Positions 1 to 64,000 of a stretch of DNA of 64,000 bases are shown piece after piece. The notes under the pieces were generated by a model that was not told the DNA's origin, did not search any database, and saw only the letters and a program-made list of their open reading frames with translations. Source of the stretch: Antedon mediterranea. Its lineage: Eukaryota; Echinodermata; Crinoidea; Comatulida; Antedonidae. Location: the NCBI RefSeq assembly GCF_964355755.1, contig NC_092673.1, forward strand, positions 10,791,001 to 10,855,000, written 5' to 3'. Made by a program: the position numbers and the translations under genes. Numbering within the stretch: position 1 is the first letter of the stretch; every line of letters begins with the position of its first letter.

Positions 1-1014
1 TCTCTCGCTGATATATCCATCTCTCTCTCTCGCTCATCTATCTCTCTCTCGCTGATCTATCTATCTCTCTCTCTCGCTGATCTATCTCTCTCTCGATGAT
101 CTATCTATCTCTCTCTCGCTGATCTATCTCTCTCTCGCTGATCTATCTCTCTCTCGGTGATCTATCTCTCCCCCGCTGATCTATCTCTCTCTCGCTAATC
201 TATCTCTCTCTCGCTGATCTATCTCTCTCTCTCGCTGATCTATCTCTCTCGCTGATCTATCTCTCTCTCGCTGATCTATCTCTCTCGCTGATCTATCTCT
301 CTCTCGCTGATCTATCTCTCTCTCGCTTATATATATCTCTCTCTCGCTGATCTATCACTCTCTCTCGCTGATCTATCTCTCTCTCTCGCTGATCTATCTC
401 TCTCTCTCTCTCGCTGAGCTATCTCTCTCTCGCGCTGATCTATCTCTCTCTCTCGCTGATCTATCTCTCTCTCTCTCTCTGATCTATCTCTCTCTCTCGC
501 TGATCTATCTCTTTCTCTCGCTGATCTATCTCTCTCTCTCGCTGATCTATCTCTAGCTCTCTCTCGCTGATCTATCTCTCTCTCTGTCGCTGATCTATCT
601 CTCTCTGTCGCTGATCTATCTCTCTCTCTCTCTGTCGCTGATCTATCTCTCTCTCGCTGCTCTATCTCTCCTCCTCGCTGATCTATCTCTCTCTCTCGCT
701 GATCTATCTCTCTCTCTCTCTCTCGCTGATCTCTCTCTCTCTCTCTCTCTTGCTGATCTATCTCTCTCTCGCTGATCTCTCTCTCTCTCTCTCTCTCTCG
801 CTGATCTATCTCTCTCGCTGATCTATCTCTCTCTCGCCGATCTATCTCTCTCTCGCTGATCCATCTCTCTCTCGCTGATCTATCTCTCTCTCTCTCGCTG
901 ATCTATCTCTCTCTCGCTGATCTATCTATCTCTCTCTCTCGCTGATCTATCTCTCTCTCGCTGATCTATCTATCTCTCTCTCGCTGATCTATCTATCTCT
1001 CTCTCGCTGATCTA
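1..1014 (-). repeat. CT/GA minisatellite array, partial at window edge
   Basis: Tandem array of a ~16-20 bp unit, written on this strand as CTCTCTCGCTGATCTATCT (reverse complement: AGATAGATCAGCGAGAGAG). The CT run length varies between units, so the period is not fixed. One strand is almost purely pyrimidine apart from the GCTGATCTA core. The array runs off the left edge. It has the same unit and orientation as the array at 25621-31034, and both are followed by the same non-coding core. No coding content. Confidence 0.97.
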
Positions 1015-1652
1015 CCTGAAAAAACTGTAATTTAAAGCAAAAAAATGGTCAAATTTTTTGGAAGCCAATGAGTTTTTGGGTAATTTAACTGTTTATTTTG
1101 TCTTTTTATAGGTTAAATAATTTTTCCCCGTTGTTTTTTCTTATGGAAGTGAACAACTTCATTAAAACTGCAAATTGGCCTATTTAAAGTCCGATTTTAA
1201 AAATCTTTATTTTTCATGATTTTGGGAGACAATATACATCTTTAATTTTAAAATAAAGTATATACATTTTATAAGATTAATAAATAATATTTTAAACGGC
1301 AAAATATTAAATAGCCCCATTACTACAATGTTACTTAAGTAGTAAGCAGGGCTCTATAAAAACCATTTTCCGATTTTTTAATATAAAATACATTATAATA
1401 AAAATTATTACTGAAGACGTAGATATTAAATTGTCAAAGTATGAATACTGATCATATCTGATATTTTCAGGGGTCCCTGATATTATAAAATACTATTAAT
1501 ATGATAGCAATAGAGACGGAGGCATGCTCAGCCCTAATAACTGAACCAATAACAAATGTACAAGATTCACGCGCTGTCATCATGTATAGCTTCACACTGT
1601 CTTGCCCTTTTTACGTTTAAACTCCGCCTTCTAATTTAAATGTTAAAACCGA
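1015..1652 (+). repeat. Non-coding core sequence, copy 1
   Basis: About 640 bp of AT-rich, non-tandem DNA beginning CTGAAAAAACTGTAATTT directly after the CT array. It is nearly identical over its full length to 31035-31680, with only scattered substitutions and 1-bp indels. I see no ORF of note and no recognisable RNA gene. The equal order of neighbours in both places (CT array, this block, hairpin, palindrome array, 86-bp satellite, GA array) shows it belongs to one repeat family. Confidence 0.9.
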
Positions 1653-1700
1653 GCCTACTCAAGCGTTTTTTAAAACATTTTGTCCGACGCTTGAGTAGGC
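1653..1700. repeat. Imperfect inverted repeat at core edge
   Basis: GCCTACTCAAGCG at 1653-1665 is answered by CGCTTGAGTAGGC at 1688-1700, with a ~22-nt spacer. The corresponding site in the second copy (31681-31740) is a longer, perfect 22-bp inverted repeat, so this copy looks eroded. The same GCCTACTCAAGCG motif recurs at ~7017-7029 at the far end of this composite. Confidence 0.85.
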
Positions 1701-1705
1701 AAGGC

Positions 1706-2006
1706 TAACAAAATTCATTTTGTCGCGACAAAATGAATTTTGTCTACACAGAATAAATTTTGTCTACACAGAATACATTTTGTCGCCAAAAAATGAATTT
1801 TGTCGTTACAGAATGAATTTTGCCTACACAGAATTAATTTTGTCCACACAGAATTAATTTTGTCTACACAAAATGAATTTTGTCGTTACAGAATGAATTT
1901 TGTCGCCACAAAATGAATTTTGTCGTTACGGAATGAATTTTGTCTACACAGAATTAATTTTGTCAACACAGAATTAATGTTGTCTACACAGAATGAATTT
2001 TGTCAA
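1706..2006 (+). repeat. 20-bp palindrome-rich tandem array
   Basis: About 15 copies of a 20-bp unit around ACAAAATGAATTTTGTC. The unit core is nearly its own reverse complement (GACAAAAT..ATTTTGTC), so the array is a string of small palindromes. Variants differ mainly in the spacer between palindromes (TCGCGA, CTACACA, CGTTACA). It is inverted relative to the array at 6451-7012. Confidence 0.92.
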
Positions 2007-3742
2007 GTTTCATCGAAATGCACAAAATGGTCTAAAACGTCTCCAAATGCGATTTGAAGCTATTTTGTGCACTTTGATGGTTTTGTGTGAAAAGTTTCAT
2101 CGAAATGCACAAAATGGTCAAAAACGTCTCCAAATACGATAATAAGCTGTTGTATGCACATTGATGTTTTTGTGTGAAAAGTCTCATCGAAATGCACAAA
2201 ATGGTCTAAAACGTCACTAAATCCGTTTTGAAGCTATTCTAAGCACTTTGGTGTTTTTTTTTATGTTACCAAGTTTTTTCGAAATGCACAAAATGGTCAA
2301 AAACGTCTCCAAATACGATAATAAGCTGTTGTATGCACATTGATGTTTTTGTGTGAAAAGTCTCATCGAAATGCACAAAATGGTCTAAAACGTCACTAAA
2401 TCCGTTTTGAAGCTATTCTAAGCACTTTGGTGTTTTTTTTATGTTACCAAGTTTTTTCGAAATGCACAAAATGGTCTAAAACGTCTCCAAATGCGATTTG
2501 GAGCTCTTTTGTGCGCTTTGATGTTTTGTGTAAAAAGTTTTATAGAAATGGTCGAAATGGTCTAAAACGGTTTCAAATGTGATTTTAAGCACTTTAATGT
2601 TTTGTGTGAAAAGTTTTATCGAAATGCTCAAAATGGTCTAAAACGGTTTCAAATGTGATTTTAAGCACTTTGATATTTTTGTGTAATCAAGTTTTTTCGA
2701 AATGCACAACATGGTCTAAAACGTCTCCAAATGCACATTTTGTGCACATTGATGTTTTTGTGTGAAAAGTTTGATCGAAATGCACAAAATGGTCTAAAAC
2801 GTCTCCAAATGCGATTTGAAGCTATTTTGTGCACTTTGATGTTTTGTGTGAAAAGTTTCATCAAAATGCACAAAATGGTCTAAAAGGTCTCCAAATCCGT
2901 TTTGAAGCTAATCTAAGCACTATGATGTTTTTATGTTAACAAGTTTTTTCGAAATGGACAAAATGGTCTAAAACGTCTCCAAATACGATTTGAAGCTCTT
3001 TTGTGCACTTTGATGTTTTGTATAAAAAGTTTTATAGAAATACACAAAATGGTTTAAAACGGTTTCAAATGTGATTTTAAGCACTTTGATATTTTTGTGT
3101 CAAAAGTTTCATCGAAATGCACAAAATGGTCTAAAACTTCTCCAAATACGATTTGGAGCTCTTTTGTGCACTTTGATGTTTTGTGTCAAAAGTTTTATAG
3201 AAATGCTCGAATTGGTCTAAAACGGTTTCAAATATGATTTTAAGCACTTTGATATTTTTGTGTAATCAAGTTTCATCGAAATGCACAAAATGGTCTAAAA
3301 CGTCTCCAAATACGATATTAAGCTATTGTATGCACTTTTTTGTTTTTGTGTGAAAAGTTTCATCGAAATGCACAAAATGGTCTAAAACGGTTTCAAATGT
3401 GATTTTAAGCACTTTGATATTTTTGTGTAATAAAGTTTCATCGAAATGCACAAAATGGTCTAAAACGTCTCCAAATGCGATTTGAAGCTATTTTGTGCAC
3501 ATTGATGGTTTTGTGTGAAATGGTCAAAAACGTTTTTTGTAAAAAGTTTTATAGAAATGCTCAAAATGGTCTAAAACGGTTTCAGATGTGATTTTAAGCA
3601 CTTTGATGTTTTTGTGTAACCAAGTTTCATCGAAATGCACAAAATGGTCTAAAACGTCTCCAAATGCGATTTGAAGCTATTTTGTGCACTTTGATGTTTT
3701 TGTGTGAAAAGTTTCATAGAAATGCACAAAATGGTCTAAAAC
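2007..3742 (+). repeat. ~86-bp satellite array, copy 1
   Basis: About 20 tandem units of 78-88 bp. A typical unit runs GTTTCATCGAAATGCACAAA, then ATGGTCTAAAACGTCTCC, then AAATGCGATTTGAAGC and a TTTTGTGCACTTTGATG tail. Subtypes are recognisable by the middle segment (ATGCGATTTGAAG, TACGATAATAAG, TACGATATTAAG, TCCGTTTTGAAG, or a shorter GTTTCAAATGTGATTTTAAG form). Short ORFs here are products of the repeat period and not genes. The same family fills 32025-40803. Confidence 0.95.
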
Positions 3743-5592
3743 GAGAGATAGATCAGCGAGAGAGAGATAGATCAGCGAGTGAGAGATAGATCAGCGAGAG
3801 AGAGATAGATCAGCGAGAGAGAGATAGATCAGCGAGAGAGAAATAGATCAGCGAGAGAGAGATAGATCAGCAAGAGATAGATAGATCAGCGAGAGAGAGA
3901 GATACATCAGCGAGAGAGAGAGATAGATCAGCGAGAGAGATATAGATCAGCGAGAGAGAGATAGATCAGCGAGAGAGATATAGATCAGCGAGAGAGAGAT
4001 AGATCAGCGAGAGAGAGATAGATCAGCGAGAGAGAGATAGATCAGCGAGAGAGAGATAGATCTGCGAGAGAGAGATAGATCAGCGAGAGAGAGATAGGTC
4101 AGCGAGAGAGAGAGAGATAGATCAGCGAGAGAGAGATAGATCAGCGAGAGAGAGATAGATCAGCGAGAGAGAGATAGATCAGCGAGTAAGAGATAGATCA
4201 GCGAGAGAGAGATAGATCAGCGAGAGAGATAGATCAGCGAGAGAGAGATAGATCAGCGAGAGAGAAATAGATCAGCAAGAGATAGATAGATCAGCGAGAG
4301 AGAGAGAGATACATCAGCGAGAGAGAGAGATACATCAGCGAGAGAGAGATAGATCACCGAGAGAGATATAGATCAGCGAGAGAGAGATAGATCAGCGAGA
4401 GAGAGAGAGATAGATCAGCCAGAGAGAGAGATGGATCAGCGAGAGAGAGATAGATCAGCGAGAGAGATATAGATCAGCGAGAGAGAGATAGATCAGCGAG
4501 AGAGAGATAGATCGGCGAGAGAGAGATAGATCAGCGAGAGAGAGATAGATCAGCGAGAGAGATATAGATCAGCGAGAGAGAGATAGATCAGCGAGAGATA
4601 GATAGATCAGCGAGAGAGAGAGATAGATCAGCAAGAGAGATAGATCAGCGAGAGAGATAGATCAGCGAGAGAGAGATAGATCAGCGAGAGAGAGAGAGAG
4701 AGAGAGAGATAGATCAGCGAGAGAGAGAGAGAGAGAGATAGATCAGCGTGAGAGAGAGAGAGAGATAGATCAGCGAGAGAGAATAGATCAGCGAGAGAGA
4801 GAGATAGATCAGCGAGAGAGAGAGATAGATCAGCGAGGAGGAGAGATAGATCAGCGAGAGAGAGATAGATCAGCGGCAGAGAGAGAGAGAGAGAGATAGA
4901 TCAGCGACAGAGAGAGATAGATCAGCGACAGAGAGAGATAGATCAGCAAGAGAGAGAGATAGATCAGCGACAGAGAGCTAGAGATAGATCAGTGAGAGAG
5001 AGAGAGATAGATCAGCGAGAGAGAGAGATAGAACAGCGAGAGAGAGATAGATCAGCGAGAGAGAGAGAGATAGATCAGCGAGAGAGAGAGATAGATCAGC
5101 GCGAGAGAGAGATAGATCTGCGAGAGAGAGAGATAGATCAGCGAGAGAGAGAGAGATAGATCAGCGAGAGAGAGAGATAGATCAGCGAGAGAGAGATAGA
5201 TCAGCGAGAGAGAGATAGATCAGCGAGAGAGAGATAGATCAGCGAGAGAGAGATAGATCAGCGAGAGAGATAGATCAGCGAGAGAGAGAGATAGATCAGC
5301 GAGAGAGAGAGAAAGATCAGCGAGAGAGAGAGATAGATCAGCGCGAGAGAGAGATAGATCAGCGAGAGAGAGAGAGAGAGATAGATCAGCGAGAGAGAGA
5401 GATAGATCAGCGAGAGAGATAGATCAGCAAGAGATAGATAGATCAGCGAGAGAGAGAGAGAGAGAAGGAGAGAGATAGATCAGCGGGCGAGAGAGAGAGA
5501 TAGATCAGCGAGAGAGAGAGATAGATCAGCAAGAGAGAGAGATAGATCAGCGAGAGAGAGAGAGATAGATCAGCGAGGAGGAAAGATAGATC

Positions 5593-5633
<41 letters not shown>

Positions 5634-6237
5634 TAGATCAGCGACAGAGAGAGATAGATCACCGACAGAGAGAGATAGATCAGCGAGAGAGAGCTAGAGA
5701 AAGATCAGCGAGAGAGAGAGATAGATCAGCGAGAGAGAGAGAGATAGATCAGCGAGAGAGAGAGATAGATCAGCGAGGAGGAGAGATAGATCAGCGAGAG
5801 AGAGAGATAGATCAGCGCGAGAGAGAGATAGATCAGCGAGAGAGAGAGATAGATCAGCGAGAGAGAGAGATAGATCAGCGAGAGAGAGATAGATCAGCGA
5901 GAGAGAGAGAGAGAGATAGATCAGCGAGAGAGAGATAGATCAGCGAGAGAGAGATAGATCAGCGAGAGAGAGATAGATCAACGAGAGAGAGATAGATCAG
6001 CGAGAGAGAGATAGATCAGCGAGAGAGAGATAGATCAGCGAGAGAGAGAGATAGATCAGCGAGAGAGAGGTAGATCAGCGAGATAGAGATAGATCAGCGA
6101 GAGAGAGATAGATCAGCGAGAGAGAGATAGATCAGCGAGAGAGAGATAGATCAGCGAGAGAGAGATAACATCAGCTAGAGAGAGATAGATCAGCGAGAGA
6201 GAGATAGATCAGCGAGAGAGATAGATCAGCGAGAGAG
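3743..6237 (+). repeat. GA minisatellite array (GAGAGATAGATCAGC), copy 1
   Basis: About 2.5 kb of a 16-20 bp unit, GAGAGAGATAGATCAGC, the reverse complement of the array at 1-1014. Together the two arrays flank the core and satellite as inverted arms. GA run length varies from unit to unit. Every unit carries one GATC. No coding content. Confidence 0.97.
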
Positions 6238-6450
6238 AGGAATAATGAAGCGCAACCAGCACGCTACTTGAAAGATATCTCTTAATTGTTGTTATTATTT
6301 GACAATATTTGGACTTTTATTTGGTGTTGAACTCATAGTGATAAACAAGGAACTCATATAAAAAGAAAGTACACTTTTTATTACAGAACCCATTGCTAGA
6401 TCCAAGTGATTTAGTACGGGGCGCCGTATGGGACATTGCTAATTTTGTCG
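6238..6450. other. Non-repeated spacer, no gene seen
   Basis: A 213-bp stretch between the GA array and the inverted palindrome array. It is not found elsewhere in the window. It has no convincing ORF, promoter or RNA structure that I can see. In the large palindrome the equivalent position, after the GA array, is occupied by the X repeat instead, so the two copies differ here. Confidence 0.6.
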
Positions 6451-7012
6451 AAATATTACAATTTTGTCTACACAAAATGAATTTTGTCAATACAAAATTC
6501 ATTTTGTCAACACAAAATTCATTTTGTATTGACAAAATTCATTTTGTGTTGACAAAATTTATTCTGTGTGGACAAAATTAATTTTGTCTTGCCAAAATTC
6601 ATTTTGTCTCGACAAAATTAATTCTGTGTAAACAAAATTCATTCTGTGTAGGCAAAATTAATTCTGTGTTGACAAAATTAATTCTGTGTAGACAAAATTC
6701 ATTCTGTAACGACAAAATTCATTTTGTGGCGACGAAATTCATTCTGTAACGACAAAATTAATTTTGTGTAGACAAAATTAATTCTGTGTAGACAAAATTA
6801 ATTCTGTGTGGACAAAATTCATTTTGTGGCGACAAAATGTATTCTGTGTAGACAAAATTTATTCTGTGTAGACAAAATTCATTCTGTGTAGACAAAATTC
6901 ATTCTGTGTAGACTAAATTCGTTTTGTGTTGCAACAAAATTCGTTTTGTCGCGACAAAATGAATTTTGTCGCGACAAAATGAATTTTGTCGCGACAAAAT
7001 GAATTTTGTTAG
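6451..7012 (-). repeat. 20-bp palindrome-rich tandem array, inverted
   Basis: About 28 units of the ATTCTGTGTAGACAAAATTC type, the reverse-complement orientation of the array at 1706-2006. It ends in three perfect TCGCGACAAAATGAATTTTG units next to the GCCTACTCAAGCG motif, mirroring the other end. Confidence 0.92.
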
Positions 7013-7068
7013 TCGAGCCTACTCAAGCGTGGGACAAAACGTTTTAACATTTAAATTAGAAGGCGGGG

Positions 7069-7800
7069 TTGTTATTGGAAACTCAAAGATTGACAGTTAT
7101 AGGCCTACGATCAAACAGCTCGCGAATATCATTTTACAACCTCCTCTACACCGGTGCCAACAAATTGAAATTAATTTATCTACCGTGAGTAAAAGCAAAC
7201 TAATTGAGCAACAGTCTAATATGGAACTTGAATACTTTGCGTCGAGTATAAGTACAGTTTATACTGACGTATAACAATATTATTGTACACTTAAAATTAA
7301 TTCCGATTCAGAAAAACGGAACACGTAGCCCTATATGCCTACCAATTTTGGTAATAAATATTAAAGATGGTTGAAGATTTATATCGATACCGATAATATT
7401 GATTACAAAAATGACAACACTATTTAAGATAACATCTGATAAGTTGAGTAGTAATGAAATGATTTTAGTTAATACATTTATTTTAATATAATAGTTAGTA
7501 TAGGCCTATTTATTCTTATGGGAATTTCTTCGTCTATATATGCTACCAAGTTTATTTGATAGGAATACTAAATTGCTAATAGGCCTAACTCAAGGGAACA
7601 AAACTATGATATATCTCTTAAGACATATCATATTAATTGTCTCTAATTGGAATAATAGAGATATCTTTATTGAAAAGATATCTTGGTTATAAACAGGGAT
7701 ATATCTCTATTGGAACCTAAGATCTATATTGTAAACTAACTACATCTATTAAAAACTAAGATATTTTAGTTGCCTAAATATTGGACATATCAACATGCAA
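7069..7800. other. AT-rich intergenic DNA, no gene seen
   Basis: AT-rich sequence with several GATATATCTC-like clusters (about 7606-7715) and two TAGGCCTA-type motifs. A 102-codon open frame overlapping 6966-7274 starts inside the palindrome array and has no recognisable domain. I do not regard it as a gene. The 5' end of the downstream LINE must lie near the end of this interval. Confidence 0.6.
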
Positions 7801-7921
7801 CTGTTGAGTGCAGACGTGTTGTAAAACCGCTCCCGTCCTCTTCGGCGCCAAGCTAGTTTTTATTATTTGTCACAGTTATTTAAGCTTATTTAAGCTTTGG
7901 CAATTTATTAAAGACGACATA

Positions 7922-8761
7922 ATGAATGACAAAAAGGATAAAAAGCATGAAAGAAAGTCTCAAAGAAATAAAGAAGTAGAAGAAACAACTACCACTGGAA
8001 TTGGAGATAAAGGTGAACAAATATTATGCAAATTAAGTAACCTGGACAACATAGAAGAACTTTTACAAGGTATTGCAATCAGGCTGTCTACTATAGAAGA
8101 AAAACAAAAGCAATTGGAAAAGGATCAGAATGAAATCAAGGATATTACTAACCAACTCGAGGTAGGAGTTAACACTTTAATAAACGATCTAGATGAAACT
8201 AAAAGTAAAGTTGAAAATTGTGTCAACAAGGATACGCTACTGAAGCTAGAAAAAAGGTTAGATGATTTGGAAAACAGATCTAGACGAAATAATATTGTTC
8301 TATGGGGTGTGTGTGAAGGCTTGGAAAACTCTTTGGACTGTACTGAAGTATTTTTAGATATAGTTAAATCAATTTTAAAAATTGATAAAGAAATAGAAGT
8401 TGAACGAGCGCATCGTAGCCCCATGGGAAAATTAGCCTCTGCTGCAGCCGCTACAAGATCATCGCCACGCCCTATACATGTAAAACTCCTTCGGTACACG
8501 GATAGGGAACTAGTTCTTCGCTCAGCGCCGAAAGCATTGAAAGGTAAATATTACCATGAAAACACGGTGTTTATTACCGACGATGTATCCGCTTCAGTTA
8601 GAGCGGATAGGGAAAAACTAAGAGCTGATTTAATTAAAATACGAAAAAGAGGACAGTTTGCTATAATCCTATTTACTGTTCCAGCATACATGTTAATAAA
8701 GGGTATTGATGGTAAACTAAAGAGAGTGTACTCTAATGAAGTAAGTGAGACCAAGAAGTAG
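7922..8761 (+). CDS. LINE ORF1 protein (RNA-binding, coiled coil plus RRM-like)
   Basis: An intact 279-residue frame. The ATG at 7922 is chosen because the protein from there starts with a lysine-rich basic tail; the 38 codons upstream in the same frame look like leader. Residues ~33-118 are heptad-like and charged, suggesting a coiled coil for trimerisation. The segment LENRSRRNNIVLWGV (116-130) followed by ERAHRS (161-166) and RPIHVKLLRY (183-192) is the signature of the L1-type ORF1p RRM core. DDVSASVRADREKLR (220-234) lies in the C-terminal domain. In the family this protein coats the element RNA and chaperones it in the ribonucleoprotein. It has no frameshift or stop, unlike ORF2, which suggests either recent decay or chance survival. 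Confidence 0.85.
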   Translation: MNDKKDKKHERKSQRNKEVEETTTTGIGDKGEQILCKLSNLDNIEELLQGIAIRLSTIEEKQKQLEKDQNEIKDITNQLEVGVNTLINDLDETKSKVENCVNKDTLLKLEKRLDDLENRSRRNNIVLWGVCEGLENSLDCTEVFLDIVKSILKIDKEIEVERAHRSPMGKLASAAAATRSSPRPIHVKLLRYTDRELVLRSAPKALKGKYYHENTVFITDDVSASVRADREKLRADLIKIRKRGQFAIILFTVPAYMLIKGIDGKLKRVYSNEVSETKK

Positions 8762-8961
8762 ACTTAGACATATACTGTACTGAGATTAATTTTTGTTGGC
8801 GGTGAGAGGACTACCGTGTTTCCACTCATTGTATTGAAGAAATAAACTTTTTTTTTTCTTATAATGACGTTTTTGAAAAATTTTTTGTATTTGTGTATTT
8901 ATTTTAGTCTTTGTTTCAGTTGGGCTTACGTTACTTTAGTTAGATATGCAAGTAACCTGGT

Positions 8962-11930
8962 ATGCAGGATTTTATAGATTCCTATCTTGAGGAGGACCTT
9001 TACATTAATTTAAATAACAAAAGTGTGAAAAATGCAGTAACACCGTCTGCATTTAATGCGTCTTACAGCACTGTGTTTAATCATGCATTCACTGTAACAC
9101 ACATAAACGCTCGTTCCCTTTAAAAAAAAATTGAAGAAACTCGTTTGCTCTATGAAGACACACTGATAGGAAAATTTAAAATTATTGGAGTTTCAGAGAC
9201 ATGGAAAATAGACAATCCAGAATTATTGCATTTAAATTCTTATTCTCTTGAACATAACTGTCGGGAAAATAGTAGAGGCGGCGGGGTTGCTGCATATATT
9301 CACCCTTCAATTAAATATAAAGTTCTTCCCTATACTGTTCCAAATACTGAATCTTTGTGGTTAGAGGTTTCAGATGGTAATAACTTTATTATTGTGTTAT
9401 TTATAGAAAGCCAAACACTAGTATACATGAATTTCACAACGGGTTAATAAATGTTCTTAATTCTATAAAAATAGATAAACATCAATGTATTCTGCTAGGA
9501 GACTTTAATATTGATCTGTCCAAATCGGACGATGATAAGTAGATAGATGCATTTTCTACAGCCTTAACTTGTATTAATTTAAATCAAATCATAACCGTTC
9601 CTACAAGGATTACGAAAACGTCATCGACAATCATAGATCATATCTATACTAATATTGTTAGTAATTCAATACATTCTGGTACAATCGCATGTGATATTTC
9701 AGACCATTTACCTACCTTTGCAATATTTGCTAACACTAAGTATACAGGAAACGTTAAGGGTAAAATTAAGTATAGAAACTACAAATATTTTGATGAACAA
9801 AGATTTATTGATGAACTATCTCTTATTTCTTGGGATGCAATTTACTCTTGTAATGAGGTTGATGAAGCATACGAGTTATTTGTTTCATTATTTAGTGATT
9901 ATTGTAATATTCATGCCCCAATGGTAGAAAGATCTTCAAAAAAAAAAACAAAAAACAAACCATGGATTACCAAATCAATTAAAAAATTAATTAATAAAAA
10001 ATATAAGTTGTATTCAAAGGTGATTAAATCAGGACATGAAATTAGTAAAGTAACCATATATAAGAAGTATAGAAATACGTTAACAAAAGTACTTAGAGTA
10101 GCTAAAAGAAATTACTATACTACTTTATTTTTACACAACCAGAATAATTCCTCGAAAACATGGCAAACTATCAATAATCTTCTTGGGAAAAACAAATCTA
10201 ATCACAACCTACCTGAAAAATTAATAATTAAACACGATAATGGTAATAAAATAGTTCAGGATACTCCCGAAAAAATTGTAAATACCTTTAATCAGTATTT
10301 CACTAACATCGGTCCAACCTTGCAGAGAAAATTGCATCTACATCAATGTATTCTGATTTTTTGACAAATGTTTCAGACAAATCTTTCTTTTTAAACCCTA
10401 CATGTTATGACGAAGTTCTTCATTTATTAAAAGGTATTGATATTAGAAAATCAGCGGGATATGATGATTTACCGGCTAAATTGATTGTTATAGCTGCAAA
10501 CGTCATTGCAATGCCGCTATCCTACATTATTAATTTATCATTTACACATAGTCGTTTCCCCACTGCTTTGAAAGTAGTAAAAGTAATACCTCTATTTAAG
10601 AAAGGTAATACAGATAACCCCGGTAATTATCGTCCAATTTCCATTTTGCCTTTATTTAGTAAATTTTTTTGAAAAAATTATCAATAACAGACTTATTATC
10701 TTCTTTGAAAAATTTAATTTGTTCTTTAAACACCAGTACGGTTTTCGTGAAAAATATAGTACAAAATTATCCCTAATTAATCTAATTAATAATTTTCTTT
10801 ATCAAGTTGATAATAATAAGTCTTCACTAGGTATATTTATTGATTTTTCTAAAGCCTTCGATACAATTAATCACCAAATTTTGTTATCCAAATTATATTA
10901 TTATGGTATTAGAGGGCAACCGTTACTTTTGTTTACTGATTATTTAAAAAATAGATCCCAATTTGTTTTTTCGAACGGTCAAAGCTCCGATCAGTTATCA
11001 ATTCAATGCGGTGTTCCACAAGGCTCGGTTCTTGGACCCACTCTCTTTCTAATCTATATTAATGATTTACCAAATTCTTCCAGTTTTTTTAAATATCATT
11101 TATTTGCTGACGACACTACCTTATATCACAATTTTGCAGGCAGTAATATTGATTTGTCTATGGTAAATCATCATTTAAAAAAAATATCAAACTGGTGTGA
11201 TGCTAATAAATTAACTGTTAATTTAGTTAAAACTAATTATATTATTTTTTGTAACCGATATAAAACTATTAATAAATCAAACAATATTTATTACAAACAT
11301 GTTATGATTAAAGAAGTCAATGAAATTCAGTTTTTAGGTGTTAAATTAGATAAACACATCACATGGAAGAGCCATATAAACTTTATTAAAAATAGGATAA
11401 AAAAGAAATCTGGAATTCTGTTTAGTTTACGCCATATTGTACCCCGTAATATTTTACTTATGCTTTATAAATCATTTATTCAATCAAATATTACTTATGG
11501 TTTAGAAGTCTGGGGTAGCACGTATAAGTCCCATCTTTATCCTATTTTACTTGTCCAAAAAATGTGTCTTAGATGTATAACTTTCTCTGATTTTATGGCT
11601 CCATCTTCTCCATTATTTAAAGATCTGAGTATTTTAGACGTTTTTAAGTTGTTCGAATTAAGTATAGTTAAGTTTGTTCATGACCAAATTAACGGCAAAA
11701 CACCACATCAAACAATGGAATACTTTTATTTAATTACACATAATGCTAGTACCAGATTTAGTAATAGATATAATTTTGCAATTCCGAAAGCTCGCACAGA
11801 TGCTGGTAAATTTAGAATTTCTTTTAATGGAGTTCAACTTTGGAATAATTTACCCTTAGTTATAAAATGTACCTCTTCTAGATTTAAATTTATAAATGAA
11901 GTTAAATGTTTACTTTTACAAAAATATTAA
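8962..11930 (+). pseudogene. LINE ORF2: AP endonuclease + reverse transcriptase, disrupted
   Basis: A ~990-codon region encoding the element's target-nicking endonuclease and reverse transcriptase. The likely start is the ATG at 8962. Endonuclease landmarks are NARS (~9103), SETW (~9190), GGGVAAYI (~9280), GDFNIDL (~9499) and SDHLP (~9699). RT landmarks are NYRPISILP (~10625), HQYGFR (~10731), DFSKAFDTINH (~10843), GVPQGSVLGP (11010) and the catalytic FADD at 11103-11114. A thumb/C-terminal segment follows to the stop at 11928-11930. The frame is broken by a stop at 9121-9123 (in an A-run), a frameshift near 9400, a stop at 9540-9542, a frameshift near 10320-10330 and another in the T-run near 10665. 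It is therefore non-functional as read. Errors in homopolymer runs could account for some breaks but not the TAG at 9540. Confidence 0.85.
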
Positions 11931-12041
11931 TGTTAGCCCTTGTTTACGTTATTTCTTTCATATAGTTGCTGTTTCTTTCTTATTGAATTATTGTTGATAG
12001 ATGAAAATGTATGCATTATGACTAATTTATTTTTTGTGACA

Positions 12042-12081
12042 GGAGTCAAACCTTGATTAGCGAAAGCTATTTTTTGGCTCC
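12042..12081 (+). promoter_or_regulatory. 3' UTR stem-loop of the LINE
   Basis: GGAGTCAAA (12042-12050) pairs with TTTGGCTCC (12073-12081) with one G·T-type position, enclosing a ~22-nt loop containing CCTTGATTAGCGAAAGC. Short 3' hairpins are known in CR1-like LINEs, where the reverse transcriptase recognises the RNA 3' end. The role here is inferred from position, ~70 nt before the A-run. Confidence 0.5.
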
Positions 12082-12157
12082 TTTTCACACACACATACAT
12101 TTTATTGTATTGTACTATTTATGTATGATGATGTGAATATAGTAAAGTAAAAAAAAA

Positions 12158-12279
12158 TGACAGTTTGGTACGCCATAGATTATGATATTGCAAATTGTCG
12201 TTAAAAAGTTAAATTTAATTTCAAATTTACGTTTAACTATTAATTTTACTGTCGGTTGCATATTATTATATATTTACAC
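12158..12279. other. Spacer between LINE end and giant palindrome, no gene seen
   Basis: A 122-bp AT-rich stretch separating the LINE A-run from the first base that matches the inverse arm at 63373. It has no counterpart in the right flank, which is why the palindrome edge is placed at 12280. Confidence 0.6.
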
Positions 12280-12580
12280 CCTCGAAAGATATAATTCAAC
12301 TTTGAACAAATAGTTATATGGGTGTTCACACAACTGACATATGGCGCCTCTCAAGTATCCATTCCCATGGCAGTGTATATAACCTTTCCACCTTCTCCAT
12401 CGTTGATTTTATTTATTATACATTGCTAATTGCAAATAATTGTTTATAGGTTTACATTGTTCTTTGTACTTTTAATGTACGTATTCAGTTTTTGGGTGGC
12501 TTGATAAGATTGATGTTAAAAAAATGCATTTTCCACTAATAAAATATGGAATTGTATCGAGAGAGTATCGTAATTTCGGG

Positions 12581-12651
12581 CAGAATGGTTTTCGGTCTGG
12601 AAAGGTCATTATTACACTGTCTGGAGTGTTGATATTTATACATCGAATGTT
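12581..12651 (+). repeat. 71-bp direct repeat within left arm, copy 1
   Basis: CAGAATGGTTTTCGGTCTGG through to CATCGAATGTT. It is repeated almost exactly at 15514-15584. The pair also exists, inverted, at 61516-61586 and 61681-61751, so this duplication predates the mirrored arms or is kept equal between them. Confidence 0.9.
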
Positions 12652-12759
12652 CGAATCGAATCGAATAGTAGTCCAGTAAAAATATGGTTGAACCTAGAAC
12701 AAATTGCAACAGAATTTTTTTAAATTTTATTTGGTTGATATGGTGAACATGAACATCAT

Positions 12760-13560
12760 ATCCAAAGTTTACCAAAATCGGACATCGGGAAGTGGGTTAA
12801 TTAGCATAAATTCAAAATGGCCGCCATTTGCTATTTTAAAGCCCCATATCTCCTTAACGGTTGGATTTAGACCACCTATATGCATTACGAGTAGATATAA
12901 ATGTAATATTAAACATTCTAACTGGCATATTTAAATTTCCATAGGACGTACCTATGACGTCATATGGTAGTTGTGACGTCATAAATTATGTTATAAATGC
13001 TTAAATGACATTATACTATGCGAACAATTTAGAAACTGCAAAAAAACAAGTTTCCTAACATTCTCCTTGTTGAAATGAACATAATTTCCAAAGTTGACCA
13101 AAATCGGACGTCAAGAAGTGTGTTAATTAGCATAAATTAAAAATGGCCGCTATTTACTATATCATTTTGAAGCCCTATATCTCCTTAATGGTGGTTTTAG
13201 ACCACCAAAGTGCATTGCGAGTAGATATAAATGTGACATTAAACTTCCCAATTAGCACATTTAAATTACCATATGACGTAAATATGACGTCATAAGGTAG
13301 TTGCGACGTCATATATTATGTTATAACTGCTTAAATGGCATTATCCCATGCTAAAAAATGTAGAAACTGCAGGAAAACAATTTTCTAACAATTTCCTGTT
13401 GAAATGAACATGATATCCTAAGTTCACCAAAATCAGATTTCAAGAGGGTCAATAATAGCATAAATTCAAAATACCATTTTGAAGCCCTGTATCTACTTAG
13501 CGGTTGGGTTTAGACAGCCTATGTGCATTACGAGTAGATATATATGTAAAAACCATTGAA
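12760..13560 (+). repeat. Subterminal ~300-bp tandem repeats, left end of the TIR transposon
   Basis: About 2.5 units, each running from a TTACCAAAATCGGAC-like start through AAATGGCCGCCATTTGC, AGACCACCTATATGCATTACG and GACGTCATATGGTAG, to a GTTGAAATGAACAT spacer. The third unit is degenerate. Inverted counterparts occupy ~14770-15345 at the other end. Confidence 0.88.
12955..12981. promoter_or_regulatory. CRE-type TGACGTCA pair in subterminal repeat
   Basis: Two perfect TGACGTCA octamers at 12955-12962 and 12974-12981. Further perfect copies lie at 13285-13292, 14782-14789, 15111-15118 and 15130-15137, plus one-mismatch sites such as 13304-13311. TGACGTCA is the CREB/ATF-type bZIP site. Recurrence follows from the repeat, so binding is only a possibility. 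Confidence 0.5.
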
Positions 13561-14769
13561 ATTTATCATTAAGTTTCCATTTACAAAATCTTATGAAAAT
13601 AGATATTCTACAGAACCGTATGAAAGGTGATCATCAACTGTATTTCCGAAACTGATTTGTACTCAAGCGCACATCTTTTAGAACTTTATCTCTTTAAATT
13701 GTTAAAGGAATAAAAAAAATATTGTAATGAGGCGATTGATTGTGGGTCAGGCTATTCAAACCCATCATTCCCACAAACTCATCTCAACTGAAATGAAAAT
13801 GATAAATGTCATACTGTAGTTTTCTGTATAGTCAGCATCTCCATTCTGCTCTTTCAAATTTGCTATTTCATTGCATCTGTTTGGTGTCGATCATTTATGA
13901 GACAACAACTTTTTATGATGTTTTATATAATGTTTATCTTTTGAATGCTGTTTCCAAGATTCAATGAGCATATAACAAGGACACTTCATCCTAGTGTTAA
14001 CTAGGATGAAGAACCATCAGTTAAAAGATACACATCAACGGAATCCAAAAAGGGGTAGTTAAGGTAATACAGTAATTTTCAAACTTGCCACTACTAATTA
14101 CAGTATTTTATTTTTCGACAAGACAGTATTCAACTTCCTTGACAAAAAATGTCAGAAAAATGGAATAGAAACTTTGAATGCAGATGGGGATCTATTAAAT
14201 ATCTTACTTTGCCATAATTAAGAAAAGCGATTGCGTTTTAAGACAGAAGAAGCAAAAAATAGTGGAATAATTGGTACTTAAAGAAAACATCTTAAGGAGC
14301 AAATTTGCAACATCTTTGTAATGCTCTGCACTTGCAAAGAAACAGGGGGGATGCATTCTATTCTAAGCGTAGACTTGCTGTGCCTACATGTATGGTGGAA
14401 GTATTTTGACGGCGCCAACATTACATTTTCTATGTATGTACTTTGGATTGGAAACTTACTGTGATCCAACTCCATATTTAGGATGGGGTCGAATTATTAA
14501 ATCCCAGACTCATTACTTAATTAAGAATCCTATTTCTTTAAATATATATGAGATATATGAGATATATATGCAGTTATAAAAAGTTGCAGTTGCAGAAAAT
14601 TAACTGGAATGTTCTATTGCATGTTGTGAAGGGTGGCCGAATAACTTCTGATACCCATGATCTTAACCTGGATGTGGTAAATGTTCTACTATTTTCATGA
14701 GATAAAAATCATTTTTTCCTTTCGGTTTCTATATTTTCCCCTTAGAATAATGGCAATTGAGCATTATTG
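13561..14769. other. Single-copy middle of the TIR transposon, no gene seen
   Basis: About 1.2 kb without tandem structure. Only short open frames (63-65 codons) on both strands occur, none with a recognisable domain. It is consistent with a non-autonomous element that lost its transposase gene. Confidence 0.6.
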
Positions 14770-15345
14770 TGACAAAATACATGACGTCATATGTCTTATT
14801 ACATCATAGGTACGTTATATGGCAATTTAAATATGCTAATTATAAAGTTTAATATCACATTTATATCTACTCTCAATGCACTTAGGTGGTCTAAAACCAA
14901 GCGTTAAGGAGATATGGAGCTTCAAAATGGTATGATAAATAGCGGCCATTTTGAATGTATGCTAATTAACCCACTTCCTGACGTCCGATTTTGGTAAACT
15001 TTGGAAATAATGTTCATTTTAACAAGGAGAATGTCAAGAAACATGTTTTCTTGCAGTCCCTAAATTGTTCGAATAGTATAATGTCATTTAAACAGTTATA
15101 ACATAATATATGACGTCACAACTACCATATGACGTCATAAGTACGTCATATGGAAATTTAAATATGCTAATTAGAATGTTTAATATCACATTTATATCTA
15201 CTCGTAATGCACTTAGGTGGTCTAAATCCAACCGTTAGAGAGATATGAGGCTTCAAAATAGCAAATGGCGGCCATTTTGAATTTATGCTAATTAACCTAC
15301 TTCCCGATGTCCGATTTTGGTAAACTTTGGATATGATATTCATTT
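14770..15345 (-). repeat. Subterminal ~300-bp repeats, right end of the TIR transposon
   Basis: About two units in reverse-complement orientation to those at 12760-13560, recognisable by GGCGGCCATTTTGAAT, TCCGATTTTGGTAAAC and CATATGACGTCATAAG. Long subterminal repeats are typical transposase-binding regions in several DNA transposon families; that role is inferred here. Confidence 0.85.
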
Positions 15346-15513
15346 GAACCATATTTACCAGACAAAACAAAAAAAAATTCTGTTGCAATTTGTTCTAGGT
15401 TCACACTATTTTTGACTTATCTTTACTGGACTATAGCCCCATTATTGAAGATTAACCGAAGAGGTCCTAGACAACTTGCATAATCTTGGAGAAGCCCAGA
15501 CCCTCAGTCAAAC

Positions 15514-15584
15514 CAGAATGGTTTTCGGTCTGGAAAGGTCATTATTACACTGTCTGGGGTGTTGATATTTATACATCGAATGTT
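15514..15584 (+). repeat. 71-bp direct repeat within left arm, copy 2
   Basis: Second copy of the 71-bp repeat at 12581-12651, differing at one position near its middle (GGGGTG against GGAGTG). Removing the 2.77-kb transposon brings the two copies ~165 bp apart, the same spacing as in the right arm. Confidence 0.9.
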
Positions 15585-15889
15585 TTATGGGCAATCAGTC
15601 CTGAACCTAGCCAACTACTACTGTAGGTTAAACGTTATTAGGTTTCGCAGGGTGGATGACTGTTATAATAAAACTAACGTGAGCAATCTTTTGTAGTCAG
15701 TTCTTTAAATTTTTTTTTTCAAATAATTATTATTTCTGCAATGACTATTATTATCTTAAAGATATATTGTCCCCTGAAAAAATGATTAGGTACGTAACGA
15801 AGATAAATTAATTTCTTTTTACATTAAATTGAGGGCGCTAAACATAAAATTTACGAGATCAAATACATGCAGCGAAAGCCAAAAAAATT

Positions 15890-16123
15890 TTTAAAATGTG
15901 CTCTCCCTGCGACCCCAGCCTTGGGGTTGTTTCCACCACATCATCACCAGATGCATTGCTAGTGCCTTCTCAAGATGTGTGGTGGAAAGGGGGATGTAAA
16001 TTCTGTGAACCCCAAACACAGTTGGTCGCATACCTTTAACTCTATTTCACCGACCAGCGTGGGAATCGAACCCACGACATACGTGTTGTCAAAACGACGC
16101 TCAGTCGTCTGAGCTAACTGGCC
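15890..16123 (-). mobile_element. tRNA-derived SINE-like sequence, left arm
   Basis: On the minus strand this reads as a tRNA-like head (16052-16123), then ~160 bp of body ending in a GGTCGCAGGGAGAGCACATT region. The body contains CCACCACACATCTTGAG and GAAGGCACTAGCAATGCATC. The counterpart at 60981-61200 has the same head and body. This copy has ~17 extra bases near 15911-15930 (ACCCCAGCCTTGGGGTTG). Head plus non-tRNA body is SINE architecture, but I cannot confirm other genomic copies from one window. Confidence 0.5.
16052..16123 (-). tRNA. tRNA-like fold, anticodon loop TTGACAA (GAC, Val-like), left
   Basis: The minus strand folds as a 72-nt cloverleaf: acceptor GGCCAGT/GCTGGTC, D-arm GCTC..GAGC, anticodon loop TTGACAA, and T-arm GTGGG TTCGATT CCCAC. 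A-box (TTAGCTCAGACGAC) and B-box (GGTTCGATTCC) are intact. In this copy one anticodon-stem base differs from the right copy (T for G), weakening that stem. GAC is an unusual anticodon for eukaryotic tRNA-Val and no CCA is expected in DNA, so I favour a SINE head or tRNA pseudogene over a working tRNA. Confidence 0.5.
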
Positions 16124-16958
16124 ATTTTGGTTCTAAAAAGGTTAATATGATATTTATGACGTAATGATGAATTACGTAATACACATATAAATAGACTATT
16201 ATAAACCATTCTGTCGTGTACTACTTTATGGCATAACGGGTAATGCTCAGTTTTGAGTGCTCCCAGTAGTGGGTTCGAACCTGTAAGGATATTTTTTTTT
16301 TATTTGAAAATAAATATTGTTTTTGAAAGTTTGATATTTTTATGGTTTTAAATGTCAAGCCTAACCAAGTGGACCTTTTTTTAAATCAGAAACAAAGTTG
16401 CATAACATCATTTTACATTGATTGATCATTTATTTCATATATATAGACTATTATCAGCTCCTCAGTCATCTACTGGTTTGTGGAGTAACGGGTAATGCTC
16501 AGGTTTGAGTGCTCTCAGTAGTGGGTTCGAACCTATACGGGTATTTTTTTTCTTTTTTTTTTAATTGAAAATAAATATTGTTTTTGAAAGTGAGATATTT
16601 TGAGGGTTGCAACTGTCAGGTCTAAACAAGTGAGCCTTTTTTAAAAACAGAAACAAAGTTGCATGGCATTATTTTTCATTGATTGATCATCCATTTCATA
16701 TAAATAGACTATTATCAGCTCTTCAGTCATATACTGGTTTGCGGCGTAACGGGTAATGCTCAGGTTTGAGTGCTCTGAGTAGTGGGTCGAACCTCTAGGG
16801 ATATTTTTTTTCTTTTTTTTTTAAATTGAAAATAAATATTGTTTTTGAAAGTGAGATATTTTTATGGTTTTAAATGTCAAGCCTAACCAAGTGGACTTTT
16901 TTAAAATCAGAAACAAAGTTGCATAACATCATTTTACATTGATGGATCATTCATTTCA

Positions 16959-17075
16959 TATAAATAGACTATTATCAGCTCTTCACTCATCTACTGGTTT
17001 GTGGCGTAACCGGTAGTGCTCAGGTTGGAGTTCTCGCAGTAGTGGGTTCGAACCTCTACGAATATTTTTTTCTTT
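16959..17075 (+). promoter_or_regulatory. Example Pol III-like unit: TATA, A-box, B-box, T-run
   Basis: One representative unit of the array: TATAAATAG at 16959-16967, TGGCGTAACCGG at 17002-17013 (fits the A-box pattern TRGYNNARNGG), GGTTCGAACC at 17045-17054 (B-box pattern GGTTCGANTCC, one base short), and a T-run from 17065. If read by Pol III the transcript would be ~75-85 nt. The layout is direct observation; transcription is inference. Confidence 0.6.
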
Positions 17076-17449
17076 CTTTTTTTTTAATTGAAAATAAATA
17101 TTGTTTTTGAAAGTGAGATATTTTGAGTGTTGTAAATGTCAGGCCTAAACAAGTGGACCTTTTTTAAAATCAGAAACAAAGTTGCAGGGCATTATTTTTC
17201 ATTGATTGATCATTCATTTCATATAAATAGACTATTATCAGCTCCTCAGTCATCTACTGGTTTGTGGCGTAACGCAGAATGCTCAGGTTTGAGTGCTCTC
17301 AGTAGTGGGCTCGAACCTCTAGGGATTTTTTTTTTAAATTGAAAATAAATATTGTTTTTGAAAGTGAGATATTTTGAGGGTTGTAAATATCAGGCCTAAA
17401 CAAGTGGACCTTTTTTAAAATCAGAAACAAAGTTGCATGGCATTATTTT

Positions 17450-18945
17450 TCATTGATTTATTATTTATTTCATATAAATAGTGTATTATCAGCACGTCAG
17501 TCATCTACTGGTTTGTGGCGTAACGGGTAATACCCAGGTTTGAGTGCTCTCAGTAGCGGGTTCCAACCTCTAGGGATATTGCTTTTTTTTTTCTTATTGA
17601 AAATAAATATTTTTTTTGAAAATGAGATATTTTTTAGGGTTGTGAATGTCAGGCCTAAACAAATGGATCTTTTTTAAAATCAGAAACAAAGTTGCATGGC
17701 ATTATTTTTCATTGATTGATCATTCATTTCATATAAATAGACTATTATCAGCTCTTCAGTCATCTACTGGTTTGTGGCGTAACGGGTAATGCTCATGTTT
17801 GAGTGCTCTGAGTAGTGGGTCGAACCTCTAGGGATATTTTTTTTCTTTTTTTTTTAAATTGAAAATAAATATGGTTTTTGAAAGTGAGATATTTTTAGGG
17901 TTGCAACTGTCAGAACTAAACAAGTGAACCTTTTTTAAAATCAGAAACAAAGTTGCATGGCATTATTTTTCATTGATTGATCATTCATTTCATATATATA
18001 GACTATTATCAGCTCCCCAGTCATCTACTGGTTTGTGGCGTAACGGGTAATGCTCAGGTTTGAGGGCTCTCAGTAGTGGGGTCGAACCTATAAGGGTATT
18101 TTTTTTTTTTTTTTTTTAATTGAAAATAAATATTGTTTTTGAAAGTGAGATATTTTGAGGGTTGTAAATATCCGGCCTAAACAAGTGGACCTTTTTTAAA
18201 ATCAGAAACAAAGTTGCATGGCATTATTTTTCATTGATTGATTATTTATTTCATATAAATAGTGTATTATCAGCTCGTCAGTCATCTACTGGTTTGTGGC
18301 GTAACGGGTAATACCCAGGTTTGAGTGCTCTCAGTAGCGGGTTCCAACCTCTAGGGATATTGCTTTTTTTTTCTTATTGAAAATAAATATTTTTTTTGAA
18401 AATGAGATATTTTTTAGGGTTGTGAATGTCAGGCCTAAACAAATGGATCTTTTTTAAAATCAGAAACAAAGTTGCATGGCATTATTTTTCATTGATTGAT
18501 CATTCATTTCATATAAATAGACTATTATCAGCTCTTCAGTCATCTACTGGTTTGTGGCGTAACGGGTAATGCTCAGGTTTGAGTGCTCTGAGTAGTGGGT
18601 CGAACCTCTAGGGATATTTTTTTTCTTTTTTTTTTAAATTGAAAATAAATATGGTTTTTGAAAGTGAGATATTTTTAGGGTTGCAACTGTCAGAACTAAA
18701 CAAGTGAACCTTTTTTAAAATCAGAAACAAAGTTGCATGGCATTATTTTTCATTGATTGATCATTCATTTCATATATATAGACTATTATCAGCTCCCCAG
18801 TCATCTACTGGTTTGTGGCGTAACGGGTAATGCTCAGGTTTGAGGGCTCTCAGTAGTGGGGTCGAACCTATAAGGGTATTTTTTTTTCTTTTTTTTTTAA
18901 TTGAAAATAAATATTGTTTTTGAAAGTGAGATATTTTGAGGGTTT
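17450..18945 (+). repeat. Three-unit higher-order repeat in left tRNA-like array
   Basis: A block of three units (~17450-18165) is repeated almost exactly at ~18229-18945, a shift of about 780 bp, including unusual variants such as GTGTATTATCAGC, GGGTAATACCCAGG and GGTTCCAACC. A second such duplication links ~21400-22260 with ~23280-24140. These indicate unequal exchange or segmental amplification within the array. Confidence 0.85.
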
Positions 18946-21900
18946 TAAATGTCAAGCCTAACCAAGTGGACCTTTTTTTAAATCAGAAACAAAGTTGCAT
19001 AACGTCATTTTACATTGATGGATCATTCATTTCATATAAATAGACTAATATCAGCCCTTCACTCTTCTACTGGTTTGTGGCGTAACCGGTAATGCTCAGG
19101 TTTGAGTTCTCTCAGTAGTGGGTGGTACGAACCTCTAGGAATTTTTTTTTCTTTTTTTTTTATTTGAAAATAAATATTGTTTTTGAAAGTGAGATATTTT
19201 TATGGTTTTAAATGTCAAGCCTATCCAAGTGGACCTTTTTTTAAATCAGAAACAAAGTTGCATAACATCATTTTACATTGATTTATTATTCATTTCATAT
19301 AAATTGAATATTATCAGCACTTCACTCATCTACTAGTTTGTGGCGTAACCGGTAATGCTCAGGTTTGAGTTCTCTCAGTAGTGGGTTCGAACCTCTAGGG
19401 ATATTTTTTTTCTTTTTTTTTTTAAATTGAAAATAAATATTGTTTTTGAAAGTGAGATATTTTGAGGGTTGTAAATGTCAGGCCTAAACAAGTGGACCTT
19501 TTTTTAAATCAGAAACAAAGTTGCATAACATCATTTTACATTGATGGATCATTCATTTCATATAAATAGACTATTATCAGCTCTTCACTCATCGACTGGT
19601 TTGTGGCGTAACGGATAATGCTCAGGTTTGAGTGCTCTCAGTAGTGGGTTCGAACTTCTAGAGATTTTGTTTTTTTTTAAATTGAAAATAAATATTTTTT
19701 TTGAAAGTGAGATATTTTGAGTGTTGTAAATATCAGGCCTAAAGAAGTGGACCTTTTTTAAAATCAGAAACAAAGTTGCATGGCATTATTTTTCATTGAT
19801 TGATCATTCATTTCATATAACTAGACTATTATCAGTTCTTCACTCATCTACTGGTTTGTGGCGTAACCGGTAGTGCTCAGGTTTGAGTGCGCTCAGTAGT
19901 GGGTTCGAACCTCTAGGTATTTTTTTTTTTAAATTGAAAATAAATATTGTTTTTGAAAGTGAGATATTTTGAGGGTTGTAAATATCAGGCCTAAACAAGT
20001 GGACCTTTTTTAAAATCAGAAACAAAGTTGCATGGCATTATTTTTCATTGATTTATTATTTCTTTCATATAAATAGACTATTATCAGCTCTTCAGTCATA
20101 TACTGGTTTGCGGCGTAACGGGTAATGCTCAGGTTTGAGTTCTCTCAGTAGTGGGTTCGAACCTCTAGGATTATTTTTTTTCTTTTTTTTTTGTTTGAAA
20201 ATAAATATTGTTTTTGAAAGTGAGATATTTTTATGGTTTTAAATGTCAAGCCTAACCAAGTGGACCTTTTTTTAAATCAGAAACAAAGTTGCATAACATC
20301 ATTTTACATTGATGGATCATTCATTTCATATAAATAGACTATTATCAGCTCTTCACTTATCTACTGGTTTGTGGCGTAACCGGTAGTGCTCAGGTTTGAG
20401 TTCTCGCAGTAGTGGGTTCGAACCTCTACGAATATTTTTTTTCTTTCTTTTTTTTTAATTGAAAATAAATATTGTTTTTGAAAGTGAGATATTTTGAGTG
20501 TTGTAAATGTCAGGCCTAAACAAGTGGACCTTTTAAAATCAGAAACAAAGTTGCATGGCATTATTTTTCATTGATTGATCATTCATTTCATGTAAATAGA
20601 CTATTATCAGCTCCTCAGTCATCTACTGGTTTGTGGCGTAACGGATAATGCTCAGGTTTGAGTGCTCTCAGTAGTGGGTTTGAACCTCTAGGGATTTTTT
20701 TTTTTAAATTGAAAATAAATATTGTTTTTGAAAGTGAGATATTTTGAGGGTTGTAAATATCAGGCCTAAACAAGTGGACCTTTTTTAAAATCAGAAACAA
20801 AGTTGCATGGCATTATTTTTCATTGATTTATTATTTATTTCATATAAATAGACTATTATCAGCTCTTTAGTCATATACTGGTTTGCGGCGTAACGGGTAA
20901 TGCTCAGGTTTGAGTAATTTCAATAGTGGGTTCGAACTTCTAGGGATATTTTTTTTCTTTTTTTTTTTGGTTGAAAATAAATATTGTTTTTGAAAGTGAG
21001 ATATTTTGAGGGTTGCAACTGTCAGGCCTAAACAAGTGAACCTTTTTTAAAATCAGAAACAAAGTTGCATGGCATTATTTTTCATTGATTGATCATTCAT
21101 TTCATATATATAGACTATTATCAGCTCCCCAGTCATCTACTGGTTTGTGGCGTAACGGGTAATGCTCAGGTTTGAGGGCTCTCAGTAGTGGGGTCGAACC
21201 TATAAGGGTATTTTTTTTCTTTTTTTTTTATTTGAAAATAAATATTGTTTTTGAAAGTGAGATATTTTGAGGGTTGCAACTGTCAGGCCTAAACAAGTGA
21301 ACCTTTTTTGAAATCAGAAACAAAGTTGCATGGCATTATTTTTCATTGATTGATCATCTATTTCATATAAATAGACTATTATCAGCTCTTCAATCATATA
21401 CTGGTTTGCGGCGTAACGGGTAATGCTCAGGTTTGAGTGATTTCAATAGTGGGTTCGAACTCCTAGGGATATTTTTTTTCTTTTTTTTTTATTTGAAAAT
21501 AAATATTGTTTTTGAAAGTGAGATATTTTTATGGTTTTAAATGTCAAGCCTAACCAAGTGGACATTTTTTTAAATCAGAAACAAAGTTGCATAACATCAT
21601 TTTACATTGATGGATCATTCATTTCATATAAATAGACTATTATCAGCTCTTCACTCATCTACTGGTTTGTGGCGTAACCGGTAATGCTCAGGTTTGAGTT
21701 CTCTCAGTAGTGGGTTCGAACCTCTAGGATTAGTTTTTTTCTTTTTTTTTTGTTTGAAAATAAATATTGTTTTTGAAAGTGAGATATTTTTATGGTTTTA
21801 AATGTCAAGCCTAACCAAGTGGACCTTTTTTTAAATCAGAAACAAAGTTGCATAACATCATTTAACATTGATGGATCATTCATTTCATATAAATAGACTA

Positions 21901-24829
21901 TAATCAGCTCTTCACTCATCTACTGGTTTGTGGCGTAACCGGTATTGCTCAGGTTTGAGTTCTCGCAGTAGTGGGTTCGAACCTCTAGGATTAGTTTTTT
22001 TCTTCTTTTTTTTTGTTTGAAAATAAATATTGTTTTTGAAAGTGAGATATTTTTATGGTTTTAAATGTCAAGCCTAACCAAGTGGACCTTTTTTAAAATC
22101 AGAAACAAAGTTGCATAACATCATTTTACATTGATGGATCATGCATTTCATATAAATAGACTATTATCAGCTCTTCACTCATCTACTGGTTTGTGGCGTA
22201 ACCGGTAGTGCTCAGGTTTGAGTTCTTGGAGTAGTGAGTTCGAACCTCTACGAATATTTTTTTCTTTCTTTTTTTTTAATTGAAAATAAATATTGTTTTT
22301 GAAAGTGAGATATTTTGAGTGTTGTAAATGTCAGGCCTAAACAAGTGGACCTTTTTTAAAATCAGAAACAAAGCTGCATGGCATTATTTTTCATTGATTG
22401 ATCATTCATTTCATATAAATAGACTATTATCAGCTCCTCAGTCATCTACTGGTTTGTGGCGTAACGGATAATGCTGAGGTTTGAGTGCTCTCAGTAGTGG
22501 GCTCGAACCTTTAGGGATTTTTTTTTTTAAATTGAAAATAAATATTGTTTTTGAAAGTGAGGTATTTTGAGGGTTGTAAATATCAGGCCTAAACAAGTGG
22601 ACCTTTTTTAAAATCAGAAACAAAGTTCATTGATTTATTATTTATTTCATGTAAATAGTGGACCTTTTTTTAAATCAGAAACAAAGTTGCATAACATCAT
22701 TTTACATTGATGGATCATTCATTTCATATAAATAGACTATTATCAGCTCTTCACTCATCTACTGGTTTGTGGCGTAACGGATAATGCTCAACTTTGAGTG
22801 CTCTCACTAGTGGGTTCGAACCTCTACGGATATTTTGTTTCTTTTTTTGTTTTAATTTAAAATAAATATTGTTTTTGAAAGTTAGATATTTTGAGGGTTT
22901 TAAATGTCAGACCTAAACAAGTGAACCTTTTTTAAAATCAGAAACAAAGTTGCAAGGCATTATTTTTCATTGATTTATTATTCATTTCATATAAATAGAG
23001 TATTATCAGCTCTTCAGTCATCTACTGGTTTGTGGCGTAACTGATAATGCGCAGGTTTGAGTGCTCTCAGTAGTGGGTTCGAACCTCTTGGGATTTTTTT
23101 TTTTTAAATTGAAAATAAATATTGTTTTTGAAAGTGAGATATTTTGAGGGTTGTAAATGTCAGGCCTAAACAAGTGAACCTTTTTTAAAATCAGAAACAA
23201 AGTTGCAAGGCATTATTTTTCATTGATGTATCATTCATTTCATATAAATAGAGTATTATCAGCTCTACAGTCATCTACTGGTTTGCGGCGTAACGGGTAA
23301 TGCTCAGGTTTGAGTGATTTCAATAGTGGGTTCGAACTCCTAGGGATATTTTTTTTCTTTTTTTTTTATTTGAAAATAAATATTATTTTTGAAAGTGAGA
23401 TATTTTTATGGTTTTAAATGTCAAGCCTAACCAAGTGGACATTTTTTTAAATCAGAAACAAAGTTGCATAACATCATTTTACATTGATGGATCATTCATT
23501 TCATATAAATAGACTATTATCAGCTCTTCACTCATCTACTGGTTTGTGGCGTAACCGGTAATGCTCAGGTTTGAGTTCTCTCAGTAGTGGGTTCGAACCT
23601 CTAGGATTAGTTTTTTTCTTTTTTTTTTTTTTTGAAAATAAATATTGTTTTTGAAAGTGAGATATTTTTATTGTTTTAAATGTCAAGCCTAACCAAGTGG
23701 ACTTTTTTTAAATCAGAAACAAAGTTGCATAACATCATTTTACATTGATGGATCATTCATTTCATATAAATAGACTATTATCAGCTCTTCACTCATCTAC
23801 TGGTTTGTGGCGTAACCGGTATTGCTCAGGTTTGAGTTCTCGCAGTAGTATGTTCGAACCTCTAGGATTAGTTTTTTTCTTCTTTTTTTTTGTTTGAAAA
23901 TAAATATTGTTTTTGAAAGTGAGATATTTTTATGGTTTTAAATGTCAAGCCTAACCAAGTGGACCTTTTTTAAAATCAGAAACAAAGTTGCATAACATCA
24001 TTTTACATTGATGGATCATGCATTTCATATAAATAGACTATTATCAGCTCTTCACTCATCTACTGGTTTGTGGCGTAACCGGTAGTGCTCAGGTTTGAGT
24101 TCTTGGAGTAGTGAGTTCGAACCTCTACGAATATTTTTTTTCTTTCTTTTTTTTTAATTGAAAATAAATATTGTTTTTGAAAGTGAGATATTTTGAGGGT
24201 TGTAAATATCAGGCCTAAACAAGTGGACCTTTTTTAAAATCAGAAACAAAGTTGCATGGCATTATTTTTCATTGATTTATTATTTATTTCATATAAATAG
24301 ACTATTATCAGCTCTTCAGTCATATACTGGGTTGCGGCGTAACGGGTAATGCTCAGGTTTGAGTGATTTCAATAGTGGGTTCGAACTTCTAGGGATATTT
24401 TTTTCTTTTTTCTTTATTTGAAAATAAATATTGTTTTTGAAATTGAGATATTTTTATGGTTTTAAATGTCAAGCCTAACCAAGTGGACCTTTTTTTAAAT
24501 CAGAAACAAAGTTGCATAACATCATTTTACATTGATGGATCATTCATTTCATATAAATAGACTATTATCAGCTCTTCACTCATCTACTGGTTTGTGGCAT
24601 AACCGGTAATGCTCAGGTTTGAGTTCTCTCAGTAGTGGGTTCGAACCTCTAGGAATATTTTTTTTCTTTTTTTTTTTGTTTGAAAATAAATATTGTTTTT
24701 GAAAGTGAGATATTTTTATGGTTTTAAATGTCAAGCCTAACCAAGTGGACCTTTTTTAAAATCAGAAACAAAGTTGCATGGCATTATTTTTCTTTGATTG
24801 ATCATTCATTTCATATAAATAGACTATTA

Positions 24830-25620
24830 AAATAAAAGGGTCTAAATTTGGCCATTTTTCGAAAATTTCCCCGAGGGGGACCATAAGATTTTTTTTCGAA
24901 AAATGGCGAAAATTTACACTTTTTAAAATTCGAAAATTCAATAATTATGCTATAATATTGCCATTTTTGGAAATATATTGTGCTAACATCTTCTTATAGA
25001 GCCATAGTAATTAGTTATGTCAAAAAATAAAAGGGTTAAAATTTGGCAATTTTTGCGAAAATTTTCCTGGGGGGGACCATAGGAATTTTTTCGAAAAATG
25101 ACTAAAATTTCCACTTTTTAAAATTCAAAAATTATGCTATAATATTGCCATTTATGCACATATATTGTGCTGACATCATCTTATAGAGCCATAGCAACTA
25201 CTTTTGTCAAAATATAAAAGGGTCGAAAATGGCAAAAATTTTACACTTTTTAAAATTAAATAATTATGCTATAATTTTGCCATTTATGGACATTTATTGT
25301 GTTAACATCATCTTATAGAGCCATCGTAACTAGTTATGTTAAAAAGGAAAAGGGTCAACATTTTTGCCAGATTTCGAAAATTTCCCTCTACGGGACTATA
25401 AGAAGTTTTTTGAAAAGGGGCCAAAATTTCCAATTTTTAAAATTCTATAATTATGATATAATATTGCCATTTATGCAAATATATTGTGTTAACATCATCT
25501 TATAGAGCCATAGTAACTAGTTATGTCAAAAAATAAAAGGGTCGAAATTTAGCCATTTTTTGAAAAAATTTTCTGCTGGGGACCATAAGATTTTTTTTTC
25601 GAAAAATGGCGAAAATTTAC
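24830..25620 (+). repeat. X repeat, left block (about 4 units)
   Basis: Tandem units of ~130-195 bp: AAATAAAAGGGTC, TTTGGCCATTTTTCGAAAAT, CCATAAGATTTTTTTTCG, TTATGCTATAATATTGCC, then ATCTTATAGAGCCATAGTAA. The third unit is shorter. It has no gene. It joins the tRNA-like array at ~24829 and the CT minisatellite at 25620, and both junctions are mirrored in the right half. Confidence 0.92.
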
Positions 25621-25810
25621 TCTCTCTCGCTGATCTATCTCTCTCTCGCTGATCTATCTCTCTCTCGGTGATCTATCTCTCTCGCTGATCTCTCTCTCTC
25701 TCGCTGATCTATCTCTCTCTCTCGCTGATCTATCTCTTTCTCTCGCTGATCTATCTCTCTCTCGCTGATCTATCTCTCTCTCTCGCTGATTTATCTCTCT
25801 CTCTCGCTGA

Positions 25811-25841
<31 letters not shown>

Positions 25842-28362
25842 TCTATCTATCTCTCTCTCGCTGATCTATCTATCTCTCTCTCGCTGATCTATCTATCTCT
25901 CTCTCGCTGATCTATCTATCTCTCTCTCGCTGATCTATCTATCTATCTCTCTCTCTCTCGCGCTGATCTATCTATCTCTCTCTCGCTGATCTATCTATCT
26001 CTCTCTCTCGCTGATCTATCTATCTCTCGTTGATCTATCTCTCTCTCGCTGATCTATCTCTCTCTCGCTGATCTATCTCTCTCGCTGATCTATCTATCTC
26101 TCGCTGATCTATCTCTCTCTTGCTGATCTATCTCTCGCCCGCTGATCTATCTCTCTCTCCCTGATCTATCTATCTCTCTCTCGCTGATCTATCTCTCTCT
26201 CGCTGATCTATCTCTCTCTCGCTGATCTATCTCTCTCTCGCTGATCTATCTCTCTCTCGCTGATCTATCTCTATCTCGCTGATCTATCTCTCTCTCTCGC
26301 TGATCTATCACTCTCGCTGATCTATCTCTCTCTCGCTGATCTATCTCTCTCTCTCGCTGATCTATCTCTCTCTCGCTGATCTATCTATCTGTCTCTCGCT
26401 GATCTATCTATCTGTCTCTCGCTGATCTATCTATCTCTCTCTCGCTGATCTATCTATCTCTCTCTCGCTGATTTATCTATCTCTCTCTCTCGCTGATCTA
26501 TCTATCTCTCTCTCGCTGATCTATCTATCTTTCTCTCGCTGATCTATCTATCTCTCTCTCTCGCTGATCTATCTCTCTCTCCCGCTGATCTATCTCTCTC
26601 TCTCGCTGATCTATCTCTCTCTCGCTGATCTCTCTCTCTCTCTCTCTCTCTCGCTGATCTATCTTTCTCTCGCTGATCTATCTATCTCTCTCTCTCGCTG
26701 ATCTATCTATCTCTCGCTGATCTATCTCTCTCTCGCTGATCTATCTCTCTCTCTCTCTGATCTATCTCTCTCTCGCTGATCTATCTATCTCTCGCTGATC
26801 TATCTCTCTCTCGCTGATATATCTCTCTCTCTCGCAGATCTCTCTCTCTCGCTGATCTATCTCTCTCTCGCTGATCTATCTCTCTCTCGCTGATCTATCT
26901 CTCTCTCGCCGATCTATCTCTCTCTCGCTGATCCATTTCTCTCTCGCTGATCTATCTCTCTCTCTCGCTGATCTATCTCGCTCTCGCTGATCTATCTCTC
27001 TCTCTCGCTGATCTATCTCTCTCTCGCTGATATCTCTCTCTCTCTCTCTCTCTCTCGCTGATATATCTCTCTCTCTCTCTCTCTCTCTCCCGCTGATCTA
27101 TCTCTCTCTCGCTCATCTCTCTCTCTCTCTCTCTGTCACTGATCTCTCTCTCTCGCTGATCTATCTCTCTCTCGCTGATCTCTCTCTCTCTCTGATCTCT
27201 CTCTCGGTGATCTATCTCTCTCTCGCTGATCTCTCTCTCTCTCTCGCTGATCTATCTCTCTTTCTCTCTCGCTGATCTATCTCTCTCTCGCTGATCTATC
27301 TATCTCTCTCTCGCTGATCTATCTCTCTCTGTCGCTGATCTATCTCTCTCTCGCTGATCTATCTTTCTCTCGCTGATCTATCTCTCTCTCGCTGATCTAT
27401 CTCTCTCGCTGATATATCTCTCTCTGTCTGATATCCCTCTCTCTCTCTCTCTCTCTCGCTGATCTATCTCTCTCTCGCTGATCTACCTCTCTCGCTGATC
27501 TATCTCTCTCTCGCTGATCTATCTCTCTCTCGCTGATCTATCTCTCTCTCGCTGATCTATGTCTCTCGCGCTGATCTATGTCTCTCTCGCTGATCTATCT
27601 CACTCTCGCTGATCTATCTCTCTCGCTGATCTATCTCTCTCTCTCTCGCTGATCTATCTCTTTCTGTCTGATATATATATATCTCTCTCTCTCTCTCTCT
27701 CGCTGATCTATCTCTCTCTCTCTCTCTCTCTCTCGCTGATCTACCTCTCTCGCTGATCTATCTCTCTCTCGCTGATCTATCTATCGCTCTCTCGCTGATC
27801 TATCTATCTCTCTCTCTCGCTGATCTATCTCTCTCTCTCTCGCTGATCTATCTCTCTCTCGCTGATCTATCTATCTCTCTCTCACTGATCTATCTCTCTC
27901 TTGCTGATCTATCTACCTCTCTCTCGCTGATCTATCTCTCTCTCGCTGACCTATCTCTCTCTCGCTGATCTATCTATCTCTCTCTCGCTGATCTATCTAT
28001 CTCTCTCTCTCGCTGATCTATCTATCTTTCTCTCGCTGATCTATCTATCTCTCTCTCTCTCGCTGATCTATCTATCTCTCTCTCGCTGATCTATCTATCT
28101 CTCTCTCGCTGATCTATCTATTTCTCTCTCGCTGATCTATCTCTCTCTCTCTCTCTCGCTGATCTATCTCTCTCTCGCTGATCTATCTATCTCTCTCTCG
28201 CTGATCTATCTCTCTCTCGGTGATCTATCTCTCTCGCTGATCTCTCTCTCTCTCGCTGATCTATCTCTCTCTCTCGCTGATCTATCTCTTTCTCTCGCTG
28301 ATCTATCTCTCTCTCGCTGATCTATCTCTCTCTCTCGCTGATTTATCTCTCTCTCTCGCTGA

Positions 28363-28393
<31 letters not shown>

Positions 28394-31034
28394 TCTATCT
28401 ATCTCTCTCTCGCTGATCTATCTATCTCTCTCTCGCTGATCTATCTATCTCTCTCTCGCTGATCTATCTATCTCTCTCTCGCTGATCTATCTATCTATCT
28501 CTCTCTCTCTCGCGCTGATCTATCTATCTCTCTCTCGCTGATCTATCTATCTCTCTCTCTCGCTGATCTATCTATCTCTCGTTGATCTATCTCTCTCTCG
28601 CTGATCTATCTCTCTCTCGCTGATCTATCTCTCTCGCTGATCTATCTATCTCTCGCTGATCTATCTCTCTCTTGCTGATCTATCTCTCGCCCGCTGATCT
28701 ATCTCTCTCTCCCTGATCTATCTATCTCTCTCTCGCTGATCTATCTCTCTCTCGCTGATCTATCTCTCTCTCGCTGATCTATCTCTCTCTCGCTGATCTA
28801 TCTCTCTCTCGCTGATCTATCTCTATCTCGCTGATCTATCTCTCTCTCTCGCTGATCTATCACTCTCGCTGATCTATCTCTCTCTCGCTGATCTATCTCT
28901 CTCTCTCGCTGATCTATCTCTCTCTCGCTGATCTATCTATCTGTCTCTCGCTGATCTATCTATCTGTCTCTCGCTGATCTATCTATCTCTCTCTCGCTGA
29001 TCTATCTATCTCTCTCTCGCTGATTTATCTATCTCTCTCTCTCGCTGATCTATCTATCTCTCTCTCGCTGATCTATCTATCTTTCTCTCGCTGATCTATC
29101 TATCTCTCTCTCTCGCTGATCTATCTCTCTCTCCCGCTGATCTATCTCTCTCTCTCGCTGATCTATCTCTCTCTCGCTGATCTCTCTCTCTCTCTCTCTC
29201 TCTCGCTGATCTATCTTTCTCTCGCTGATCTATCTATCTCTCTCTCTCGCTGATCTATCTATCTCTCGCTGATCTATCTCTCTCTCGCTGATCTATCTCT
29301 CTCTCTCTCTGATCTATCTCTCTCTCGCTGATCTATCTATCTCTCGCTGATCTATCTCTCTCTCGCTGATATATCTCTCTCTCTCGCAGATCTCTCTCTC
29401 TCGCTGATCTATCTCTCTCTCGCTGATCTATCTCTCTCTCGCTGATCTATCTCTCTCTCGCCGATCTATCTCTCTCTCGCTGATCCATTTCTCTCTCGCT
29501 GATCTATCTCTCTCTCTCGCTGATCTATCTCGCTCTCGCTGATCTATCTCTCTCTCTCGCTGATCTATCTCTCTCTCGCTGATATCTCTCTCTCTCTCTC
29601 TCTCTCTCGCTGATATATCTCTCTCTCTCTCTCTCTCTCTCCCGCTGATCTATCTCTCTCTCGCTCATCTCTCTCTCTCTCTCTCTGTCACTGATCTCTC
29701 TCTCTCGCTGATCTATCTCTCTCTCGCTGATCTCTCTCTCTCTCTGATCTCTCTCTCGGTGATCTATCTCTCTCTCGCTGATCTCTCTCTCTCTCTCGCT
29801 GATCTATCTCTCTTTCTCTCTCGCTGATCTATCTCTCTCTCGCTGATCTATCTATCTCTCTCTCGCTGATCTATCTCTCTCTGTCGCTGATCTATCTCTC
29901 TCTCGCTGATCTATCTTTCTCTCGCTGATCTATCTCTCTCTCGCTGATCTATCTCTCTCGCTGATATATCTCTCTCTGTCTGATATCCCTCTCTCTCTCT
30001 CTCTCTCTCGCTGATCTATCTCTCTCTCGCTGATCTACCTCTCTCGCTGATCTATCTCTCTCTCGCTGATCTATCTCTCTCTCGCTGATCTATCTCTCTC
30101 TCGCTGATCTATGTCTCTCGCGCTGATCTATGTCTCTCTCGCTGATCTATCTCACTCTCGCTGATCTATCTCTCTCGCTGATCTATCTCTCTCTCTCTCG
30201 CTGATCTATCTCTTTCTGTCTGATATATATATATCTCTCTCTCTCTCTCTCTCGCTGATCTATCTCTCTCTCTCTCTCTCTCTCTCGCTGATCTACCTCT
30301 CTCGCTGATCTATCTCTCTCTCGCTGATCTATCTATCGCTCTCTCGCTGATCTATCTATCTCTCTCTCTCGCTGATCTATCTCTCTCTCTCTCGCTGATC
30401 TATCTCTCTCTCGCTGATCTATCTATCTCTCTCTCACTGATCTATCTCTCTCTTGCTGATCTATCTACCTCTCTCTCGCTGATCTATCTCTCTCTCGCTG
30501 ACCTATCTCTCTCTCGCTGATCTATCTATCTCTCTCTCGCTGATCTATCTATCTCTCTCTCTCGCTGATCTATCTATCTTTCTCTCGCTGATCTATCTAT
30601 CTCTCTCTCTCTCGCTGATCTATCTATCTCTCTCTCGCTGATCTATCTATCTCTCTCTCGCTGATCTATCTATTTCTCTCTCGCTGATCTATCTCTCTCT
30701 CTCTCTCTCGCTGATCTATCTCTCTCTCGCTGATCTATCTATCTCTCTCTCGCTGATCTATCTACCTCTCTCTCGCTGATCTATCTCTCTCTAGCTGACC
30801 TATCTCTCTCTCGCTGATCTATCTCTCTCTCGCTGATCTATCTATCTCTCTCTCTCGCTGATCTATCTATCTCTCTCTCGCTGATCTATCTATCTCTCTC
30901 TCGCTGATCTATCTATCTCTCTCTCGCTGATCTATCTCTATCTCGCTGATCTATCTATCTCTCTTTCGCTGATCTATCTCTCTCTCGCTGATCTATCTAT
31001 CTCTCTCTCGCTGATCTATCTATCTCTCTCTCGC
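25621..31034 (-). repeat. CT/GA minisatellite, left inner arm (5.4 kb)
   Basis: The CTCTCTCGCTGATCTATCT array, the same unit as 1-1014 and the inverse of 40804-43936. It contains a ~2.55-kb tandem duplication: ~25650-28203 is repeated as ~28204-30755, with distinctive variants (CTCTCGCAGA at 26829 and 29381; CTGTCTGATATATATATATC near 27664 and 30216) exactly 2552 bp apart. No coding content. Confidence 0.96.
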
Positions 31035-31680
31035 TGATCTTCCTGAAAAAACTGTAATTTAAAGCAAAAAAATGGTCAAATTGTCTGGAAGCCAATGAGT
31101 TTTTGGGTAATTTAACTGTTTATTTTTTCTTTTTATAGGTTAAATAATTTTTTCCCCGTTCTTTTTTCTTATGGAAGTGAACAACTTCATTAAAACTGCA
31201 TATTGGCCTATTTAAAGTCCGATTTCAAAAATCTTTATTTTTCATGATTTTGAGAGACAATATACATCTTTAATTTTAAAATAAAGTATATACATTTTAT
31301 AAGATTAATAAATAATATTTTAAACGGTAAAATATTAAATAGCCCCATTACTACAATGTTACTTAAGTAGTAAGCAGGGCTCTATAAAAACCATTTTCCG
31401 ATTTTTTAATATAAAATACATTATAATAAAAATTATTACTGAAGACGTAGATATTAAATTGTCAAAGTATGAATACTGATCATATCTGATATTTTCAGGG
31501 GTCCCTGATATTATAAAATACTATTAATATGATAGCAATAGAGACGGAGGCATGCTCAGCCATAATAACTGAACCAATAACAAATGTACAAGATTCACGC
31601 GCTGTCATCATGTATAGTTTCACCCTGTCTTGCCCTTTTCACGTTTAAACTCCGCCTTCTAATTTAAATGTTAAAACCGA
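31035..31680 (+). repeat. Non-coding core sequence, copy 2
   Basis: Near-identical to 1015-1652. It is AT-rich with no gene recognised. It forms the left end of the asymmetric centre of the giant palindrome. Confidence 0.9.
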
Positions 31681-31740
31681 GCCTACTCAAGCGTGGGACA
31701 AAATGTTTTAAAAAACGGTTTGTCCCACGCTTGAGTAGGC
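31681..31740. repeat. Perfect 22-bp inverted repeat with 16-nt loop
   Basis: The 22 bases 31681-31702 (starting GCCTACTCAAGCGTGGGAC) are the exact reverse complement of 31719-31740, with a 16-nt spacer ATGTTTTAAAAAACGG. It would extrude a strong hairpin or cruciform. It sits exactly between the core block and the palindrome array. Confidence 0.97.
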
Positions 31741-31744
31741 AAGT

Positions 31745-32024
31745 CTAACAAAATTCATTTTGTCGCGACAAAATGAATTTTGTCTAAACAGAATGTATTT
31801 TGTCTACACAGAATAAATTTTGTCTACACAGAATACATTTTGTCGCCACAAAATGAATTTTGTCGTTACAGAATGAATTTTGTCTACACATAATTAATTT
31901 TGTCCACACAGAATTAATTTTGTCTACACAAAATGAATTTTGTCGTTACAGAATGAATTTTGTCGCCACAAAATGAATTTTGTCGTTACGGAATGAATTT
32001 TGTCTACACAGAATGAATTTTGTC
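31745..32024 (+). repeat. 20-bp palindrome-rich tandem array, core copy
   Basis: About 14 units of ACAAAATGAATTTTGTC with spacers such as TCGCG, GTTACAGA and TACACAGA, in the same order of variants as 1706-2006, followed directly by the 86-bp satellite. No inverted partner exists on the other side of the satellite here, unlike in the first copy. Confidence 0.92.
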
Positions 32025-35000
32025 AAGTTTCATCGAAATGCACAAAATGGTCTAAAACGTCTCCAAATGCGATTTGAAGCTATTTTGAGCACTTTGATTG
32101 TTTTTTGTGAAAAGTTTCATCGAAATGCACAAAATGGTCAAAAACGTCTCCAAATACGATAATAAGCTGTTGTAGGCACATTGATGTTTTTGTGTGAAAA
32201 AGTCTCATCGAAATGCACAAAATGGTCTGAAACGTCACTAAATCAGTTTTGAAGCTATTCTAAGCACTTTGGTGTTTTTTTATGTTACCAAGTTTTTTCG
32301 AAATGCACAAAATGGTCTAAAACGTCTCTAAATGCGATTTGAAGTTATTTTGTGCACTTTGATGTTTTGTGTGAAAAGTTTTAACAAAATGCTCAAAATG
32401 GTCTAAAACGGTTTCAAATGTGATTTTAAGCACTTTGATGTTTTTGAGTAATCCAGTTTCATCGAAATGTACAAAATTGTCTAAAACCTCTCAAAATGCG
32501 ATTTGAAGCTATTTTGTGCACTTTGATGTTTTTGTGTGAAAAGTTTCATCGAAATGCACAAAATTGTCTAAAACGTCTCCAAATACGATATTAAGCTATT
32601 GTATGCACTTTGATGTTGTTGTGTGAAAAGTTTTTTCGAAATGCACAAATGGTCTAAAACGTCTCCAAATACGATAATAAGCTGTTGTATGCACATTGAT
32701 GTTTTTGTGTTAAAAGTCTCATCGAAATGCACTAAATCCGTTTTGAAGCTATTCTAAGCACTTTGGTGTTTTTTTATGTTACCAAGTTTTTTCGAAATGC
32801 ACAAAATGGTCTAGAAAGTCTCCAAATGCGATTTGAAGCTATTTTGTGCACTTTGATGTTTTGTGTAATGAAACGCACAAAATGGTCTAAAACGTCTCCA
32901 AATGTGATTTGAAGCTATTTTGTGCACTTTGTTGTTTTGTGTGAAAAGTTTCATCGAAATGCACAAAATGGTCTAAAACGTCTCCACATACGATATTAAG
33001 CTATGGAATGCACTTTGATGTTTTTGTGTGAAAAGTTTTTCCAAATACACAAAATGGTCTAAAACGTCTCCAAATGCGATTTGGAGCTCTTTTGTGCACT
33101 TTGATATTTTGTGTCAAAAGTTTTTATAGAAATGCTCGAAATGGTCTAAAACGGTTTCAAATGTGATTTTAAGCACTTTGATGTTTTTGTGTAACCAAGT
33201 TTCATCGAAATGCACAAAAAAATCTAAAACGTCTCCAAATGCGATTTAAAGCTATTTTGTGCATTTTAATGTTTTGTGTGAAAAGTTTTATCGAAATGCT
33301 CGAAATGGTCTAAAACGGTTTCAAATGTGATTTTAAGCACTTTGATATTTTTGTGTAATCAAGTTTCATCGAAATGCACAAAATGGTCTAAAACGTCTCC
33401 AAATGCGATTTAAAGCTATTTTGTGCACTTTGATGGTTTTTTGTGAAAAGTTTCATCGAAATGCACAAAATGGTCAAAAACGTCTCCAAATACGATAATA
33501 AGCTGTTGTATGCACATTGATGTTTTTGTGTGAAAAGTCTCATCGAAATGCACAAAATGGTCTAAAACTTCTCCAAATCCATTTTGAAGCTATTCTAAGC
33601 ACTTTGGTGTTTTTATGTTACCAAGTTTTTTTGAAATGCACAAAATGGTCTAAAACGTCTACAAATGCGATTTGAAGCTATTTTGTGCACTTTGATGTTT
33701 TGTGTAATGAAACGTACAAAATGGTCTAAAACATCTCCTAATGCATTTTGAAGCTATTTTGTGCACTTTGTTGTTTTGTGTGAAAAGTTTCATCGAAATG
33801 CACTAAATTGTCTAAAACGTCTCGAAATACGATATTAAACTATTGTATGCACTTTGTTGTTTTTGTGTGAAAAGTTTCATCGAAATGCTCAAAATGGTCT
33901 AAAACGTCTCCAAATGCGATTTGAAGCTATTTTGTGCACTTTGATGTTTTTGTGTGAAAAGTTTCATCGAAATGCACAAATTGGTCTAAAACGTCTCCAA
34001 ATACGATAATAAGCTATTGTATGCACTTTTTTGTTTTTGTGTGAAAAGTTTCATCGAAATGCACAAAATGGTCTAAAACGTCTCCAATTACGATTTGAAG
34101 CTATTTTGTGCACTTTGATGTTTTTGTGTGAAAAGTTTCATCGAAATGCACAAAATGGTTTAAAACGTCTGCAAATGCGATTTGAAGCTATTTTGTGCAC
34201 TTTGATGGATTTGTGTGAAAAGATTCATCGAAATGCACAAAATTGTCAAAAATGTCTCCAAATACGATAATAAGCTGTTGTATGCACATTGATGTTTTTG
34301 TGTGAAAAGTTTCATCGAAATGCACAAAATGGTATAAAACGTCTGCAAATGCGATTTGAAGCTATTTTGTGCACTTTGATGGATTTGTGTGAAAAGTTTC
34401 ATCGAAATGCACAAAATGGTCAAAAACGTCTCCAAATAGGATAATAAGCTGTTGTATGCACATTGATGTTTTTGAGTGAAAAGTTTCATCGAAATGCACA
34501 AAATTGTCTTAAACGACTCCAAAGCTATTTTGTGCACTTTAATGTTTTGTGTGAAAAGTTCAATCGAAATGCTCAAAATGGTCTAAAACGGTTTCAAATG
34601 TGATTTTAAGCAATTTGATGTTTTTGTGTAAAAAGTTTCATCGAAATGCACAAAATGATCTAAAACGTTTCCAAATGCGATTTGAAGCTGTTTTGTGCAC
34701 TTTGATGTTTTAGTGTGAAAAGTTTCATAGAAATGCACACAAGTGTCTAAAACGTCTCCAAATACGATATTAAACTATTGTATGCACTTTGTTGTTTTTG
34801 TGTGAAAAGATTAATCGAAATGCTCAAAATAGTCTAAAACGTCTCCAAATGCGATTTGAAGCTATTTTGTGCACTTTGATGTTTTTGTGTGAAAAGTTTC
34901 ATCGAAATGCAAAAAATGGTCTAAAACGTCTACAAATACGATATTAAGCTATTGTTTGCACTTTGATGTTTTTGTGTGAAAAGTTTTAACGAAATGCACA

Positions 35001-38000
35001 AAATGGTCTAAAACGGTTTCAAATGTGATTTTAAGCACTTTGATATTTTTGTGTAATCAAGTTTCATCGAAATGCACAAAATGGTCTAAAACGTCTCCAA
35101 ATGCGATTTGAAGATATTTTGTGCACTTTGATGTTTTGTGTAATAAAACGCACAAAATGGTCTAAAACGTCTCCAAATACGATAATAAGCTATTGTATGC
35201 ACATTGATGTTTTTGTGTGAAAAGCTTCATCGAAATGCAAAAAATGGTCTAAAACGTCTCCAAACGCGATTTGAAGCTATTTTGTAAACTTTAATAGTTT
35301 GTGTGAAAAGTTTTATCGAAATGCTCAAAATGGTCTAAAACGTCTCCAAATGCGATTTGAAGCTATTTTGTGCACTTTAATAGTTTGTGTGAAAAGTTTT
35401 ATCGAAATGCTCAAAATGGTCTAAAACGGTTTCAAATGTGATTTTAAGCACTTTGATTTTTTTGTGTAATCAAGTTTTTTCGAAATTCACAAAATGGTCT
35501 AAAACGTCTGCATATGCGATTTGAAGCTATTTGTGCACTTTGATGTTTTGTGTGAAAAGTTTCATCGAAATGCACAAAATGATCTAAAACGTCTCCAAAT
35601 ACGATATTAAGCTATTGTATGCACTTTGATGTTTTTGTGTGAAAAGTTTTTTCGAAATGCACAAAATGGTCTAAAACGTCTCCAAATGCGATTTGGAGCT
35701 CTTTTGTGCACTTTGATGTTTTGTGTCAAAAGTTTTATAGAAATGCTCGAAATGGTCTAAAACGGTTTCAAATGTGATTTTAAGCACTTTGATATTTTTG
35801 TGTAATCAAGTTTCATCGAAATGCACAAAATGGTCTAAAACGTCTCCAAATACGATATTAAGCTATTGTATGCACTTTGTTGTTTTTGTGTGAAAAGTTT
35901 CATCGAAATTCACAAAATGGTCTAAAACGGTTTCAAATGTGATTTTAAGCACTTTGATATTTTTGTGTAATCAAGTTTCATCGAAATGCACAAAATGGTC
36001 TAAAACGTCTCCAAATGCGATTTGAAGCTATTTTGTGCACTTTGATATTTTGTGTAATGAAACGCACAAATGGTCTAAAACGTCTCCAAATACGATAATA
36101 AGCTATTGTATGCACATTGATGTTTTTGTGTGAAAAGTTTCATCGAAATGCACAAAATGGTCTAAAACGTCTCCAAACGCGATTTGAAGCTATTTTGTGC
36201 ACTTTAATAGTTTGTGTGAAAAGTTTAATCGAAATGCTCAAAATGGTCTAAAACGGTTTCAAATGTGATTTTAAGCACTTTGATATTTTTGTGCAATCAA
36301 GTTTTTTCGAAATGGTCTAAAACGTCTCCAAATGCGATTTGAAGCTATTTCGTGCACTTTTATGTTTTGTGTAATGAAACGCACAAAATGGTCTAAAACG
36401 TCTGCAAATGCGATTTGAAGCTATTTTGTGCACTTTGATGTTTTGTGTGAAAAGTTTCATCGAAATGCACAAAATGGTCTAAAACTTCTCCAAATACGAT
36501 ATTAAGCTATTTTATGCACTTTCATTTTTTTGTGTGAAAAGTTTTTTCGAAATGCACAAAATGGTCTAAAATATCTCCAAATGCGATTTGGAGCTCTTTT
36601 GTGCACTTTGATGTTTTGTGTCAAAAGTTTTATAGAAATGCTCGAATTGGTCTAAAACGGTTTCAAAGATGATTTTAAGCACTTTGATATTTTTTTGTAA
36701 TCAAGTTTCATCGAAATGCACAAAATGGTCTAAAACGTCTCCAAATACGATATTAAGCTATTGTATGCACTTTGTTGTTTTTGTGTGAAAAGTTTCATCT
36801 AAATGCACAAAATGGTCTAAAACGGTTTCAAATGTGATTTTAAGCACTTTGATATTTTTGTGTAATCAAGTTTCATCGAAATGCACAAAATGGTCTAAAA
36901 CGTCTCCAAATGGGATTTTAAGCTATTTTGTGCACTTTGATGTTTTGTGTAATGAAAGGCACAAAATGGTCTAAAACGTCTCCAAATACGATAATAAGCT
37001 GTTGTATGCACATTGATGTTTTTGTGTGAAAAGTTTCATCGAAATGCACAAAATGGTCTAAAACGTCTCCAAATGCGATTTGAAGCTATTTTGTGCACTT
37101 TAATAGTTTGTGTGAAAAGTTTTATCGAAATGCTCAAAATGGTCTAAAACGGTTTCAAATGTGATTTTAAGCACTTTGATTTTTTTGTGTAATCAAGTTT
37201 TTTCGAAATTCACAAAATGGTCTAAAACGTCTGCATATGCGATTTGAAGCTATTTGTGCACTTTGATGTTTTGTGTGAAAAGTTTCATCGAAATGCACAA
37301 AATGATCTAAAACGTCTCCAAATACGATATTAAGCTATTGTATGCACTTTGATGTTTTTGTGTGAAAAGTTTTTTCGAAATGCACAAAATGGTCTAAAAC
37401 GTCTCCAAATGCGATTTGGAGCTCTTTTGTGCACTTTGATGTTTTGTGTCAAAATTTTTATAGAAATGCTCGAAATGGTCTAAAACGGTTTCAAATGTGA
37501 TTTTAAGCACTTTGATATTTTTGTGTAACTAAGTTTTAAATGCAAAAAAAATCTAAAACGTCTCCAAATGCGATTTAAAGCTATATTGTGCACTTTAATG
37601 TTTTGTGTGAAAAATTTTATCGAAATGCTCAAAATGGTCTAAAACGGTTTCAAATGTGATTTTAAGTACTTTGATGTTTTTGTGTAACCAAGTTTCATCG
37701 AAATGCACAAAATGGTCTAAAACGTCTCCAAATACGATTTGAAGCTAATTTGTGCACTTTGATGTTTTGTGTGAATAGTTTCATCGAAATGCACAAACTG
37801 TTCTAAAACGTCTCCAAATACGACATTAAGCTATTGTATGTACTTTGTTGTTTTTGTGTGAAAATTTCATCGAAATGCTCAAAATGGTCTAAACGTCTCC
37901 AAATACGATATTAAGCTATTATATGTATTTTGATGTTTTTTTGTGAAAAGTTTTATCGAAAAGCTCAAAAAGGTCTAAAACGGTTTCAAATGTGATTTTA

Positions 38001-38166
38001 AGCACTTTGATATTTTTGTGTAATCAAGTTTCATCGGAATGCACAAAATGGTCTAAAACGTCTCCAAATGCGATTTGAAGCTATTTTGTGCACTTTGATG
38101 GTTTTTTGTGAAAAGTTTCATCGAAATGCACAAAATGGTCTAAAACGTCTCCAACTACGATATTAA
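32025..38166 (+). repeat. ~86-bp satellite array, core, part 1
   Basis: About 72 units of the same satellite as 2007-3742, with 5 or so subtypes intermixed. Larger blocks repeat, for example ~35340-35800 against ~37063-37520 (shift ~1723 bp). Open frames of up to 138 codons arise because many units are near multiples of three and are not genes. The array is interrupted at a TTAA by the element at 38167-39790. Confidence 0.95.
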
Positions 38167-39790
38167 AGGGGGATTCTGGGTTTAAAATTGCTTTTAAATA
38201 TCGTTTATTTATTAAATAAAAAATATTATAACAATATAGACATGTCAAAATGAATAAATAATAACGAGAAATTAAAAAAATAAAATTTCATATACATTTT
38301 AGGGTAAATTCATGGAAAGTCTGTTTTTCAGCAGCTTATGGAAGCTCATTAATATTCATGAGATATTCACAAAATCACGTCATCAGTGGATTCCAAACTC
38401 GCGACGTCATGTACGTTGTGTTTGTCAACTAAATTTACATCTCTCTCCCCTGTCAAACGACGACCACCCGATGATTGTGAAATACATTTTTTGTAGATTT
38501 TCTAAGCTAGGCCTAAAGTGTAATAATAACAGTAGTAGCATATATTTATTTGACATTTAATGAAATACAAATTTAGTACAGATTACGGAGTCATAAATTA
38601 TATACTATTTTTATACCTCGAATAGTACAGATCGTATTATCGGCTTCACGTACTAGGCTAGGCCTAGCCTAAATCATTTTTTTTCATGGGCATGAGAGCC
38701 ATTCTGACTAGGGATTAAAACGCTAAAACATTGGGACCCATCATGGGCCTAGCTAGCCTACTACTAAACGATTGGCCTACTACTAAACGATTGGCCCACT
38801 ACTAAACGATTGGCCCATAAATAACAAAACTCAGTGGATTCCAAACCCATCCTATCAACCAAACTCCTAAACAATCTAAACCTAAAACATTCTACAAAAT
38901 CGGCTGTAAATATCGCTGTCCGCACGTATGGTGTCCCGATCGTCTGAGTAGGCCTAAAATAGGCCTAGTTTACTCTCCAAAAAAGCGGATACTACTGCAT
39001 CAAGCAAGTAGACCAGGTACTAGGTATAGCCGATCCGGCCCAGTTAAAAATTGAGCTAGCTAGTGTTGTAGTAGACCCTATGCGAATTGATACTACCAGG
39101 CCTTTTACTATAGGCTACACTTGTTAAAATTAGCAATACTTAAGTTTATACAAATATTCCAACTCTCTCATTCGAGCTATATTATCTATACCATTCCGGT
39201 AGGTCGAGTCGACCTTCAATCAAATACTGTACATCGTTCATGTTGTGATTATAGACGGGGTATACTTGACCTGACCAGTTTGGTATTGTATACTGTATCT
39301 GCTTATCACGTGACGATGCCAGGCATGGGCAGAGAGAGCACGTGTATCTAATCGTCGTCTAGCTCTCCTCGCTCAGCAGGAATGTATACGTTACGCTTCA
39401 TTGATTTCGAAGGCTTTCCCTAAGTCAGTGCGAAAATCGGCAAACGTAAAGTGCAAACATATCTAATTTTTCACTGTTTTGATGAATTTTCATAGAACAT
39501 TGACTTTATAAATGGGAAGACCGACTAAAATTACATCAGATAAGTATAATTTTACAAAAGTAATTGATATGGTTAATGATAACGAGTCGTCGGAAAATTG
39601 ACCATTTCACGAATTTCCTATTCTGTAACACAGTGTCATATCGCCGTAGCTGCACTTGTAATCTGGCCTCATTTCACAGCCTTCGTTCTGCTCCACTGGG
39701 CGCTTATATAAATTGAAACTTTTACCGTTCAAGAGACAAACAAATATATTTTACATTTTTTACTATTCATTTTAAACCCGGAACCCCCCT
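38167..39790. mobile_element. 1.62-kb TTAA-flanked non-autonomous DNA transposon (Kolobok or piggyBac-like)
   Basis: Begins AGGGGGATTCTGGGTTTAAA and ends with the near-perfect inverse (AGGGGGGTTCCGGGTTTAAA read from the other strand), differing at 2 of the first 20-22 bases. It is flanked by TTAA at 38163-38166 and 39791-39794, inside a satellite unit whose uninterrupted form reads GATATTAAGCTATT, so excision of the element plus one TTAA restores the unit. TTAA duplication is shared by piggyBac and Kolobok. The start TTAA+AGGGG resembles the TTAAAGGRR end of Xenopus T2/Kolobok MITEs. The interior has only short frames (76 and 82 codons) with no recognised domain. Confidence 0.85.
38748..38817 (+). 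repeat. Short direct repeats ACTACTAAACGATTGGCC
   Basis: Three consecutive ~20-bp copies of CTACTAAACGATTGGCC within the TTAA-flanked element, next to GGCCTAGCTAGCC. A small local tandem repeat with no assigned function. Confidence 0.8.
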
Positions 39791-40803
39791 TTAAGTTATT
39801 TTATGCACTTTGATGTTTTTGTGTGAAAAGTTTCATAGAAATGCACAAAATGGTCTAAAACGTCTCCAAATCCGTTTTGAAGCCATTCTAAGCACTTTGA
39901 TGGGTTTATGTTAACAAGTTTTTTCAAAATGCACAAAATGGTCTAAAACGTCTCCAAATACGATTTGAAGCTCTTTTGTGCACTTTGATGTTTTGTGTAA
40001 AAAGTTTTATAGAAATGCACAAAATGGTCTAAAACGGTTTCAAATGTGATTTTAAGCACTTTGATGTTTTTGTGTAACCAAGTTTCATCGAAATGCACAA
40101 AATGGTCTAAAACGTCTCCAAATGCGATTTGAAGCTATTTTGTGCACTTTGATGTTTTGTGTGAAATGTTTCATCGAAATGCACAAAATGTCTCCAATTG
40201 CGATTTGAAGCTATTTTGTGCACTTTGATGTTTTGTGTGAAAAGTTTCATCGAAATGCACAAAATGGTCTAAAACGTCTCCAAATCCGTTTTGAAGCTAT
40301 TCTAAGCACTTTGGTGTTTTTATGTTAACAATTTTTTTCGAAATGCTCAAAATGTTCTAATACGGTTTCAAATGTGATTTTAAGGACTTTGATGTTTTTG
40401 TGTAATCAAGTTTCATCGAAATGCACAAAATGGTCTAAAACGTCTCCAAATGCGATTTGAAGCTATTTTGTGCACTTTTATGTTTTGTGTGAAAAGTTTC
40501 ATCGAAATGCACAAAATGGTCTAAAACGTCTCCAAATACGATATTAAGCTATTGTATGCACTTTTATGTTTTTGTGTGAAAAGTTTTTTCGAAATGCACA
40601 AAATGGTCTAAAACGTCTCCAAATGCGATTTGGAGCTCATTTGTGCATTTTGATGTTTTGTGTCAAATGTTTTATAGAAATGCTCGAAATGGTCTAAAAC
40701 GGTTTCAAATGTGATTTTAAGCACTTTGATGTTTTTGTGTGAAAAGTTTCATAGAAATGCATAAAATGGTCTAAAACGTCTCCAAATCCGTTTTGAAGCT
40801 ATT
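39791..40803 (+). repeat. ~86-bp satellite array, core, part 2
   Basis: Continuation of the satellite after the TTAA-flanked insertion, about 12 units. It ends abruptly in mid-unit (TTTTGAAGCTATT) where the GA minisatellite begins. The copy-1 junction at 3742 is in a different part of the unit, so the two junctions formed independently or were resected. Confidence 0.95.
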
Positions 40804-41625
40804 AGATCAGCGAGAGAGAGATAGATCAGCGAGAGAGAGGGATAGATCAGCGAGAGAGAGATAGATCAGCGAGAGAGAGATAGATCAGCGAGTGAGAAAT
40901 AGATCAGCGAGAGAGAGAGATAGATCAGCGAGAGAGAGATAGATCAGTGAGAGAGAGATAGATCAGTGAGAGAGAGATAGATCAGCGAGAGAGAGATAGA
41001 TCAGCAAGAGAGAGAGATAGATCAGCGAGAGAGAGATAGATCAGCGAGAGAGAGATAGATCAGCGAGAGAGAGATAGATCAGCGAGAGAGAGATATATCA
41101 GCGAGAGAGAGATAGATCTGCGAGAGAGAGATAGATCAGCGAGAGAGAGATAGATCAGCGAGAGAGAGATAGATCAGCGAGCGAGAGATAGATCAGCGAG
41201 AGAGAGATAGATCAGCGAGAGAGAGAGAGAGAGAGATGAGCGAGAAAGAGATAGATCAGCGCGAGAGAGCTTTCAGAGAGAGAGAGATAGATCAGCGAGA
41301 GAGAGAGATAGATCAGCGAGAGAGAGAGATAGATCAGCGAAAGAGAGAGATAGATCAGCCAGAGAGAGAGAGAGATAGATCAGCGAGAGAGAGAGATAGA
41401 TCAGCGAGAGAGAGATAGATCAGCGAGAGAGAGATAGATCAGGGAGAGAGAGATAGATCGGCGAGAGAGAGATAGATCAGCGAGAGAGAGATTAGATCAG
41501 CGAGAGAGAGATAGATCAGCGAGAGAGATAGATCAGCGAGAGAGAGATAGATCAGCGAGAGAGAGATAGATCAGCGAGAGAGAGATAGATCAGCGAGAGA
41601 GATAGATCAGCGAGAGAGAGATAGA

Positions 41626-41662
<37 letters not shown>

Positions 41663-42037
41663 GATCAGCGAGAGAGAGATAGATCAGCGAGAGAGAGAGA
41701 TAGATCAGCGAGAGAGAGAGATAGATCAGCGAGAGAGAGAGATAGATCAGCGAGAGAGAGAGAGATAGTTCAGCGAGAGAGAGATAGATCAGCGAGAGAG
41801 AGAGATAGATCAGCGAGAGAGAGATAGATCAGCGAGAGAGAGATAGATCAGCGAGAGAGAGATAGATCAGCGAGAGAGAGAGAGAGGGAGATCAGCGGGA
41901 GAGAGATAGATCAGCGAGAGAGAGAGATAGATCAGCGAGAGAGAGATAGAGATCAGCGAGAGAGAGATAGATCAGCTAGAGAGAGATAGATCAGCGAGAG
42001 AGAGAGAGAGAGATCAGCGAGAGAGAGATAGATCAGC

Positions 42038-42071
<34 letters not shown>

Positions 42072-42675
42072 TCAGCGAGAGAGAGATAGATCAGTGAGAG
42101 AGAAAGAGATCAGCGAGAGAGAGATAGATCAGCGAGAGAGAGATAGATCAGTGAGAGAGAGATAGATCGGCGAGAGAGAGATAGATCAGCGAGAGAGAGA
42201 TTAGATCAGCGAGAGAGAGATAGATCAGCGAGAGAGAGATAGATCAGCGAGAGAGAGATAGATCAGCGAGAGAGAGATAGATCAGCGAGAGAGAGATAGA
42301 TCAGCGAGAGAGAGAGATAGATCAGCGAGAGAGAGAGATAGATCAGCGAGAGAGAGAGATAGATCAGCGAGAGAGAGAGAGATAGTTCAGCGAGAGAGAG
42401 ATAGATCAGCGAGAGAGAGAGATAGATCAGCGAGAGAGAGATAGATCAGCGAGAGAGAGATAGATCAGCGAGAGAGAGATAGATCAGCGAGAGAGAGATA
42501 GATCAGCGAGAGAGAGAGAGAGAGATCAGCGGGAGAGAGATAGATCAGCGAGAGAGAGAGATAGATCAGCGAGAGAGAGATAGAGATCAGCGAGAGAGAG
42601 ATAGATCAGCTAGAGAGAGATAGATCAGCGAGAGAGAGAGAGAGAGAGATCAGCGAGAGAGAGAGATAGATCAGC

Positions 42676-42711
<36 letters not shown>

Positions 42712-43662
42712 TCAGCGAGAGAGAGATAGATCAGTGAGAGAGAAAGAGATCAGCGAGAGAGAGATAGATCAGCGAGAGAGAGATAGATCGGCGAGAGAGA
42801 GATAGATCAGCGAGAGAGAGATAGATCAGCGAGAGAGGGATAAATCAGCGAGAGAGATAGATCAGCGAGAGAGAGAGATATATCAGCGAGAGATATATAG
42901 ATCAGCGAGAGAGAGATAGATCAGCGAGAGAGAGAGAGAGATAGATCAGTGAGAGAGAGATAGATCGGCGAGAGAGAGATAGATCAGCGAGAGAGAGATA
43001 GATCAGCGAGAGAGAGATAGATCAGCGAGAGAGAGAGATATATCAGCGAGAGAGATATAGATCTGCGAGAGAGAGATAGATCAGCGAGAGAGAAAGATAG
43101 ATCAGCGAGAGACAGAGATAGATCAGCGAGAGAGAGATAGATCAGTGAGAGAGAGAGAGAGAGAGATAGATCAGCGAGAGAGAGAGATAGTTCAGCGAGA
43201 GAGAGAGATAGATCAGCGAGTGAGAGATAGATCAGCGAGAGAGAGAGATAGATCAGCGAGAGAGAGAGATAGATCAGCGAGAGAGAGATAGATCAGCGAG
43301 AGAGAGAGAGAGATAGATAGATCAGCGAGAGAGAGTAAGATAGATCAGCGAGATAGAGATAGATAGATCAGCGAGAGAGAGATGGATCAGCCAGAGAGAG
43401 ATAGATAGATCAGCGAGAGAGAGAGATAGATAGATAGATCAGCGAGAGAGAGATAGATAGATCAGCGAGAGAGAGATAGATCAGCGAGAGAGAGATAGAT
43501 CAGCGAGAGAGAGGTAGATCAGCGATAGAGAGATAGATCAGCGAGAGAGAGATAGATCAGCGAGAGAGAGATAGATCAGCGAGAGAGAGATAGATCAGCG
43601 AAAGAGAGAGAGAGAGAGACAGAGAGACAGAGAGAGAGAGAGATCAGCGAGAGAGAGATAGA

Positions 43663-43709
<47 letters not shown>

Positions 43710-43936
43710 TCAGCAGAGAGAGATAGATCAGCTAGAGAGAAAGAGATCAGCGAGAGGGAGATAGATCAGCGAGAGAGAGATAGATCAGCGAGAGAGAGAT
43801 AGATTAGCGAGAGAGAGAGATAGATCAGCGAGAGAGAGATAGATCAGCGAGAGAAAGAGAGATACATCAGCGAGAGAGAGATAGATAAGCGAGAGAGAGA
43901 TAGATCACCGAGAGAGAGATAGATCAGCGAGAGAGA
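40804..43936 (+). repeat. GA minisatellite, right inner arm (3.1 kb)
   Basis: Array of GAGAGAGATAGATCAGC, the inverse of 25621-31034 but ~2.3 kb shorter because it lacks the large duplication found there. A smaller internal duplication of ~620-710 bp is visible (TTAGATCAGC at ~41492 and ~42201; TAGTTCAGC at ~41766 and ~42383). It ends GAGAGAGAGTAAATTTTC, mirroring the left junction. A 60-codon frame at 41236-41418 is a by-product of the repeat. Confidence 0.96.
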
Positions 43937-45576
43937 GTAAATTTTCACCATTTTTCGAAAAAAAATCTTATGGTCCCCAGTAGGAAAATTTTTCGAAAAA
44001 TGGCTAAATTTCGACCCTTTTATTTTTTGACATAACTAGTTACTATGGCTATAAAGATGATGTTAACACAATATATTTGCATAAATGGCAATATTATATC
44101 ATAATTATAGAATTTTAAAAATTGGAAATTTTGGCCCTTTTTCAAAAAAACTTCTTATAGTCCCCCAGAGGGAAATTTTCGAAAATTGGCAAAATTTTGA
44201 CCCTTTTCTTTTTTAACATAACTAGTTACGATGGCTCTATAAGATGATGTTAACACAATATATGTCCATAAATGGCAAAATTATAGCATATTTATTTAAT
44301 TTTAAAAAGTGTAAAATTTTTGCCATTTTCGACCCTTTTTTATTTTGAGATAAGTAGTTGCTATGGCTCTATAAGATGATGTCAGCACAATATATGTGCA
44401 TAAATGGCAATATTATAGCATAATTTTTGAATTTTAAGAAGTGGAAATTTTAGTCATTTTTCGAAAAAAATTCTTATGGTCCCCCCCAGGGAAATTTTCG
44501 CAAAAATGGCCAAATTTTAACCCTTTTTTTTTTTGACATAACTATTACTATGGCTCTATAAGAAGATGTTAGCACAATATATTTGCAAAATGGCAATTTT
44601 ATAGCATAATTATTGAATTTTAAAAAGTGGGAATTTTGGCCATTTTTCGACCCTTTTATTTTTTTTGACATAACTAGCTGCTATGTCTCTATACGATGAT
44701 GTTAACACAATATATTTGCATAAATGCCAATATTATAGCATAATTATTGAATTTTAAAAAGTAGAAATTTTGGCCATTTTTCTAAAAAATTCCTATGGTC
44801 CCCAGCAGGGAAATTTTCGAAAAATGGCCAAATTTTGATCCTTTTATTTTTTGACATAACTAGTTACTATAGCTCTATAAGATGATGTTAGCACAATATA
44901 ATTATTTGCATAAATGGCAATATTATAGCATAATTTTTGAATTTTAAACAATGGAAATTTTGACCATTTTTCGAGAAAAAAAATCCTATTGGCCAAATGG
45001 CCAAATTTTGACCCTTTTATTTCTTGTAACTTTCTTATAACTAGTTACGATGGCTCTATAAGAAGATGATGCTACCACAATATATTTGCATAAATGCCAA
45101 AAAAATAATAGCATAATTATTGAATTTTAAAAATTGGAAATTTTGGCAATTTTTCGAAAAAAATTCCTACAGTCCCCCGCAGGAAAATTTTCGCAAAAAT
45201 GGCCAAATTTCAAACCTTTTATTTTTTGATATAACTAGTTACTATTGCTTTTTAAGATATCTAGTTACTATGGCTCTATAAGATGATGTTAGCACAATAT
45301 ATGTGCATAAATAGCAATATTATAGCATAATTTTTGAATTTTAAAAAGTGGAAATTTTAGTCATTTTTCTAAAAAAATTCCTATGGCCAAATTTTAACCC
45401 TTTTATTTTTTGACATAACTAGTTACTATGGCTCTATAAGATGATGTTAGAACAATATATTTGGAAAAATGGCAATATTATAGCATAATTATTGAATTTT
45501 CGAATTTTAAAAAAATCTTATGGTCCCCCTCTGGGAAATTTTCAAAAAATGGCCAAAATTAGACCCTTTTATTTTA
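43937..45576 (-). repeat. X repeat, right block (about 8 units)
   Basis: The same unit as 24830-25620 in reverse orientation, with roughly twice as many copies and several truncated or fused units (for example near 45000 and 45250). It joins the tRNA-like array at TTTTATTTTAATAGTC, matching the left junction. Short frames here carry no known domain. Confidence 0.92.
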
Positions 45577-48500
45577 ATAGTCTATTTATATGAAAAGAAT
45601 GATCAATCAATGAAAAATAATGCCATGCAACTTTGTTTCTGATTTTTAAAAAGGTCCACTTGTTTAGGCCTGATATTTACAACCCTCAAAGTATCTCACT
45701 TTCAAAAACAATATTTATTTTCAAAAATCCCTAGAGGTTCGAACCCACTACTGAGAAATTTTCAAAAATCCCTAGAGGTTCGAACCCACTACTGAGAGCA
45801 CTCAAACCTGAGCATTGTCCGTTACGCCACCAACCAGTAGATGACTGAGGAGCTGATAATAGTCTATTTATATGAAATGAAAGATCAATCAATGAAAAAT
45901 AATGCCATGCAACTTTGTTTCTGATTTTAAAAAAGGTCCACTTGTTTAGGCCTGACATTTACAACACTCAAAATATCTCACTTTCAAAAACAATATTTAT
46001 TTTCAATTAAAAAAAAAGAAAGAAAAAAAATATTCGTAGAGGTTCGAACCCACTACTGCGAGAACTCAAACCTGAGCACTACCGGTTACACCACAAACCA
46101 GTAGATGAGTGAAGAGCTGATAATAGTCTATTTATATGGAATAAATGATCCATCAATGTAAAATGATGTTATGCAACTTTGTTTCTGATGTAAAAAAAGT
46201 CCACTTGGTTAGGCTTGACATTTAAAACCATAAAATATCTCACTTTCAAAAACAATATTTATTTTCAATTAAAAAAAAAGAAAGAAAAAAAATATTCGTA
46301 GAGGTTCAAACCCACTACTGCGAGAACTCAAACCTGAGCACTACCGGTTACGCCACAAACCAGTAGATGAGTGAAGAGCTGATAATAGTCTATTTATATG
46401 AAATGAATGATCCATCAATGTAAAATGATGTTATGCAACTTTGTTTCTGATTTTAAAAAAGGTCCACTTGGTTAGGCTTGACATTTAAAACCATAAAAAT
46501 ATCTCACTTTCAAAAACAATATTTATTTTCAAATAAAAAAAAGAAAGAAAAAAAATATCCCTAGAAGTTCGAACCCACTATTGAAATCGCTCAAACCTGA
46601 GCATTACCCGTTACGCCGCAAACCAGTAGATGACTGAGGAGCTGATAATAGTCTATTTATATGAAATGGATGATCAATCAATGAAAAATAATGCCATGCA
46701 ACTTTGTTTCTGATTTTAAAAAAGATCCACTTGTTTAGGCCTGACATTTACAACACTCAAAATATCTCACTTTCAAAAACAATATTTATTTTCAATTAAA
46801 AAAAAAGAAATAAAAAAAATATTCGTAGAGGTTCGAACCCACTACTGCGAGAACTCAAACCTGAGCACTACCGGTTACACCACAAACCAGTAGATGAGTG
46901 AAGAGCTGATAATAGTCTATTTATATGGAATAAATGATCCATCAATGTAAAATGATGTTATGCAACTTTGTTTCTGATGTAAAAAAAGGTCCACTTGGTT
47001 AGGCTTGACATTTAAAACCATAAAAATATCTCACTTTCAAAAACAATATTTATTTTCAATTAAAAAAAAGAAAAAAAATATCCCTAGAAGTTCGAACCCA
47101 CTATTGAAATCACTCAAACCTGAGCATTACCCGTTACGCCGCAAACCAGTATATGTCTGAAGAGCTGATAATAGTCTCTTTATATGAAATGGATGATCAA
47201 TCAATGAAAAATAATGCCATGCAACTTTGTTTCTGATTTCAAAAAAGGTTCACTTGTTTAGGCCTGACAGTTGCAACCCTCAAAATATCTCACTTTCAAA
47301 AACAATATTTATTTTCAATTAAAAAAAAAGAAACAAAATCCCTAGAGGTTCGAACCCACTACTGAGAGCACTCAAGCCTGAGCATTATCCGTTACGCCAC
47401 AAACCAGTAGATGACTGAGGAGCTGATAATAGTCTATTTATATGAAATGAATGATCAATCAATGAAAAATAATGCCATGCAACTTTGTTTCTGATTTTAA
47501 AAAAGGTCCACTTGTTTAGACCTGACATTTACAACACTCAAAATATCTCACTTTCAAAAACAATATTTATTTTCAATTAAAAAAAAAGAAAGAATAAAAA
47601 TTTTCGTAGATGTTCGAACCCACTACTGCGAGAACTCAAACCTGAGCACTACGGGTTACGCCACAAACCAGTAGATGAATGAAGAGCTGATAATAGTCTA
47701 TTTATATGAAATGAATGATCCATCAATGTAAAATGATGTTATGCAACTTTGTTTCTGATTTTAAAAAAGGTCCACTTGGTTAGGCTTGACATTTAAAACC
47801 ATAAAAAAATCTCACTTTCAAAAACAATATTTATTTTCAAACAATAAAAAAGCAATATCCCTAGAGGTTGGAACCCACTACTGAGAGCACTCAAACCTGG
47901 GTATTACCCGTTACGCCACAAACCAGTAGATAACTGAAGAGCTGATAATAGTCTATTTATATGAAATTAATGATCAATCAATGAAAAATAATGCCATGCA
48001 ACTTTGTTTCTGATTTTAAAAAAGGTTCGTTTGTTTAGGCCTGACATTTACAACCCTCAAAATATCTCACTTTCAAAAAAAATATTCATTTTCAATTTTT
48101 AAAAAAAGAAAAGAAATATCCCTAGAGGTTCGAACCCACTACTGCGAGCACTCAAACTTGAGCATTACCCGTTACGCCTCAAACTCAAACCTGAGCACTA
48201 CCGGTTAAGCCACAAACCAGTAGATGAGTGAAGAGCTGATAATAGTCTATTTATATGAAATAAATGATCCATCAATGTAAAATGATGTTATGCAACTTTG
48301 TTTCTGATTTAAAAAAAGGTCCACTTGGTTAGTCTTGACATTTAAAACCATAAAAATATCTCACTTTCAAAAACAATATTTTTTTTCAAACAAAAAAAAA
48401 AGAAAAAAAATATTCCTAGAGGTTCGAACCCACTACTGAGAGAACTCAAACCTGAGCATTACCGGTTACGCCACAAACCAGTAGATGAGTGAAGAGCTGA

Positions 48501-49989
48501 TAATAGTCTATTTATATGAAATGAATGATCCATCAATGTAAAATGATGTTATGCAACTTTGTTTCTGATTTAAAAAAATGTCCACTTGGTTAGGATTGAC
48601 ATTTAAAACCATAAAAATATCTCACTTTCAAAAACAATATTTATATTCAAATAAAAAAAAAAGAAAAAAAATATCCCTAGAAGTTCGAACCCACTATTGA
48701 AATAACTCAAACCTGAGCATTACCCGTTACGCCGCAAACCAGTATATGACTGAAGAGCTGATAATAGTCTATTTATATGAATGGATGATCAATCAATGAA
48801 AAATAATGCCATGCAACTTTGTTTCTGATTTTAAAAAAGGTTCACTTGTTTAGGCCTGACAGTTGCAACACTCAAAATATCTCACTTTCAAAAACAATAT
48901 TTATTTTCAATTTAAAAAATAAGAAAAAAAATACCCGTATAGGTTCGAACCCACTACTGAGAGCACTCAAACCTGAGCATTACCCGTTACGCCGCAAACC
49001 AGTAGATGACTGAGGAGCTGATAATAGTGTATATATATGAAATGAATGATCAATCAATGAAAAATAATGCCATGCAACTTTGTTTCTGATTTTAAAAAAG
49101 GTCCCCTTGTTTAGTCCTGACATTTACAACCCTCAAAATATCTCACTTTCAAAAACCATATTTATTTGCAATTGAAAAAAAAAGAAAAAAAATATCCCTA
49201 GAGGTTCGACCCACTACTCAGAGCACTCAAACCTGAGCATTACCCGTTACGCCACAAACCAGTAGATGACTGAAGAGCTGATAATAGTCTATTTATATGA
49301 AATGAATGATCAATCAATGAAAAATAATGCCATGCAACTTTGTTTCTGATTTTAAAAAAGATCCATTTTTTTAGGCCTGACATTCACAACCCTAAAAAAT
49401 ATCTCATTTTCAAAACAAATAGTTATTTTCAATAAGAAAAAAAAAAACAATATCCCTAGAGGTTGGAACCCGCTACTGAGGGCACTCAAACCTGGGTACT
49501 ACCCGTTACGCCACAAACCAGTAGATGACTGAAGAGCTGATAATACTCTATTTATATGAAATAAATAATAAATCAATGAAAAATAATGCCATGCAACTTT
49601 GTTTCTGATTTTAAAAAAGGTTCACTTGTTTAGGCCTGACAGTTGCAACCCTCAAAATATCTCACTTTCAAAAACAATATTTATTTTCAATTTTTAAAAA
49701 AAATCCCTAGAGGTTCGAACCCACTACTGAGAGCACTCAAACCTGAGCATTATCCGTTACGCCACAAACCAGTAGATGACTGAGTAGCTGATAATAGTCT
49801 ATTTATATGAAATGAATGATCAATCAATGAAAAATAATGCCATGCAACTTTGTTTCTGATTTTAAAAAAGGTCCCCTTGTTTAGGCCTGACATTTACAAA
49901 CCTCAAAATATCTCACTTTCAAAAACCATATTTATTTGCAATTGAAAAAAAAAGAAAAAAAATATCCCTAGAGGTTCGACCCACTACTC
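45577..49989 (-). repeat. tRNA-like ~260-bp array, right block A (about 17 units, minus)
   Basis: Units read on the minus strand with the same TATA / A-box / B-box / T-run layout as the left array. On the plus strand this appears as GGTTCGAACC, GCATTACCCGTTACGCCAC, then CTATTTATATG. The first unit is a fused double (TCCCTAGAGGTTCGAACCC at ~45726 and ~45769). A hybrid with two A-boxes lies at ~48172-48215. The block ends abruptly within a unit at ~49989. Confidence 0.92.
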
Positions 49990-52900
49990 ACTATTATCAG
50001 CTCTTCAGTCATGTACTGGTTTGTGGCGTAACTGGTAATGCTCAGGTTTGAGTGCTCTCACTAATGGGTTCGAACCTATAAGGGTATTTTTTTTCTTTTT
50101 TTTTTAAATTGAAAATAAATATGGTTTTTGAAAGTGAGATATTTTGAGGGTTGCAACTGTCAGGCCTAAACAAGTGAACCTTTTTTTAAAATCAGAAACA
50201 AAGTTGCATGGCATTATTTTTCATTGATTGATCATTCATTTCATATATATAGACTATTATCAGCTCCTCAGTCATCTACTGGTTTGTGGCGAAACGGGTA
50301 ATGCTCAAGTTTGAGTGCTCTCACTATTGGGTTCGAACCTCTACGGATAATTTTTTTTTTTCTTTTTTTAAATTGAAAATAAATATGGTTTTTGAAAGTG
50401 AGATATTTTGAGTGTTGTAAATGTCAGGCCTAAACAAGTGGACCTTTTTTAAAATCAGAAACAACGTTGCAGGGCATTATTTTTCATTGATTGATCATTC
50501 ATTTCATATAAATAGACTATTATCAGCTCCTCAGTCATCTACTGGTTTGTGGCGTAACGGATAATGCTCAGGTTTGAGTGCTCTCAGTAGTGGGTTCGAA
50601 CCTCTAGGGATTTTTTTTTTAAATTGAAAATAAATATTGTTTTTGAAAGTGAGATATTTTGAGGGTTGCAACTGTCAGGCCTAAACAAGTGAACCTTTTT
50701 TAAAATCAGAAACAAAGTTGCATGGCATTATTTTTCATTGATTTATTATTTATTTCATATAAATAGAGTATTATCAGCTCTTCAGTTCTCTACTGGTTTG
50801 TGGCGTAACGGGTAATACCCAGGTTTGAGTGCCCTCAGTAGCGGGTTCCAACCTCTAGGGATATTGTTTTTTGTTTTATTGAAAATAACTATTTGTTTTG
50901 AAAATGAGATATTTTTTAGGGTTGTGAATGTCAGGCCTAAAAAAATGGATCTTTTTTAAAATCAGAAACAAAGTTGCATGGCATTATTTTTCATTGATTG
51001 ATCATTCATTTCATATAAATAGACTATTATCAGCTCTTCAGTCATCTACTGGTTTGTGGCGTAACGGATAATGCTCAGGTTTGAGTGCTCTCAGTAGTGG
51101 GTTCGAACCTCTAGGGATTTTTTTTTTAAATTGAAAATAAATATTGTTTTTGAAAGTGAGATATTTTGAGGGTTGCAACTGTCAGGCCTAAACAAGTGAA
51201 CCTTTTTTAAAATCAGAAACAAAGTTGCATGGCATTATTTTTCATTGATTTATTATTTATTTCATATAAATAGAGTATTATCAGCTCTTCAGTAATCTAC
51301 TGGTTTGTGGCGTAACGGGTAATACCCAGGTTTGAGTGCCCTCAGTAGCGGGTTCCAACCTCTAGGGATATTGTTTTTTTTTTTATTGAAAATAACTATT
51401 TGTTTTGAAAATGAGATATTTTTTAGGGTTGTGAATGTCAGGCCTAAAAAAATGGATCTTTTTTAAAATCAGAAACAAAGTTGCATGGCATTATTTTTCA
51501 TTGATTGATCATTCATTTCATATAAATAGACTATTATCAGCTCTTCAGTCATCTACTGGTTTGTGGCGTAACAGGAAATGCTCAGGTTTGAGTGCTCTGA
51601 GTAGTGGGTCGAACCTCTAGGGATATTTTTTTTCTTTTTTTTTCAATTGCAAATAAATATGGTTTTTGAAAGTGAGATATTTTGAGGGTTGTAAATGTCA
51701 GGCCTAAACAAGGGGACCTTTTTTAAAATCAGAAACAAAGTTGCATGGCATTATTTTTCATTGATTGATCATTCATTTCATATATATACACTATTATCAG
51801 CTCCTCAGTCATCTACTGGTTTGCGGCGTAACGGGTAATGCTCAGGTTTGAGTGCTCTCAGTAGTGGGTTCGAACCTATACGGGTATTTTTTTTTTTTTT
51901 TTTTTTTAATTGAAAATAAATATTGTTTTTGAAAGTGAGATATTTTGAGTGTTGCAACTGTCAGGCCTAAACAAGTGAACCTTTTTTAAAATCAGAAACA
52001 AAGTTGCATGGCATTATTTTTCATTGATTGATCATCCATTCATATAAATAGACTATTATCAGCTCTTCAGTCATATACTGGTTTGCGGCGTAACGGGTAA
52101 TGCTCAGGTTTGAGTTATTTCAATAGTGGGTTCGAACTTCTAGGGATATTTTTTTTCTTTTTTTTTTAATTTGAAAATAAATATTGTTTTTGAAAGTGAG
52201 ATATTTTTATGGTTTTAAATGTCAATCCTAACCAAGTGGACATTTTTTTAAATCAGAAACAAAGTTACATAACATCATTTTACATTGATGGATCATTCAT
52301 TTCATATAAATAGACTATTATCAGCTCTTCACTCATCTACTGGTTTGTGGCGTAACCGGTAATGCTCAGGTTTGAGTTCTCTCAGTAGTGGGTTCGAACC
52401 TCTAGGAATATTTTTTTTCTTTTTTTTTTGTTTGAAAATAAATATTGTTTTTGAAAGTGAGATATTTTTATGGTTTTAAATGTCAAGACTAACCAAGTGG
52501 ACCTTTTTTTAAATCAGAAACAAAGTTGCATAACATCATTTTACATTGATGGATCATTTATTTCATATAAATAGACTATTATCAGCTCTTCACTCATCTA
52601 CTGGTTTGTGGCGTAACCGGTTGTGCTCAGGTTTGAGTTCTCGCAGTTGGTGGGTACGAACCTCTAGGAATTTTTTTTTCTTTTTTTTTAATTGAAAATA
52701 AATATTGTTTTTGAAAGTGAGATATTTTGAGTGTTGTTTGCGGCGTAACGGGTAATGCTCAGGTTTGAGTTATTTCAATAGTGGGTTCGAACTTCTAGGG
52801 ATATTTTTTTTCTTTTTTTTTTTATTTGAAAATAAATATTGTTTTTGAAAGTGAGATATTTTTATGGTTTTAAATGTCAATCCTAACCAAGTGGACATTT

Positions 52901-53867
52901 TTTTAAATCAGAAACAAAGTTACATAACATCATTTTACATTGATGGATCATTCATTTCATATAAATAGACTATTATCAGCTCTTCACTCATCTACTGGTT
53001 TGTGGCGTAACCGGTAATGCTCAGGTTTGAGTTCTCTCAGTAGTGGGTTCGAACCTCTAGGAATATTTTTTTTCTTTTTTTTTTGTTTGAAAATAAATAT
53101 TGTTTTTGAAAGTGAGATATTTTTATGGTTTTAAATGTCAAGACTAACCAAGTGGACCTTTTTTTAAATCAGAAACAAAGTTGCATAACATCATTTTACA
53201 TTGATGGATCATTTATTTCATATAAATAGACTATTATCAGCTCTTCACTCATCTACTGGTTTGTGGCGTAACCGGTTGTGCTCAGGTTTGAGTTCTTGCA
53301 GTTGGTGGGTACGAACCTCTAGGAATTTTTTTTTTCTTTTTTTTTAATTGAAAATAAATATTGTTTTTGAAAATGAGATATTTTGAGTGTTGTAAATGTC
53401 AGGCCTAAACAAGTGGACCTTTTTTAAAATCAGAAACAAAGTTGCATGGCATTATTTTTCATTGATTGATCATTTATTTCATATATATACACTATTATCA
53501 GCTCCTCAGTCATCTACTGGTTTTTGGCGTAACGGGTAATGCTCAGGTTTGAGTGCTCTCAGTAGTGGGTTCGAACCTATACGGATATTTTTTTAATTTT
53601 TTTTTTAATTGAAAATAAATATTGTTTTTGAAAGTGAGATATTTTGAGGGTTGCAACTGTCAGGCCTAAACAAGTGAACCTTTTTTAAAATCAGAAACAA
53701 AGTTGCATGGCATTATTTTTCATTGATTGATCATCCATTCATATAAATAGAATATTATCTGCTCTTCAGTCATATACTGGTTTGCGGCGTAACGGGTAAT
53801 GCTCAGGTTTGAGTGATTTCAATAGTGGGTTCGAACTTCTAGGGAAATTTTTTTTTATTTTTTTTTT
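49990..53867 (+). repeat. tRNA-like ~260-bp array, right block B (about 16 units, plus)
   Basis: Same family but opposite orientation to the flanking blocks. Both edges are sharp: CCCACTACTCA to CTATTATCAGCTC at ~49990, and a T-rich tract to CACTTTCAAAAC at ~53868. Internal duplications include ~52086-52735 repeated at ~52741-53390, where a unit is broken at TGAGTGTTG followed by TTTGCGGCG. Confidence 0.9.
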
Positions 53868-56800
53868 TCACTTTCAAAACAAATATTTATTTTCAAATAA
53901 AAAAAAAGAAAAAAAAAATTCCTAGAGGTTCGTACCCACTACTGAGAGACCTCAAACCTGAGCATTACCGGTTACGCCACAAACCAGTAGAAGAGTGAAG
54001 GGCTGATATTAGTCTATTTATATGAAATGAATGATCCATTAATGTAAAATGATGTTATGCAACTTTGTTTCTGATTTTAAAAAAGGTCCACTTGGTTAGG
54101 CTTCACATTTAAAACCACAAAAATATCTCACTTTCAAAAACAATATTTATTTTCAAATAAAAAAAAAATAAAAAAAATATCCCTAGAAGTTCGAACCCAC
54201 TATTGAAATCACTCAAACCTGAGCATTACCAGTTACGCCGCAAACCAGTATATGACTGAACAGCTGATAATAGTCTATTTATATGAATGGATGATCAATC
54301 AATGAAAAATAATGCCATGCAACCTTGTTTCTGATTTTAAAAAAGGTTCACTTGTTTGGGCCTGACAGTTGCAACCCTCAAAATATCTCACTTTCAAAAA
54401 CAATATTTATTTTCAATTAAAAAAAAAATAAAAAAAATACCCGTATAGTTTCGAACCCACTACTGAGAGCACTCAAACCTGAGCATTACCCGTTACGCCA
54501 CTAACCAGTAGATGACTGAGGAGCTGATAATTGTGTATATATATGAAATAAATGATTAATCAATGAAAAATAATGCCATGCAACTTTGTTTCTGATTTTA
54601 AAAAAGGTCCACTTGTTTAGGCCTGACATTTACAACCCTCACAATATCTCACTTTCACAAACCAAATTTATTTGCAATTGAAAAAAAAAAGACTGAGGAG
54701 CTGATAATAGTCTATATATATGAAATGAATGATCAATCAATGAAAAATAATGCCATACAACTTTGTTTCTGACTTTAAAAAAGGTTCACTTGTTTAGGCC
54801 TGAAAGTTGCAACCCTCAAAATATCTCACTTTCAAAAACCATATTTATTTTCAATTTAAAAAAAAAAAGAAAAAAAATACCCTTATAGGTTCGAACCCAC
54901 TACTGATAGCACTCAAACCTGAGCATTACCAGTTACGCCACAAACCAGTACATGACTGAAGAGCTGATAATAGTCTATTTATATGAAATGAATGATCAAT
55001 CAATGAAAAATAATGCCATGCAACTTTGTTTCTGATTTTAAAAAAGGTCCACTTGTTTTGGCCTGACATTTACAACACTCAAAATATCTCACTTTCAAAA
55101 ACAATATTATTTTCAATTTAAAAAAAGAAAGAAAAAAAATATTCCTAGAGGTTCGAACCCACTACTGCGAGAACTCAAACCTGAGCACTACCGGTTTCGC
55201 CACAAACCAGTAGATGAGTGAAGAGCTGATAATAGTCTATTTATATGAAATGAATGATCAATCAATGTAAAATGATGTTATGCAACTTTGTTTCTGATTT
55301 TAAAAATGGTCCACTTGGTTAGGCTTGACATTTAAAACCATAAAAATATCTCACTTTCAAAAACAATATTTATTTTCAAAAAAAAAAAAAAGAAAAAAAA
55401 ATTCTTAGAGGTTCGTACCCACTACTGAGAGAACTCAAACCTGAGCATTACCGGTTACGCCACAAACCAGTAGAAGAGTGAAGGGCTGATATTAGTCTAT
55501 TTATATGAAATGAATGATCCATCAATGTAAAATGATGTTATGCAACTTTGTTTCTGATTTTAAAAAAGGTCCACTTGGTTAGGCTTCACATTTAAAACCA
55601 TAAAAATATCTCACTTTCAAAAACAATATTTATTTTCAAATAAAAAAAAAATTAAAAAAATATCCCTAGAAGTTCGAACCCACTATTGAAATCACGCAAA
55701 CCTGAGCATTACTCGTTACGCCGCAAACCAGTATATGACTGAAGAGCTGATAATAGTCTATTTATATGAAACGGATGATAAATCAATGAAAAATAATGCC
55801 ATGCAACTTTGTTTCTGATTTCAAAAAAGGTTCACTTGTTTAGGCCTGACAGTTGCAACCCTCAAAATATCTCACTTTCAAAAACAATATTTATTTTCAT
55901 TTAAAAAAAAAAGAAAAAAAATACCCTTATAGGTTCGAACCCACTACTGAGAGCACTCAAACCTGAGCATTACCCGTTACGCCACAAACCAGTAGATGAC
56001 TGAGGAGCTGATAATAGTCTATATATATGAAATAAATGATCAATCAATGAAAAATAATGCCATGCAACTTTGTTTCTGATTTTAAAAAAGGTTCACTTGT
56101 TTAGGCCTGACAGTTGCAACCCTCAAAATATCTCACTTTCAAAAACCATATTTATTTTCAATTTAAAAAAAAAAAGAAAAAAAATATCCCTAGAGGTTCG
56201 ACCCACTACTCAGAGCACTCAAACCTGAGCATTACCCGTTACGCCACAAACCAGTAGATGGCTGTAGAGCTGATAATAGTCTATTTATATGAAATGAATG
56301 ATCAATAAATGAAAAATAATGCCATGCAACTTTGTTTCTGATTTTAAAAAAGATCCATTTGTTTAGGCCTGACATTCACAACACTCAAAAATATCTCATT
56401 TTCAAAAAAAATATTTATTTTCAATAAGAAAAAAAAAAGCAATATCCCTAGAAGTTGGAACCCGCTACTGAGAGCACTCAAACCTGGGTATTACCCGTTA
56501 CGCCACAAACCAGTAGATGACTGAAGAGCTGATAATACACTATTTATATGAAATAAATAATAAATCAATGAAAAATAATGCCATGCAACTTTGTTTCTGA
56601 TTTTAAAAAAGGTCCACTTGGTTAGGCTTGACATTTAAAACCATAAAAATATCTCACTTTCAAAAACAATATTTATTTTCAAATAAAAAAAATAAGAAAA
56701 AAAAAATTCTTAGAGGTTCGTACCCACTACTGAGAGAACTCAAACCGGAGCATTACCGGTTACGCCACAAACCAGTAGAAGAGTGAAGGGCTGATATTAG

Positions 56801-59800
56801 TCTATTTATATGAAATGAATGATCCATCAATGTAAAATGATGTTATGCAACTTTGTTTCTGATTTTAAAAAAGGTCCACTTGGTTAGGCTTCACATTTAA
56901 AACCATAAAAATATCTCACTTTCAAAAACAATATTTATTTTCAAATAAAAAAAAAATTAAAAAAATATCCCTAGAAGTTCGAACCCACTATTGAAATCAC
57001 GCAAACCTGAGCATTACCCGTTACGCCGCAAACCAGTATATGACTGAAGAGCTGATAATAGTCTATTTATATGAAACGGATGATAAATCAATGAAAAATA
57101 ATGCCATGCAACTTTGTTTCTGATTTCAAAAAAGGTTCACTTGTTTAGGCCTGACAGTTGCAACCCTCAAAATATCTCACTTTCAAAAACAATATTTATT
57201 TTCATTTAAAAAAAAAGAAAAAAAATACCCTTATAGGTTCGAACCCACTACTGAGAGCACTCAAACCTGAGCATTACCCGTTACGCCACAAACCAGTAGA
57301 TGACTGAGGAGCTGATAATAGTCTATATATATGAAATAAATGATCAATCAATGAAAAATAATGCCATGCAACTTTGTTTCTGATTTTAAAAAAGGTTCAC
57401 TTGTTTAGGCCTGACAGTTGCAACCCTCAAAATATCTCACTTTCAAAAACCATATTTATTTTCAATTTAAAAAAAAGAAAGAAAAAAAATATCCCTAGAG
57501 GTTCGACCCACTACTCAGAGCACTCAAACCTGAGCATTACCCGTTACGCCACAAACCAGTAGATGGCTGTAGAGCTGATAATAGTCTATTTATATGAAAT
57601 GAATGATCAATAAATGAAAAATAATGCCATGCAACTTTGTTTCTGATTTTAAAAAAGATCCATTTGTTTAGGCCTGACATTCACAACACTCAAAAATATC
57701 TCATTTTCAAAAAAAATATTTATTTTCAATAAGAAAAAAAAAAGCAATATCCCTAGAGGTTGGAACCCGCTACTGAGAGCACTCAAACCTGGGTATTACC
57801 CGTTACGCCACAAACCAGTAGATGACTGAAGAGCTGATAATACACTATTTATATGAAATAAATAATAAATCAATGAAAAATAATGCCATGCAACTTTGTT
57901 TCTGATTTTAAAAAAGGTCCACTTGTTTAGGCCTGATATTTACAACCCTCAAAATATCTCACTTTCAAAAACAATATTTATTTTCAATTTAAAAAAAAAT
58001 CCCTAGAGGTTCGAACCCACTACTGAGAGCACTCAAACCTGAGCATTATCCGTTACGCCACAAACCAGTAGATGACTGAGGAGCTGATAATAGTCTATTT
58101 ATATGAAATGAATGATCAATCAATGAAAAATAATGCCCTGCACCTTTGTTTCTGATTTTAAAAAAGGTCCACTTGTTTAGGCCTGACATTTACAACACTC
58201 AAAATATCTCACTTTCAAAAACAATATTTATTTTCAATTAAAAAAAAAGAAAGAAAAAAAATATTCGTAGAGGTTCGAACCCACTACTGCGAGAACGCAA
58301 ACCTGAGCACTACCGCTTACGCCACAAACCAGTAGATGAGTGAAGAGCTGATAATAGTCTATTTATATCAAATGAATGATCCATCAATGTAAAATGATGT
58401 TATGCAACTTTGTTTCTGATTTAAAAAAAGGTCCACTTGGTTAGGCTTGACATTTAAAACCATAAAAATATCTTACTTTCAAAAACAATATTTATTTTCA
58501 AATAAAAAAAAAGAAAAAAAATATCCCTAGAAGTTCGAACCCGCTATTGAAATCACTCAAACCTGAGAATTACCCGTTACGCCGCAAACCAGTATATGAC
58601 TGAAGAGCTGATAATAGTCTATTTATATGAAATAAATAATAAATCAATGAAAAATAATGCCATGCAACTTTGTTTCTGATTTTAAAAAAGGTCCACTTGT
58701 TTAGGCCTGATATTTACAACCCTCAAAATATCTCACTTTCAAAAACAATATTTATTTTCAATTTAAAAAAAAAAATCGCTAGAGGTTCGAACCCACTACT
58801 GAGAGCACTCAAACCTTAGATTTATCCGTTACGCCACAAACCAGTAGATGACTGAGGAGCTGATAATAGTCTATATATATGAAATGAATGATCAATCAAT
58901 GAAAAATAATGCCATGCAACTTTGTTTCTGATTTTAAAAAAGTTCCACTATTTTAGGCCTGACATTTACCACCCTCAAAATATCTCACTTTCAAAAACCA
59001 TATTTATTTTCAATTTAAAAAAAAAAAGAAAAAAAATATCCGTAGAGGTTCGACCTACTACTCAGAGCACTCAAACCTGAGCATTACCCGTTACGCCACA
59101 AACCAGTAGATGACTGAAAAGCTGATAATAGTCTATTTATATGAAATGAATGATCAATCAATGAAAAATAATGCCATGCAACTTTGTTTCTGATTTAAAA
59201 AAAGATCCATTTGTTTAGGCCTGACATTCACAACTATTAAAAATATCTCATTTTCAAAAAAAATATTTATTTTCAATAAGAAAAAAAAAGCAATATCCCT
59301 AGAGGTTGGAACCCGCTACTGAGAGCACTCAAACCTGGGTATTACCCGTTACGCCACAAACCAGTAGATAACTGAAGAGCTGATAATAGTCTATTTATAT
59401 GAAATTAATGATCAATCAATTAAAAATAATGCCATGCAACTTTGTTTCTGATTTTAAAAAAGGTTCATTTGTTTAGGCCTGACATTTACAACCCTCAAAA
59501 TATCTCACTTTCAAAAAAAAATATTTATTTTCAATTTAAAAAAGAAAGAAAAGAAATATCCCTAGAGGTTCGAACCCACTACTGCGAGCACTCAAACTTG
59601 AGCATTACCCGTTACGCCTCAAACCAGTAGATGACTGAAGAGCTGATAATACTCTATTTATATGAAATGAATAATAAATCAATGAAAAATAATGCCTTGC
59701 AACTTTGTTTCTGATTTTAAAAAAGGTTCACTTGTTTAGGCCTGACATTTACAACCCTCAAAATATCTTTCTTTCAAAAACAATATTTATTTTAAATTTA

Positions 59801-60903
59801 AAAAAAAAAAAAAAAATATTCGTAGAGGTTCGAACCCACTAGTGAGAGCACTCAAACTTGAGCATTACCCGTTACGCCACAAACCAGTAGATGACTGAAG
59901 AGCTGATAATACTCTATTTATTTGAAATAAATAATAAATCAATGAAAAATAATGCCATGCAACTTTGTTTCTGATTTAAAAAAAAGGTCCACTTGTTTAG
60001 GCCTGATATTTACAACCCTCAAAATATCTCACTTTCAAAAACAATATTTATTTTCAATTTAAAAAAAAAATCCCTAGAGGTTCAAACCCACTACTGAGAG
60101 CACTCAAACCTGAGCATTATCCGTTACGCCACAAACCAGTAGATGACTGAGGAGCTGATAATAGTCTATTTATATGAAATGAATGATCAATCAATGCAAT
60201 GCAAACTTTGTTTCTGATTTTAAAAAAGGTCCACTTGTTTAGGCCTGACATTTACAACCCTCAAAATATCTCACTTTCAAAAACAATATTTATTTTCAAT
60301 TTAAAAAAAAAAAGAAAAAAAATATTCGTAGAGGTTCGAACCCACCACTGAGAGAACTCAAACCTGAGCACTGCCGGTTACCCCACAAACCAGTAGATGA
60401 CTGAAGAGCTGATAACAGTCTATTTATATGAAACGAATGATCAATCAATGAAAAATAATGCCATGCAACTTTGTTTCTGATTTTTAAAAAGGTTCACTTG
60501 TTTAGGCCTGGCATTTACAACCCTCAAAATATCTCACTTTCAAAAACAATATATATTTTCAATAAAAAAAAAAAAGAAAAAAAGTTCCCGTAGAGTTTCG
60601 AACCCACTACTGAGAGCACTCAAACCTGAGTATTACCCGTTACGCCACAAACCAGTAGATGACTGAAGAGCTGATAATAGTCTATTTATATGAAAAGAAT
60701 GATCAATCATTTTCTGATTTTAAAAAAATGTCCACTTGTTTAGGCCTGACATTTACTACCCTCAAAATATCTCACTTTCAAAAACAATATTTATTTTCAA
60801 ATAAAAAAAAAAATATCCTTATAGGTTCGAACCCACTACTGGGAGCACTCAAAACTGAGCATTACCGTTATTCCATAAAGTAGTACACGCCAGAACAGTT
60901 TAT
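53868..60903 (-). repeat. tRNA-like ~260-bp array, right block C (about 27 units, minus)
   Basis: Minus-strand units continuing to the right terminal arm. A five-unit block (~55390-56610) recurs at ~56695-57915, a shift of 1305 bp. A unit is truncated near 54690. The last unit (~60840-60903) is the divergent type that also begins the left array, confirming mirrored order. Confidence 0.92.
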
Positions 60904-60980
60904 AATAGTCTATTTATAAGTGTATTACGTAATTCATCATTACGTCATAAATATCATATTAAACTTTTTAAAACCAAAAT

Positions 60981-61052
60981 GGCCAGTTAGCTCAGACGAC
61001 TGAGCGTCGTGTTGACAACACGTATGTCGTGGGTTCGATTCCCACGCTGGTT
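60981..61052 (+). tRNA. tRNA-like fold, anticodon loop TTGACAA (GAC, Val-like), right
   Basis: The mirrored copy of 16052-16123. Arms: acceptor GGCCAGT/GCTGGTT (two or three wobble pairs), D-arm GCTC/GAGC, anticodon arm TCGTG TTGACAA CACGT (four good pairs), and T-arm GTGGG TTCGATT CCCAC. It is better paired in the anticodon stem than the left copy. It is likely the head of a SINE-like sequence running to ~61200. Confidence 0.5.
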
Positions 61053-61200
61053 GGTGAAATAGAGTTAAAGGTATGCGACCAACTGTGTTTGGGGTTCACA
61101 GAATTTACGTCCCCCTTTCCACCACACATCTTGAGAAGGCACTAGCAATGCATCTGGTGATGATGTGGTCGCAGGGAGAGCACATTTTAAAAATGTTTTT
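60981..61200 (+). mobile_element. tRNA-derived SINE-like sequence, right arm
   Basis: tRNA-like head followed by body motifs GAAATAGAGTTAAAGGTATG, CTGTGTTTGGGGTTCACAG and GAAGGCACTAGCAATGCATC, ending near GGTCGCAGGGAGAGCAC. It points away from the adjacent tRNA-like array units, just as in the left arm. Confidence 0.5.
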
Positions 61201-61515
61201 GGCTTTCGCTGCATGTATTTGATCTCGTAAATTTTATGTTTAGCGCCCTCAATTTAATGTAAAAAGAAATTAATTTATCTTCGTTACGTACCTAATCACT
61301 TTTTCAGGGGACAATATATCTTTAAGATAATAATAGTCATTGCAGAAATAATAATTATTTGAAAAATAAAATTTAAAGAACTGACTACAAAAGATTGCTC
61401 ACGTTAGTTTTATTATAACAGTCATTCACCCTGCGAAACCTAATAACCTTTAACCTACAGTAGTAAGTAGGCCAGGTAGCCTACGTTGGCTAGGTTCAGG
61501 ACTGATTGCCCATAA

Positions 61516-61586
61516 AACATTCGATGTATAAATATCAACACCCCAGACAGTGTAATAATAACCTTTCCAGACCGAAAACCATTCTG
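61516..61586 (-). repeat. 71-bp repeat, right arm, inner copy
   Basis: Reverse complement of the 71-bp repeat in the left arm, with one substitution in the ACCTTTCC region (AATAACC for AATGACC). Confidence 0.88.
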
Positions 61587-61680
61587 GTTTGACTGAGGTT
61601 CTGGGCTTCTCCAAGATTACGCAAGTTGTCTAGGACCTCTTCGGTTAATCTTCAATAATGGAGCTATTCGATTCGATTCG

Positions 61681-61751
61681 AACATTCGATGTATAAATAT
61701 CAACACCCCAGACAGTGTAATAATGACCTTTCCAGACCGATAACCATTCTG
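61681..61751 (-). repeat. 71-bp repeat, right arm, outer copy
   Basis: Second right-arm copy, directly beside the empty target site of the 2.77-kb transposon and next to GATTCGATTCGAACATTCG. Confidence 0.88.
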
Positions 61752-61916
61752 CCCGAAAGTACGATACTCTCTCGATACAATTCCATATTTTATTAGTGGA
61801 AAATGCATTTATTTAACATCAATCTTATCAAGCCACCCAAAAACTGAATACGTACATTAAAAGTACAAAGAACAATGTAAACCTATAAACAATTATTTGC
61901 AATGAGCAATGTATAA

Positions 61917-62357
61917 TCTATATATAAATTATGGTTAATTCTGACATAGGCGAGCACAATGCAAAAACTTCTCTACAAATCTCCGCCTTGGATACCTACC
62001 TTATCTATCTGAGATGTACCGCGAAACGTAGATTTGATAACATTAGTGTGCACGCCGACGCTATTGTTCCATATTTATATCTTAGGAAGATATTATAAAG
62101 AGTTTTTTAACAACATTTATGATTTCAACATTAGATTTTCCTCTCAATTTCAATTCTTCCCGGTCAAAGTAATTTCCGGGTTTAAGATAAGTTCACCTTG
62201 AGTTTCAAATATTTTCTCTCTTTTAAACACAAGGGAGCAGTTAAAATAATAGATTTGACCCTAAAGGTGACTGGAAACAGGCACTTTCCATCAATCAATA
62301 CAGTGTCCCTTTGGAAGACGAAAAATATGTCAGAATTAACCATAATTTATATATAGA
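61917..62357. repeat. 441-bp segment with perfect 32-bp inverted ends
   Basis: The 32 bases at 61917-61948 (TCTATATATAAATTATGG...) are the exact reverse complement of 62326-62357. The interior has no gene. It may be a MITE-like segment sharing its left end with the Helitron-like insertion, or an inverted duplication of that insertion's 5' terminus. Confidence 0.85.
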
Positions 62358-62770
62358 TACCGCGCGTGTGTGAAGGTACAGTAGTTAAATAATAGGAATT
62401 ATACTGCAAATTAATAAAGATCAAATTAAATATACGCCATAAAGAATCAGAATATATTGTGGGGAATAGTATTATAAAATTACATAGGGAGATTTGATGA
62501 TAAGACATTTTTCGAGTGAAATCCCGATACTTTAGCTGAGTTTTATTGAGTAAGCTTGCAGGAATAACTGTAGGCTATCTTCCTGTGTCCCATTAGGACC
62601 AAGATGTCTGCCCATGTTGTTGCAAGCCGTAATGTCTTCTTTCTTGGGCCCACTCTGTCACGGCAGTTAGTTTCAAAAGATGATTAAATAAAATAATGTA
62701 TTAATAATTATTAGGATGGTATTCATTTGAATAAACGCCTCTCAAATAAAACATCACTTTGAATAATAAA

Positions 62771-62791
62771 CCCTCCCCCCCCCCCCCCCCC
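62771..62791. repeat. Poly(C) tract
   Basis: CCCT followed by 17 C. On the minus strand this is a G-run able to form G-quadruplex structures. Length is prone to sequencing error. It lies within the Helitron-like insertion. Confidence 0.9.
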
Positions 62792-63199
62792 AACCCAACT
62801 ATCTAATAAACGTCCATCCACATATTTATAATAACACAATTATACTATTTGTAGTAGAATTCACCGCACTGTTATCTACAATTTACCAAGCATTTGTTAT
62901 TCTTTTTTAGCACTTTTCATATCTATTAGAGGATTTCATTTGATTATAAATGTTACCATATTATTAAAACTAAAAAATTTAACATATATCCCTCGAATAA
63001 GCACCTCCCTCAAATGACCTCCTCCTCCCCAAAGGGCCTACCAAACAATAAAAACTATACTTTAAAATGTTATTAATCATCTAAAACACTGTGATACAAA
63101 GTAGTTTAGTTTTACGAATGTCAAGCATTTTCAATAATGGTAACCGACAGAAAACGTATAAGGAGAACATTATCATTCCGAGAACCATCGTCTACACTT

Positions 63200-63237
63200 C
63201 CTAGAGGGGGAGCGAGCGAAGCGAGCTCACCCTCTAG
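63200..63237. terminator. Terminal hairpin of the Helitron-like element
   Basis: Eight-base stem CTAGAGGG/CCCTCTAG, an internal bulge, then GAGC/GCTC around a GAGCGAAGCGA loop. In Helitrons a 3' hairpin near the CTRR end acts as the rolling-circle transposition terminator; that role is inferred by analogy. Confidence 0.6.
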
Positions 63238-63373
63238 TAAATAAAATCAACGATGGAGAAGGTGGAAAGGTTATATACACTGCCATGGGAATGGATACTT
63301 GAGAGGCGCCATATGTCAGTTGTGTGAACACCCATATAACTATTTGGTCAAAGTTGAATTATATCTTTTGAGG

Positions 63374-63676
63374 TGTCACAAGTGACATAAGTTTTGTATT
63401 TATTGTGCAAGTCATGCTTACTTTTCCTTTTGTTTTCATTATTTGAACCTTTCTTTTGTTTTAGGAAACTATTGTTTGAAGCCAGTGGAGCAGAGTGTTA
63501 GTGTGCAGAGAAGGAGTGTGTGGAGGTTGCTAATTGGAGGAGAGGTGTAAGAGTTGAGTTGGTGTGTGAGTTGCTGATTGGTTGAGAAGGATAAGGTGGT
63601 GGTATGTGTGCAATTGAGGAAAGTTTGAGAAGGAGATGAAAATTGAGAGGAGACAGAGAAGGAGGGTTGTGTTATG
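63374..63676. other. Right flank outside the palindrome, no gene seen
   Basis: Starts with the small palindrome TGTCACAAGTGACA. A pyrimidine stretch ending TTCTTTTGTTTTAG (to ~63464) resembles a 3' splice acceptor. The GA- and GT-rich sequence after it has no long frame within the window. I do not call a gene. Confidence 0.45.
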
Positions 63677-63960
63677 TTGAAGCAGAAAGGAAGTAAAGTG
63701 GTATATATGAAGTTAATAAATTGTGGGTTGGAAAGAAGTATGGTGATATAGAGCTGAAGCGGAAACGAAATAAGGTGATCTACATGAAGTTAGTAAATTG
63801 TGAGTTGGAAATAAGTATGGTGATATAGAGCTGAAGCAGAAACGAAATAAGGTGATATACATGAAGTTAATAAATTGTGAGTTGGAAGTAATTATGGTGA
63901 TCTAGAGCTGGAGCAGAAATGAAATAAAGTGAGATACATGAAGTTAATAAATCGAATAAT
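63677..63960 (+). repeat. 77-bp tandem repeat (about 3.5 units)
   Basis: ATGAAGTTAATAAATTGTG begins at 63707, 63784, 63861 and 63938, a constant 77-bp period, with a GAGCTGAAGCAGAAACGAAA segment in each unit. A partial unit precedes the first. It is unrelated to the other arrays in the window. Confidence 0.9.
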
Positions 63961-64000
63961 AACTGTTGGAAATAGCAGAATTCATTGCTTTTAAAGAAAG

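Follow-up and report, generated by a model that had tools for sequence, protein, structure and literature searches.

The question raised by this locus is whether a ~51-kb stretch that stacks several repeat families in a mirrored arrangement is a giant foldback element or an inverted arrangement made in some other way. Positions refer to the window, that is, the whole 64,000-nt stretch of DNA that was analysed; mirrored sequence to its right is given in the same coordinates. Our reading is that the stretch is probably a head-to-head inverted junction of two copies of a composite satellite unit, lying inside a satellite block on contig C4. The features of the left half are as follows.

1..1005, +, tail of the preceding unit's CT minisatellite (19-bp unit); in locus L029 the array starts at 8794
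1015..1700, +, 'gap' of the preceding unit, the 3′ internal part of a 3.4-kb foldback transposon; matches 31040–31700 at 98.2% of aligned bases
1708..2004, +, s20, the foldback transposon's array of 20-bp tandem repeats, in the preceding unit
2005..3743, +, 87-bp satellite belonging to the preceding unit
3743..6239, −, minisatellite of GA type (= CT−), lying outside the terminus
6240..6412, +, preTIR, which flanks the foldback terminus; mirror image at 69522–69695
6413..6460, +, terminal inverted repeat (TIR) of the foldback transposon (TA, then CGGGGCGCCGTATGGGACATTGC...); mirrored at 69474–69521
6461..7009, −, s20 array of 20-bp tandem repeats, in the orientation opposite to the 3′ array
7014..7780, +, U1a, 5′ internal part of the foldback transposon
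~7781..12150, +, insertion of a non-LTR retrotransposon, its open frames split into several pieces (RVT_1)
12151..12275, +, U1b, where the foldback transposon continues; the left 'end' of the initial annotation is at its edge
12276..12668, +, armOut, foldback transposon interior
12669..15433, unstranded, nested palindromic insertion with TIR TAGTCCAGTAAA (last bases approximate); empty site in the right arm
15433..15783, +, armInA, foldback transposon interior
15784..16183, +, armInB, satellite component holding a tRNA-Val-like gene at 16050–16124 (−)
16184..24829, +, 261-bp satellite array, about seven monomer types in a pattern
24830..25619, +, X repeat
25620..31032, +, CT minisatellite, internal
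31033..31756, +, 'gap', from the 3′ interior of the foldback transposon

The core and the right half contain the following.

31757..32024, +, 20-bp array (s20), 3′ copy; lacks a TIR and directly abuts the 87-bp satellite
32025..40802, +, 87-bp satellite; an element with TTAA-bordered ends interrupts it at ~38167–39793
40803..43937, −, CT minisatellite, reversed; the unit orientation switches here
43938..45575, −, X repeat, mirrored
45575..60918, −, 261-bp array, mirrored; local inverted segment at 49990–53867 (+)
60921..61667, −, armInB and armInA, mirrored; tRNA-Val-like gene at 60980–61054 (+)
61664..63373, −, armOut, mirrored; Helitron-like insertion at 61917–63237 (TC...CTAG, A^T site)
63374..64000, +, LTR retrotransposon, part of the first LTR; the whole element runs to 68030, outside the window

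Comparison of the two halves recovered both the mirrored modules and the module junctions. Segments 12276–12418 and 12415–12668 are the reverse complements of 63235–63376 (97% identity) and 61664–61917 (98%), 15433–16200 is that of 60904–61667 (92.8% counting indels, 98.0% of aligned bases), and X repeat sequence at 24896–25620 is that of 43937–44650 (94.1%). With mirrored matches of 92.8–98% across junctions, the mirrored order and matching junctions described by the initial annotation were confirmed, as was its picture of an unusual inverted stack of several repeat families. The terminal arms, which it had put at ~1.15 kb each, are indeed equal, at ~1.16 kb on both sides once one insert is removed from each.

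The positions taken as the ends of the structure, 12280 and 63373, are not ends. The same unit continues to the left of 12276, and the apparent right end is the insertion point of a later LTR retrotransposon (63374–68030; LTRs at 63374–64674 and 66730–68030, 99.5% identical over 1298 aligned bases), which has TG..CA ends, TGAGG before it and CGAGG behind it. Nor do the two positions recur as paired ends, as unit sequence continued outside armOut in 20 of 20 fetched copies. To the right of the LTR retrotransposon, the mirror picks up again through U1, the 20-bp array, the TIR, preTIR and a CT array, and reaches ~86 kb, its final 14 kb being known from 200-bp samples only. The preTIR flank outside one TIR is the mirror image of that outside the other (97%); the mirror therefore extends past the termini, and thus the structure did not jump in as a single piece.

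The 'terminal arm' proved to come from the interior of a dispersed, ~3.4-kb foldback DNA transposon. We scored 40 of 52 candidate armOut places, distributed across C1–C11, and saw 22 arms: the two in the window and 20 fetched from the 38 places outside it. The small foldback element was present at 16 of the 20 fetched loci, with both TIRs at 11 and one TIR at five within the fetched stretches. At the other four, as in the window, the arm was joined to satellites instead, and all six of these satellite-joined arms sit in blocks on C4 and C10. The non-LTR insertion of the left arm (~7781–12150) has no counterpart at this position in the other fetched copies. Together, the TIR and the inverted 20-bp arrays give the small element long terminal inverted repeats that contain tandem repeats. 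With 40 scored places on C1–C11, its insertions are dispersed, and the TA adjoining its TIRs was taken as a target-site duplication; TA is self-complementary and could instead belong to the TIR. Fourteen flanks from nine foldback loci did not match one another, and seven foldback loci have one carrier flank in common. Among the four loci scanned, no open frame longer than 150 amino acids that might encode a transposase was found inside the element, the longer frames there lying outside it, and the element is at best non-autonomous. A foldback element is thus involved, as had been suggested, but it is the ~3.4-kb transposon; the 51-kb structure is not itself a foldback element, its preTIR flanks being mirrored rather than unrelated.

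The joined modules recur with largely constant borders. The junction of armInA and armInB was at the same place in six of six arms, and that of armInB and the 261-bp array in five of six (L010 differs). Junctions of the 261-bp array with X and of X with CT agreed in the three cases seen, and those of CT with the gap and of the 20-bp array with the 87-bp satellite in two of two. The 87-bp/CT(−) junctions at 3743 and 40803 differ from each other, and the left CT/preTIR junction lacks bases common to the right junction and locus L029. Orientation switches were located at CT arrays, namely at 40803–43937 and in L029, where the order is CT(+), X(−), CT(+). A proposed change from 'flank'-type to 'internal'-type CT repeats within 40803–43937 was dropped, as the typing did not separate known arrays (controls failed).

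A tRNA-Val-like gene lies inside armInB in all six satellite-joined arms, and Rfam at gathering scores identified only two tRNA-like genes in the window. An armInB copy without an arm, at L067, covers the tRNA part at 85% match with three gaps and gave no tRNA call. The 261-bp array had been described as tRNA-like, a description that did not survive: its monomer folds no better than shuffles (z −0.11). As a tRNA candidate the monomer has box-like motifs only; 86 of 200 shuffles fold as well, and its first 60 columns (0.91–0.94) are conserved no more than most others (up to 0.97).

Counting monomers that cover at least 200 of the 261 positions, the left array contains 33, all (+), and the right array, from the outside inwards, 26 (−), 14 (+) and 17 (−). 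When monomer order was compared between the left array and the outer right block, the mirrored score was reached by 0 of 500 shuffles and the anti-mirrored score by 500 of 500. For the inner right block, 13 of 500 shuffles reached the mirrored score; with the middle block, the counts out of 500 were 54 in one direction and 133 in the other. The match in monomer order in part reflects a shared higher-order repeat.

In a tree of the arms, the six satellite-joined arms formed one clade (100/99). Within it, the right arm of the window was sister to L011, another C4 copy (100/99), with 10 sites for this pairing versus none for the two window arms. In armInB alone the two window arms were closest, at 98.4% versus 98.1% for the right arm and L011. 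Gene conversion between arms could blur arm relationships.

These observations can be set against three other explanations. In favour of a giant (~63 kb) non-autonomous foldback transposon, moved as one unit from TIR to TIR (6413–69521), are the paired TIRs and 20-bp arrays, inverted at both ends with TA adjoining, and the recurrence on C10 of a TIR-bearing arm that leads into the 261-bp array, with 87-bp satellite after it. We nevertheless consider such an element very unlikely, given the single mirrored sequence outside both TIRs, the ~16 kb of further mirror order to the right of the TIR (200-bp samples), the confinement of the six satellite-joined arms among the 22 seen to the C4 and C10 blocks, and a pair of window arms that are not closest relatives. 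A false inverted join in the assembly is the least credible explanation, and we regard it as very unlikely even in so repetitive a region. On C13 and C15, both small contigs, the 87-bp hits form matching series, so the 87-bp satellite is not fully placed in the assembly; however, the non-array modules of the two halves differ by ~2%, the halves carry different insertions and distinct CT and 261-bp array lengths, and the order 87(+), 261-bp(−), arm(−), TIR(−) is found again on C10.

A recent inverted duplication of one arm, by template switching or breakage-fusion, followed by divergence, is unlikely, though less so. Mirror order over ~86 kb around a 9.8-kb spacer and the pairing of the window arms in armInB agree with it, whereas the sister relationship of the right arm and L011 (which gene conversion could blur) and the unequal lengths of the CT and 261-bp arrays do not. 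The head-to-head junction of two unit copies, which we favour, would have begun with the joining of the 3.4-kb transposon, between its armInA and gap, to the armInB, 261-bp, X and CT satellites. The resulting unit reads CT(−), preTIR, TIR, 20-bp array, U1, arm and armInB with its tRNA-Val-like gene, then 261-bp array, X, CT(+), gap, 20-bp array and 87-bp satellite. Units and arrays would next have been amplified on C4 and C10, and the mirror image most likely arose by recombination between inverted CT arrays, a route favoured because the switches near the window coincide with 19-bp CT arrays, which the unit holds in both orientations. Inversion of one unit predicts gap(+), s20(+) and 87(+) to the right of 72 kb; samples there gave 87(−), gap(−) and CT(−), so either more than one unit is inverted or the mirror was produced in some other way. 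Later insertions (non-LTR, Helitron-like, LTR and two TIR elements) would have cut the arms and core, with that of the LTR element creating the apparent right end.

Sampling placed the modules at 10.17–10.88 Mb on C4 (~0.7 Mb) and 8.6–10.02 Mb on C10 (~1.4 Mb). In the 8.80–9.7746 Mb interval of C10, the 87-bp satellite was present in 30 of 38 samples, always (+), forming long tandem arrays. Among 40 scored of 436 armInB candidates, hits occupied one region per contig on nine of the 11 large contigs (C1–C5 and C7–C10; C2 by one hit), spread over 1.3–2.5 Mb on C7, C8 and C10; C6 had one 85% outlier at 3.0 Mb and C11 had none. On the eight multi-hit contigs, these armInB hits spanned 6.0 Mb in total, compared with an average of 151.6 Mb for random placement (0 of 5000), while the control, armOut of the foldback element, was dispersed (147.6 versus 170.5 Mb, 568 of 5000; 40 scored of 52). 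Clustering is also expected from any tandem repeat.

The ~0.7-Mb block on C4, a contig the size of a chromosome, is probably (peri)centromeric heterochromatin and may contain the centromere of that chromosome. Fission yeast inverted-repeat centromeres carry tRNA genes. It is a long shot that the per-chromosome blocks are centromeres which, on C4 and C10, hold a transposon–satellite composite whose opposed arms, carrying a tRNA-Val-like gene apiece and 261-bp monomers that have tRNA-box-like motifs, surround an 87-bp core, as an enlarged, multi-family counterpart of the fission yeast plan that the CT minisatellite keeps invertible. The lack of a tRNA call in the L067 copy makes this reading slightly less likely. 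Of the properties of a Candida tropicalis-type centromere, a single-copy core was absent, the core being 87-bp satellite, and among the arm pairs compared the right arm was nearest not to its partner but to L011 on the same chromosome, so that the comparison bears on arm pairs rather than on chromosomes.

Because its junctions can be read, the locus lets one follow how a foldback transposon came to form one amplifying unit together with further satellites, and bears on how such units come to opposite orientations. The CT minisatellite as a site of orientation switching is a concrete, testable idea, and if the blocks are centromeres, an armInB probe would mark them on most chromosomes of Antedon mediterranea. 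Among the titles retrieved in literature searches that left out most subscription journals, none described a foldback element divided by satellites within inverted units.

Among known systems, the 3.4-kb element resembles the foldback elements FB, TU and Galileo, whose inverted ends are likewise long and include tandem repeats. It differs from them in having TA as its target site, and the 51-kb structure is not a transposing unit. Tetris of Drosophila virilis is a non-autonomous foldback element whose TIRs contain tandem repeats and which is associated with TIR-220 satellite arrays in heterochromatin; that satellite is the TIR repeat of Tetris itself, and its target site is 8–10 bp (PMC4079207). 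The 3.4-kb element is likewise a satellite-associated foldback element with repeat-bearing TIRs, but it has been split and linked to a number of different satellites, its units occur in both orientations, and its target site is TA. Centromeres of C. tropicalis and fission yeast consist of inverted repeats around a core at one locus per chromosome (PMC4741521). The Antedon mediterranea locus likewise has inverted repeats flanking a core, and among the 40 armInB candidates scored, those on most large contigs fall in one region. It departs from that plan in its core, which is satellite instead of single-copy sequence, in blocks some 10–100 times as large, and in palindrome arms that are not each other's closest kin.

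Self-comparison of the window bore out the mirrored modules and junctions of the initial annotation. Left and right were 97–98% identical in the outer arm and 94% in the X repeat; for the inner arm, identity was 92.8% counting indels and 98.0% of aligned bases. The proposed ends of a ~51-kb giant foldback element, 12280 and 63373, did not hold. When the genome (354.4 Mb in 18 contigs, of which ten span 22–41 Mb and C9, by difference, at most 27.0 Mb) was probed with 12280–12660, 40 of 52 candidates were scored. Two of these were the window's own arms, and together the 40 places were spread over every contig from C1 to C11, with 22 short secondary matches in addition. In 20/20 loci fetched from the 38 scored places outside the window, the foldback modules U1b and U1a lay outside armOut, that is, unit sequence continues past the supposed left end. 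At the right one, an LTR retrotransposon begins.

7014–7780, U1a, left arm
12151–12275, U1b, left arm
63374–64674 and 66730–68030, LTRs (99.5% identical, TG..CA) of the LTR retrotransposon that starts right after 63373

U1a and U1b of the left arm are separated by a non-LTR insertion, and an RVT_1 reverse transcriptase match lies at 10590–11927, which, like the repeat content, is in keeping with a eukaryotic host. The LTR retrotransposon is bordered by TGAGG in front and CGAGG after. Past it follow, in mirror image, U1b, U1a, the 20-bp array, TIR, preTIR (the flank outside the TIR) and a CT minisatellite array. Twelve 200-bp samples to the right of the window gave 87-bp satellite (−) at 73–77 kb, gap module (−) at 78 kb and CT (−) at 79–86 kb in window coordinates; window 1–6239 contains CT+, gap+, 20-bp+, 87-bp+ and CT−. 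With modules continuing on both sides, the mirror order thus extends over ~86 kb, the final 14 kb being known from samples.

Other insertions lie in the window; the Helitron-like one has an empty site in the left arm, and the palindromic one in the right arm.

12669–15433, nested palindromic insertion of 2.76 kb, TIR TAGTCCAGTAAA, internal direct repeats of ~330 bp
38167–39793, insertion in the 87-bp array, TIR TTAAAGGGGG..., borders TTAA
61917–63237, non-autonomous Helitron-like insertion that starts with TC and ends with CTAG after a GC-rich hairpin, set between A and T

In 16 of the 20 fetched loci, the arm is carried by a small element of ~3.4 kb (apart from insertions) with the order TIR, 20-bp array (−), U1a, U1b, armOut, armInA, gap, 20-bp array (+), TIR. 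Both TIRs, bordered by TA, fell within the fetched stretch in 11 of these loci and one TIR in five; in locus L028, the 3′ end lies outside the stretch. Frames >150 aa were absent from the element in the four loci scanned. It is a non-autonomous foldback transposon with a putative 2-bp TA target. One carrier sequence is common to seven small-element loci, with L017, L018 and L019 99.9% identical over 4.6 kb; the 14 flanks compared from the other nine loci did not match one another. The carrier repeat, with shared flanks, holds foldback copies L016–L019, L023, L027 and L028, and two such copies oppose each other on C4, 90 kb apart (32.716 and 32.807 Mb). In the flank of the small copy at L013, outside the TIR at 6374, a 1357-aa open frame from ~1392 is probably a retrotransposon.

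The other four loci (L009–L012) and both window arms run from armInA into the satellite module armInB and then the 261-bp array, followed by X and CT where the stretch extends that far (L009, window). Relative to the small elements, the satellite block replaces ~94 bp between armInA and gap. The armInA/armInB junction is at an identical position in 6/6 arms and the armInB/261-bp junction in 5/6, L010 deviating. These six arms form one clade (support 100/99), within which the right window arm groups with L011 at C4:10.283 Mb (100/99, 10 sites); one site unites the left window arm with L009, five unite L010 with L012, and none unites the two window arms. By armInB alone, the window arms are the closest pair (98.4%), with 98.1% between the right arm and L011. 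L009 carries just one 261-bp monomer, against kilobases of array in the other arms, so the length of this array can vary freely. All six arms carry a tRNA-like gene; L067, the sole arm-free armInB copy examined across this part, is degraded there and gave no tRNA call.

16050–16124 (−), armInB gene resembling tRNA-Val(GAC), Rfam 45.0 bits
60980–61054 (+), armInB gene resembling tRNA-Val(GAC), Rfam 47.7 bits

The left 261-bp array has 33 near-full monomers, all (+), and the right one three blocks of 26 (−), 14 (+) and 17 (−). Monomer types follow a similar order in both halves, read here as approximately D-C-F-G-E-B-A. When the left array was compared with the outer right block, the mirrored score was reached by 0/500 shuffles and the anti-mirrored by 500/500; against the inner block, 13/500 shuffles reached the score, and against the middle block 54/500 and 133/500. 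The shuffle results point to descent of both arrays from one higher-order array rather than to recent mirror copying. Segment 49990–53867 is locally inverted, its monomers mirroring the adjoining inner array (mean 0.934 over 11 pairs); on this monomer match, it is a smaller inverted duplication within the array.

The unit holds CT arrays in both orientations, and orientation switches near the window coincide with CT arrays (40803–43937, and locus L029 3358–9600 with X between). We infer that the mirror probably originated by inversion through inverted CT arrays: recombination between those of pre-existing units would account for the mirror, the arm kinship and the unequal array lengths. A comparison of CT array types had failed controls, and a one-unit inversion model predicted the wrong orientation for the right side, per the samples there.

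An armInB probe gave 436 candidates, 40 of them scored. Among these 40, matches formed one region each on C1–C5 and C7–C10 (a single match on C2, spreads of 1.3–2.5 Mb on C7, C8 and C10), with one 85% match on C6 and none on C11; on the eight multi-match contigs they spanned 6.0 Mb in total versus 151.6 Mb for random places (0/5000). Foldback armOut was spread like random places (568/5000; 40 scored of 52). Five of the 40 armInB copies match from base 1, all adjoining foldback arms; in the others the match sets in no earlier than base 3, so the satellite also occurs apart from the transposon. For the 87-bp satellite, 40 of 2722 candidates were scored. The matches listed lay on C4, on C7 (13.50 Mb) and C8 (21.07 Mb), in both cases in or adjoining the armInB region of the contig, and on two small contigs, C13 and C15. 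C13 and C15, probably unplaced or haplotypic satellite, showed parallel 87-bp series at a nearly constant offset of ~48.8–49.2 kb among the matches listed.

Satellite blocks were sampled in 200–600 bp pieces, 60 on C10 (a module in 13/20, 17/20 and 15/20) and 52 on C4 (11/20, 15/20 and 12/12). On C10, CT− lies at 8.60 Mb and 87-bp + at 8.80–9.77 Mb (30/38 samples, always +), followed by 261-bp −, arm −, TIR −, preTIR − and CT+ up to 9.85 Mb, then 87-bp − (9.87), 261-bp + (9.89–9.91) and CT− (9.93 and 10.0 Mb); four samples from 10.05 Mb held no module. On C4, 87-bp matches start at 10.17 Mb, with CT− at 10.20, CT+ at 10.255–10.27, arm + at 10.283, 261-bp + at 10.30 and 10.35, 87-bp + at 10.40, arm + at 10.418 and CT+ at 10.44–10.58 Mb. 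There follow 87-bp − (10.61–10.65), CT− (10.68–10.71), 261-bp − and armInB − (10.73–10.77) and arm − (10.779 Mb), next to the window, which occupies C4:10791001–10855000; samples at 10.15, 10.88, 10.91 and 10.95 Mb were without a module. In this larger stretch, + modules lie mostly left and − mostly right, except for 87-bp matches at 10.356–10.368 Mb, which are −.

A literature search, with most subscription journals outside its scope, found no such composite. Tetris of D. virilis is an example of a foldback element able to seed satellite in heterochromatin (PMC4079207), and the centromeres of C. tropicalis consist of a single-copy core with inverted repeats around it (PMC4741521). The composite in the window has traits in common with Tetris and with the C. 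tropicalis centromeres, and is a member of neither.
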